Source: Beroe forskalii (lineage: Eukaryota; Ctenophora; Nuda; Beroida; Beroidae). Taken from it: DNA of 64,000 nucleotides. Shown here piece after piece: positions 1 to 64,000 of the stretch. The notes below the pieces were generated by a model, which was not told the origin of the DNA, made no database searches, and was given only the letters and a program-made list of their open reading frames with translations. The translations under genes were made by a program, and so were the position numbers. How positions within the stretch are numbered: the first letter of the stretch is position 1; every line of letters starts with the position of its first letter. Location of the stretch: assembly GCA_011033025.1 (NCBI GenBank), contig WFMF01000148.1:329194-393193 (forward strand), given 5' to 3'.

Positions 1-1000
1 CGAATTTTGCTTCTTCAAATTCATCAAAAAGTGACCAGTAAAGATAATAAACTTCTTTAATTCTTTAACACACCAACAGCCATTTTTTCCAAAAGTCCTT
101 CATTAGTGTAATCCCCAAAGCTTTTTTTACATTTTTGGGTTTTGATCTGATCCCCTGTTTTGTGCTTTTGGTGGGTCTTTTCTGCAGTTTCTTTTTTCTT
201 TTTCTGGAAAAAAAGGGTCAGGGCTCCTTTATAGACTTCGACCCCAAAAACCCCTTTTCCCTTCCATTTGTGCAAATTTTATGATTCCCCTGATTTCCAT
301 GACAAACCCAAAGGGGCTTGGAAAATTCCATTTCCCGTGTCCCCCACCACCTAAAAAATTAACAATCATTTGGGGTTCCTCGCTTTCAAACAAAAATCAA
401 ATGGCCTTCTCCCCCCCCTTATGCTTTAGGGGCTTTAAATCAAACATTTTTTTTTCTCCCCTTTTTAACTTTCACATTGATAGTTTGGATTCAAACCCTG
501 ACTGGGCTTGGCCAATAAATTCCCGTTTTGGGGTTTTAAGCACGCAAGCTCTTCTTTCTTATTTCTTTGAGTTTGCCAAAACAATATCCTTTACTTTAAA
601 ATTCCTCTCTTAGATTTGGTCCCCTCATATGTTCTGAGACTTTGATTTGTTTATCTGATCCATATTGGGGCTTAACGCTGAAACACCACCCGTTTCAAAT
701 AACCTTTTCAACCAGGGGACAGACCATGAGTTCAAATTTTAAATGGGAGGGTACAGTTCCAAAGTTATACCCTTTAAAACCTTTCCAAAAAAAGACCCCA
801 CACAGGGCCATTGCTATCTTCTCCTTGTTTTCTTTTTGCTTGGGGTTTTTTTGGGATGGAGGGGGCCAGTTTCCCTCCCCGGCAGCGTCGTCACCATTTT
901 TCAAAATAAAATCAGATAAATTTACTATTTTTGCCCGCATGGGTTTGCATATTTCTGTGGGGATGAAGCAAAATTTCGTAAAATACATAAATCGCAAATC
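1..1000 (-). mobile_element. Error-rich fragment of CR1/L2-like LINE (ORF1 and start of ORF2)
   Basis: Bases 1-330 align, with many homopolymer changes, to the minus-strand LINE segment at 6,060-6,480 (junction of ORF1 and ORF2). Bases 640-900 align to 9,800-10,030 (the PHD-finger part of ORF1). It is therefore a LINE copy pointing left. No open reading frame of useful length survives, but the changes are mostly run-length changes, so decay and sequencing error cannot be separated here. Confidence 0.7.
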
Positions 1001-1560
1001 TGAAAATGAAAAAAAAATTGATGGGGGGCTGATGGCAAACGTTGTGTTTAAAAATTTTGGATATTGATGGTGAGTTGGTTTTAGTCAAATTTTTGGGGAC
1101 TGTCTGAGCACTTTTGGGCCTATTTGGTAAATTCCCAGTGTTTTAAAAAAATCCGAGGGGCATGACTTTTGGGTAATTTTAAAATTGGAATCTAAAATTT
1201 ATTTCCGTTTGCCCCTTTCCAAGATCAAAATCGTACATTTTTTTCAACTGCCCCGCCCGTTTTTTTAAAAAACGCACAAAACCGACCCCACAAAAACAAA
1301 TTTTATGGCTATAAAGTTGAAGGGAAATATAAAATTTCCTAATTTAATTTCATATTCTTAAATAAATTTTTTTTTTCTTGGGCCCCGCACCCAAATCTCC
1401 TAAAAATTTTTTGTTCACATAAAATTGTTTAAAGGGATTTTCACACTCCCCTTTGAACTGGAACCTTTGTTTACAAATTCATCTTTTGCTGTGCAAGATT
1501 TTTGCCCGATAGCAGTCTAAATGGATTATAAAGTCAAAAACTTCAGGTAAAATTTACGAT
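1..1560. other. Low-quality, homopolymer-rich stretch
   Basis: Runs of four or more identical bases are far denser here than in the clean sequence after 1,570. Where a counterpart exists (the LINE at 6.0-6.5 kb and 9.8-10.0 kb), differences are mostly run-length changes. Beyond the LINE pieces I recognise nothing at 1,000-1,560. Inference: uncorrected assembly sequence. Confidence 0.6.
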
Positions 1561-1593
1561 GGTGGCTGAATTCCTCAATTGAAATTCTTTAAG

Positions 1594-4338
1594 TTAAAGA
1601 GAATTGAAACCAAGAAGCACAGAAGAGATGTCGACAGAAGACGGCAGACACAAACTTGAAGGGTCTGTCCCACTATCCACGACATCAGGCATCCACGTGG
1701 AGCACGGAGGGTGGCTTTCCACTGGATAATGGATGGGATTTCCACTCTGCATCCCATTAAAGGACGAGCCAGTGTGAGGAACAATTGCTCTATTAAATGT
1801 AGTGAGGCTCCCAGGATCACTTTGCAAGATATCGTTCTGGAACATGACTTGTGGTTCATGGTGGCTTTGTGGTGTGCTATAACTAGTAACGCTGCTGGCA
1901 CTAGAAGTGGACTGTTTGAAATGCAGCCTTTGTTGCTGCCTCCGGACACGTTCAGTGCTTCTCCTCTTTTCCTTTTCTTCAACACTCTCCATTGATCGTC
2001 TCCTTTTAGCCCTCTCTCTGTTTTTCTTGTTAATAACCTCCTTTTCCTCTTCAGTGAGGTGAGACCGTTTTCTTCGCTGTCTTTCTGCAGACTTTCTTAG
2101 TCTCTCTGCCCTTTCTACAGGTGTTTCATTTGCACGACGATGACGGCAGCGTAGCTTAGATTTTTCTTTTTGAATAAGATATTTTTCATGTTCTGTTGCA
2201 AGATAATCTTTAGCGACAGTATAAAGAGTATTTGATGGAAGAGCAATTGCAGTAGCTGTTGCACTGCTTGGTTTAAATTCCTTAAAATTACTGAAAGGTG
2301 CAACAGAAGATGGGGGTAACTGAATGTTACCAGTATTGCTAGAATTAGAAGAATCATTAGAAACAGTAACTGGCCTAGTAGGAGTTGGTAGAGTCACATA
2401 TGGGACACTTGAATCTTGGGGTCCTTTGGGTGTAGAGCCAGGGGGCACGAAATTGTGAGTGGAATAGCTTGAATCATTCAGAGCAGTATATGGGGCCATA
2501 TGGGGTGCTCTAGGAAAGGTTCCATAACTTGTATCAGGAATGAATGAGCTTTGGCATTCTTTACTAACTTTATGATTCTTATGGGATAGAATTGGTAAAG
2601 GGGTTATGTACTTGATATCACATGCATTTTTGGTAAAACTTTGAGGCACATTAGCAGGAACAAAAGGCGGATCATGGTTGGCTGCTGCACTTGGGGCTGG
2701 AGTTGAAAAATGTGGTACATTTGAACTTTTGTTTGTATTGGGCTGACTTTGTGCCAATGATATGAGTATATTCCCATTCTTTAAATCATTAAAATTTAAT
2801 TTAAGCATACTTTGTGATGTAACAATAGCATGATCTGCTTTGGCTGGAGTTTCACTTTGAGATGAAGCAGGTGATCTCAAACCTGCAAAAGCAGGATCAA
2901 GAAACAAACTAGAAAGGTTGAGACTTATATTATTTGAATGTGGAATATAAGTTGAAGTCACACCTTCAGAAACATGAACCATAGAGTTTTGGGGAGTACT
3001 CAGTAATTGAACACAGCTTTGTGCCACTACTTCTGGCCCTAAATGACTAACTTGCTTGATGAGGGCACGCTTTTCTCTCATTCTTATCCTATCTTTGATT
3101 TTCCTTATCTCTCTTTGTTCCTCACTTTCACGAGCTCTTCTTTCCTTTTGTTGTTTCCTTGCTGCCTCTCTTTGTCGTATTTTCTCTTCATCAGTTAGAT
3201 TTTGTCGTTTGAGTCGCTGCCTTTCAGCACCTCGTTCTAATCTGGCAGCTCGTTGTTCAGGAGTTTCATTCATTCGTCTCTTCTGTTGCTGTATTCTGTG
3301 TTTTTCTCGTACTTTTTGGATTTGAAGCTTATACTCATCCTCCATAACCTGATTGTTATAATTTTTTACATTCATTGAACTATTTGGATGTGACGCATTG
3401 AGCTTAACTTCAGTGCTGTCATTTGATCTACATGATGGTTGATTCTGATCATCATGTATATCATCACATGACTCATCATCAATATCAGAGGAATAATTCA
3501 TGATACCAGACATCTGAGATTCTTGTGTAATTGAATGCTCATTGCATTCTGTTGCCCTTGTGTTACCTGAAAAATAGTATAGAAATTTATGAAAAAATAA
3601 AAGGAACTGAAATCACTGCTTATGGATCATTCACATATTATCTAATCACTAAGGGGTTCCGAATGATAATGTTACATGTTATTGTAACAATTACAACTAC
3701 TGTAAACTTGATTACAAGAGGAGGGGTTAAAATTGGCCAACAATTGATTATGTAATATGTGAATGATCCCTTATCATTGGCTTTACATTCAAAATGAAAA
3801 AATAGGAATAAAGGTCCAATAAGAAATTGCATTGGTCACTAAGTATATTTTTCTTCCTAAGTTCTACATCCGCTGTGTCTAATGTCCATAGATCTATTCA
3901 ATCTATCACCATGGTACCATTATACCTTATTGGCCTTTTATTTAGTCAGTTTTTTTTGAACTGGCCTTTTTTTAAACTGGACCAATGGACAAAAATCGAA
4001 ATGGCCACTAAAACCCATTTATACTTAAATTGTCTCAAAAGACCCAAATACAAGTCTAATTTGATGATACAGGTCATTATTGTGTTACATAATGACGTTC
4101 AAGAGAAGATGACACTGTGTAAGGCAAGTCATAAAAGTTAGTTTGACCTAAATTAACTGGCCTTTAATTTGACCAGCCCTACTTTAACTGGACCTTTGGA
4201 CCAGTCGGTTTTTGTTCTTAACAGCTGTTTAAATAGAAGCCAATTAGGTAATAATATCATGAATAGGAATTATTACCTACCATCAGCTGAAGAAACAGCA
4301 ATGTCATCTGACATCAAGAATAAGTTGGTGTTGTCCAT
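1594..4338 (-). CDS. Two-exon gene for a basic STPR-like repeat protein, 676 aa
   Basis: Exon 1 coding sequence runs 4338-4281 (starts MDNTNLFLMSDD) and exon 2 runs 3566-1594. The donor (G|GTAGGT) and acceptor (TTTTTCAG|GT) join in frame, adding 37 codons before the first ATG of the long exon. An acceptor-like TTATTTGCAG lies just upstream of the start, suggesting a 5'UTR exon. The protein has an acidic N-terminus and two highly basic helical blocks, near residues 110-190 and 500-580, made of about 22-24-residue repeats carrying the cue NETPxxRAxRLxxxAERQR. This resembles the STPR DNA-binding repeats of FMBP-1 and ZNF821-type proteins (family knowledge). The ~300-residue linker between blocks is Ser/Thr/Pro/Asn-rich and probably disordered. 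A nuclear DNA-binding role is inferred; I recognise no orthologue. Clean sequence with no frameshift. Confidence 0.72.
3567..4280 (-). other. Intron 1 of the STPR-like gene
   Basis: The 714-bp interval between the paired donor and acceptor holds no coding signal. It contains a hairpin pair: a motif near 3,625-3,660 (GATCATTCACATATTA) recurs inverted near 3,745-3,770 (TAATATGTGAATGATCC), i.e. a ~150-bp MITE-like insertion. Confidence 0.5.
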
Positions 4339-4989
4339 GAATGAACATGTGTATAACTGCAAATAACTGGTATTAAACAAAAAAATAATAAATGAAAATA
4401 ATCAATGCATCAATAACATAGAATAGAATACAATGGATTTGATTTTGACATTTAGTCAACTCAAATATTCAGACCAATTTCACTTAATTATATCATGATA
4501 AAAGTCAAAACAGTTGTAAAGAGTGGAAAAAGTTATTCAACTCTCATTTTCAATTCAATTCAATTTTACAATCAAAATTTTACTATATCAAAGTTTAACT
4601 ATCAAAATCTAAACCCAAATGAACAAACCCAAATGAACAAACCCAAAACTAAGTGTGGAGAACTAATGCTGACTAGTACTCAGAGTAACCCTCTCTCATT
4701 CATGCAATCAGTACTGACCCTCACATAGGTTGAAAAACTCTAGGTCTAATAGGTGAGAATACTAATTACCTACCTACTTCTCCAAACTATAATTCATGAA
4801 CCCTAGCAAGAACACTTCCTCTTATAGACACTTACTTATGTAACAAAGCATACAATTGGCGCACTAGGAAAGACAAATTTTAGTGAAAGACAAAATTTAA
4901 TATTTGAAACATTTATAAATCAAATTATTTCCCTCCCATGGCTCAATCTCCAGTGTGATAATTATCGAGATATCACTCCTTTATAGAAC

Positions 4990-5450
4990 TACTGTTAATG
5001 CCAGTATCAGGCCTACCTCACGCCATTATGGCACCAGTATCACGCCAGTACTACGCCAATAGCACGCCAGTAGCGCACCAGTAGCGCACTGGTAGCACAC
5101 CAATAGCAAGCCAGTATCGCGCCAGTATCATGCCAGTACCGTGCCAGTAGCACGCCAGTATCACACCAGTCGACATATATATCAGATCATATATACTGGC
5201 GTACAACTGACGTGCTACTGGCATGCTACTGGCATGCTGGCTTTAATTATTTTTGACTGGCGTGATACTGGCGTGAAACTGGTGTGCTACTGGCGCGGTA
5301 CTGGCGTGCTACTGGCGTGCTACTGCCACGCTACTGGCGTGATACTGGCGTGACACTGGCACAATAACAGCGTGAGGTAGGCCTGATACTGGGGTTATAC
5401 TGGCGTGGTACTGGCGTGATACTGGCGTGATACTGGCCTTGACGGATCGC
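4990..5450. repeat. Palindromic minisatellite of ~10-bp units
   Basis: The left half is built of units like CGCCAGTATCA and CACCAGTAGCG; the right half is the same unit inverted (ACTGGCGTGATA). The halves meet at an AT-rich centre near 5,180-5,205. The outer ends also pair: CCAGTATCAGGCCTACCTCA near 5,000 recurs inverted near 5,370-5,390. The whole block can fold into one long imperfect hairpin. The open frames in it follow from the repeat and are not genes. Confidence 0.85.
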
Positions 5451-5459
5451 CCAATTTAC

Positions 5460-6520
5460 CAATTATTTGATATAGGAAATATATTAAGTTCTGATATTAT
5501 TGATACATGATCACTTTTGCCAATAGGACTTTTGCCAACACATTAAACATTAAAATCGCTGATCAGTGAGTCCTCAGAGCAAAATACTTTATCAATGGTG
5601 CTTTCTTGAATGTTGTTGCCACTCTTTCTTTGCCTGGTAATCACATCTGTAATAAGCCAGTCCATGCCTGCTTCATGTATGATTTCTAATAAATTTTGCT
5701 GGAAAATAATTGATCTGTTTGTATTGAGGAATCACTAGGGCCTGACAAGGTTCCTGCTATCCATCACACATTTGGACAATTGAAGTTACCAAATAGTAAT
5801 TTTTCAGTATCCTGATTGACTTTGCTAGAGAAGTCATTCAAAAACTGAGAATTTTGAGTATCATTCAGAGACATTGAACGATAGAAGCAACCAATCAGAA
5901 TCTTGCCTATATCAGTTTTGATGACCACAGAAGTAGAATCTATTCCTTTGTCATGACTTCTTTCAACAACAGATAGATTATCACACAAGTATGTTACTGA
6001 GCCCTCTTTGTCACTGGTGACCCTACCATTCTTAGTCCTGTCAAGTTTGAAACCCTTGTTGCCGGCAAATAAATTAAAACCAGGAATCTGAATTTCTACT
6101 TCTTCAAAGTTATCAGAGAAATGCAACTCAGTGATACAGATAATATCAAACTTCTTTAATTCTGCTTACACACGCAATTCAGCCATTTTTCCATATAGTC
6201 CAATAGCATTAGTGTAATATACTTTCAAATGCTTCCTTGTTGTTACATTTACCTGGCTTATTATATCTGATCTCCTCCTTTCAGTTGCTGGTGGATCTAT
6301 TGCTGCAGTTTCTGCCTCTTCCTTCTCTCTTATCTGAGAAAAAAACTTAGAATCACGATCTCATTGACCCAATGGATCCCTTGATGAAACCCCTTTCCAT
6401 CATTATGCCAATAATTGGATGATTCCACTGATTTCATGACAACCACCAAAGGTCTTGGAAGGACATTACCATTTTCATGTTGTCTTACTCTACCAGCCCT
6501 GAAGCAATTAACAATCTCAT
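5460..6520 (-). mobile_element. LINE segment: end of ORF1 plus ORF2 endonuclease, displaced
   Basis: Read on the minus strand, this matches 44,290-45,360 of the LINE copy on the plus strand: the C-terminus of ORF1, then the apurinic-type endonuclease including the GCFYRSMSLND and GNFNCPNV blocks. It breaks off after the SDH-motif region. The catalytic GDFN is GNFN here, and there are frameshifts. It begins at the point of ORF1 where the copy at 9,035-10,480 stops, yet lies on the wrong side of the RT segment. Confidence 0.8.
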
Positions 6521-7265
6521 TTTTTTTAAAACAAGTAATTTAAAACAAGTAATTTATATTTTGTAGCCATTACACCAAAGTCTTAACATATCAATTCTTT
6601 TCAATGCTATAGCAATTATGATTCAGATTTCATTGTCAATAGGCATAGAACATATTCAATAATTTAAACTAGAACATATAAAAATCAATTGAGAATATTC
6701 TAGATAATATAATATTAAGCTAATTAAAAACAATATCTACCTTTTTATACATTAAAAACGGTATAATATTAAAAACGATAGCAATGGCATATGAAGTACC
6801 TTAACCAATTATTAATATTAACATAATAAAGTAATAAGCAGCAAAAATAAAACTGTAGAAGATAAGAGCAATTGAGTTGAGTTGTGCTGCGGCTACAGGA
6901 AATACTTAGGGAACTTGAGTACCACCCTTGGTACAACATTAAATAAATTCAAGAAAAATTTATCATGATTTAGGTATTAGTTTAAGTTATTCTAATAAAT
7001 TGTCAGTTAAATAAATGCATAAATATAAAATACTAACAACAGAAATCCAATAAAACAACTAACAGTGAGGCCATTTGAATTAAAATACCTAATAACCTAG
7101 ATAAGTGGATATGCCCAAAATGTCAATAAGATAAGTATCATATTCAGAGCAATATAATATGAATTTAGTTCAGTTTTCGTGAGAACTGCTTTAGATTTTG
7201 CTATCATGTTTTTAATTAAAATTGTTTGAAACCTTGAGATAAGTGAGCTCATTAAACTCAATAAG
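6521..7265. other. AT-rich non-coding interval
   Basis: No gene seen. It probably includes the 3' end of the LINE RT segment to its right. An A-rich stretch (T-rich on the plus strand, 6,520-6,545) with a duplicated 14-bp motif abuts the displaced endonuclease segment. Confidence 0.4.
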
Positions 7266-9035
7266 TTAGAAAATAAGGTTGTGATTCTCCCAGAGCAAAG
7301 TGTGTCCTGAAGACTGTTGATTGAGAAGAATTTTTTTGAACTTATTTTTTGCAACACAACATGATATTGAAAAGTCAGAGAGCATGTTGGTATCAAGTAG
7401 ATCAGTTTTATGGTTGATCCTATTCCATACAGTAGAGCCAGAGTACAAAAATTGTTGTCTTGATGTTTCTAGATTATAATTAGGTACAACAATATTATTT
7501 CTTTGGCTATTCCTGATCGATTCCGGTGATTTTTTGACTAATGTACAAAGGAATTGGATATCTATACTTTTTAATTTTGAAAATTTCATTCAATAAGAAT
7601 AATTTGTGTAGGTTATGCACAGTCAAGAATTTTAATTCTGTGAAAAGAGGCTTAGTATGTTCTAACACATATTCCTTAGGAGCTAGTTGTTCATCAATTG
7701 ATCTAGTTCGAGCACAAGTTTTATAATACTCAGCATGATCAAAGTTTAATTTCTTCCCAAAAAGTAGGCGTATGCACCTCTTTTGAATACTGAATACATA
7801 CTTCAGTTTGCTGTTGGACACAGAGCCCCATGCTGATATCCCATAGGTTAGGTGAGAGGTAAAAAGTGAATGATAGAGTTTCCGAAAGTGCTCTTGTGGG
7901 ATGAATTTCTTTATTCTTTTAATAGTGATGATTGAGCTGTTCAGTTTTTGTTCTAAGTATTCAAGATGGCTTTCCCAATTTAATTGCTCATCTATGATAA
8001 TTCCTAGGTATCGTGCCTTATTTGTTTTCTTAATTTTGTCCCCACTCAAGAAAAGTTGGTGATCACTACCTATAACTTTAGTTCTGGCACAAGTTTTTTG
8101 CTCATGGTGATTAAGCTTTGGTCTAAAGTGCATATAAACACACTTTTCAGTGTTGATATGAAGTTGATTGCTTAACATATACAAATTGACTTGTTTAAGT
8201 ACTTCATTGGCTTTGTGATAAGCATCTTCTTCAGAGTTTCCAGTTACAAATATATTTGTGTCATCAGCAAACATGACAAAGTGTCCAAGCTTTGAGCAGT
8301 TGACAATGTCATTTATATATAGAATAAAAAGTAATGGTCCAAGAACAGATCCTTGAGGGACACCATAGATTACTGGCAATAAATCAGATTTAACAGTATC
8401 AAAGTTAGTTAGTTGTTGCCTATTAGTCAAATAGCTTCTCAGAAGATTCAGAGGAGTGCCTCTGATACCATAGTTTTCAAGTTTAACTAAGAGTTTATCA
8501 TGACAGATGGTGTCAAAAAGCTTTACTCAGATCTATAAATATGCCAAGTACATGGTTTTTATTTTCAATGTTTATTGTTATCTTATCAATTGAGTAGTTC
8601 ACAGCATGAAGTTGAATGGTGACTACGAAATCCATATTAGTTTTCATATAGAATATTTTTGGACATAACAAAATTGTATAAACGGGAGTATATTATTTTC
8701 TCATAAATTTTTTCCAAAGCTTGGTAGCATTGAGACGGGCCTATAATTCTTTAATAATTGAGCATTGTCTTTTTAAAAACAGGAGTAATATGACCAACTT
8801 TTAGAATATTTGGAAATATACCTAAATCAATGAATTTATTGTAAAATTTTGTTAGATGAGGATTAATAATTGAATTACAACTCTTAAGAACTCTAACAGG
8901 TATATCACTAGCCTTCCCATTTTCCAACTCATTAATTATATGTTCTATTTCCAATGAGGAGCATGGTTCAAAGAACAGGCTGTCATTAACTCTTGTGCTA
9001 ACATAAGTCGAAAAGTCAGGTATGGGGGATATTGG
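7266..9035 (-). pseudogene. LINE reverse transcriptase, frameshifted
   Basis: The N-terminal RT part is at 8,954-8,751 (ENGKASDIPVRVLKS followed by ITPVFKK). A NYRPVSMLP block follows in another frame, and then the main RT at 8,430-7,507 with VPQGSVLGPLLFILYIND and the catalytic FADDT. A C-terminal tail at 7,589-7,266 overlaps in another frame (SRQQFLYSGSTVWN). The family is CR1/L2-like (order EN-RT, no RNase H seen). At least two frameshifts make it inactive. It follows ORF1 directly at 9,035, with the endonuclease missing from its proper place. Confidence 0.85.
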
Positions 9036-10480
9036 GCTTCACTCCAAGCTTATCAGAACAAATGTAATCAATATCATGAGCCTTGCGCTGCTCACCACTC
9101 AAGGATGGTGAAGCTTCAGGGAATCAGGGACTTGTGAAATCACAACATTTTTTTTCTCCTCTCTCTTCCCAACTTTTCTACATTCATGGTTTGACAGACA
9201 TTCTTAACCATGACTGGGGCTGTGGCTGCTTCAATAACTTCCTTTTGGCCAGATTTTATAGCATCAGCATAGCTTCTCACTTCTTTCTTCACATTACTTT
9301 GTACAGACTTAGTAACAGAAACAAGGTCATCCTTCACATTTACAAGTTCCTCTCTCACAGATTTGAGCTCCTCTCATATCATACACCGAATTAATTAATT
9401 AATTAATTACTTCTAAATATACATACAATGTGTCACTTTAAATAAATCAATAAAAACCATACTTTAAAACTAAAAACTAGTAACACACGCCCTCTAATTG
9501 TAGGGATAAATGAGATGAGAAAAATGGGCCAAATCCTGATTTAAATAAACATTGCGTGAAAACTGTTCCCATTACTGTAAAAATATTTAAAAAAATGCAG
9601 ATGATTGCACATACCAAAAACAATATAAATTCTAAAAATACCAAATTAACACATACTTTTGTTGAATTAAAATACCTAAACCAACAGACTAGTGATACTA
9701 TGCCAAGCACCCCAATTTATACTATATTAAAACTGATGGTTCAAACGAACTTATCATTAAAAACATTCCAATTTAGTGCAAACACCTGATAGACTTCTGT
9801 GACTTGTTAATATCTGATCCATATTGAGAGTTTAGGCAGCTGAAACACCACCAGTTTTCAAGTAACCTTATCACCTCAGGGGATAGACCAGTGAGCTTTA
9901 TACATTCAACATGGTAGCTCTTGCTACAATCAACACGTGTTATACCCTTTAAAACACTTTCACCAACAAGACCACATACACAAGGACCATTGCTATCTTC
10001 TCCAGTAGCATTGTTCTTCTTGATGCTTGGAGTTTGTGTGGGACTGGAGGTGGCAGTATAATATAATATAATTATGATAACAAAAGGGTAATGGTATTTA
10101 ACCATCACAATTTACACAAACAATATATAAATAACATTGGTAACATTCTTGCACACCATTCAACTCAGGTGCCCATTAAACATCATTAAAAACATTTAAA
10201 AAATAATTGAGTTCCCCATCACTACAGGTCCATGTCCTCTTAGAATATTATGTTCTTTGCTTCAATGCTTCCTTCCACTTCCAACAACTGACCAACCAGC
10301 ACTTTTCTGGCATCATCTGTGGTTAAACCATTGTCCTCAGAATCAGTTGGAGGTGCAGAGGCATCAGTGTCCATTTTAATTATCCAATTCAGCAGAACAA
10401 ACCTAACAAGAAATGGCTCAAATTTGGTCGTAAAAAGTAATGTAGATACAATAAAGTCCAAAATCAGGAGCTTTCGAAAA
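9035..10480 (-). pseudogene. LINE ORF1 with PHD finger, interrupted by two insertions
   Basis: Matches the intact ORF1 at 43,510-44,290. The start codon region (MDTDASAPPTDSEDNG) is at 10,372. Insertions relative to the intact copy lie at about 10,058-10,208 (AT-rich, ~150 bp) and 9,384-9,786 (~400 bp, with a TTAA tetranucleotide run). A 7-bp insertion adds a frameshift near 10,260. The PHD cysteines are still readable at 10,010-9,820, but the second CxxC pair of the intact copy (CVNC) is altered to VDCS here. The sequence ends abruptly inside ORF1 at 9,035. Confidence 0.85.
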
Positions 10481-10639
10481 TCATGTGGTTATCATCCTCA
10501 GTAATTTATTTATTCTTTCCACTTTCTAGCTCTTGTGAAGAAACAAAAAAATTTCTAAGACTTAAACTGTCAATACCATTTCATAGCACTCCAGATTAGC
10601 TTTGAAGCTATCAACAGTGGCAGGATCTCTTACTGATCT

Positions 10640-11060
10640 TCTATTCAAGGAGCTAGTGCCATTGCGCGGCTAGGGCTCAGCTAGTATATTTTTTATTGTT
10701 GGCCGTTGACAAAACGCCACTTGCCCTGGTTACGTGCACAGAGTGCGCGGCGCGCAAGCGCGTATCGACACCCCTGGTTAGGGGAACAGCACCACACTGC
10801 ACTGACGCCAGCCGCTTTGCCATGCCGCGCGGCTTCGCTAAACGTTGTTATGTTTGGCCCAACTAATATGAACTCTGGCGTCTCCAAGTCGGGGCGCGGG
10901 CGCTTGCGCGAGCGTGCAGTGCGAACGCGAAATGAACTTGAAGGGTGCAATGCAAAACATTGTCAGGCGTTGCCTGACCCCCTGGCCTCGCGCGCGCGCC
11001 ACGACTCGCATTGAAATAATGGGTCTGACGAGATCAAACAAATTTTGTGGACGTCCTTTA
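10640..11060. repeat. GC-rich dispersed repeat
   Basis: A sharp GC-rich island in AT-rich surroundings, full of GCGCGC/CGCGGCGCGC and the CCCTGGTTAGGG motif, with an imperfect palindrome TTGTCAGGCGTTGCCTGACC near 10,960-10,980. Related sequence recurs at 19,440-19,520, 29,865-30,175 and 49,355-49,690. Overlapping open frames on both strands are products of base composition. Confidence 0.65.
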
Positions 11061-11306
11061 TGGATGGCCCCTAATGGACTTTTATTGTTTTATTAAATTA
11101 TCGAATTCTTCTAAAACTCCAATATTTTTAATCAAAATCAGATGTGTTATTTTCATACTGCATGATATGTTCCTTACCTATCTTGTTATATATTTTTGAT
11201 TTAATGAACAGTTAGAGCTTTTTCTGCTATTGGAAATAAGATATATAACAATTATAATTGAATTAAATCTTGTTAAAGTAATTATTTAACTTGAATTGCA
11301 ATCAGT

Positions 11307-11582
11307 ATGATGAGAATGAAACTGTTATTTGCGTTACCTAACTATGTTAAGACTTCAAATGATGTTAATGCATTTAAGAGTAATTTAGAAGCTTTTAAGA
11401 ATGAATGTTTACATGAAAATGCTGACAATTATTGGCAAGTTTCAAAACTTATATTAGACAAGATTGAAGGAAATGGTTATTTAGAAAATAAATCAAAGTT
11501 TAATAATTTTTTGATAGAAAACAAATTTATTGCAATTAGAAAAGGTTTTAACACCTATGTCAGACCAATTAGTATTGAATAG
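11307..11582 (+). pseudogene. Possible C-terminal remnant of another LINE ORF2
   Basis: A 91-residue frame containing ALPNYVKTSNDVNAFKSNLE, which resembles the tail of non-LTR reverse transcriptases (L-P-x-x-V ... V-x-x-F-K-x-x-L). No RT core is found upstream. It may instead be chance; I recognise no other family. Confidence 0.3.
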
Positions 11583-12092
11583 TTAGCAGGTATCTTTATT
11601 GCTTATTTACAGTACTTTTAATTATGATAAAATCAGCTTCGTTATTTTGTCTGGTTTTGCTTATTATTTTGGACTCTTACTATGTCCATCAATTATTTAT
11701 TTCAGTCAATTATTTATTAACCATACTATATTTTATTTCAAGCTAGCTCATTTAACTTATTATGTTCACCTTTATTTATATTTTCATAATTCTGACTTTA
11801 GATTGGGGGTACCTTGTGAAGGTATGTAATATTAATGAAGCATTAGAATGTGAAATTTTATTCTATCTTGGACACCTTGGATATAAGGTGTGGAAACGAA
11901 GGATGAAGTTTATTAGCTAATTTTTATAGAATGAATCGTGTTATTTCTATAATAAAATTGTTATATTATATTATTATTACTGAAAATGGTGCTTGTGTCA
12001 GTGAGACACAAAACACAAATTTCAGAGGTGTCTTTCTACCTCATCCTAGATGGATTGAGCAGGAATTTCAGGTGCATGCATAGAAAAGTGGT
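11583..12092. other. AT-rich interval, nothing recognised
   Basis: No gene, RNA or clear repeat was seen in this stretch. Confidence 0.5.
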
Positions 12093-12288
12093 GGATCAAA
12101 TGGAATTGGTCGATTCATCAACTTCATTTGAATGACTGATGTGTTTCAAATAGAAAATCTTTGAGCTTGTGGGGAAACAACTAAATACTACTCATTTAAA
12201 CATGATTCAAGTCATTAGGGACCAGTAAAACACATCATTTGTTCAAATGGAGTTCATCAATCAACCAATTCCATTCAATCAACCAATG
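12093..12288. repeat. Hairpin (MITE-like) element with ~53-bp inverted arms
   Basis: The left arm begins GATCAAATGGAATTGGTCGA and ends near CTGATGTGTTT. The right arm is its near-exact inverse (AAACACATC... to CCATTCAATC), around a ~90-bp loop. A related half-element is at 21,570-21,640 and a cousin with the same core (GATCAAATG) at 61,923-62,067. No coding capacity. Confidence 0.75.
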
Positions 12289-12894
12289 AACATTACAGTT
12301 GTCTAACCTTTTCCTAACTTCTTAAGGGTGTATGTTTGGGCATCATATTTTTTCTTTCGTTTTTCTGCTCCTTGGATAGTTTGATAGTATTGTGAACTGT
12401 GCGAATTGTGATCTTGCTTTTCATCTTATTTTCAGCAAAACGAGAATTTTCTTTTGTTGTTGTACCAAGGGGGGTACTCAAGTTATCCACATGTATTTCC
12501 TGTAGCCACATGTTGAATTTGAATTTGAATATCATTTTACAGCACAATTACAATATATATTTTTTCAATAATTTATACAAAGGAGCATCTCGGTTGTGCT
12601 GAGGGACAGCACTTAGTCAATCATCAAGACTGTTATCAAGGCCACCCATTAGGAAATAAATATAATATATCAAATAATATGCTGAAATAAATTATTAGTT
12701 AATTTCAAAACACTCAATAAAGTGCATACTGTAAAGAATAAAATAGTATTTAACTTATTTACAGAAATATGAAGCTGCATTTTAGTGACTTGCCAAGGTC
12801 AGGCTGCATTTAATGACAATCCCAGGTCAAAATAATAATTTAAGTAATAATTTAATTAAAAAGTCCTCAGCAGCAATATATTCATTAAAATAAA
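12289..12894. other. Non-coding interval left of the duplicated block
   Basis: No gene recognised. The duplicated DNAJC21/POMP block starts at about 12,895, where similarity to 22,050 begins. Confidence 0.4.
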
Positions 12895-15800
12895 AATGAA
12901 GGTGAACTCTAAATCAACCAGAAAATTAAATTTTTAAAAATTGGAAAAATTTAAAAGGATGGAATTCTTCAAAATATGGACAAAACCAGAAACTAAAAAA
13001 AGAAATTAGAACCAAATACCAACTTTTAAATTTTTCCCCTCCCCACAAACATACATGTCATCGTCTTCATCTTCACGTTTGTTCCCTCTGTTTTCTTTTT
13101 TCTTTTTTCTTGTGGCTGGCTGTACTGGTTCAGTCAGCTCTTCTTCCACAACTCTGAGATTGAGTGTTTGTGATTATTAGATGAATTTTGGTCATTTGGA
13201 AATAACGTGATCAACCAAAAGTAAAATGATCAATCGCATCAAAGACAGCAAACAAGTTAATGTTCAAGTAAATTGGTGCCAGGCTAAAATTCAGGCTAAA
13301 GTCTTATCTATGAAGGTTATGATGAATATGATACCAGGGCCCACCCCCTCTTTAAACCCGGGGAAAACTCCGCCTGAACCCGAAGCTTTTCAACATGTTT
13401 CTTAGATTTCTCATGCTGCTTCATCCTGGATAGAAGTTAGTTACTTAGTTAGAGTTCCAGATACTGATCGCTCGAAACTCAAGAGGGAGAGGTCAATAAT
13501 TACAATAACAACGATAAAGATACCCGATTTGGGGGTGAATTAACAAGGGTTACATTTTTCTTTTAAAAACTTTTGAGGGGCAGTAGAAAGGATCCTCCTC
13601 TTCGTCATGTCAAATACTCATTAACAGTTCCTTTTGGAGGCAGGTTGAGTGATGGGGATGAGTTGCGATGAGGGTAGTAAATAATACTGTGTTTAAAAGT
13701 TGTCAAAGATCATCGTCAAATTGTCACATTTTTGGTGTTAAGACCTTTGCAATCACAGAAAGTGGCTAATAAACACGTTTTAACGTTAAACTCTGAAGCA
13801 GAATAACAAGTTTTTTAGAAGATAAGATTTGATTGAACCCCCAAGGGGTTCCCCCAAATTTTTGGACTTTTTGAGAAAATGTTGACAAATCGTCAATTTT
13901 TTGGCCCGGGGTTTTTGGGAGAACCCTGCCCGGGGGGGCCCTTTAAAGGGGCCAAAAATGGGCATTTTTTTCAAAGCGATTGGGAGAGATCGGGTTGTGC
14001 ATGTTGGAGTTTCCTAAAAAAATTTGAAGTCGATATTCAAATGGGGAGTTTGGCCGAAAACGTATCCCATATGGGTTGCGCAATTATTTTGGCCCTAACC
14101 CGCAAAAATTTAAAATTTTGAATGCAACTTTTTTCGGGTAGCATTGGTTTTTTTATTTCGCAAAATTGGGTTTATTGTTGGGTTTGGGAAAACCTTCCCC
14201 AAAAGTTTTCTGGGTTGGTTTGCGAAAAAATTTTTATTTTTTTTTCCCCCCCATTTTTAAAATTTTTTCGAAATTTTTTGAATCCTTTGAAACAATTTTG
14301 CACTTATTTTTTGTCGAAATTTGAGTTATTTTTTTGGTCCTCGGGCCAAAAAACCCGGATTTTTTTTGAGGACCAAAAGGGGGCCCAAAAATTTTGTCAA
14401 AACAAAGCAAGACTAAAAAATTTTAAAAAATTTAAAAATAAGGAAAAAAAAATCTTTTTCCCAAAACCCCCAAAAATTTTTTTTTTTCCCCAAGGCCCAA
14501 GAATCAACCGGCCCCGTAAAAATAACCTCCCTTCGTAAAATTGGTTTCTTTAAAATATTGATTTTGGGGGTTAGGGGGAAAAAACTTCCCCTTCCCTTGG
14601 AACTTTTTTTGGGGCCAAAAGTATCGACTTTAAATGGTAACCGGGGAATATCGTTACCCCATCTCGTCAAGCCTTTAAAAATGAAGGCCCATTTGGGCAG
14701 GCCCGGGGGGGCCCCGGCCTTTTAGTAATTTGGGGGCCCCCCAAAAAAGTTTTTAAAAAGGTTTTCTGGTGATTCGTTGGGTCGATCGACCCCTTTCCCC
14801 AACGGGAAGCTACTTTTAGGCCGAAAAAACGGGGAAAATTTTTGTGCTTTTGTTTGTTCTGAATTTTGTCTTCGCGTTACGAAATCAACACAAAAATTTG
14901 CGACAGTGGCAATTCGCCTGACGTCGCAAAATGAACCAGATAAGACATTATACCCCCCCCAAAACTTTTGTTTTAGGGCCTGTAAGTTTGGTTATACGGT
15001 CTCCACTGAATACAGTGTAAAAAAACTTAAAATGAAATTTTATTTTTTAAAGACACTCAAAATCTGTAAGCGTTGAATCGGACAAGGGTCGTCAGACCGA
15101 GTGGGAAGAAATACTGTTGTTTGGTCAGAAAATAGTCACAAAGCTATTTCCGGTCGGGGTATAATCCGGTTCCATGATCTCAGCTGTGACCGAATACCTT
15201 CGATAATGAACTCAACCTCTCCATTATCCAACACAAAGTCTCGGCTGTCGCCTCGACCATGTAAGTTGCGGTATACGGTCACCACTTCGACATGTAACCG
15301 CTTAGTTTACCTCATCATGTTGAGCTAGAGTTTCTTTCTCTTGTTCGGCTATCCTCTCAATTTCCCTGCAAAATAGACACATCGGCTAGACAGTGGTCAG
15401 AGGGTATCTGGTTTATTCACGCAAAGAATCATGATACTATGCGATCACATGTGATTCATATATATTCCAACTTATCAATCCCTTGTTTAAATTTGGAGCC
15501 TAAACCCATAAAATTTTAAAAGCAACCCCTCATATTCATTTTTTCCCCAATAACCCAAATACTCACCTCTTCCCCCCTCTTCCCCTCCTTTCTCAGCCTC
15601 CCCTTTTTTTCCAGAACCTTTCCCTTCCTCTGAGCAAACTGGGGTCTTTCTTTTTGATGCGAACCGGGGCCCTGACTGAGCATTGTACCCTTCTTTCCTT
15701 CATTCTTCTTGTTTTCCCCAGCACGCCCTCGTCCCCATCAGCCAGGGGGTGGGGTAAATCTCAGGAAACCCTACTGTATGAATAAGATGGACATGAAAAG

Positions 15801-17060
15801 ATATCAAGATAGTGAAGTTATAAATTCGGTGTCCTCAAATGAGATATTCCCCAATTAAGCCGGGAAAAAAAACGACTTTGAAGAATTTCGGCCCCTTATG
15901 CAAAAAGAAAAACAAACCTGCCTGGTTACCAACTTAATTTTCGCTTTTATTGGCAAACTATCATTTCAAATACCAATTCGATGTCGTATACTCGTTACCC
16001 AAATTAACCTCTTAGTGGAGAGCCCCTCCGGTGGGTCTGACGTCATCAAAGGTTGGGTTGCCCGAACAGGGGGGTTTTCCCAGTCGCCCCCTTCACGTAC
16101 AGAAAAAATTAACTTTTCAAAACAAAGGACATTCAAAAATTAGTCCATTGAAGAGAAAAATAAAATTCCCCGGTTTTGGGGAGTAACTGAAAAATTGGGG
16201 TTTTATATTTTTCTAAACGATTTTAGAGAAAGCACATCCCCTCCCTTCCCTCTGGGTAAACAAGTCATTAAAGGTGAACCCCTTTTAAAACCAGAGTAAA
16301 GGGGGAATGGAAACCCCATCCTTTTTATCTTTGTTTTGACCGAACGGGAACGATCAGAGATGAAAATGAGGGACATCATCAAAGAGGGGCCCCGGGGGTC
16401 CTGGGAAGCCCCGGGGGGACGCTATCTAGTCCCAGGCGAGGGGGGGTGGTGAAGGTGATGGAGGTGGTGGGGGTAAAAATGGGGTTGTGGTGGGGGGAAT
16501 CCCTTAAAACAATAAGATCCAGGCTATCGAAAATGAGAATGTCACCCCTGTATTGTGAGGTGACAGTTGGTTCTAGAAACATCCATTCTGTCTACTGACA
16601 ACGCCAAACTAGCTACCCCCCTTTTCCTTCTCACCATTTTGCCTAAAATAAGACAAAAACTCCACACTATTGGTCAAAACAACAATTGTAACAAAATTGT
16701 CCCAAAAAAATCACCACCTCCCCCGAGAATTGTTTCCCTGTTTCTAAGTTTTTAATACCAAAAATTAATTCCTGGGTTGTTTAAAATTTTGCTTCCTTCA
16801 TTCCCTGATAAGTTAATTATTAGATTAAGAGAGGGTGAGGTTTTGGAGGGGTTGGGGGGGTCATTAACACCCCGTGTTTCTTCTTCATTCCCCTGGGTTA
16901 ATGATTATCAAATATAATTACTAAGATCTGGAGACTGGATGGGTGGATTTGATATGACTGAAGACAGGACAGGGAGGGGTCTAGAGTTTTTTTCTTTCCA
17001 CTTTAGAGCCAGCTGAGTTTTTGATTCATCCGCACCCGACTTTTCAACCAACACCTCTAG
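12895..17060 (-). pseudogene. DNAJC21: Truncated second copy of DNAJC21 (error-rich)
   Basis: Aligns in order to 22,040-26,940 about 9-10 kb downstream: the acidic/lysine exon (13,050-13,160), the MKQHEK-type zinc-finger exon (13,370-13,430), the coiled-coil exon (15,560-15,730), the exon 2 start (about 16,880) and the J-domain exon 1 (17,000-17,070). The last three coding exons (counterparts of 20,921-21,955) are missing, because the duplication starts near 12,895. A ~1-kb stretch at 13,800-14,850 has no counterpart. It lacks the 1.6-kb composite element that sits at 23,773-25,368 in the other copy. Reading frames are broken, but homopolymer errors dominate. Either a pseudogene or an unpolished duplicate. 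Confidence 0.7.
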
Positions 17061-17539
17061 AACACTTCATACAGAGGAGTTTGGGTTAGCGGGTAAAATA
17101 GAGGGAAAGAGCATTTTGGGTCAAAAAACCAAAAAACTCGTATTCACTGGCTTTTAAAAAACAAGAAAAAACTTGGGGAAATCAGGTGTTACGAAAGAGA
17201 TGTGCTGTATATGTCTTGACAGGCTTATAACCAAATTGTATAAAGCATAAAGATGAAATAAACAAGTTCAGGTGATAGCACAAATATAATCATCATTAAG
17301 TCATGATATCAGATATATTGAGATCACAGTATCCAGCTGAGAGTTCTCTAGGTTTGAATATAATATGGTGTGAATTCTTTCAACAACACAAATATTGATA
17401 ATTCAATTTCAATGTCCTTTTAACAAAAACAGAACACTGAACCAGTCATTGAAGCAAGCATTTATCGATTTTTATGGGCCAGTGTCTGTTTTAGTGTTTG
17501 AAAGAACCACAATAAGTTACATATTCAACACAGGTTGTC

Positions 17540-18545
17540 AAGTTTTCAGGTGTTTTTTGCATCTGCCATTGAATTTTCCTCCCAAGGACTTGGATGGGGG
17601 GAAAGAAATTTGATACCCTCATCTGACCAAAACATTCCAAAGGGAGATGGGAGTTAATCCCTGGGCCTCCCAATCTGAATGATTTTACTTGAATGGGGTT
17701 TATGGATGAGGGGGAAAACAACAAATTTGGGAGTTTAAATTGTTGATTAACCAAAAAATGATTTTGTTAACAGGGGTATTCGGTTCCCCGCTTCCCCCTC
17801 CCCTCTGACCAAACACATTTTTTGGCAACATTTTATTCCACTCGATATATGCAGGGGAATAAGATGTTCCATTTTTGTCAATTAAACAAATAACATGGGG
17901 CAATCACCAAATTCTAAAATGGACTTTAGTTACAAAAAATCTTACCAGATGCAATGATGTTCTGTATGGTTTCCCAAAAGGGAAGGGCTAAGCCATGATT
18001 TTGTTTGCCTTTCAGTTTAATTTGTGCGACCCCAGGTCAAAATTGCTCTGTTTTTTAATTTATGGGGGTTTTTCTGATTTTGATTAACAAAACCAGTCCC
18101 CAAATATGAGATTGTTAGGTCAATGCTCAAATGACTGAGAATAAATTTAAAAACACTCAATTTAAAATTTTTCGATAAATTTATAAGAATATTTAATTTT
18201 TATAGGCCTCTAGTATCAGAACCACACAAATATGTAAAATTCAACTTTTAATTAAGTGCATACTGTTAATCAAAATAAAGGTCATCAAAAAAGGGTATGG
18301 GTATATGACATAAAATAAATGAATATCAACCAAAGATAGGAGGAGGGGGAAGAGACTTAACAAAATCAATGTTCCATGAGAAAAAGTCCTCCCATCAACT
18401 GTGAAAAGAACGGGGGTTTATTTAATTTTTTAAAATATATCATTACCATGGCGTCAAAAACACCAAATGGCCCCCACATCAGGTGTCAACTCTAGGTGAT
18501 GGTGAAGGATAACCAAATTTTAACACCATCAACCTTTAAAAAAAA
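17540..18545 (-). pseudogene. POMP: Second copy of POMP (error-rich)
   Basis: The three exons of POMP at 27,485-29,024 have recognisable counterparts: exon 3 near 17,540-17,680, exon 2 near 17,945-18,110 and exon 1 near 18,440-18,540. Shared introns include the hairpin region at 17,824-17,870. Codons are disrupted by run-length changes throughout. Lies in the same order and orientation beside the DNAJC21 copy, so the block was duplicated as a unit. Confidence 0.7.
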
Positions 18546-19439
18546 AATTTTAAATATAAAAGTTTTATCATAACTATTTTTAACTATTCTTTCTAAATTT
18601 GTGTTTTCAAATTTCATAAAATACAGAGGCAGATTATAAAAATTGCACAAAGAAAATCAAACTTAATCGAAATATTTTTGAACAACATCACCCCCTTTAA
18701 AAAAACCCCCCCAAATAAAACATGATTGGGAAAGATTAACAGGTTTGGGCGTAAGGGGGTCTTGTGTCATCAGCAACATATTGAAAGGATAGCAAAAAAA
18801 AACCAGTATAACCCCCATGGATGGGATGATCAAAAAACAAATGCATGGATGAACAACAAAAACAATAAAGATTTAATAATGCGAAAATTAAAAATGACCC
18901 AATTTAAATTTAAATTAATTTGTCTAATCCCCCAAGAGCCCAAAGAACAAATACAAAAGTAATTGGGAAAACCCATTATGAAACACTCAGATATCATAAC
19001 ACCGAGCATTAATAATTTGGATGATACTTGATAAGATAACATTTTTATAATAGATTCAACACGAATATATCAAACACCTTCATAATCATCTACCATGAAC
19101 TGTAACTTTTGATCTGCAGGTGTTTGCCCCAGGACAGATCAAAGTTTTGAGTTAAATGACTAAGCCAGTACTAATCCAAAGCAGCAGTATTTTTTGGAGT
19201 TTAAACTACAATATAAAATATGATGACGAGTTTTGATGAACACATCAGCATTGTTCTCAGAGCTCAATCATTTTTCAATTCAACTTGTTGCAGGATCTAG
19301 TCTTTCAGCCTCATCTGACGTGTTTTCATTTTGAATTTTAAATAAAACCGATATAAATATGCTTTAAATAAGTTTAACAAAAATGATTCCAAGCCCAACA
19401 CAACCCCTCAAAAGTCGAAATGACATGACAGAATGTTGT

Positions 19440-19530
19440 TAATAACGTCATGGTTCCTAAGCCCGCATAGGTGTGTGTACGCGCGCGGCGCTTCCTTACG
19501 GGGAAGCGCGCCGCGCAACGCAGACAGGGA
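19440..19530. repeat. GC-rich dispersed repeat, hairpin unit
   Basis: Contains CCTAAGCCCGCATAGGTGTG, then GCGCGCGGCGCTTCC and its inverse GGAAGCGCGCCGCGC. Same family as 29,865-30,175 and 49,355-49,690. Confidence 0.7.
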
Positions 19531-20330
19531 TAAACGTGTTTAGCAAACGTCATGGATGTAATGAAATCCATTTATTTATCAAAAGCAAAATATCGGCGCG
19601 CGGGAGGGGGTCGGGTCATAGTGCCGGCATTTTTTCCCCACCCCCCCGCCCTTTCTGGGCCCCAAGACCCGGTTTTTAAAGGGGAAAAACAACCAAAATT
19701 TTTCAGTATAAATTGCGAGCTGCCCGGGCCGGGTTGGGGCCCCCGTTACATTTTCTCCCTCCCCCCCTTTTTTCAAAAAAAAGGGGCCTGGGGGGGCCTT
19801 TTTGGGGGTTTAAGTGAAAAAAAGACGGACATTCGGGTTCAAATTTAATAGCGCCGCCCCCTTCTCCCTCTTCTATGCAGGAAAAAATTTAAAATTTTTA
19901 AAATATTTAAAACCAATATGTAGAAAAAATTCTTATGTTCTATGGGTTTAAAAAATTTTAATTTTATTTTTGGGGTTTTGTTTTAATTTTAAAGCCCGTC
20001 ATTTCTCGCAAAATTAAATTTCAAATTGGGGTTATAACAGGGAATTTTTTAAATTTTTTCGATCCCAAAAAAATATTCAATTTTTCAGTTTTGAATATTC
20101 TGCTGTCTATGGAGGGTTTTTTCTTAATTGTTGTGCTGTGCCTAACCCAACATACCTTTACTTAGGATTCCTTTGGGGAAAACCATTTATTGATGATGGG
20201 GAGTTTCCGATCCGGGATAGACTCTATGATCCCGGGGAGGTCCTTGATTTGGGAAAAACTCGGTAGCTGGTCAGGGCTTTCTGGTATCTGTCAATCCGGA
20301 GAACGGGGCCAGCCCTACCGCACCACGGAA

Positions 20331-20920
20331 CCACTCATTGCCTTCTTGCCGGGCGACACTTGAGACTGAACAAGACATAGGAAACCTAATCCAGGGTAAC
20401 TGTTGAGTAAGGGTGGGGATTAATTAAATAGCAAGAATAACATCCCATCAATTCTACGGTGTTGTAGCGAAAATCGTTGGAAAATAAAAATTCGGCGAGG
20501 TTATGTTAAAACTATAGTTCGAAAAATCGAGTGAAACTAAATACACATTTTATACACGTCGCGATACAACTTGCTATGCAGTTTTATTGAAGTGCATGGA
20601 ATAACATGGTGCAGCGTCTTTATCATGCTGCTTTTAGCTTGCAATAATAATATTAGAGATGGAGTGGAACATTCGAGAAAAGTAGAGTCAGAAATGAGTT
20701 TTTCATCGACTGCTTTTATGAAGAGTTAATGATGGTTTGAATCAAATAATTTCAGGGAAGACCAGCTATAAATCATAAGTTTTATCTGATTCGATCATAA
20801 TTCATCAATAAATATATCAGCTACAATAAAATTGGAATAAAATGAACCCAACCTGTACGAAAATAACGGGTAAACCTGAGAAATCACACCTAAAATCTAA
20901 AGATATACGTTCAACTTACA
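20331..20920. other. Non-coding interval 3' of DNAJC21
   Basis: Clean AT-rich sequence from about 20,410. No gene recognised; presumably the 3'UTR and downstream flank of DNAJC21. Confidence 0.4.
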
Positions 20921-23900
20921 TCACCTTTTCCTACCCTTCTTATTCTTTTTGTTACCCGCAGATTTACTATTGTTACTTTTCGGAACAAACTCCTTCTTAA
21001 TAGCGTGTCCGGATTCCTTCAAGTGTTCGAATAGTTTGGTCTTGCTGGGGAATGAAGCTTGGCACATGTTACAGGAGGCTGTCTTGGGACCGTTTGTAGT
21101 TTGGGAGGTGTCTGGTGCTTTGGAAGTGCTGATTACTGTGTACTCTTCGTTAGAGGGAGGCTTTCCTTCACGGCTGAGAAAGGAAGTGAGATAATACGGA
21201 GTTTGGTACATTTTTACCATTGACTTCGTACTTGTCCACGCAATATGAGCCTGCAGGCAATGAATAGAAAACACAAAGGAACTCACATAGGGCAGTTCCT
21301 GATAAGGTGAGATTGACAGTTTTAGTTAATTGTGGGAAACAATTCCACAAACAGGTGAACCTACCAGTCGCCTGGGGGAGGTCGGGTCATGACAGGGAAA
21401 CCGCAGTAAGTAGTCTCTTCCTGCGTGTAGTAGTGTCCCATGTACTCCCTCCACTCCTCCTCTGGGGCGTCCTCAGCTGGACGGGGAGGTCCGACAACAG
21501 CTGAAATGATGAAAGGAATGAGGACGAGGATGGTTTAAGTTTAGGGAAATGAAAATTAGGGGTATGTATAGCATATCGGTAGATCGAATGAAATTGGTCG
21601 ATCGATCAACTTCATTTGATTGACTGGTGGACAGACAACAGCTGAGATTGTTTAATTTTGTTAGGGGAGATAATTTATATTTGTTGTTGAGGTGAGATAA
21701 AACTGATTTTAAACGCTACAAACTTGGATGCCACATAGTGGGTTGAAAATGGCACTTATTAAAATCTTTGATATCACATGCTTCAGTGGAAGAATCATTC
21801 ATTACTCACCTTCAGGTTTGGTAGCTGATTCTTCTTCCGCTGATGAATGCTGTGAATTATTCTGTTCTGCATTTTCTACTTGAATTTCTGCTTCTTCTTC
21901 GTCGTCTTCTTCTAATTTACAGTTTCTGAGGGCTTCTTCTACCTCTGCCGCATCACTGCGGTTATTGAAATAATAAAAATAATAATAATTAGAGATTTTG
22001 TCACTCGACAACTCATGTAAATCTCTCTACCCATTACAGCATTTAAAGGATGAACTCTGAAATCAGCCAGAGAATTAAATTCCCCGATATTGCTATGTTA
22101 TAAGGATAAAATTCTCCCAAATAATGGACAAAAACGGAAACGAAAAAGAGGAATTAGAACGAAATACCAACTTGTTTAGATTGGTCTCTTCTCCAGGCAA
22201 AGCATACATGTCATCATCCTCATCTTCTTCGTTTTGTTGCCTCCTGTTTTTCTTCTTTTTCTTTTTCTTCGTGGGCGTAGGCTGCACTGGTTCAGTCAGC
22301 TCTTCTTCCACAACTCTGAGTGTTTGTGATTATTAGACGAATTTGGGTCATTTTGAAATATCGTAATCAACCAAGAGTAATATGATCAATCGCATCATAT
22401 ATGGCAAACAAGCTAATGTTCAAGTTGAAATTGGTGCCAGGCTTCAAAGTCTTATCAATAAAGTTGTATAGATGGAATATGATACCTACGGCTGTGCAAG
22501 CCCCGCCGCCTCCAACTCTGTAGAGAATTCCGCCTGTAGTTCTGCAAGCTTCTCAACGTGTTTCTTAGACTTCTCATGCTGCTTCATCCTGGATAGAAGT
22601 TAGAGAGGGTTCCAGATACTTATCGTTCAATACTCAGGGGGGATAAATAATTTCAATAACAACGATAAAGACATCCGAATTGAGGTGGCAATTTGTAAAA
22701 AGCGGTTACATTTTGTCTGATTTGAAGAGCTTCTTGCAAAGCGGGCAGTAGAAAGGATCCTCCTCTTCGTCGCTGTCGGAATATTCATTCAACAGCTCGT
22801 CCAGTTGCTGAGGCAGGGAATTGAGTGATGAGATTGGTGGCTACGAGGGTAGTAAATAATAGTGTTTAAACGTTTTGGAACATCGCCACCGTTTTTACAG
22901 ATAGGTGAAGATCATCGTCAAAATGTTATATTTTTAGTGGTAAGCCCTTTGCCAACACAAATAGTGGCTAATAAACAGTCTGAATGATGAACCCTGGAAG
23001 CCTGAAGTATATGTTGAATTGAACGCACTTTCCCAAATCAACAAAGCTGCACTTTTCAGCGCGCACGTACGCAAAATCAGGAAATTTGTGTGCTTTAATC
23101 GCTCTCGTTTTGAGATTTTGTCTTCGCGCGTTACGAAATCAACACAAAATTCTGGGACAGTGGCAATAACACGCATGACGTCGCAAAATTAACCGAAGAT
23201 AGGACTGAAATTGGGTTATACCTCGTCATGTTGAGCCAGAGTTTCTTTCTCCTGTTCAGCTATCCTTTCAATTTCCCTGCAAAATAGATGCATCATCTTT
23301 ACAGTGGTCAGAGAGTAACTGGTTTATTTACGCAATAAATCGTGTTATCATGTGATCACATGTATCTTCTAACGTATCAATGAACCCTCTGCAAAAACTT
23401 CGTGTATTGAAGAGAAACTATCAACCATAGAATTCTCAAAAGCAATCCATACATATTCATTGCACATTCCCCTATCCAATAATCCACATACTCAGCCCTC
23501 TTTCTCCTCTGTTCCTCCTTCCTTCTCTTCTCAGCCTCCAGCCTTTCCTCTTCTAGAACCTTCTGCCGTTCTCTCTGGGCAATGACTCGCGGGTCTTTCT
23601 TCTTGATGTGTGATACCAGCGTCCTGACTGAGTCATTGTATTCCTTCTTTGCCTCGTCCACTATTTTCTTGTTTTCTTTCTCCATTGCACGCAGCACTCG
23701 TCTCCCGTCAGCCTATAGTGAGGTAGGAGGTAAATCAAAGTAAACCCTACTGTATGAACAATATGGACTAAATTCCCGCCCTGGCCAGGGCGGTAACCCC
23801 CCGCGGTAAAAAGAAAACTGGCCAGGGGTATAAGTTAGAGATTTGAGTGTCACAGGGTGATATAATATATAATATCATGATAATTGGGAGCAAATTTGGA

Positions 23901-26900
23901 AAGCCGAGATGTCAAGAACGGGAAATGGTAGAGCCATGATCGAGGTCAGGTTTTGTTTATCTAAGATGGGAAAAATGTTATAGGCTATAAGAGAAGTTCT
24001 GGTGACGTCATTTTCACGTCACTATGACGTCATCAACTTAGCGAAATTTATTGCTTTTTTAGCGAGAATAGGCCATCTTTATGCGCATTTTTCACCAAGA
24101 AGGAATGGAGATAGCTCAAAAATGTTGAAAAATCGTTAGTTGGAAATTTAAAGAGCTTTCAGAAAATCATACGGATCATTGGGCTATCTCGATTTTTCAT
24201 CGAGATATACGCGATTTTCTAAGGTACGGTGAAAAATCAATTTCCAAATTTTAGGAGAAAAACGTAAACGAGTGATATGTCAAGAACTGCAGTTTATGTT
24301 GAGATGAGACCGGTCAAAGTATGTTGTACTAAGGCGGAATTGTCTTATAGGCTATATGGGAAGTTGGTTTGAGCTTATTTGGGTGCTCTGATGACGTCAT
24401 CAAAATCGCGTAAAACCACTAAAATAGCGTATTTTGTGATAGATTTTGCGCTACTTTTACATCTCCAACTCATAGAGTTTTCATCGGATAATGTGGGTCA
24501 GAATAACGGGGATCCGAATAACGGGGGTCCGAATAACGGGGGTCCGAATATCAGGGGTCCGAATAACGGGGGTCCGAATAACGAGGGTCCGAGTAACGGG
24601 GGTCCGAATAACGGGGGTCCGAGTAACGGGGGTCCGAATATCGGGGGTCCGAGTAACGGGGGTCCGAATAACGGGGTCCGAATAACGGGGAAATATACGA
24701 TGGACTAGTGAAGCACGTGAGTTCACGTGGACGTTTTGTAGAAATTAGGGGATTTGAAGAAATTGATATTTACGCAGGATTTTCGACTTGATTATGTTGA
24801 AATGAGTTTAAATACGACTAATGCACATGAAATTAGATCTGGTTGCCATATTTTAGCACGTGAGTACACACGGACGTTTTGTAGAAATTAGGGGATTTGA
24901 AGAGATTGATATTTACACGGGATTTTCGACTTGGTTACGTTGAAATGAGTTCAAATACGACTAATGCACGTGAAATTAGATCTGGTTGCTATTTAAGCAC
25001 GTGAGTACACACGGACGTTTTGTAGAAATTAAGACATATATCAATTCTAGTAATTTCAAGTTAGAATAACTTAGTTTTGGACTTCCTCAGGGTGATTTAT
25101 GTGGGTTAGACTTGCGTGTGGGCTATTAACGAGGGTTCGGACTACGTGAGGGCAAGTTACGTGGGTCCAAACTGCCTTTGGGCAAGTAACATGGGTTCAA
25201 ACTACATACATCTGTCAATATATCACCACCAAAACCGTTGGACGGTTGGTCTAGTAACCCCCCGCGGGTTTGGATGTGACAACGGAACCTGAAAAGAGAC
25301 AAAATGGGCTGATCACATCCAAACCAGCGGGGGGTTACTAGACCAACCGTCCAACGGTTTTGGTGGTTATAACATGATAGTGAAGTTACAGAGATTCGTT
25401 GTAAATCAAATCGAGACACCCCTAGGTCCTAGCAATCATACTATGTTCTGCGCCAAGAAGGAAAACCGAAGGATCTCGAAGAACTTGCCCCTCCGTTAAC
25501 CTGTCTAGCAAAAACCAGCCTGTCTGATGTCGTATAGCTCGTCTAGCCACATGTAATTCCTCTTGGTTGAGTAGCTCTGCCACCAGCCGTAGAAAAGTCT
25601 GACGTCATCAAATGGAGTTGTGGAGTTGCCGAACAGGGGTGGGTCTTCCCATTCAGCTCCCTCTACGTACCTGTAGCGATGTGTTTCTTTGAAATAGTGT
25701 TTTTATAGTGTGTAGTCGTCATACTAGGTAGTAAAAACCTCATAGCTTGATAGCTGATACTGTGGATTCAGGGTTGCGAGTATTGGTTTCTATACAATGC
25801 CAGTATTGACTATAGATTATAGGTACCGGCATTCCACTGTTCTACTCTGTGTGGTATCTCTGTTACCACACAAAACCACCCTCACCTCTGGTCCTCCTCA
25901 GCTAGCTGAGTAAACAAGTCACTGTACACGGCGTAGAACCCCCCAGGATCGTCCTTAAAACCAGAATAACAGGAGGAACTGAAGTAACCCATCACGTTTA
26001 TTTCGTCTGTTTGGTGATCCGAACCTGGTGATACGATCAGGTATACTGTGGGATAATGGAGATGAAAATGAGATGAAACTTGGTTCTAAAATCTAAACTT
26101 CCATTCTATCAACTGGCAACCCACAGCAATACACGCCTCGACGGTCATTCAGCATAATATGAGACAAATACTCAACGCTGATTGGTCAAATTTAAGTAGT
26201 ATCCCACTAATAATTCATAATACCAGCCACCTACCTCCCCTGAGAATCTGTTCCCTGTGCTTATCATAGAATGCTTTCTCCTGCGGATCGCTCAGACAAT
26301 CATACGCTTCCTGGATCGTCTGGTACACTCTGTGTGCCTCTTCCTCATTTCCCTGGGGTGATGTATCTGTCAGGGTTAGGGTGGATAGAATGAGGATGGG
26401 GGTGGAGTGAGTGAGGCTAGGTGGAGTGAGTGTGGATCGTCTGGTACACCCTGTGTGCCTCCTCCTCATTTCCCTGAGTTAGATTATAAGATTAAGAGAT
26501 TAGGGTGGGGACGGGGGTGGGGTGAGGATGGGGGTGGAGTTAGTGTGGATTGTCTGGTACACCCTGTGTGCTTCTTCCTCATTCCCCTGATACGAGTTGA
26601 TCAATTCAAGATAGTGTTATAAATCATGACAGTGCTCGGACTTCGATCGTTAGTTGTTTGGGTGTGACCAATGTATTCCGAGCATTTCAAGGTTAATTTC
26701 ACGGCTCTTTTATATGTAGGAGTACTACCCAATTGGTGATGTGGCTGATTTTCATTGATATCATTTATAACCTCCTTATCAATGCTAAGAATTTCATATA
26801 ACTGTAGACAGAACAGGTGGGGCCTCATTTCCCTTGTTTTTATCTGGATGCCACTTCAGAGCCAGTTTACGGTGTGCTTTCTTGATCTCATCTGCCCCAG

Positions 26901-26940
26901 CACTCCGCTCTAACCCCAACACCTCATAGTAACACTTCAT
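20921..26940 (-). CDS. DNAJC21: DNAJC21 homologue, J-domain and zinc-finger co-chaperone
   Basis: Coding exons I can join in frame: 26940-26833, 26352-26235, 26024-25886, 25670-25520, 23712-23492, 23276-23222, 22807-22710, 22588-22490, 22315-22172, 21955-21810, 21500-21365, 21173-20921 (555 codons; human about 530-580). The J domain is residues 1-70 with the HPD motif in WHPDKNKG. A conserved [22 protein letters not shown]-type region follows, then an AMEKENKK coiled coil, a C2H2 finger (CPLC ... H-x5-H, spacing 2-12-5), acidic and lysine-rich linkers, and a second finger ([23 protein letters not shown]). The family supports late cytoplasmic/nuclear 60S ribosome maturation (yeast Jjj1). Oddities: exon 1 is followed by GGAAAT, not GT; exon 4 appears to use a GC donor; the exon 2 start is repeated three times; intron 4 holds a 1.6-kb mobile element. 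Confidence 0.9.
21570..21640. repeat. Half hairpin element related to 12,093-12,288
   Basis: GAATGAAATTGGTCGATCGA and CAACTTCATTTGATTGACTGG match the left arm of the 12,093 element. It lies in a DNAJC21 intron (between 21,500 and 21,810) and no inverted partner is evident. Confidence 0.5.
24490..24690. repeat. 16-bp minisatellite (GGTCCGAATAACGGGG)
   Basis: About 12 direct copies with minor variants (AATATC, GAGTAAC). It is open in several frames and yields spurious Asn-Gly-Gly-Pro and Ile-Arg-Thr-Pro frames. Confidence 0.95.
25225..25367. repeat. Large hairpin with ~55-bp arms
   Basis: The left arm ACCACCAAAACCGTTGGACG ... continues through the GGTTTGGATGTGA cue; the right arm is its inverse, around a ~35-bp loop. 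Four copies are in the window (also 55,987, 57,553 and 58,893); this one is flipped relative to the other three. Confidence 0.95.
26311..26590 (-). repeat. Tandem partial copies of DNAJC21 exon 2 start
   Basis: Three copies about 118 bp apart (26,311-26,352, 26,430-26,473, 26,549-26,589). Each has an acceptor-like CAG followed by GGAAATGAGG (or GGGAATGAGG) and a GCACACAGxGTGTACCAGAC stretch. Only the leftmost continues into the full exon. The same GGAAATGAGG also directly follows exon 1. Confidence 0.85.
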
Positions 26941-27484
26941 ACTAGAGGGTATGCCTGGGTTAGCAGTGATTGCAAAAATAGAGTTGAGTGAGCATTTGGG
27001 CTCATGAAAAACCAAAAAGCTCTGTATTCATACTAGAGCTTGCTTAACCATAACTAAGTCAATTAAAATTGTGATGTATGATCAAGTATTACCAAAGAGA
27101 TGTGCTGTATATGTCTTGACAGGCTTATCATACCCAAATTCTATAAAGCATAAAGATAAAATAAACAAGTCCAATTACTTTGTAAGCTTAAACTCAGGTG
27201 ATAGCACAAATATTATCATTAATTCAGATATATTGAGATCACAGTATCCAGCTGAGAGTTCTCTAGGTTTGAATATTTTATGGTGTGAATTCTTTCAGCG
27301 ACACAAAATTTTATAATTTCAACTTTCAAGTATCCTGCTCACAACACCAAGAACTTAGAACACTGAACCAGTAATTAATAGAAGCAAGCATTCATCAATT
27401 TCAGCAGGCCAGTGTCTGTTTAATAGTGCTTTTGAAACGTAACCACAACTAAGTTACATATTCTAACACAGGTTTTCAAGTCTT

Positions 27485-29024
27485 CTAGGCTGTTTTGTTG
27501 CATCTGCCATACTGAACTTCTTCCTCCCAAGGACTGGGATGGTGGAGAATGTCATCTACAGTGATATCCTCGTCTGTACCACAGAACACTTCCAAATGGA
27601 GATGTGAGGATTCAATCCCTGGCAGCCTACCAATCTGAAGAAGTTTAGATTGAATGTTTGTACTGGATGTATGGTACAACATGACATTAATGATAGGAGT
27701 TTGAGAATTAGTTGAGCTCTAATCAAATAAATTATTTTCTTAACATGGAAGTATTATGGTACTTTGCTCCACATGTTCAGAATTGGCACATGGCTTATTC
27801 CCTCTACTGCCTCTCTGATACCAAATACAGTATTGAGATTTTGGCAACATCTTATTCCACTGCATCCATGCAGTGGAATAAGATGTTGGTCCAATTAGTA
27901 TCAAACATAGATAACATGTGAGACAATGCACCAAGTTCTAATACATGGACTTTAGTCACAGGGTAATCTTACCTTAGATGCAATAATACGTTCTGTATGG
28001 ATTCCAAGAGGAAGGGCTAAGCCACTGACTTTGTTTGCCATTGCAAGTTTAATTTGCTGCTGATTCAGGTCATAGAATTGCTCTGTTGCTTCTAACTTAT
28101 GCTTGGGAGTTATTTCTGATCTCTGATTGACAAAACCAGTCCTGGAAATATAAGATTGGTAGATTGCTCAATTGACTGAGGGCTAAATTAAGATGTGACA
28201 CTTGATAGATAGTGTTTTATCGTCAACTCAACCAGTATTAGCGGGATGGACAATGGTCGGCGGCGACTTTTAAAGTTTTAATGACGGCGTGTTTTAACAC
28301 TTGCCCCGGGGAACAGGAAATTAAGCGCCTGCATACGGGAACAACGGGCACAAAAAATGTGCTGGCAGGCGCAATTCTTGTTTATATGTTCTGTTTTTTA
28401 AATTATTATATCACTATACTATGTTCATGATATGCCTATTGATTATCTAATCTGAATCTTGATTGTTCTAAGATTAAGAGAAATTTATTGGTCAATTATT
28501 GGTGTAATGTGCTACAAAATATAAATTTTATTGTTTTATAAATTTTATTGTTTTATAAGACACTCTAATTTACATACTTTCAATAGAATTTATATAGAAT
28601 AGTTCCATCTTTATCAAGGTCTCTAGTAGTCATGCAATCTGCACACATATATGCCATAATTCAACTAATTAATTTAGCATATTTGTGTTATTGGCTGAAT
28701 ATTAGTGCTATACTATAAATAAATTAATCCAAGGTCTTATCTATGAAGGTGTATGGGTATATGACATACATAAAATAAATACTGAATATCAATCCAAAGA
28801 TAGGAGTGGAGAGGGAAGAGACTTAACCGTGAATCATCAGTGGTTACCCTGCAGATACAGTCCTCCCTCATCAACTGCGATGAGTGAGAACAGAGGTTTA
28901 TTTAGCTTATTTATAAGCTTTATCATTACCTCATGGCGTCAGTAACACCAAATGGTCCCACATCAGGTGTTGCTTTAACTCTAGGTGATGGGTGAAGGGA
29001 TGGAATCTCAAATTTCATATCCAT
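27485..29024 (-). CDS. POMP: POMP homologue, proteasome maturation protein, 137 aa
   Basis: Three exons (29024-28930, 28141-27973, 27634-27485) with canonical GT/AG ends join in frame. The product starts MDMKFEIPSLHPSP and ends YGRCNKTA. Landmarks of the family are present: a Pro-rich N-terminus with DVGPFGVTDAMRTGF (compare G-P-F-x-x-x-D-x-x-R), the SGLALPLG segment (family core G-L-x-x-P-L), and RLPGIESSHLHLEVFCGTDEDITVDDIL (family R-L-P ... S-x-L-x-L-x-V-x-x-G-x-D-E-x-I-x-x-x-D-I-L). Human POMP is 141 aa. The role is a chaperone for assembly and maturation of the 20S core particle. An acceptor-like site just before the start codon suggests a 5'UTR exon upstream. It lies about 550 bp upstream of DNAJC21 on the same strand; the error-rich paralogue at 17.5-18.5 kb shows the two genes were duplicated together. 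Confidence 0.9.
27845..27888. repeat. 44-nt near-perfect palindrome in POMP intron 2
   Basis: Arms of 21 bp (CAACATCTTATTCCACTGCA...) fold exactly with a 2-nt centre. The counterpart in the other block copy (17,824-17,870) is degenerate. Confidence 0.95.
28280..28380. repeat. Dispersed repeat end in POMP intron 1
   Basis: Shares GGAAATTAAGCGCC, then CGGGAAC and GGCGCAATTCTTGTTT-like cues with 35,235-35,290, where it is the right end of a left-arm-specific insertion. It is absent from the paralogous intron near 18,200. Confidence 0.6.
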
Positions 29025-29029
29025 GGCAA

Positions 29030-29864
29030 TCCTGGTTGAGAAAATAGTGAATTAATTATATGGGGGAGACAAGATTAATCAAAAAACTATTCCATTTCAT
29101 CCAAATTTGTGTAATTAATTACAAATTACAGCAGATTACAGAGTACAGATTATGAAAATTAGCACTAAACGAAAATATCAGCAACTTCAAATCAGCAATG
29201 CAATGTGAAATATATGCTTTTAAACTAACATCAGCTGCAACTAAAGCCACCATGCCCAAATGGAAACATGATTGGACACAATTGACAGGTTGTGTCATCA
29301 GCAACATATTGAAAGGATAGCAAAAAGAACCAGTATAAGGAGCCCTTAAAAGATGGGAGAGATGGGCAAAACCAACTGTACTGAAATGAATTACAACTTT
29401 ACAGAACAAACTCAATGCATTTGAATAATGCCAGCTTGATAGTATGACCCAAATACTGGCTTAGGCAGTAATTGAGAAACCTATTGATTTGAAACACTCC
29501 AATATCAGAACACTGAGCGTTAATGATTTAACACAATTCCAAAGCAGCAGTTTTATTGCTACAATAAACGATGTTTGTGACAACTCTGCTCGTCCTATTT
29601 ATCATAAAACTTCAAAAGCAGCAGTTATTTTTGGAGTTTAACTGCAATATAAAATATGATGAAGATTTTTGATGAACACATCAGTATTGTTTTCAGAGCT
29701 CACTCATCTTCCAATTCAACCTGTTGCAGGATCTAGTCTTTCAGCCTCATTTGGGACGTGTTTTCATTTTGAATTAAAAATAAAACAGATATAAATATAT
29801 TTTAAATAAGTCGAACAAAAATGATTCCAAAAATGAGTCCCAACACTAGCCCCTGTTTGATTTT
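29030..29864. other. Upstream region of POMP
   Basis: Clean AT-rich non-coding sequence, well conserved with 18,560-19,440 in the duplicate, consistent with shared promoter/5'UTR sequence. I see no specific regulatory motif that I can assign. Confidence 0.4.
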
Positions 29865-30175
29865 GCGACAGACCCTCTCGAGAATCAGAGCCGCGCGCGC
29901 GCGGAGCTGACGCCACTCGCTTCATTGCTAAACACGTATATCCTTGTGTAGGCTCGTGCGGCGCACTTCTGACTTCGTAGGGAAGCGCGCGGCGCGTACA
30001 CACCTATGCGGGCTTAGGAAATAACACGTATATCCCTGTGTAGCGCGCGCGCCGCGTACACAAACCTATGCGCCATGCGGACTCAGGAACATTGCGCGGC
30101 GCGCTTCCTCCCGTAGGGGAGCGCCGAGCGTGTACACGTACACACACCTATGCGGGCTTAGGAAACAAAAAACAA
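29865..30175. repeat. GC-rich dispersed repeat, several ~75-110-bp units
   Basis: Units contain ACACGTATATCC, a GCGCGGCGCGC core with the inverted pair CTTCC/GGAAG around CGTAG, and the ending ACACACCTATGCGGGCTTAG. Recurs at 49,355-49,690 and 19,440-19,530. Confidence 0.85.
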
Positions 30176-30326
30176 CGTTTTGCCATTTTTAGCCAAAAAG
30201 TTTACAAGGCAATAAATACAAAAGTTAAAATTTTAAGTATTTAATTTTCTTTAGTTCAAATGTGAACTGATATGACACACCTTTTCGTTCACAAGCATAA
30301 TCACAAATATACAGATTTATTTGTTG

Positions 30327-30430
30327 CTGTTCAATTTCCTCGTTGCTGCTCAATTTCTTCGTTGCTGCTCAATTTCCTCGTTGCTGCTCAATTTCCTCGT
30401 TGCTGCTCAATTTCCTCGTTGCTGTTCAAT
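30327..30430. repeat. ~18-bp minisatellite (TTGCTGCTCAATTTCCTCG)
   Basis: About six tandem copies with little variation, just outside the left end of the large inverted duplication. Confidence 0.9.
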
Positions 30431-30937
30431 CTCCTTATATTCAAAGTCATTAGTTTGACTATTGGTATTTGAAAGTTAATATGAATGGTACAACTCAATG
30501 AGTTATAATGACATCTTCAATAAGTAACCAGAACCAGCACTTGTTTGCTGAATTTGAAGTGTTGAAATGTTGACTTCTTCTTTTCATATGACTCAAGGGG
30601 CTGGAAGATCCAGTAAGAAGTGGAAGTTTCAAGATAATTCTGAGAATAGTTTTGATATGTCCTTCATTTTATTCCATTCTATTTTTGTCAGTAGGTGCAT
30701 CAAATTTTAGAAATTTATTGAATTACCAGCATACAAGTTTAAGTACACAGATCTTATGGACAAAGGAGATTATTTATGTGGTTTAAAAGAAACGATTACA
30801 TTGCATGTAAGAATGAGGCCCTCTGGTACTAAATTCAATGAAAACAAGAAACAGGGAATTCTGCTTTCTAGGTGGTCTACCCCTAGAAATATAAAGTTAA
30901 TTAGCAGTATCCACTGACTCCACTTACTAAGGAAGTA

Positions 30938-33868
30938 ATGAAACAAACTGTAGAAGAAGTCATTGTAAGCCTGGGTAACTTTGGCAATACTCAGTTGATA
31001 ACTACTTTGGTCTTCTCCCTGTATCAGTTCATTGCTTGTGTTGTGGCATTTTCTGTTTCTATCTTCCTAAAAGTTAGTCCTATTTTCCTGTTAACCACTT
31101 TGTATTTTTTATAGTCCAATATAGGCTATGCAATGTATAATTATTATAAAAGTAGCATGTTGCCTATTAATGTTGCTTTTCTGACTTGATCATTTTCAGG
31201 TTCCTGAATGGGATTGTGATTCCCAAAAATGTTCTGAGTTGACAATAAAGTCTGGTGGCAAGGAAATCTCAATATTCTGCCAACTTACACAGCAAGATTA
31301 CATGTAAGATGATCTGTATGCCCAGTAGCTACATTTTTGGTTCAACTTTTATAAAACCTGGAATCTCAGACTATTTGAACATTCTGTTCTTGCTGCATTT
31401 GAATCTTAACTTACTAGAAAGATCTTAAATTATTCAGAGAGTGAAAAATATTCCCTAGATGGCATGACCGGACGAACATAGCTACAGAGTATGGTGTGTA
31501 CTGTGACAATGCTTACCTTGCTGCACTGTCCATAACCTATTATTTTGTTGGGTATGCTATTGGTACCACTTTGCTTGGAGTATCTGCTGATAAGTAAGTC
31601 CTGGAACACTTCAGTTGACACATGTCAATTATATTTCATAGCTTTATAGCAAGGAATATGAACACATTGGTCTTAAGAAATGATTACAAATCACTTCTAT
31701 GAATATTGTAAACAGAATATTGTAATTTGCCAATTTTCAATGGTAAATGATCTTCAGGTATGGTAGAAAAGCTGTAGCAGTTCCAACCCTAGCACTATAC
31801 ACCCTTGTCACAGTATTGGTTTCCTCCTCTTCATCATACAACCAATTCCTCATTCTTCGAGGCATAAGTGGAGTTTTACATGGAGGCCTTCAAAATGTTA
31901 CACATGTTCTTCAAGCTGAGCTAATCCCTCCCAAGTAGTTTCTTTATTTTGCTTGATTTGAGGCATTTTCTGAATGCACAGAGAATAGTGAAATGTTTTG
32001 TTTATGTTTTGAGCTTATAGTCTTAACAAAAACTTTCATGATTTAAAATGGTAATCAATTAATCCTTTTCTCACAGGTATAGGAATACCTGTAACACAAT
32101 AAAAGAAGGAATGTTTGGTTTTGGCCTGACTATATCTGCACTTATGCTCTATTATATCAGATCATGGAGAACAGTTTTCACCATACTAGCAATACTTCTT
32201 TTCATTTGTACTGTTGTGGTTGGAAAGTTTTTACCTGAATCTCCATTCTTCTTTGCAGGAAAAGGTGTGTTAAAATTGCTATTTCGAACTGAATTTGATG
32301 AGACAGTTGCTATAATCATAAGAAATTGACTAAGTCAATCATAACAAGATGTTTCATTTCATGTAGTTAGACTATAAACCAAACTATCGTTGCAGGTGAG
32401 ATGACATTGGCTCTGGAATCCCTCAAAAAGATATCAGACATCAATAGAGTAAAACTGCCATCTGGTTTGGTAATTGCAAATAACACTCCTACTCCAACTG
32501 CCGAAAAGATGGAGTCTATTTCTGAGATTCTTTATGTTTCCTTCAAGTGAGTTGCATCATGATTTCAGAAAAAATGTGTCAGAAAGTGGAGTGATTTCTT
32601 ATTCTGTATAGGTAATGTTATTTCATCTAATGCTGTGTTTTTGCAGGACTAAGATGAGTGTTTTGGGGCTGTTTGAAGTGTTCTTTACCCACACACTCCT
32701 TCTTTACTGCCTGTCTTACCACGTGTCAGCTGTTCCTGGGGACGTGTTCGTTAACAGTGCTATGATGGGAATCTCATCTCTCCCTGCTTACTACTGGCTC
32801 TACAGGTGAATGTTTGAAAAGATCAATATTGAATTTGCTTTGTAATTGTACTTTGGTATACAGTATATCTAGCAAGGCTTACTCTCATTTGTTTGTTTTC
32901 TCCAGTATTTTCAACCTTACCCTCTAGGTCTGGAGACAAGTACGGTCGGAGGAAATGTCTCATATCATTCTACTGCCTGACCATTACGTGTCTCTTTATT
33001 GCTTGGTGTGACACCCAAGGTACACCCCTCATTGGCCCAATCACAGTGCAGCTGGTGTGTTTCGTAACAGCACGGTCCTGTATGTTAGCTGTTAGCAGTC
33101 TCATGTACCTCTACACCAGTGAAGTGTTTCCCTCATCGGCTAGATCAGGTCAATGTGTGGTTAATAATACAGCAAGCTGTGTCTGGTAATGTATATATTA
33201 GATTATGTGTGGTTGTTAATGTATACAGACTAATGAAAGAAACCCAAAGCTCCAAATTAGCATCTGAGTCATTTGTAGCTGGCTCTTTGAGGGTTTAGCG
33301 AGAATTGATGATGTGATGATGTGGTCTATAGTGATTAGTGATGGAAATACAACCTATTTTCAAATGTTATCTCACCCCTTTCTCCCATCAGGTCTAGTTG
33401 GGATATCCTCAATGATTGCCCGTGGAGGTGGTATTCTGTCTTCCTACGTTCTGATCCTGGATTCACACAATCCCTCCTTAGTCTATCTCATCTGCATCGT
33501 GTCGGGATCTATCGCTCTAGTAAGTGCGAACGTTAACTTGTTTTACTATAATACAATGAAAACATATAGTCGGGGGGCTGGCATTATATGTTGATTTTTT
33601 ATCATCCACAGTCCACACCCATCCTGGATTTTTAATGCTTTTGTCGGACTCAGGCATCTATAATTGGTGGTGTTCTGTAACCTACTATACTTGAATAAAC
33701 GGGAATACATGCACCTCACATTCGGTCACATTTCTTCTAACCCCACCATTTCCCCAGTGTCTCCTGACCCTCCTACCAGACACGACAGGCAGAAAACTAC
33801 CTGAAACCTTTGCGGAGTGTGATGAGTTGCTCAGCGGGAGGACTACTGTCGTTACCAGGAAGATTTAG
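30938..33868 (+). CDS. SLC22-type MFS transporter, left-arm copy, 502 aa
   Basis: Ten exons join in frame with GT/AG ends: 30938-31072, 31200-31303, 31459-31593, 31758-31934, 32077-32264, 32396-32546, 32647-32805, 32928-33148, 33392-33519, 33758-33868. The N-terminus (FGNTQLITTLVFSLYQF) is TM1, followed by a Cys-containing extracellular loop (CDSQKCSEL, CQLTQQDY). TEYGVYCDNAY-LAALSITYYFVGYAIG leads to motif A (GVSADKYGRKAV). LPESPFF marks the start of the large cytoplasmic loop, SGDKYGRRKCL is the second motif A, YTSEVFPSSARS comes next, and LPDTTGRKLPETFAE closes the protein. These are hallmarks of SLC22 organic ion transporters; about 12 TMs expected. Substrate unknown. It appears intact, unlike its mirror copy. 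Confidence 0.9.
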
Positions 33869-34404
33869 TGAAGAGAAAGGAAGATGATGTTTAACATTCC
33901 TTCCTGAATATCATGATTTAGTATTTAATTTAGGTATAATTATGTATTTTTCATTTTACTCTTGTTTGACAATCATTTATTTGTAGTTTAGTTTTTAGAT
34001 TTAGAATTCTGACGCTTTGACGTTCTATTACGATTATTGACATATTAGTTTTAGACAATTATTATATGCATTTCATACTATATTCTTACGATTATCTTGA
34101 ATGACGTACCTATTGAACTGAGGAATACTGCTAGATTTTGCTTACATTGCGATTATTAATTGACTACGCGATATTTATTGACTAGGTACGCGTTTTATTA
34201 TTCACTCGATCGATTTTATATTTTGTAGATGAATATGATTAATTGAATTTTAGATTAGTTCTTGCTACCTATGCTAGGATAACAGTGGATCTTTCATCTT
34301 TTCATTATTAGTCAATAGAATGTAATGACACAACTTTCTTCAGATTTTCTTTTTAAGATTGATACGTATCACATTTAATTTATTAATGCTTCACGATTCC
34401 GATT

Positions 34405-35282
34405 TTTTCCCTCCCCATTGGCCTTTTTGTGAATACAAAAAGGCAAATGAGAGGGTTAGCAGAGATCGTGTTTGGGAAAGTGAGAAATAGGATATGTGCA
34501 TAGCAGGTCCAGATTTGCAATACAACTACTGTAATTTCTGGAAAGTGCCCGGAAAGTCCGAGGGAGATATGTCCACAAAATTTGAGGGAGATGTCCACAA
34601 ATTTGAGGGAGATGTCCACATATTTGAGGGAGATTTCGTCAACAATGGTACCATCAGGTGGAGTCGCGTAGCAACCTTAATTGCGCGCGCAGTTGCGCGC
34701 AATTCACTCCGCAAGATCAGGATGGATGTACATATCGAACAGTTTTGTGCGCGGCGCTGCGGCTCAACATCATGCGTGGCGCGCTCATGTTAAGCTTTAG
34801 TTAGCCTATCAAATTTTAGCGAAAATTCAAGCGCCGAGTCAACACTTTACCAATGTTTGAAATTCTAGCAATTTTGAACAATTTATGGTGGAAAAACAAA
34901 TTACTGTATCATGAAATTGTATATCATGAAATTCGTAGGATGTTACCCTACCCACGCGCGCGGCGCAACGTTCCACATTTGGACGTCACTTTTGATAGCC
35001 ATCCAGTCAGAAGAAATAGACGGGCAACGTCCGTCGACATGAAATTGAATCATCAATGCTATAGTAATAGTTGCTTGCGTGAAAACCATGGCAAACTACG
35101 GAGTTTATGAAATAAATAACTTCGTGAAGTAATTCAATTGCGTTGTTAAAAGCTCATCAACGTGGATCGAAGCTGCACCCATGTCCCACATGCATTTAGA
35201 ATTGTGCGTTTCTATTAATATTTTCTTCAAGCTCGGGGGAGGGAAATTAAGCGCCCGCAAATGGGTAACGGGCGCAGTTCTT
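34405..35282. mobile_element. Left-arm-specific insertion (~880 bp) with short inverted ends
   Basis: The right arm reads straight through the site (near 55,270-55,290). The ends carry TTTCCCTCCCC and GGGGAGGGAAA (11-bp inverted repeat). Inside are a 3x TTTGAGGGAGATGTCCACA repeat (34,575-34,640) and GCGCGC patches. The right end, AAATTAAGCGCC...GGGCGCAGTTCTTG, recurs at 28,320-28,375. No coding capacity recognised. Confidence 0.65.
34568..34642. repeat. Short tandem repeat (GAGGGAGATGTCCACAAATTT)
   Basis: About three to four ~21-24-bp copies inside the 34,405-35,282 insertion. Confidence 0.8.
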
Positions 35283-35877
35283 GTTTTGTAAATTATTTAA
35301 TTGATATTTGATGTTTGAAGGTGCTTTGCAATTACATATCAGATATTTCAAATGCTTCCTTGTATTTTATTATCATAACTTTTTATATCAGACATTGCAA
35401 TGATAGAGAATTAGATGCTTAGTTATTAAGTTCATGTTGATTATAATAGAAACTTAGTTAGTATACACCTATTTAGTGTTTTATTGTCTTTTCCACCAAG
35501 AATAATGAGTGTTGTTTAACCCTATTGCAAACTTCCTACAAAAGTTTTATCGTGTACCAGCGAAAAGGCATTGCTTTCACATGTGATCTTGTTATTTTGC
35601 AACTTTTTGATATTATTCCACGCACTGATTCCGATCATCCTAACGCACTTCACCCGTCCTGAGGATGATTTTCAGTAAACGGTACAAGAACTCAGTCACC
35701 CCAGTCTTCTCAGAATGTGGTACTATGGTGGCTAACGCTAACGGTTCAAAGGTAACAAGCCATTATTCTCATAGAATAACTGTAAATGTTAGAGCTTAGA
35801 ATGATGATCTTCTCATTAAAGGCATTCTAATTAAAGGCAAAGGCTGCAGGTCATGTGGGCTGATAGGCTGAATGGAT

Positions 35878-36345
35878 GGCCTACCGACAAGTGCGCACAT
35901 AAGAATCTATTTCCCACGGTCTAACAGGGTGGCCTGTCAATGGGTGCTTTGTCATGCGAGGTCATGATGGGTTAGGTTACGTTCGGCTCACGTGATGCGG
36001 CTCATAGCTTCAGCATATCATATGAGAGGAACTGGAAGGGTAGCGATGAGCCGCGCGTCATGTGAGAGGAAGGGTAACGTCGCACCCATGCAACTAGGGA
36101 TATCTGAGATAGGCATGTCTACTGCTCAGTCTTCTTCAACCCTTCTGACCAGACCCTCTCTACCGGTGCGAAGCAGCATAACCACCTCCTGACCCCCATC
36201 TGCCAGAGAAGAAGACCTTCATCTCATTGAATGTGCGCACTTGTCGTTTCAGATGCAGTCAATCTACTGATTGGGCTACTCCCTAAATTTTCCCACGCTA
36301 CCCTGTCAATTATTGAGCTCCCATGTGCGCACTTGTCCGGCAGCC
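35878..36345. mobile_element. 468-bp MITE with 8-bp target duplication
   Basis: Flanked by GAATGGAT on both sides (35,870-35,877 and 36,346-36,353). The right arm has the site once (GATATCCATTC at about 54,690). Terminal inverted repeats of ~23 bp: GGCCTACCGACAAGTGCGCA and, inverted from the right, GGCTGCCGGACAAGTGCGCA. No transposase frame. The 8-bp duplication suits hAT-like, Merlin or Zisupton-type enzymes; the family is not decided. Confidence 0.92.
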
Positions 36346-36606
36346 GAATGGATATCATAGAGTACAAACTTTTCTAAAAATGTTTGAAGTTTTAGTTATA
36401 CTCAGCTTCTTTTTTGAAGATTAACCATGAAGGAAACGTGTTGCATATAACGTTTGGACATTAAGTACCGATGTCACATCTCACATTATGATCCCTTGCC
36501 TCAGGTACTGGTTCGGGATGCTAACAGTCTGCAACTCCTCCAAATGTGGGTGTGTTACGACACTGTTAGAGACATCGTGTGGTCCCCCGACTCTGCCTAC
36601 GTAGCC

Positions 36607-36730
36607 TCCGTCAGCGGCAACAAAGTGCAGTTGTGGTTCAGTTACCATTGCTACTGTCAGTGGCAACAAAGTGCAGTTGTTGTTCAGTTACCATTGCTAC
36701 TGTCAGTGGCAACAAAGTGCAGTTGATGAT
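36607..36730. repeat. ~48-bp tandem triplication at WRAP73 exon 2 end (left arm)
   Basis: Three copies of a unit holding GGCAACAAAGTGCAGTTG and GTTCAGTTACCATTGCTACT. Absent in the right arm, where the same exon end is followed by a normal GTATTG donor. Confidence 0.95.
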
Positions 36731-36829
36731 AGTTGACAGTTCCAACTTTAACGATTTGAAATGAATGAAATGTTTCTCTTTCAATCAGAAACTTCTCTAA
36801 TTTGCCTCTCCATCTATGACCCAAATGAC

Positions 36830-36897
36830 TAATCCCCTCCCTCAGTTGTGGTCGATGTGTGACTAATCCCCTCCCTCAGTTGTGGTCGATGTGTGAC
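36830..36897 (+). repeat. Duplicated splice acceptor and exon 3 start
   Basis: CCCCTCCCTCAG followed by TTGTGGTCGATGTGTGACT occurs twice, 34 bp apart. The right arm carries the same duplication (54,150-54,222), so it predates the inverted duplication. Confidence 0.9.
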
Positions 36898-37127
36898 TCA
36901 GCTTGGAGGTCGTGTATCTCAGAAGCTGAGGCGGGGGTTCAAAGTGTCACGTGGTCGCCTGATTCCAAACATTTGCTGGTCCTGCATGACTTCTCTCTGT
37001 TTATAACAGTGTGGGCGCTAGAGGTAGGTGTACTATAGACGGTACAATTAACAATATGTTGGATAAAGGGCTAGTTTTAACTTCTTTCGTTGCTGTCTTT
37101 AAGCTACCATAGTTTATTATTATCATT

Positions 37128-38262
37128 ACCACAGACAAAACCGCAAGCGGCTGTCATAGCAACCCCTTCACAGAGTCACAGGGGCGCCGTTTTTTAATTG
37201 TAAGAGGTTATTATGATCTAAACAAACGTTATTAAGCGTCAAACATAGAAATAATTGGTTTTAATCCTTGAAATAGTGATTTCCCTAATTTCTACAAAAC
37301 GTCCGCGTGAACTCACGTGCACTTCATTTCCATCGGATATTTCTTGTTCTATTCAAGTACCAAGTAAGTTAAAATGTTTTTTCAGTCACTATAGTATAGC
37401 ACAACAGCCCTGCACTTTTGGAACTGGGCCTGAAATTGGACTTAGCCAAATTTTCGACTTTTTCGCGCGGCTCAAATTTACGTTTTTGAGGGGCCACCAC
37501 ACCCTTCCCTTAAATCTGGACGACTTGAAACTTTTTACCCTTGATATTTGACTGAGAAAGAACATTAATACGTCTGGAAAAGATGGAGCAATGTTCGTGA
37601 GCTGAGATATAGATGCTCAAAGTCACCATATTTTTGCGTAGAAAGGATCCTCGATTTTGGAGGCCCCCACGACCTCATTTTTCACCAATCACCATGAAAC
37701 TTCTTTTTGTGGCTAAATCTCGAGGTCTAGATGCTACATAAGTCGGGAATTCAAGATGCGGTTGTAAACTTTGCAGATACAGTGCTTCAAAGTGGTCCAA
37801 AATTACGTTTTTCGCTAAAAATCGTGATTTCATCGATTTTGATGACGTCATAACAGCAAAAAAATCGATCCGCGAAACTTCCTACATAGCCTAAGCCACA
37901 ATTTCATCTTAGCTGAAAAAAATGCGTCCTCGATCATGTCTGTATCTTTTATGCTTTTTGAGTTTACCCCGTCACAAATTGGGTCCTAAAATTATCACGT
38001 CTCTGCGTACGTACGTATATATTCGTCCTGTGACATCGATACATTACTATATAGTCCTGGCAAGGTTACGTTCGAGATATCTCGAGATTTCGGTATACGC
38101 ATTCACTCGAGAGGGGTCAACTCCTACATAAAATTTGACGAGGAATCGTTTAAGATAGGTTTCGAAGCTCTCAGATGCTTCCTTCACTATTATCAAACGC
38201 AAGTTTGTTTTTTTTCTTTTTTCTTTTACTGTGAGGGGGTTGCCGTCCTTGCCAGGACGGAA
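37128..38262. mobile_element. Diverged member of the composite hairpin-ended family
   Basis: Sits in WRAP73 intron 3 of the left arm only; the right-arm intron is ~250 bp. It shares an ACAAAACCGCAAGCGG end, the CTACAAAACGTCCGCGTGAA block, the TTTTGATGACGTCAT block and a closing CCGTCCTTGCCAGGACGG palindrome with the 55,986 array, in the same order, but with many substitutions: an older or separate subfamily. Confidence 0.75.
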
Positions 38263-41200
38263 ATCATATATCATGTACATTATACAGTGAACGTTATCAC
38301 TACAGCGCTATCCAACTATCTAGGTATTTGTACAAGTTTGCACTGTATAAAACTGTACACAGTGTCAACTGTGCACTTGTATAGACATAATGTAAAACTT
38401 TTTGGTGCTGTAGGCAGTACCAGTGTGATGTGTTCAATGAGACTGTGACTGTTGACACGATGAAGCTTAAAAAGCTTCATTTTACGTGTCTGTCTCTGTT
38501 CGAACTCTCGTCTCTCTGTTCTGAGTCTCTGTCCGTATAATCCCCAAGTCTCTACCAGTCACCCCTCCCTCCCTTCCCCAGTTCGCTACTCAGATGTTCA
38601 TACAGAACCCCAAAGGCTCCCTCTTTGGATTCAGTGGAGATGGACGGTATCTCGCTGTCATAGAAAGAACGGACTGTAACGACTACGTGGCTATTCTTAA
38701 CACCCGGCTGTGGAAACTTACTAGTCATTTCAAACTACCTACCATCGATACTACTGGCTTCGAATGGGTGAGACAAGGAATAAACTTAGACATTAGGTTT
38801 AGAAACAAACATGAAGAGTTAATTTTCCTCTTTTATCCTCATCCAAGATTACTCTGTATCTTTGATTGTACACTAGAGTCTGCAAGATCACTGTACAATG
38901 TACAGTAGGTAGTCTCCTTGTATCTTGAATCTCTCTCCCCTAATCTTATACATTGTTAATTCCTGAATCCTATTTTCCCTCGGGGCCCCTCCATAATTGT
39001 TAATATCTCCCTTCCCTCAGGGCCCCTCCAATCTGGAACTGTGTATTTGGGACCACGCCTTCGAACATAGGATGTACATATTCTCCTTGGATGGAACCTG
39101 TGTCTTCTCTCACGAGGTAAGATGACAGGATACATCTTGTAATTCTAGAATATTTCATGAGAACATGAGACCGTTGAGGGCATTCTCATGTGATGTAATG
39201 TCTAACGACATCTGATTCTTATGAAGTTTTCTCGATCCTCTCTTCTTCTTATGGTTGTCTCCTGATTTGAATCTTGAATTCTTTAGTGCTCCCCTCTGTT
39301 CAGAATATTTCTCGTGATTGTTCAGGTTAGATCATTCATGCCTCAGATTTCTCGTGATTGCTCAGGTTTAAATCATCAACTGATGACTTGTTTGCTTCAG
39401 ATTAAGAAGCCAATCAGCATGGGGTTGCAGTGTGTCAAGTGGAGTCCGTGTGGACAGTATTTAGCGCTGGGGACTCATACACACAACCTCTACCTCGTTA
39501 ATAGGACCAACAGAAAGGTAAATATTCAAATTCATGAGGATGCAAATCACAATGACTTTCATAAACAACCATCTTACCCCTCTTTAAATTCTTTCTTACT
39601 CTCGCCCCCTCGCCCTTCTTACAAGTTACAATCTACCACGCTATGAGCTATCCTTAGAAACCGCCAGAATCCTGCCACTGAATAATATCTAAATATCAAA
39701 TTAATATCTTCCAATATCTCAGGTAGCGGGAGAGTTGCTGATTCCCCCTGACGTACCCGGGCAAGTAGTCCAGTACTACCGGGAACAGCACAATGTGGTG
39801 TCAGGGACCACAATTGCAGAAAAACTCATGTCACAGCCAGAGCACAAATTCGAGGTAATCATTGGTTGCGGAACATATCAACGAAATGATCAAATCACTT
39901 GAGTAGTAAATAATTCAGCTTACTGTGAACATAATAATCGTAAATTTGATTTAGGATTCAAGTTATATCCTTGCAAACCACTAAGTCCTATTTCTATAAT
40001 TTTGCCTGATTAACTGGACTGATTGACTCTCTTCAGGTTGTAGCAGATGATGCAGTGGACCTAAAGTACGTCGATATGGTTATTGAAAAGAAGACAGGCA
40101 ATAAGAAGGGAGGTAATGCCAAGGAGAAGCGACCTAAAAAGGTAAGCAGTGCTTCTCGCTGAGATTTAATTTAATATCAGCTCTATCTAGTCATCATTCG
40201 TCAAGGAAGGCGTGGTAGGCCGTAGAAAGTTAAAATCAGTGTGACATTTGGCAAATTTTCTTGTAATGTTTGAAAGGCGCGAAACAAATGTAATGGTAAT
40301 TATGGCGCAAACTGCGCGCGCGCCGCGCAATTCAATTAAACTGCAATTAAATTCAAGTTCAGAAAATCTTTTTTGCTGATTTTAGGCGGGATAAAACGTT
40401 TTTTGTTTTTCTTTTGAAAATTTCCGTTGAATCAGTGGCGCAAATGAATAATTTTGAAAGCTTATTCATTGACAGGCTCCAATCATTATTGGTTATTGCA
40501 GTCTTGCTTTCTTTCAGTACGGTATAACGAGTGTGAAGTGGTCTCATGACAGCTCCAGATTAGCAGTATTCGATGCCTCCATTCCTTCCAGTATCATTAT
40601 TTGGAATGTCTCAGAAAAAAGTGAGTGTAATCAGTGCTTGTCAGACTCTCTGAGCAGGGGTGCATTTGAAAGGGGTCAGATAACGATTGTCAACACAGTG
40701 CAGTGTTTACTTCAACCTACTGTATCGTTTTCGGTGTATTCTTGCCCCAGTTTTCATACCACATATGCTCCAATAAGTGTCCAATTGATTACATTTCCAG
40801 GCATTATTGCTGTAATGGAGTTTACGCACAACGTCAAGTCCTTCCTATGGCATCCGCAGCTCTTACGACTCATCGTAGCTTCTGGAGGTAAAAACCAGCA
40901 GCGTTCATACTTCATTTCTGCTGGTGTTTAACTGAGACCACATTCTTTGTCAAAACTCAGACCCAAGTCTAAATATTTCTGCAGGTCTCAAGTTGCGCCA
41001 GGCGAAATTTAATTCCCATATTGCTTGCTTGGTTAGCTGGCTTCTAAACTTATTTTAAAAGATGTGTTTATGTGAAGTTTATGTAAAGTATCAGCCCAAT
41101 TCTTTCGTACCCCTATTCCCTGGAGACAGCAGCATTGGAATGTGGGAGTTTGATGGCTGCTCAATCATCGAGCTTCCTGGAGAATGCGCCGTGAACGTAA

Positions 41201-41615
41201 GAAAATTTTAAATACTTACATTTATTTGCAGTTATGATGAGCAGTGAATCATAGAGTCAACAAGTGGAATGTATGTTATTGAAATCCGATTGGGTTCGAT
41301 TGCTCTTAGATACGGACCAAATGTCGTAAAATATTCAAACATTGATCTCTCCACAGGTTCAGAACACGACGTGGGCTAACGATGGAAATGCCCTCATTCT
41401 GGCGGATAAAGACAACTTTTGTATTGGGTTTTTTGAATGATGAACTACGAATTCTCATTTTTATCTTTTCTTTATCATTTTGTTGTGAATGTTAATTTTT
41501 CATTTGTAAATATTTTATACTATATCTTACCCGATCTTACGAGAATACGAGGTTGGAGATTCGGAAGTCGATATTTGTGAACGATGCAATTATGTTGAAA
41601 ACTTGTACTGTTACA

Positions 41616-41688
41616 GCTTGTCAGACGTTGTCTGACCATAATTTCAGCGCCCGCCGAAGGCAAATTGGTCAGACAACGTCTGGCAAGT
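41616..41688. repeat. Hairpin element with 22-bp arms
   Basis: CTTGTCAGACGTTGTCTGACC pairs with GGTCAGACAACGTCTGGCAAG around a GC-rich loop. The mirror copy is at 50,434-50,512; related end sequences are near 49,630 and 10,965. Confidence 0.9.
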
Positions 41689-41764
41689 TATAGCAGCGAA
41701 TAATATCCTTATTTGTTATTGTAATTCATGTGTCTTCTTACGTAAAAAGAATTAGGCGCACTCT

Positions 41765-42200
41765 CAAGAGCTACACGCACACTCTTTTGAGATGCGCGCA
41801 CACTCTTATGAGTTGCGCGTGCACTCTTATGAGGTGCGCGTGCACTCTTATGAGGTGCGCGTGCACTCTTATGGGGTGCGCGTGCACTCTTATGAGGTGC
41901 GCGTGCACTCTTATGAGGTGCGCGTACACTCTTATGAGGTGCGCGTGCACTCTTATGAGGTACACGTGCACTCTTATGAGGTGTGCGTGCACTCTTATGA
42001 GGTGCGCGTGCACTCTTATGAGGTGCGCGTGCACTCTTATGAGGTGCGCGTGCACTCTTATGAGGCGCGCGTGCACTCTTATGAGGCGCGCGTGCACTCT
42101 TATGAGGTGCGCGTGCACTCTCATGAGTTGTGCGTGCACTCTTATGAGTTGTGCGCGCACTCTCATGAGTTGTGCGCGCACTCTTATGAGTTGTGCGCGC
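41765..42200. repeat. 21-bp minisatellite, left arm
   Basis: About 20 copies of GCGCGTGCACTCTTATGAGG(T). The 21-bp period equals seven codons, so all frames stay open and produce long but meaningless reading frames on both strands. It is the mirror of 49,850-50,340. Confidence 0.97.
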
Positions 42201-42499
42201 ACTTATTAATCGTTCGGGCACTCTTTCAAGTTGTGCGCGCACTTAAAATAGTGCGCGCGCAACTAAAAAGATTACGCGCGCAACTTGCGAGGTGTGCTTC
42301 GCGCGCCTGCTTAAGACGAAGGGGTCTGATCACAATAATAGCTTTGCCAAAACTACATTGCCATCAACTTTTTTGGCTGAAATGATTAAATTCAGCTTTA
42401 ATAGATTGTAAAATGGGATAAAAACTTGATTTGCTTATTTCACTTGATTTATTACTTGTTTCACTTGAAAATGAATTGAAATAGGATTTTGAATTGAAG

Positions 42500-42945
42500 T
42501 AGGATGAATTGAAGTAGGATACTTTAATTTATTTTCGTTTCACTCTCCATCACATACACTTTTGCACACGCTTTTCTTGCCTCATGACCCTCTGAATGTA
42601 CGAGTGTTTCATACTACATATGGTTAAAATCTTGTTAATGGATTAAAACCTACTTATTATAATTCAAATCTGTGGTTGGGGAGTGTTGGGCACCCATCAA
42701 ATGCATTCAACCCCACAACACGGTTGCAAGTCTGTGTACCACAGTGTTAGCTTTCATTACACCATATCATTTTGGTGTCTCATTAAGATTTCTTTGGATC
42801 TGCGTAGATCTCTGATGAAGGTATCTTACTTGGATCCTGTCAAAAAGTAAGGAAAGAGCTGGTGGGAAGTTTTGTGGCTTTACTGTACAAAGATGACTTT
42901 ATTTGTATCCCAAAGATAATTGTATAATAAATAATCTTATTTTCC
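42500..42945. repeat. Left inverted repeat of the LINE-bearing insertion
   Basis: Pairs in inverse order with 45,955-46,370: TTAATTTATTTTCGTTT, CATATGGTTAAAAT, GATTAAAACC, ATGCATTCAACCCC and TATCCCAAAGATAATTGTA all recur inverted. The right copy is error-rich. Confidence 0.75.
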
Positions 42946-43509
42946 AACTACCCCTGCCCCTGCACTCGTGGCTTGAGCGTGTCCGAGCCGAATAACCACG
43001 TGACTAGCGCACGTGATGCCCTCTCAACCAGTCAAATAGGATATCCTGCTGAGCACCGTGCTTGTGAAGCAAGCACCAGAACTTGTATCGGATAGCAAGC
43101 CGTTAAATAACTTTTCGGTGAATCGATATCTCACTGCTCACGGCTGGAACAATGCCAAAGAGGTGCAGCAGTCCGAAGGGAGAAGCGTGCGGTATGCAAC
43201 AATGAAGGTCTTGCACGGAAAATAGGCGATTTAACGTGATCAATTCGCTATTCGAAACAAGAAATCTAACGTAATTTTACTTTCTAAGCTGAATTTATGC
43301 GAGATAACCCAAGTAGTCAGTTACCTTGCTTGGTTAAATAGGCATAGGTAGTTGTTACATTTGTCAAAAATTTAGCCGAAATTCGGCACTTATTTCATAT
43401 TTCAAATTAAGGAAAATCGAAATGTTTTATGAAATCACAACAGAATTCACGCTTTCGAAAATTTTTCCTGATTTTGTTACGTTTTGTTCTGCTGAGTTAA
43501 ATAATTGAA
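42946..43509 (+). other. Probable LINE 5' region
   Basis: Clean non-coding sequence before ORF1. The last ~80 bp (GATTTTGTTACG... to the start codon) are shared with the 5' flank of the LINE at 10,373-10,480. A small hairpin GTGCTTGTGAAGCAAGCAC is at 43,059-43,077. The exact 5' end is not defined. Confidence 0.45.
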
Positions 43510-44586
43510 ATGGATACTGATGTCTCTGCACCCCCAACAGATACTGAGGACAATGGTTTAACCACAGATGATGCCAGAAAAAGTGCTGGTTGGACAGTTG
43601 TTGGAAGTGGAAGGAAGCAAAGAACTTATTCTAAGAGGACACGGACCAGTAGTGATGGGGAAATCAATAGTGCCACCTCCAGTCCCACACAAACTCCAAG
43701 CATAAAGAAGAACAAGGCTACTGGAGAAGATAGCAATGGTCCCTGTGTATGTGGTCTTGTTGTTGAAAGTGTTTTAAAGGGTATAACATGTGTTAACTGT
43801 AGCAAAAGCTACCATGTTGAATGTATGAAGCTCACTGGTCTGTCCCCTGAGTTGATAAGGTTACTCGAAAACTGGTGGTGTTTCAGCTGTCTAAGCTCTC
43901 AATATGGATCAGATATTAACAAATCACAGAAGTCTATCAGACACATGATACGAGAGGAGCTCAAATCTGTAAGAGAGGAACTTGTAAATGTGAAGGATGA
44001 CCTTGTTTCTGTTACTAAATCTGTACAAAGTAATGTGAAGAAAGAAGTAAGGAGCTATGCTGATGCTATAAAATCTGGCCAACAGGAAGTTATTGAAGCA
44101 GCCACAGCCCCAGTCATGGTTAAGAATGTCTGCCAAACTATCAATGTAGAAAAGTTAGAAAGAGAGAGGAGAAAGAAAAATGTTGTGATTTCACAAGTCC
44201 CTGAAGCATCACCATCTTTGAGTGGTGAGCAGCGTAAGGCTCATGATATTGATTACATTTGTTCTGATAAGCTTGGAGTGAAGCCCAATGAGATTGTTAA
44301 TTGCTTCAGGGCTGGTAGAGTAAGACACCATGAAAATGGTAATGTCCTTCCAAGACCCTTGGTGGTTGTCATGAAATCAGTGGAATCATCCAATTATTGG
44401 CACAATGATGGAAAGGGGTTTCATCAAGGGATCCATTGGGTCAATGAAGATCTATGCAAAGGAGACCGTGATGCTAAGTTTTTTCTCAGACAAGAGAGAA
44501 GAAAGAGGCAGAAACTGCAGCAACAGATCCACCAGCAACAGAATCAGCAACAGACAGGAGGGGATCAGATGCAACAAGCCAAGTAA
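43510..44586 (+). CDS. LINE ORF1 protein, PHD finger plus RRM-like domain, 358 aa
   Basis: Intact frame. The PHD-type zinc finger is at about residues 78-130 (CVCG ... CVNCSKSYHVEC ... WWCFSC). A coiled coil follows at about 145-180 (REELKSVREELVNVKDDL), then a region typical of LINE ORF1 RRM-like domains (RRKKNVVISQVPEAS ... ICSDKLG ... CFRAGR ... RPLVVVM) and a Gln-rich tail (about 335-355). The role in such elements is nucleic-acid binding/chaperoning of the RNP. ORF2 starts 8 bp after its stop. It is the best-preserved copy in the window and the template for reading the broken ones. Confidence 0.9.
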   Translation: MDTDVSAPPTDTEDNGLTTDDARKSAGWTVVGSGRKQRTYSKRTRTSSDGEINSATSSPTQTPSIKKNKATGEDSNGPCVCGLVVESVLKGITCVNCSKSYHVECMKLTGLSPELIRLLENWWCFSCLSSQYGSDINKSQKSIRHMIREELKSVREELVNVKDDLVSVTKSVQSNVKKEVRSYADAIKSGQQEVIEAATAPVMVKNVCQTINVEKLERERRKKNVVISQVPEASPSLSGEQRKAHDIDYICSDKLGVKPNEIVNCFRAGRVRHHENGNVLPRPLVVVMKSVESSNYWHNDGKGFHQGIHWVNEDLCKGDRDAKFFLRQERRKRQKLQQQIHQQQNQQQTGGDQMQQAK

Positions 44587-44594
44587 ATGTAATA

Positions 44595-45392
44595 ATGAAG
44601 AAGCATTTGAAAGTGTATTACACTAATGCCAATGGACTATATGGAAAAATGGCTGAATTGCGTGTGTTAGCAGAATTAAAGAAGCTTGATATTATCTGTA
44701 TCACTGAGTCACATTTCTCTGATGAATTTGAAGAAGCAGAAATTCAGATTCCTGGTTTTAATTTATTTGCAGGCAACAGAGATTTCAAACTTGACAGGAC
44801 TAAGAATGGAAAGGTCACCAGTGACAAAGGGGGCTCAGTAATATACTTGCGTGATAATCTATCTGTTGTTGAAAAAAGCCATGACAAAGGAATAGATTCT
44901 ACTTCTGTGGTCATCAAAACTGATATAGGTAAGATTCTGATAGGTTGCTTCTATCGTTCAATGTCTCTGAATGATGCTCAAAATTCTCAGTTTTTGGATT
45001 ACTTCTCTAGCAAAGTCAATCAGGATACTGAAAAATTACTATTTGGTGATTTCAATTGTCCTAATGTGTCATGGATAGCAGGAACCTTGTCAGGCCCTAG
45101 TGATTCCTCAAACAGATCAATTATTTTCCAGCAAAATTTATTAGAAATCATACATGAAGCAGGCATGGACTGGCTTATTACAGACGAGATTACCAGGCGA
45201 AGAAAGTGTGGCGACAACATTCAAGAAAGCACCATTGATCAAGTATTTTGCTCTGAGGACTCACTGATCAGTGAGTTTAATGTGTTTAGTCCAATTGGCA
45301 AGAGTGATCATGTATCAATAATATCAGAACTTAATATATTTCCTCTATCAAATAATCATAGCCATGAAAATGATGATGTGAAGAGAAACTAA
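44595..45392 (+). CDS. LINE ORF2, endonuclease domain only (truncated)
   Basis: An APE-type endonuclease of a CR1/L2-like non-LTR element: YTNANGLYGK (metal-site Asn), ITESHF (catalytic Glu), GGSVIYLRDNL, GCFYRSMS, LLFGDFNCPNVSW (catalytic Asp/Asn) and IGKSDHVSIIS (SDH). The frame ends at 45,392 where the sequence turns homopolymer-rich; no RT domain follows. In the other copy the RT is present (8,954-7,266). Whether the element is truly 3'-deleted or simply unreadable beyond 45,392 is open. Confidence 0.9.
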   Translation: MKKHLKVYYTNANGLYGKMAELRVLAELKKLDIICITESHFSDEFEEAEIQIPGFNLFAGNRDFKLDRTKNGKVTSDKGGSVIYLRDNLSVVEKSHDKGIDSTSVVIKTDIGKILIGCFYRSMSLNDAQNSQFLDYFSSKVNQDTEKLLFGDFNCPNVSWIAGTLSGPSDSSNRSIIFQQNLLEIIHEAGMDWLITDEITRRRKCGDNIQESTIDQVFCSEDSLISEFNVFSPIGKSDHVSIISELNIFPLSNNHSHENDDVKRN

Positions 45393-47480
45393 AAAAATTT
45401 TTGGCCCAAAAAAAGATTTGCGGGGGTTTTTTCCAAAAAACCCCAAAACTTTAAATCCCCCTAAAAAATAATTTTGGGAAAATGATCATACTTCTTTGCC
45501 ATTCGGGGATGATGCTTAGATGAGCAGTTTCGATAACCCAATCCCATCTTCCCCAAAACCCCACTTTGAATGTGGGTAAACATATTTTAAAAAAAAATAT
45601 CAAAAAAATTTTTTAATAATTTAAAAACTTATTTTTTGATTAAAAAACTTTTGTTTGAAAAAATTGAATGTTCAAAAAACCCCTTTTTTAAATTATTTCA
45701 TTTTCTTAAATTTATACATTCACCAGCAGTTCATTAGCTTCAGCTGCCAAGAAAATTTCCCCACCCCCCCTTGTTAGGAAAGTGGGCTAGCACTGGTTCC
45801 TTTTATTTAAACCTTAAAAGGAAAGTTCTAGTCATGTTTGTAGTATTCATCCAAATATGACAATATAGTTTGCAGCAGTTTAAACTATCGCATTCTTTCT
45901 CATTAACAAGGGTTTTAAACTATACTAGTAAAGAATGCCCTAAAACCGCTGCAGATGATCACAACCAAATCCTTTTTGGTTATTATACAATTATCTTTGG
46001 GATACAAATACAGGCATCTTAGTACAGTCAAGCCACAAAACTTTCTAACAGCTCTTCCCTTGGTTTTTGGGCAGGACCCAAAAGTGGTCCTTCTCGGGGA
46101 AAATCAAACGACCCAAACCCAAAATAATATTTTGTAATAAAACTTATTCTTTAAGGATTTAAAAACTTTTTTTGGGGTTGAATCCTTTTAAGGCGGCCAA
46201 TACCCCCAAAACCCAAGATTTAAATTATAAAAAATGGTTTTAACCCAAATTAACAAATTTAAACCATACTTAGTATGCAACCCCTAAACATTCGGGTTGT
46301 TGTGATGAAAAGGAAATTTTTAAAATATGTGATGTAGAGAAAAACGAAAAAAAATTAAAAAGTACCCTTCTTCAATTTTTTAGTAGCAGAGGGTGTTGGT
46401 ATGCACTATGTTGTCCACAAAATTTCTCGATGGGGGGTTTTTGTTTTCAATTCTGAGAAAAAGAATCATTAAATTTTAAAACTATTAGGGAACCCCTGTG
46501 GGACAAATGCCCTAAAACCGGACTAAAAAATTCTTCTGGTTCGGGAAGGTCTAGGGATTTTGTCGGGCAAAAAATCGTTCCCTTTTTTTTCTTTTCCCCT
46601 TGGGGAAAAATTTTGGGGTTTTTCCCCAAAAAATTATAAAAAATTTATTCCCAAAAAGGGCAGAATTTCCCTTTTGGGGGTTTAAAAAGAACCCCATAAT
46701 GGCCACATTTCAAACAATTTTTCAAAAAGATATTTTTCTTAAATGCTCATGAAAAAAAGTTTTTAGGAAAAAAAACTGATTTTTCCACCTTTGTTGACTT
46801 TTATGACCCAAAGGGGTTTAAAATCTCGGTCAGGAAATTAGAGCCCGTCGGGGGATAAAACAATCTGAATGCCCAAATTTTTATGCAATTTTCGGGTTTT
46901 TTCCCTTTAAAATCACAGGAAAATTTTTTAAAATTTTTTCCCTTTGCCCCCTTTTTATTCCCAAGTGGAAGTTACATATCCCCAAAAACCTTAAAAGCCA
47001 TCTAGGGCTTAAAGGTTGCAATGTTCATTTTAAATTTAACTTTTTGATTGATTGTTTTTCATTAATGAATCCCTTTAAAAAATATATTTGGCTTAATGAC
47101 TGTACAAAGTTCAGGCTATGTGATAAATAACAAGGGCTCCAAATTTAAGGTCGTGAACCTTATCGCAGGCTCAAACAATTCAATGGTCATATTTTATAAA
47201 ATTTTTTACAGTTCTTCATGAGCATTGTATGCCCTAAAAAGGGTCAAAAGGGAAAAACGTTTTTCCTTTTGGGCCCCAAAAATGTTTTTTACCATTAGGG
47301 AACTGTTAATGATCAACCCCCAGTTTCATATCTTGGTCCAGGACAATTGCATGGACCCGTCTTGGGCTCAAACGATTCGTGATAGGAAAAAAGGGCCCTT
47401 ATTGCCATTATCTATAACTTATGCCTAAAGAATGTTAATAAAACTTCATTTTGAACTTCAAAGTGAGCTTCAATGGCCAT
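45393..47480. other. Low-quality stretch in the inverted-duplication core
   Basis: Homopolymer-rich. 45,955-46,370 matches 42,500-42,945 inverted. 46,380-47,400 matches 48,480-49,210 inverted (for example TATGCACTATGTTGTCCAC at 46,400 and its inverse at 49,170). 45,393-45,950 has no clear match. No genes. Confidence 0.65.
45955..46370. repeat. Right inverted repeat of the LINE-bearing insertion (error-rich)
   Basis: Inverse of 42,500-42,945. Relative to the right arm (contiguous at about 49,205-49,260), everything between 42,490 and 46,380 is extra in the left arm. Confidence 0.7.
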
Positions 47481-48435
47481 TTTTGTATTATAATATACTA
47501 CTGTTGATAAGCCTATGCCTCTAATCAACAAAACCTGGGCTTAAAAACTGTTGTTTCACCTCACAAAGTTGTATTAAGGGCAATTCTTATATCTGGTCCC
47601 CTAAAAGACTGGAATATTTGAAACCTAAAATGACTGTTCATAAACACCTTATATTATTGGTATGTAACATGATTGATGCCAAAGTGCTCCAATTTAACTA
47701 CATACATTGGTATGGTATGATTTTATGCAAAAAAGTGCTCCAATTTAAAAATTTAAGGTCAGTCCCATCACAGGAGTGGCATTCAATAAATGAACCTTAT
47801 TGCAAAATACCTCATCCTAAGCTTGGTTAAGTGGATAAAGAATTGTGCATTACCTGTCATTCACAACATCCAGGGTTCAAGTCTGATTGGACAAATCCTC
47901 ACTCATGAAAAGCATTAAGCAGAGCCAACTAACCTTGGCAGTTCACCTTTCGATTCTAATACTACTGACAACAACGCATTTCATAGAGTGTAGCTTGTTA
48001 ATGAGCTCAAGATTCAGGGTATTCAAGACTTTAATTAAATACATTTACAAGAGAAAATATTGCTCCTGGATGCAATGAGTCATTTATCTATTTCATTGCT
48101 TTAGTAGGAAGGATCTTCAATAGGAGCATAACAGTAGTAATACAGGATCTCTCTTTAGCATTCAGAATGCCACATCTCCACATCATTTTAAGTATCACCA
48201 CAATTCACATTTATATACTATTGTTACGTTGCAAAATTGATAATTGGTTTAATACATTCAAGCCATTCCAGTGATCTTAAATTTGGAGCACCTTGGTATT
48301 TATCATACCTCACCAAGACCCTTGTACAGTCATTGAAGCAATATACCTGCTTTTTACAGGGGATATATAGTCTTCACAGGGATTCAGATGTATAAATTGA
48401 TGAGAGCAATTTATTAATCAGTCTTATTATATATT
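47481..48435. other. Central spacer of the inverted duplication
   Basis: AT-rich. Apart from the SINE-like segment I see no gene. CAAAGTGCTCCAATTTAA occurs twice (47,679 and 47,730), a ~52-bp direct repeat. Confidence 0.5.
47815..47895 (+). repeat. tRNA-derived SINE-like promoter region
   Basis: TAAGCTTGGTTAAGTGG resembles an RNA polymerase III A box, and GGGTTCAAGTCTG about 45 bp downstream resembles a B box (GGTTCRANTCC). It is not a functional tRNA: no acceptor stem pairing was found. It lies near the centre of the inverted duplication. The extent of the SINE body is unknown. Confidence 0.5.
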
Positions 48436-48439
48436 TTAA

Positions 48440-49035
48440 AATGGCCAGGCCATTGCAATTCGCTCAAGCCCTAGATGAAGCTTCCAAGGCTTTCTTGTAC
48501 CGAGATATGTAACTTCCACTGGTAATAAAGTAATAAATGGCGAGCATATATGGCAAAAAAACAGTTTTGGCCCAAAAACTTTTTCCTGTGCATTTAAGGA
48601 CAAAAGTTCATGAAAAATGGCATAAAAATGTGGTCATTCAGATTCGTATGAACCCCAGACGAAGTCTCTACGACTTTCCTGGACCGAGATATGAAGCTTC
48701 CCTTGATCATTAATAGCTCGCGTATGGTGGAAAAATCAGTTTTTTGCCCAAAACTTTTTTCATAAGCATTTTAGAACATATCTTTATGAAAAGTTGTATA
48801 GAAATGTGGCCATTGCGATTCTTTTGAGCCCAAAATGAAGTCTCTACGACTTTTGTGGACCAAGATATGAAAATTTTGCTGATGAATGGTTCACTTATGA
48901 CGAAAAACAGTTTTTGGCCCAAAACTTTTTTCCTGTGCATTTTAGGGCATATCTTCATGAACAATTGTATAAAAACATGGCAATTGCGATTCTTTTAAGC
49001 CCAAGAGGAAGTCTCTACGACCTTCCTGGACCAAG
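48440..49035. repeat. ~175-183-bp satellite-like tandem repeat, ~3.3 units
   Basis: Each unit holds GAAGTCTCTACGACTT, TGGACCAAGATATGA, CAGTTTTTGGCCCAAAACTT and GTGCATTTTAGGGCATAT cues. Starts recur near 48,476, 48,659, 48,836 and 49,009. Inverted, error-rich copies occur at 46,640-47,400. Confidence 0.85.
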
Positions 49036-49354
49036 ATATGAATTTTCGGCCTATGCGCCTGAGGGCGATTAGAAAATAGGCCCCACAGGGTTCATAATAC
49101 GTTTTTAAATTGCGTACCTAGATGATTCTTGCTCAGAATTGAATAACAAAAGACCCTCCATCGAGAAATTCCGTGGACAACATAGTGCATACTCAACACC
49201 TCTCTGCTACTAGAGTAATTCATAATGTTACTTCAATTCTTTTTCAAGAGGAATAAGTAATGAATCATCGAAACAAGTGAAACAAGTAAATCAAGTTTTT
49301 GTCCCATTTTACAATCTACTATTAAATAAACCTTAATTTAATCATTTTCAGCCA

Positions 49355-49690
49355 AAAACACGTATATCCCTGTTTCCCCGTAGGGAAGTGCGCGGCGCGT
49401 ATACACACACCTATGTCCTATGCGGGCTTTTTCCCCTAACCAGGGGCGTCGCGCCGCGCACTGATCCATGCGCGTTTGCTAAACACGTATATCCCTGTGT
49501 GGCTCGCGCGGCGCGCTTCCCCGTAGGGAAGCGCGCGGCGCGTACACACACCTATGCGGGCTTAGGAACATGCGCGTAACCAAGGTCCGGGTCCTGGTTA
49601 GGGCAAGCGGGCTTCGGAAACGACTGCAAAGTGCTTGTCTGACGTTGACAGACCCTCTCGAGAATCAGCGGGTCATACATCGCATCGTAC
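49355..49690. repeat. GC-rich dispersed repeat
   Basis: Two to three units with ACACGTATATCCCTGT, GCGCGGCGCGCTTCCCCGTA and its inverse, and ACACACCTATGCGGGCTTAG; then CAGACCCTCTCGAGAATCAG as at 29,870. Confidence 0.85.
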
Positions 49691-49849
49691 GACAACAAAG
49701 TGCGCACTTAACTTCAAAGAGCTTGCGTGCGCAACTTGAAGTATAGCGCCTGTAACTTAAAAGAGAGCGCGCGCAGATTGAAAGAGTGCGCCCGCAACTT
49801 AAAGGAGCACGCGCGCAACTAAAGAGGGTTCGCGCAACTTGCAAAAGTG

Positions 49850-50340
49850 CGCGCGCAACTCAGATGAGTGCGCGCGCGACTCATAAGAGTGCGCGCGCAA
49901 CTCATAAGAGTGCGCGCGCGACTCATAAGAGTGCGCGCGCAACTCATAAGAGTGCGCGCGCGACTCATAAGAGTGCGCGCGCAACTCATAAGAGTGCGCG
50001 CGCGACTCATAAGAGTGCGCGCGCAACTCATAAGAGTGCGCGCGCAACTCATAAGAGTGCGCGCGCAACTCATAAGAGTGCGCGCGCAACTCATAAGAGT
50101 GCGCGCGTAACTCATAAGAGAGCGCGCGCAACTCATAAGAGAGCGCGCGCAACTCATAAGAGTGCGCGCGCAACTCATAAGAGAGCGCGCGCAACTCATA
50201 AGAGTGCGCGTGCAACTCATAAGAGTGCGCGCGCAACTCATAAGAGCTTTAGCGCACACCTCATAAGAGTGCGGCGTGCAACTCATAAGAATTAAGTGTT
50301 CGTGCAACTCATAAGAGTGGGCGCGTATCTCAAAAGAGTG
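49850..50340. repeat. 21-bp minisatellite, right arm
   Basis: About 22 copies of GTGCGCGCGCAACTCATAAGA, the inverse of the left-arm array but more homogeneous and purely GCGCGC in the core. Open in all frames; the long frames here are not genes. Confidence 0.97.
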
Positions 50341-50433
50341 CGCTGTAACTCTTGAGAGTGCGCCTAATTCTTTTTACGTATGGAGACACATGAGTTACAA
50401 AAACAAATAAGGATATTATTCGCTGCTATAAAA

Positions 50434-50512
50434 TGTCAGACATTTTCTGACCCTTTCGCCTTCGCCCATCGGCGGGCGCTGATATAATGGTCAGACAACG
50501 TCTGACAAGCTT
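50434..50512. repeat. Hairpin element, mirror of 41,616-41,688
   Basis: TGTCAGACATTTTCTGACC and GGTCAGACAACGTCTGACAAG arms; the first arm has diverged from perfect pairing. Confidence 0.85.
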
Positions 50513-50669
50513 TAACACTGCAAGTTTTCAACATTGTTCACAAATATCGACTTCCGAATCTCTAGTCTCTTAAGATCGGGTAAGATACAGTACAAAATAT
50601 TTACAAATGACAAATTAACATCCAGAACAAAATGATAAAGAAGAGATAAAAATGAGAATTCGTAGTTCA

Positions 50670-53600
50670 TCATTCAAAAAACCCAATACAAAAGTTGTCT
50701 TTATCCGCCAGGATGAGGGCATTTCCATCGTTAGCCCACGTCGTGTTCTGAACCTGCGAATATTATTCGACATTTGATCCTGATTTTAGCCCTGACTAAG
50801 GCACGTATTTAAGAGCAATCGAACCAAATTGGGTTTCAATAACATACATGCCACTTGTTGACTTTTAATCTATATGATTCACTGTTCATTATAACTGCAA
50901 ATAGGGGGGGGGGAGGGGGGAGGGGGGCAAATAACTATAAGTATTTTCTTACGTTCACGGCGCATTCTCCAGGAAGTTCAATGATTGAGCAGCCATCAAA
51001 CTCCCACATTCCAATGCTGCTGTCTCCAGGGAATAGGGGTGTGAAAGAATTGGGCTGTTACTTTACATGAACTTTATGTTTTAAAATAGGTTTAGAAGCC
51101 AGCTAACCAAGCAAGCAACATGGGAATTGAATTTCGCCTGGTGAAACTTAAAACCAGAGGAAATATTTAGACTTGGGACTGACTTTTAACATTTAACACC
51201 AGCAGAAATGCGCACACTGATTTTTACCTCCAGAAGCTACGATAAGTCGAAGGAGCTGGGGATGCCAGAGAAAGGACTTTACGTTGTGCGTAAACTCCAT
51301 TACAGCAATAATGCCTGGAAATGTAATCGATTGGACACTATAATTGAAGCATATGTGGTAAGAAACCTGGGGTAAGAATACACCAAAAACGATACATTAG
51401 GTTGAAGTAAACACTGCACTGTGTTGACAAACGTTATCTGACCCCCTTCGAATGTGCCCCTGCTCAGAGAGTCTGACAAGCACTGAGTACACTCACTTTT
51501 TTCCGAGACATTCCATATAATGATGCTGGAAGGAATGGAAGCATCGAATACTGCTAATCTGGAGCTGTCATGAGACCACTTCACACTCGTTATACCGTAC
51601 TGAAACAAAACAAGACTGCAATTACCAATAATGATTTGAAATAATTGTCAATAATAAGTATTCAGAATATGTTATTTGCGCCACTGATTTAACGGAAATT
51701 TTCAAAAGAAAAACAAAAACGTTTTATCCCGCCTAAAATCAGCAAAAAAAGATCTTCTGAACTTGAATTGCAGTTTAATTAAATAGCGCGCGCGGCGCGC
51801 GCACGGTTTGCGCCATGATTACCATTAGATTTGTTTCGCGCCTTTCAAACATCACAAGAAAATTTGCCAAATGTCACACTGATTTTAACTTTCTACGGCC
51901 TACCACGCCTTCCTTGACGAATGATGACTAGATAGAGCTGGTATTAAATTTAAGCTCAGCAGAAAGCTTACCTTTTTAGGTCGCTTCTCCTTGGCATTAC
52001 CTCCCTTCTTATTGCCTGTCTTCTTTTCAATAACCATATCGACGTACTTTAGGTCCACTGCATCATCGGCTACAACCTGAAGAGTCAATTATTCCAGTTA
52101 ATCTGACGAAATTATAGAAATAGGACTTAGTGGTTTGCAAGGATATTACTTGAATCTCAAATCAAATTTACGGTTGTTAATTTCACAGTAATAAGCAGAA
52201 TAATGAACTTCTCTAGCGATTTGATCATTACGGTGATACTTTTTGCAACCAATGATTACCTCGAATTTGTGCTCTGGCTGAGACATTAGTTTTTCTGCGA
52301 TTGTGGTCCCTGAGACCACATTGTGCTGTTCCCGGTAGTATTGGACTAATTGCCCGGGTACGTCAGGAGGAATGAGTAACTCTCCTGCTACCTGAGATAT
52401 TGGAAGATATTAATTTGATATTTAGATATTATTCAGTGGCAGGATTCTGGCGGTTTCTAAGGATAGCTCATAGCGTGGTAGATTGTAACTTGTAAGAAGG
52501 GTGAGGGGTGAGGGTTAGAAAGGATTTAAGGAGGGGTAAGATGGTTGTTTATGAAAGTCATTGTGATTTGCATCCCCATGAATTTGAATGTTAACCTTTC
52601 TGTTGGTCCTATTAACGAGATAGAGGTTGTGTGTATGAGTCCCCAGTGCTAAATACTGTCCACACGGACTCCACTTGACACACTGCAACCCCATGCTGAT
52701 TGGTTTCTTAATCTGAAGCAAACAAGTCATCAGTTGATGATTTAAACCTGAGCAATCACGAGAAATCTGAGGCATGAATGATCTAAACCTGAACAATCAC
52801 GAGAAATATTCTGAACAGAGGGGAGCACTAAAGAATTCAAGATTCAAATCAGGAGACAACCAAAAGAAGAAGAGAGGATCGAAAAAACTTCATAGGAATC
52901 AGATGTCGTTAGACATTACATCACATGAGAATGCCCTCAACGGTCTCATGTTCTCATGAAATATTAAAATAAAATAAACAAAATAAATAATACAATTTAT
53001 TAATGATTATTAATGATTACAATATAAATTTTTCATATCGTCCGACCTTCAATGATTAATGCATTGATAAAGTTAAATTGCATAATTGCAGATACCCATA
53101 ACGTCTTAACTGAATATAATGTGATGCAATGATAGCCGAAAAGAAGGGGACGAAATTTAGTGACTGGGGGGAGCAATAGCTCGAGGAGCTAGTAAGCACT
53201 CACACCAGTTATCTAGAATTACAAGATGTATCCTGTATCTAATCTCGTGAGAGAATACGCATGTTCCATCCAAGGAAAAGATGTACATCCTGTGTTCGAA
53301 GGCGTGGTCCCAAATACACAGCTCCAAATTGGAGGGTCCCTGGGGGGAGATAGGATTTAGGAATTAACTATGTACAATATTAGGGAAGAGAGATTAAAGA
53401 GAGGGGCCCTGAGGGAAGATAGATTCAAGATACAAGATTAGAAGATTACTGTACAGTGTACATTGTGCAGTGATCTTGTAGACTCTTATGTACAATCAAA
53501 GATACAAAGTAATCTTGGATGAGGCTAAAAGAGGAACATTAACTTTTCACGTTTGTTTAATTTCTAAGTTTATTCCCTTTCTCACCCATTCGAAGCCAGT

Positions 53601-54878
53601 AGTATCGATGGTAGGTAGCTTAAAATGACTTGTAAGTTTCCACAGCCGGGTGTTAAGAATAGCCACATAGTCGTTACAGTCCGTTCTTTCTATGACAGCA
53701 AGATACCGTCCATCTCCACTGAAACCGAAGAGGGAGCCTTTGGGGTTCTGTATGAACATCTGTGTGGCGAACTGGGGAAGGGGGGCAGGGGTGAGACTTG
53801 AGGAACGAGACAGACATAATTGAGAATTAGAACAGAGATAATAGAGGCATAGAGGTAAGACAATATGACATCAATCTGAGAAATCGCAACAATAAGACCC
53901 CTGCAACAGCATACAGTTTTATATTGTTCAGCGCACACTTGTACAAATACCTCCACAAAATGTGCACGGTGCAGTGTATTGTGCGATATGCAATGTATTG
54001 AACATCTCAACAGCATACTAAAGTACTAACGTACCTCTAGCGCCCACACTGTGATAAAGAGAGAGAAGTCGTGTAGGACCAGCAGATGTTTAGAATCAGG
54101 AGACCATGTGACACTTTGTACTCCCGCCTCAGCTTCTGAGATACACGACCTCCACGCTGAGTCACACATCGACCACAACTGAGGGAAAGAATTAGTCACA
54201 CATCGACCACAATTGAGGGGGTTGGGTCATATTATATAGAGTGGAAAATGAAAGAGTTTCTGGTCGAAAGAGAATATTCTAATTCACTTCAAATCGTTCG
54301 ATAACATCTTTTAGGGTTGGAACTATCAACAAACAATTATCAACTATTGGAATTAACCCGTACTTTGCTACAAGTAACAGACAACCAGTTACGTAGTTGA
54401 ACAATAACCAATACCTGCACTTTGTTGCCACTGACGGAGGCTACGTAGGCAGAGTCAGGGGACCACACAATATCTCTTACAGTGTCGTAACACACCCACA
54501 TTTGGAGGAGCTGGAGACTGTTAGCATCCCGGACCAGTACCTGAGGGGAGGGGGGTAATAATGTGAGATGTGACATCGGTACTTAATTTCCAAACTTTAA
54601 ATGCAACACGTTTCCTTCACGGTTAACTTTCAAAAAGTAGCTGAAGATAACTAGAACTTCGAGCATTTTTATAAAAACTCTATGATATCCATTCAGCCAA
54701 TCAGCCCACATGACCTGAATGCCTTTAAGGAGAAAATCAACATTCTAAGCTCTAACATTTACAGTTATTCTTTGAAATAATGGCGTGTTACCTTTGATCC
54801 ATTAGCGTTAGCCACCATAGTGCCACATTCTGAGAAGACTGGGGTGACTGAGTTCTTGTACCGTTTACTGAAAATCAT
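50670..54878 (-). pseudogene. WRAP73: WRAP73 homologue, right-arm copy; exon 5 donor lost
   Basis: The same 12-exon gene as the left arm, on the minus strand, starting at 54,878 (MIFSKRYKNSVTPVF) and ending GFFE-stop at 50,670. Exon 2 (54,415-54,540) is clean with a normal GTATTG donor. The WD blades and the basic insert GNKKGGNAKEKRPKK are preserved. Defect seen: exon 5 ends CACGAG followed by ATTAGATACAGG (53,240-53,250), where the left arm has GTAAGATGACAGG, so the donor GT is gone. Unless another donor is used, exon 5 cannot be spliced normally. It may therefore be a recent pseudogene, or a gene with an altered transcript. It is convergent with the left-arm copy across the minisatellites. 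Confidence 0.8.
50904..50927 (+). repeat. G-tract with quadruplex potential
   Basis: A near-continuous run of G broken by two single A bases, inside a WRAP73 intron. The mirrored left-arm intron (about 41,220-41,350) lacks it. Confidence 0.85.
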
Positions 54879-55813
54879 CCTCAAACAAGATAAGGGTAAA
54901 ATCAGAAGTGAGTGAAAATCATCCAAAGGAGGTGTGAAGTTATTTAGGATAATTCCTTTTTTCTGGTACACGATAAAACTGTTTGAGGGAATTTGCAATA
55001 GAATGAAATAAACACTCACTCCATTATTCTTGGTGGAAAAGACAATCAAACACAAAAAAGGTGTATAATGTGATAATGTATAAACTGAGTATCTACTATA
55101 ATCAACATGAACTAATAATCAGCATGAACTAATAAATAACTAAGCATCTAATTCTTTATCATTGCAATATCTGATATAAAAAGTAATGATAATCAAATAC
55201 AAGGAAGCATTTCAAATATCTGATACGTAATTGCAAAGCAACTTAAACCATCAAATATCAATTAAATTATTTACAAAAAAACGGAAATCGTGACGAATTA
55301 ATATATTAAAAGTGATACGTATCAATCTTAAAAAGAAAATATAAAGAGAGTTGTGGCATTACATTCTATTGACTAATAATGAAAAGATGAAAGATCCACT
55401 GATATCCTAGCATAGGCAGCAAGAACTAATCTAAAATTCAATTAATCATATTCATCTACAAAATATAAATTCGATCGAGTGAATAATAAAACGAGTACCT
55501 AGTCAATAAATAATCGCGTAGTCAATAAATAATCGCAATGTAAGCAAATCTAGCAGTATTCCTCCTTTCAATACGTCATTCAAGATTATCGTAAGAATAT
55601 AGTATGAAATGCATATAATAATTGTCTAAAACTAATATATCAATAATCGTAATAGAACGTCAAGGCGTCAGAATTTTAAATCTAAAAACTAAACTACAAA
55701 GAAATGATTGTCAAACAAGAGTAAAATGAAAAATGCATAATTATACCTAAATTAAATACTAAATCATGATATTCAGGAAGGAATGATAAACACATCATCT
55801 TCCTTTCTCTTCA
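54879..55813. other. Intergenic region between WRAP73 and transporter (right arm)
   Basis: Mirror of 33,869-34,404 plus 35,283-35,664. No gene seen; it represents the empty site for the 34,405-35,282 insertion. Confidence 0.6.
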
Positions 55814-55986
55814 CTAAATCTTCCTGGTAACTACAGTAGCCCTCCCACTGAGCAACTCATCACATTCCGCAAACGTTTCAGGTAGTTTTCTGCCTGTAGT
55901 GTCTGGTAGGAGGGTCAGGAGGGACTGGGGAAATGGTGGGGTAAGAAGAAATGTTAGGTGAAGGTTTTCCAAGTATTATAGTAGGT

Positions 55987-56134
55987 TATCACCACCAAAA
56001 CCGTTGGACGGTTGGTCTAGTAACCCCCCGCTGGTTTGGATGTGATCAGCCCATTTTGTCTCTTTTCAGGTTCCGTTGTCACATCCAAACCCGCGGGGGG
56101 TTACTAGACCAACCGTCCAACGGTTTTGGTGGTG
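55987..56134. repeat. Large hairpin, copy 1 of array
   Basis: Arms ACCACCAAAACCGTTGGACG... and inverse, ~55 bp each, around a loop with CAGCCCATTTTGTCTCTTTT. Confidence 0.95.
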
Positions 56135-56164
56135 ATATCTTGACAGATGTATGTAGTTTAAACC

Positions 56165-56425
56165 CATGTTACTCGGACCCCGTTATTCGGACCCCCGTTA
56201 TTCGGACCCCGTTATTCGGACCCCCTTTATTCGGACCCCCGTTATTCGGATCCCCCGTTATTCGGACCCCGTTATTCGGACCCCGTTATTCGGACTCCCG
56301 TCCTTCGGGCCCCGTTATGCGGACCCCTGTTATTCGGACCCCCGTTATTCGGACCCCGTCATTCGGACCCCCGTCATTCGGACCCCCGTTATTCAGACCC
56401 CCGTTATTCAGACCCCCGTTAGTCG
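56165..56425. repeat. 16-bp minisatellite (CCGTTATTCGGACCCC)
   Basis: About 16 copies; the inverse of the 24,490-24,690 array. Shortened to three to four copies at 58,202-58,255 and 59,575-59,620. Confidence 0.95.
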
Positions 56426-57552
56426 TATTTAAACTCATTTCAACATAATCAAGTCGAAAATCCCGTGTAAACATAAATTTCTTCAAATCCCTAATTTCTA
56501 CAAAACGTCCGTGTGTACTCACGTGCTGAAATATGGCAACTAGATCTAATTTCACGTGCATTAGTCGTATTTAAACTCATTTCAACGTAATCAAGTCGAA
56601 AATCCCGTGTAAATATCAATTTCTTTAAATCCCTAATTTCTACAAAACGTCCGCGTCAACTCACGTGCTCCACTAGTTCATCGTATATTTCCCATCCCTA
56701 TTCACTGCAAGACATGGAGAAACCATTATCAGTAGACCATCGTATCACAGAATAGGATTACAGTACAATTTTTTCGTCATAAACGTAATTTCAATCAATT
56801 TGCAGTTCAATTTTAGAAGCCTCCACGACAACAATCTTCGACCGATCGCCCTGAAACTCGTTTTATAGCTAAATCTTAAGGTCTTAAAAGCAGCATATCA
56901 AAGTAAAACATAATCCGATGAAAACTATTTGAGTTAGAGATGTCCAAAGTAGCGCAAAATAGCGTTCTATCACAAAATACGCTATTTTAGTGGTTTTACG
57001 CGATTTTGATGACGTCATCACAGCACCCAAATAGGCTCAAACCAACTTCCCATATAGCCTATAAGACAATTCCACCTTAGTACAACATACTTTGACCGGT
57101 CTCATCTCAAGATAAGTTGCAGTTCTTGACACCTCACTCATTTAACTTTGTCCTATAATTTGGAAATCGATTTTTCACCGTACCTTAGAAAATCGCGTAT
57201 ATCTCGATGAAAAATCGAGATAGCCCAATAATCCGTATGATTTTCTGAAAGCTCTTTAAATTTGCTAAAAAATTGTTCCGAAAAATCAGACCGCTATCTC
57301 CTTTCCTTCTTGGTGAAAAATGCGCTCGAAATTAGCCTATTTTCGCTAAAAACGAAACAAAATTTCGCTAAGTTGATGACGTCATAGTGACGTGAAAATG
57401 ACGTCACCAGAACTTCTCTTATAGCCTATAACATTTTCCCATCTTAGATCAACAAAACCTGACCTCGATCATGGCTCTACCATTTCCCGTTCTTGAGATC
57501 TCGGCTTTCCAAATTTGCTCCCAATTATCATGATATTAATCTTATATATTAC

Positions 57553-57678
57553 ACCACCAAAACCGTTGGACGGTTGGTCTAGTAACCCCCCGCTGGTTTG
57601 GATGTGATCAGCCCATTTTGTCTCTTTTCAGGTTCCGTTGTCACATCCAAACCCGCGGGGGGTTACTAGACCAACAAA
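57553..57678. repeat. Large hairpin, copy 2 of array (right arm truncated)
   Basis: As copy 1, but the right arm stops after ACTAGACCAAC and is followed by AAATCCAACAGT, losing ~20 bp. Confidence 0.9.
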
Positions 57679-58892
57679 TCCAACAGTATGTAGTTTGATC
57701 CCATGTTGCCCAAAGGCAGTTTCGACCCACGTAACTTGCCCTCACGTAGTCCGAACCCTCGTTACTAGCCCACACGCAAGTCTAACCCACATAAATCACC
57801 CTTAGAAGTCCAAAACTAAGTTATTCTAACTTGAAATTACTAGAATTGATATATGTCTTAATTTCTACAAAACGTCCGTGTGTACTCACGTGCTTAAATA
57901 TAGCAACCAGATCTAATTTCACGTGCATAAGTCGTATTTAAACTCATTTCAACGTAACCAAGTCGAAAATCCCGTGTAAATATCAATTTCTTCAAATCCC
58001 CTAATTTCTACAAAACGTCCGTGTGTACTCACGTGCTAAAATATGGCAACCAGATCTAATTTCATGTGCATTAGTCGTATTTAAACCCATTTCAACATAA
58101 TCAAGTCGAAAATCCTGCGTAAATATCAATTTCTTCAAATCCCCTAATTTCTACAAAACGTCCGCGTGAACTCACGTGCTTCACTAGTCCATCGTATATT
58201 TCCCCGTTATTCGGACCCCCGTTATTCGGACCCCCGTTATTCTGACCCACATAATCCGATGAAAACTCTATGAGTTGGAGATGTAAAAGTAGCGCAAAAT
58301 AGCGTTCTATCACAAAATACGCTATTTTAGTGGTTTTACGCGATTTTGATGACGTCATCACAGCACCCAAATAGGCTCAAACCAACTTCCCATATAGCCT
58401 ATAAGACAATTCCGCCTTAGTACAACCTACTTTGACCGGTCTCATCTCAAGATAAGCTGATGTTCTTGACATATCACTCGTTTAAGTTTTTCTCCTAAAA
58501 TTTTGAAATTGATTTTTCATCGTACCTTAGAAAATCGTGTATATCTCGATGAAAAATCGAGATAGCCCAATGATCCGTATGATTTTCTGAAAGCTCTTTA
58601 AATTTCCAACCAACGATTTTTCAACATTTTTGAGCTATCTCCATTCCTTCTTGGTGAAAAATGCGCATAAAGATGGCCTATTCTTGCTAAAAAAGCAATA
58701 AAATTTCGCTAAGTTGATGACGTCATAGTGACGTGAAAATGACGTCACCAGAACTTCTTTTATAGCCTATAACATTTTCCCATCTTAGATCAACAAAACG
58801 TGACCTCGATCATGGCTCTACAATTTCCCGTTCTTGACATCTCGGCTTTCCAAATTTGCTCCCAATTATCATGATACATCTTCTTATTATAC

Positions 58893-59038
58893 TACACCAC
58901 CAAAACCGTTGGACGGTTGGTCTAGTAACCCCCCGCTGGTTTGGATGTGATCAGCCCATTTGGTCTCTTTTCAGGTTCCGTTGTCACATCCAAACCCGCG
59001 GGGGGTTACTAGACCAACCGTCCAACGGTTTTGGTGGT
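58893..59038. repeat. Large hairpin, copy 3 of array
   Basis: Full-length arms, near-identical to copy 1. Confidence 0.95.
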
Positions 59039-60284
59039 GATATCTTGACATATGTATGTAGTTTGAACCCATGTTACTTGCCCAAAGGCAGTTTGGACCC
59101 ACGTAACTTGCCCTCACGTAGTCCGAGCCCTCGTTACTAGCCCACACGCAAGTCTAACCCACATAAATCACCCTGAGGAAGTCCAAAACTAAGTTATTCT
59201 AACTTGGAATTACTAGAATTGATATATGTCTTAATTTCTAAAAAACGTCAGTGTGTACTCACGTGCTGAAATATAGCAACCTGATCTAATTTCACGTGCA
59301 TTAGTCGTATTTGAACTCATATCAACGTAACCAAGTCGAAAATCCCGTGTAAATATCAATTTCTTCAAATCCCCTAATTTCTACAAAACGTCCGTGTGTA
59401 CTCACGTGCTAAAATATGGCAACCAGATCTAATTTCATGTGCATTAGTCGTATTTAAACTCATTTCAACATAATCAAGTCGAAAATCCTGCGTAAATATC
59501 AATTTCTTCCGTCCCTAATTTCTACAAAACGTCCGCGTGAACTCACGTGCTTCACTAGTCCATCGTATATTTCCCCGTTATTCGGACCCCCGTTATTCGG
59601 ACTCCCGTTATTCGGACCCACATAATCCGATGAAAACTCTATGAGTTGGAGATGTAAAAGTAGCGCAAAATAGCGTTCTATCACAAAATACGCTATTTTA
59701 GTGGTTTTACGCGATTTTGATGACGTCATCACAGCACCCAAATTAGCTCAAACCAACTTCCCATATAGCCTATAAGACAATTCCGCCTTAGTACAACATA
59801 CTTTGACCGGTCTCATTTCAAGATAAGCTGCAGTTCTTGACATATCACTCATTTAAGTTTTGTCCTATAATTTGGAAATCGATTTTTCCACCGTACCTTA
59901 GAAAATCGCGTATATCTCGATGAAAAATCGAGATAGCCCAATGATCCGTATGATTTTCTGAAAGCTCTTTAAATTTCCAACCAACGATTTTTCAAAATTT
60001 TTGAGCTATCTCCATTCCTTCTTGGTGAAAAAAAAAAAAAAAATGCGCTCGAAAATGACCTATTTTCGCTAAAAAAGCAATAAAATGACGCTAAGTTGAT
60101 GACGTCATAGTGACGTGATAATGACGTCACCAGAACTTCTCTTATAGCCTATAACACTTTCCCATCTTAGATCAACAAAACTTGACCTCGATCATGGCTC
60201 TACCATTTCCCGTTCTCGAGATCTCAGCGTTTCAAATTTGCTCCCAATTATCATGATATATATTATTAATCTTATATATTAACA

Positions 60285-60541
60285 CCCTGTGACACTCAAA
60301 TCTCTAACTTATACCCCTGGCCAGTTTCTTTTTTACCGCGGGAGGTTACCGCCCTGGCCAGGGCGGGAATCACCCTGTGACACTCAAATCTCTAACTTAT
60401 ACCCCTGGCCAGTTTTCTTTTTACCGCGGGGGGTTACCGCCCTGGCCAGGGCGGGAATACTATCACCCTGTGACACTCAAATCTCTAACTTATACCCCTG
60501 GCCTTTACCGCGGGGGGTTACCGCCCTGGCCAGAGCGGGAA
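60285..60541. repeat. ~90-bp tandem repeat x3 ending in GGCC palindrome
   Basis: Each copy: CACCCTGTGACACTCAAATC, CTAACTTATACCCCTGGCC, TTTACCGCGGG, then CCGCCCTGGCCAGGGCGGGA. A single inverse copy is at 23,773-23,860. Confidence 0.95.
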
Positions 60542-61922
60542 CAGAACACCAGTAATTAGATACCTGAGTGACGAGTTTGACATGATCATTTAAAAAAGCC
60601 AGGATTGGTGAGGATGACAGAAAATCAATACATTATGTACATTGTACAGCACAAGTTATCGCACTTACTAGAGCGATAGATCCAGACACGATGCAGATGA
60701 GATAGACTAAGGAGGGATTGTGTGAATCCAGGATCAGGACATAGGAAGACAGAATACCACCACCACGGGCAATCATTGAGGATATCCCAACTAGACCTGA
60801 TGAAGGGAAAGGTTTGAGATCTGAAAATGAATTAAATAGGTTGTATTTCCATCATCATAGGCCATGATAAATGATAATGACTCTGGCTTAACCGAATATC
60901 ATCACATCTCGGTAAACCCTCAAATAAGCCAACTACAACCGAGTCATATGCCAACTGGAAGCTTTGGATTTCTTTCATTAGCCTGTATTCCACTACTGCA
61001 TACATTAATAACGTCACACGATCTGCTGTATAATTAACCACACACTAACCTGATTTACAACAATCACACACTTACCTGATCTAGCCGATGAGGGAAACAC
61101 TTCACTGGTGTAGAGGTACATGAGACTACTAACAGCTAACATACACGACCTTGCTGTTACGAAACACACGAGCTGTACTGTGATTGGACCAATGAGGGGT
61201 GTGCCTTGGGTGTCACACCAAGCAACGAAGAGACAGGTTATGGTCAGGCAGTAGAAGGATATGAGACATTTCCTCCGACCATACTTGTCTCCAGACCTAG
61301 AAGATTGGGCTGAAAATACTTGAGAAAACAATAAAATGAGAGTGAGTCTTGCTAGATATACATACAAAGAAAAGTACAATTACAAAGCAAATTCAATATT
61401 GATCTTTTCAAGCATTCACCTGTAGAGCCAGTAGTAAGCCGGAAGAGAGGAGATTCCCATCATAGCACTGTTAACAAACACGTCCCCAGGAACAGCTGAC
61501 ACGTGGTAAGACAGGCAGTAGAGAAGAAGGGTGTTGGTAAAGAACACTTCAAACAGCCCCAAAACACTCATCTTAGTCCTGCAAAAACATAGTATTAAAT
61601 GAGGAACATTATGACGAAGAAGAAATCCAGCCAATATCTAACACACTCATTGTGAAATAATGATGCAACTCACTTGAAGGAAACATAAAGAATCTCAGAA
61701 ATAGACTCCATTTTTTCGGCAGTTGGAGTAGGAGTGTTATTTGCAATTACCAAACCAGATGGCAGTTTTACTCTATTGATGTCTGATATCTTTTTGAGGG
61801 ATTCCAGAGCCAATGTCATCTCACCTGGAATGATAATTTGGTAGATAAACTTACTACATGATTATGAAAAATATATTGTAATGATTGATTAATACAATTT
61901 CACATGATAAATAAGGTGGTTT

Positions 61923-62067
61923 CATCGTTCCGCGTCGATCAAATGGATTGATCAAATGAAAAACGCGCACAATACACTTTGATGAAGACATCCGCGCAAA
62001 AAAGCAAGTGCGTGCGATGGTGTGCATTTTTCATTTGATCAGTTCATTTGATCGATGCGTAACGATG
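61923..62067. repeat. Hairpin element with ~48-bp arms in transporter intron
   Basis: CATCGTTCCGCGTCGATCAA ... pairs with ... GATCGATGCGTAACGATG. Absent from the equivalent left-arm intron (32,265-32,395). Shares the GATCAAATG core with the 12,093 element. Confidence 0.85.
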
Positions 62068-63396
62068 CAGGTGCCTTACAACTGTTTTGTCAATTTCAGT
62101 TCCAAATAACGATTCAAACACACCTTTGCCTGCATAGAAGAATGGAGATTCAGGTAAAAACTTTCCAACCACGAGAGTACAAATAACAAGAAGTATTGCT
62201 AGTATGGTGAACACAGTTCTCCAAGATGTGATATAATAGAGCATAAGGGCAGATATAGTCAGGCCAAAACCAAACATTCCTTCTTTTATTGTGTTACAGG
62301 TATTCCTATACCTGTGAGAAAAGGATTAATTGATTGCATATTAAATTGCGAAAGTTTTTGAAAGACTATAAGCTCAAATCATTAGCAAAATATTTGACTA
62401 TCCTTTATGCATTCAGAAAATGCTTCAAATCAAGCAAGATGAAGTAACTACTTGGGAGGGATTAGCTCAGCTTGAAGAACATGTGTAACATTTTGAAGGC
62501 CTCCATGTAAAACTCCACTTATGCCTCGAAGAATGAGGAATTGGTTGTATGAAGAAGAGGAGGAAACCAATACTGTCACAAGGGTGTATAGGGCTAAGGT
62601 TGGAACTGCTACAGCTTTTCTACCATACCTGAAGATCATTTACCATTGAAAAATTGCAAATTACAATCTTTTGTTAACAATATTCATAGAATTGATGTGA
62701 AATCAGTTCTTAATACCAATATGTTCATATTCCTTGTAAAATATAATTGACATGTGTCAACTGCAGTGTTCCAGGACTTACTTATCAGCAGATACTCCAA
62801 GCAAAGTGGTGCCAATAGCATACCCAACAAAGTAATAGGTTATGGATAGTGCAGCAAGGTAAGCATTGTCACAGTACACACCATACTCTGAAGCTATGTT
62901 TGTCCGGTCATGCCATCTAGGGAATATTTTTCACTCTCTGAATAATTTAAGATCTTTCTAGTAAGTTAAGATTCAAATGCAGCAAGGAAGGAATGTTCAA
63001 ATAGTCTGAGATTCCAGATTTTATAAATGTTGGACCAAATAAATATGTGGTAACTGGGCATACAGATCAGCTTACATGTAATCTTGCTGTGTAAGTTGGC
63101 AGAATATTGAGATTCCCTTGCCACCAGACTTTATTGTCAACTCAGAACATTTTTGGGAATCACAATCCCACTCAGGAACCTGAAAATGATCAAGTCAGAA
63201 AAGCAACATTAGTAGGCAACATACTACTTTTATCATGATAATCATACAATGCATAGCCTATATTGAACAATAAAAACATACAAAGTGGTTAACAGGAAAA
63301 TAGGACTAACTTTTAGGAAGATAGAAACAGAAAATGCCACAACACAAGCAATGAACTGATACAAGGAGAAGACCAAAGTAGTTATCAACTGAGTAT

Positions 63397-63766
63397 ATAA
63401 TAATAATGTAAAGATTTTGCCATAAAGCAACTCAATTGGTCAGAAAATTCTTTCATCACACTTTATCATTTTAGCATGTACCCTAAACAAGGTACTCAAA
63501 ATATTTAACTATAAGTATTGTTCATCAAAGTTGTTAAAAAAAACCATATATACAAAGATCCATATGCATAACAGTCTGCCCTTCAAAACTTGACAGTATG
63601 TTGATGGCGTACTGTCATTAACTCTCTCACACAGTCTTCTCAACACTGTTTACAATTCCACTTCTGATGAAATGTCGCTTGTTAGGCTCATCAGCCTTCT
63701 TCCTCTTCAACTCTGCAACAAGAGTCCTGTGTGCAAGCCTGTGTGTATTGCAAGTCCTGTGTGTAT
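63397..63766. mobile_element. ~370-bp insertion in exon 1 of the right-arm transporter
   Basis: The left arm reads GAGTAT-TGCCAAAG straight through (inverse of 30,970-31,000). Here AT-rich sequence follows GAGTAT, and the insertion ends in GTGTGTAT before TGCC; TAT (possibly GTAT) flanks both ends as a short target duplication. It contains a doubled AAGxCTGTGTGTATTGC unit near its right end. Family not recognised. Confidence 0.8.
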
Positions 63767-63770
63767 TGCC

Positions 63771-63810
63771 AAAGTTACCCAAAGTTACCCAAAGTTACCC
63801 AAAGTTACCC
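63771..63810. repeat. AAAGTTACCC x4
   Basis: Perfect 10-bp tandem repeat inside the former exon 1; the left arm has a single unit. Confidence 0.97.
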
Positions 63811-64000
63811 AGGCTTACAATGACTTCTTCTACAGTTTGTTTCATTACTTCCTTAGTAAGTGGAGTCAGTGGATATTGCTAATTAATAAATAATCTCCTT
63901 TGTCCATAAGATCTGTGTACTAAAACTTGAATTGTATGTATTGTAATTCAATTAATTTCTATAATTCGATGCAATAATTTGATGCAAATACATCAGTATT

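Follow-up and report, generated by a model that had tools for sequence, protein, structure and literature searches.

The window, ie the whole stretch of 64,000 nucleotides that was analysed, contains a two-gene block together with its mirror image. Judged from the sequence, the two arms are most likely (a probability of roughly 78%) diverged parental copies of one locus that were misjoined in assembly, and not the halves of a giant palindrome. That reading is favoured because both copies of the genes are constrained, the arms meet in error-textured sequence, and a direct duplication of like divergence lies nearby. On the same grounds, of the two alternatives given by an earlier, sequence-only reading of this DNA, a join of haplotypes is now preferred to an old palindromic duplication. 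The join had been described as head to head; relative to the genes it is tail to tail.

Self-comparison followed by colinear chaining placed 14 of the 30 matching segments in one chain, which pairs 30696-42930 on the forward strand with 63973-45980 on the reverse (Table 1). Each arm carries an SLC22-type transporter (g1) and a WRAP73-like WD-repeat gene (g2) with introns and flanks mirrored, and the gene order across the arms is g1A g2A - g2B g1B, with these two genes only. A mirrored block of this content, with its introns, flanks and minisatellites, had been proposed before and was recovered here, its start moving from 30690 to about 30696; the size given for it, more than 30 kb, holds for the total span and not for an arm. 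The best block in the real sequence scored 3909 bits, and comparison of 30000-44000 with 20 right arms resampled from a Markov model gave at most 33.7 bits, which excludes chance as the source of the match. Homology is still present at 63973, so the outer breakpoint is unseen, that end being cut by the window edge. Rfam (gathering scores) and ARAGORN gave no matches across the window.

Table 1. Coordinates of the features discussed, numbered from the first letter of the window.
Feature	Position	Strand	Basis or remark
Error-textured stretch at window start	1..1500		Texture scan
Direct duplication, first copy	12070..19392	+	Error-textured, with cleaner islands
Direct duplication, second copy	21558..29830	+	Cleaner
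Left arm of inverted duplication	30696..42930	+	12.2 kb; colinear chain
Left-arm-only insertion 5' of transporter	30778..30896		119 bp; chained alignment
SLC22-type transporter, left copy	30938..33868	+	Exon model; 10 exons, 502 codons
Left-arm-only insertion	34409..35280		872 bp; chained alignment
WRAP73-like WD-repeat gene, left copy	35665..41440	+	Exon model; 12 exons, 445 codons
Left-arm-only insertion	35878..36342		465 bp; chained alignment
Left-arm segment	37039..38321		1283 bp vs 65 bp in right arm
21-bp minisatellite, left arm	41759..42285		Mirrored in right arm
Spacer without inverted homology	42931..45979		Flank comparison
Non-LTR retrotransposon fragment in spacer	43474..45392	+	Endonuclease ORF, Pfam above cut-off
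Error-textured bridge joining arms	45400..47400		Homopolymer excess and one-sided errors
Right arm of inverted duplication	45980..63973	-	18.0 kb; colinear chain; homologous to within 27 bases of window end
Right-arm-only sequence	46378..49216		Inverted-repeat ends 46388-46442 and 49149-49203
21-bp minisatellite, right arm	49754..50363		Mirrored in left arm
WRAP73-like gene, right copy	50670..54878	-	Exon model
Right-arm-only insertion	52966..53211		246 bp; chained alignment
SLC22-type transporter, right copy	55814..63845	-	Exon model
Right-arm-only tandem block	55955..60540		Repeat copies; same repeat at 23.77-25.37 kb
Right-arm-only insertion within transporter exon 1	63394..63762		Chained alignment; limits by eye

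Realignment of the 12 merged blocks gave an arm identity of 91.2% (8004 of 8779 aligned columns). The remaining 775 sites comprise 395 transitions and 380 transversions, and there were 138 gap events. Between the chained segments the arms differ in size by more than 100 bp in ten places, which bears out the earlier claim of at least seven insertions. Towards the outside of the arms (7 of the 12 blocks) the differences are symmetric, for short gaps (72 vs 70) as for neighbour-copying mismatches (139 vs 168), which indicates that the divergence is genuine. Noncoding sequence differs at 9.8% of sites (484/4915). The fourfold sites of the two genes differ at 31/256 and 36/192 between arms, within the range reported for hyperdiverse animals, given in PMC8270832 as 16% for Caenorhabditis brenneri and about 20% for Balanus improvisus. 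Fourfold sites are more divergent than noncoding ones (67/448 vs 484/4915, Fisher p 0.001), for which we offer no explanation.

The divergence is patchy, with a variance of 35.5 per 100 sites compared to 8.9 expected, and scan extremes of 3 and 55 per 250 sites compared to 6 and 48 in 2000 permutations. When gap-adjacent sites are omitted the low extreme becomes ordinary (5 vs 5), and the high one is still unusual (51 vs 43). Such patchiness could be gene conversion between the arms. Comparison of the fourfold divergence of each exon with that of its 150-base flanks gave no support for exchange tracts in the transporter (Spearman 0.27, p 0.44, 10 exons) or in WRAP73 (Spearman 0.35, p 0.26, 12 exons).

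Both copies of each gene have remained under constraint, as alleles would. The transporter, whose left copy matches Pfam MFS_1 (3.7e-28) and, as a relative of solved structure, organic cation/carnitine transporter 2 (E 2.6e-33), shows 48 synonymous and 11 nonsynonymous changes between arms over 502 codons, a dN/dS of 0.068 (bootstrap 0.032-0.121). The left copy of the WRAP73-like gene matches the 'WD repeat WRAP73-like protein' 9qzc over residues 3-443 (E 1.9e-55). Across 445 codons the two copies of this gene are separated by 66 synonymous changes and only 2 nonsynonymous ones (dN/dS 0.007, bootstrap 0-0.019); had one of them been unconstrained throughout, some 115 extra nonsynonymous changes would be expected, as a rough figure. 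The divergence of its copies at silent sites (dS 0.27) lies near the top of the range for alleles. The exon 8 donor of the transporter is GTCAAT on the left and GTAAGT on the right, where the reading frame of exon 1 meets a stop at the 10-bp tandem repeat (63769-63811) that adjoins the insertion in that exon. In WRAP73, exon 2 of the left copy is without a canonical donor directly 3' and exon 5 of the right copy has the donor AT, not GT; an odd splice site in each copy is awkward for an essential gene, whichever reading is taken.

Among the sequences by which the arms differ in size, the 465-bp insertion has inverted-repeat ends and a flanking 11-bp near-repeat (by eye), the 1283-bp left-arm segment is in part distantly related to the repeat at 23.8 kb, and the right-arm-only sequence nearest the join is in part error-textured.

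The arms approach each other through a spacer that contains a retrotransposon fragment, with relatives at 5.4-10.4 kb and 2-866; besides the endonuclease ORF it has an ORF with a weak PHD-finger match, below the cut-off. Inner homology stops sharply at 42930/45980, the last 90 bases being 89% complementary and nothing aligning beyond. No inverted homology was found beside the retrotransposon when 42931-43480 was compared with 45390-45979 (score 25, 200-shuffle maximum 30). This edge looks like a duplication breakpoint, or else would demand a structural difference between haplotypes at that spot. There is no N in the window, and an error-textured stretch stands at the join instead of an N gap. 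From about 45.4 to 47.4 kb the sequence is homopolymer-inflated and deletion-rich and looks like unpolished long-read sequence; eight of its ten 200-bp windows lie above the maximum of 195 windows from clean parts. Over the inner right end (45980-46377) the differences are one-sided, in short deletions (21 vs 7, p 0.013) and in neighbour-copying mismatches (35 vs 7, p 1.5e-5). From 49.4 kb outward the right arm is clean save for a C-rich minisatellite. The effect of inverted duplications on nanopore reads described in PMC7229812 was set aside as the origin of the texture, because the same texture is found in the direct copy at 13.5-20.5 kb and at the window start, and the right arm is clean from 49.4 kb.

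The neighbouring block is also present twice, in direct orientation, with patchy homology and with none in the chain before 12070. This duplication was absent from the earlier description. The first copy carries one-sided short deletions (227 vs 30, p 1e-38, 7 of 12 segments tested). The copies differ at 9.1% of sites (59/647) in the 7 least-gapped of 35 windows, which were chosen post hoc for few gaps and are in some cases coding; this is close to the 9.8% of noncoding sequence in the arms. That the first copy is nothing more than its partner read with errors was considered and set aside, because the least-gapped windows are still 9.1% apart and two cleaner islands differ at 34 of 330 sites, with the differences shared equally between the two sides.

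We infer from these features that the window was scaffolded from clean stretches, with poorly corrected sequence as the links, and that the animal was strongly heterozygous. The arms would be two haplotypes, or homeologues, of a single SLC22 transporter and WRAP73 locus, assembled apart because of their roughly 10% divergence and many insertions and then linked tail to tail through the noisy bridge, a join that is presumably wrong or unproven. The same process would have set the noisy neighbour copy at 12.07-19.39 kb before its cleaner partner at 21.56-29.83 kb. A single haplotype divergence would account for both duplications, where otherwise two events of similar age and opposite orientation are required.

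Inverted colinear arms on one sequence are also what a true inverted segmental duplication presents, ie the two-gene block copied in reverse beside itself with a 3-kb spacer, the copies then diverging by about 10%, gaining insertions and keeping both genes. The sharp inner edge, the clean and symmetric outer arms, the discrete insertions in each arm and the patchy divergence, if it is arm-to-arm conversion, would all suit it, and the noisy bridge may derive from reads that truly span the join. However, neither WRAP73 copy shows relaxed constraint, the arms meet in error-textured sequence, and the like-diverged direct duplication of the neighbouring block would be a second coincidence, so we regard such an event as unlikely. 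The mirrored layout alone would also suit a fold-back read or amplification artefact, with a single molecule read on both strands, but the arms are far from identical save for random errors: their differences are symmetric in the outer blocks, coding constraint is evident and the insertions are large. The earlier dismissal of a simple fold-back is upheld, and we give this origin hardly any weight.

A further candidate is a genuine chromosomal palindrome of homologous copies about 10% diverged (former alleles, or of hybrid origin), tail to tail and with near-complete constraint on both, as once claimed for ameiotic rotifers. The gene order with its allele-like Ks and constraint is as such a palindrome would have it, with two genes only. 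Palindromes of this kind were reported in the 2013 assembly of Adineta vaga, numbering 23 on re-analysis (PMC5916493) and 19 in PMC7953838, and in Meloidogyne incognita (one) and M. arenaria (three) (PMC5465968). Against this, PMC7953838 warns that artificial palindromes arise from erroneous scaffolding, PMC5916493 found none in Adineta ricciae, a different assembly of A. vaga had just one (PMC7749112), and in the present case the quality of the join is poor. We consider it improbable.

If accepted as it stands, the window would point to a large palindrome and to two duplications in neighbouring blocks. If misjoined haplotypes are the correct explanation, it offers a worked example of how the two can be distinguished from sequence alone, the signs being whether errors are symmetric or fall on one side, whether the join has a homopolymer texture, whether both copies are constrained, and whether a neighbouring pair in the opposite orientation has diverged to a like degree. 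The same checks could be applied to palindromes described from other assemblies of high heterozygosity.

Among the closest known parallels is the false heterotype duplication, in which, as described in PMC9516828 and PMC2864568, both haplotypes of a divergent region are retained in a single scaffold and look like paralogues, often close together. The colinear copies with allele-like divergence, both constrained, are found here also. The present case differs in having one inverted and one direct pair, about 10% divergence and an error-textured link in place of an N gap; the word 'inverted' has no occurrences in the main text of either paper. The palindromes of asexual animals (Adineta vaga and Meloidogyne; PMC5916493, PMC5465968, PMC7953838) likewise have colinear copies reversed on one scaffold with allele-like divergence, whereas here there are two genes only and the join lies in error-textured sequence. 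The palindromes of the human Y chromosome, whose arms undergo gene conversion with each other (PMC3723533), share the inverted, gene-bearing arms, but by that account those arms are more than 99.9% alike, compared to 91% for the arms described here.

Self-comparison of the window revealed a strong inverted duplication, in which chaining placed 14 of the 30 segments on a single colinear path between the left and right arms. Over 12 merged blocks the arms are 91.2% identical (8004 of 8779 aligned columns), and are separated by 395 transitions, 380 transversions and 138 gap events. The best real block scored 3909 bits, compared to a maximum of 33.7 bits for Markov-resampled right arms (20 trials). 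The mirrored two-gene block proposed in the sequence-only reading is therefore borne out, and the claim of at least seven discrete insertions between the arms also holds, as ten size differences of more than 100 bp lie between chained segments. The left arm is 12.2 kb and the right arm 18.0 kb, the latter being longer because it carries larger insertions. Homology in the right arm persists to 63973, 27 bases short of the end of the window.

Each arm contains an SLC22-type transporter (10 exons, 502 codons), whose best solved relative is organic cation/carnitine transporter 2 (E 2.6e-33). Each also contains a WRAP73-like WD-repeat gene (12 exons, 445 codons), the product of which matches a WRAP73-like protein over residues 3-443 (E 1.9e-55). 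These exon models were drawn from open frames and aligned splice sites, and are predictions from sequence alone. The two genes of each arm point inward, which makes the junction a tail-to-tail one. Exon 2 of the left WRAP73 has no canonical donor and continues into a 46-bp tandem repeat (36610-36725), and the donor of exon 5 in the right copy has AT in place of GT (53238-53243). Exon 1 of the right transporter is interrupted at 63394-63811 by an insertion of about 370 bp, adjoining a 10-bp unit repeated about four times, and its frame reaches a stop within that repeat.

Coordinates of features in the window
Feature	Position	Detail
Left arm	30696-42930 (+)	
Right arm	63973-45980 (-)	
Spacer between arms	42931-45979	
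Retrotransposon fragment	43474-45392 (+)	non-LTR, in spacer
Direct duplication, first copy	12070-19392	
Direct duplication, second copy	21558-29830	
Repeat of ~1.4-1.6 kb, one copy	23772-25373	internal 15-bp and 143-bp tandem repeats, self-complementary end
Same repeat, tandem copies	55985-60541	right arm
Same repeat, diverged partial relative	37039-38321	left arm
Open frame	1594-3612 (-)	672 codons stop to stop; STPR domain (Pfam PF21107, E 4.2e-6)
Self-complementary minisatellite	5001-5437	11-bp unit; long hairpin possible
Texture ≥1.40	1-1500	3 of 3 windows
Texture ≥1.40	13.5-20.5 kb	10 of 14 windows
Texture ≥1.40	45.5-47.5 kb	4 of 4 windows

The two WRAP73 copies are separated by 66 synonymous and 2 nonsynonymous differences (dS 0.271; dN/dS 0.007, bootstrap 0-0.019 on joined codons). 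The transporter, counted with the exon 1 insertion removed from the right-arm copy, shows 48 and 11, respectively (dS 0.144; dN/dS 0.068, bootstrap 0.032-0.121, joined codons). The near-complete constraint seen in both copies is typical of alleles, or of copies derived from separate lineages; in a redundant gene copy, constraint usually relaxes. Noncoding divergence is 9.8% (484 of 4915 aligned sites before the minisatellite). Divergence is patchy, ranging from 0 to 27 differences per 100-site window. With gap-adjacent sites removed the unevenness is smaller yet still present (variance ratio 3.3), the low extreme lying inside 2000 permutations and the high extreme still outside. Fourfold sites of WRAP73 (35665-41440 against 54878-50670) diverge more (36/192) than aligned introns (208/2306).

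Homopolymer texture, defined as adjacent identical bases over expectation, was determined in 128 windows of 500 bp and has a median of 1.07. It reaches 1.40 or more in 18 windows, 17 of them in the three stretches tabulated; the other, 56001-56500, covers a C-rich minisatellite. At 45400-47400, all but two of the ten 200-bp windows lie above the highest value among 195 reference windows (20.6-45.2 and 49.4-63.8 kb), and 47.4-49.4 kb is inside the clean range. Set against the left arm, 45980-46377 has one-sided errors, both in short deletions (21 against 7) and in neighbour-copying mismatches (35 against 7). The outer arms show no such imbalance (72 against 70, and 139 against 168) in 7 of the 12 blocks, the minisatellite, short blocks and inner blocks being omitted. 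The arms are therefore good sequence, truly different from each other, and the stretch between them has the appearance of long-read sequence that was poorly corrected. The spacer retrotransposon, with one endonuclease ORF and another ORF having a PHD-finger match below the Pfam cut-off, is related by self-comparison to copies at 5.4-10.4 kb and 2-866. The copy at 2-866 is again one-sided against it (101 against 9, and 55 against 1); a clean retrotransposon pair is balanced (1 against 1, and 10 against 17). Stretches 1-1500, 13500-20500 (with cleaner islands inside it) and 45400-47400 are probably all poorly corrected long-read sequence.

The neighbouring direct duplication is colinear over 12 segments and includes exons of a DnaJ/zuotin-like gene, putatively DNAJC21 (zuotin-domain match below cut-off). 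Over 7 of the 12 segments, short deletions number 227 in the first copy and 30 in the second, and neighbour-copying mismatches 168 and 63, respectively. The divergence of the first copy, 9.1% (59/647 sites) in the 7 least-gapped of 35 windows, chosen after the fact and some of them coding, is near that of the arms.

An old palindromic duplication and a head-to-head joining of two haplotypes by the assembler had both been proposed. The inner edge of homology at 42930/45980 is sharp, and no inverted homology was found in the spacer on either side of the retrotransposon (score 25; maximum of 200 shuffles 30). Such an edge is more in keeping with a real breakpoint than with the simple joining of two haplotypes, barring a structural difference between them at that point. 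Nevertheless, adjacent direct and inverted duplications with like divergence, and with error texture in the first copy or the join, make two haplotypes interleaved in one scaffold the simplest reading. We put the probability that the inverted arms are misjoined haplotypes at roughly 0.78, and regard a genuine palindrome of homologous copies as very unlikely; under the favoured reading, the scaffold would have been made by linking through poorly corrected long-read sequence.

Palindromes of homologous blocks have been reported in Adineta vaga and Meloidogyne (PMC5916493, PMC5465968), those of A. vaga numbering 19 by the count of PMC7953838, which warns that artificial ones arise from erroneous scaffolding. 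PMC5916493 gives none for A. ricciae, and PMC7749112 one for another A. vaga assembly. False heterotype duplications are described in PMC9516828 and PMC2864568, and the former lists as their marks half depth, gaps between copies, discordant links and single-copy k-mers. Of these marks, the gap was the one looked for here: the window has no run of N, and the arms are connected by an error-textured link. Silent divergence of the arms is high for alleles, yet within published extremes: PMC8270832 gives about 20% at fourfold sites for Balanus improvisus, and neutral diversity of 16% for Caenorhabditis brenneri and 8% for Ciona savignyi.
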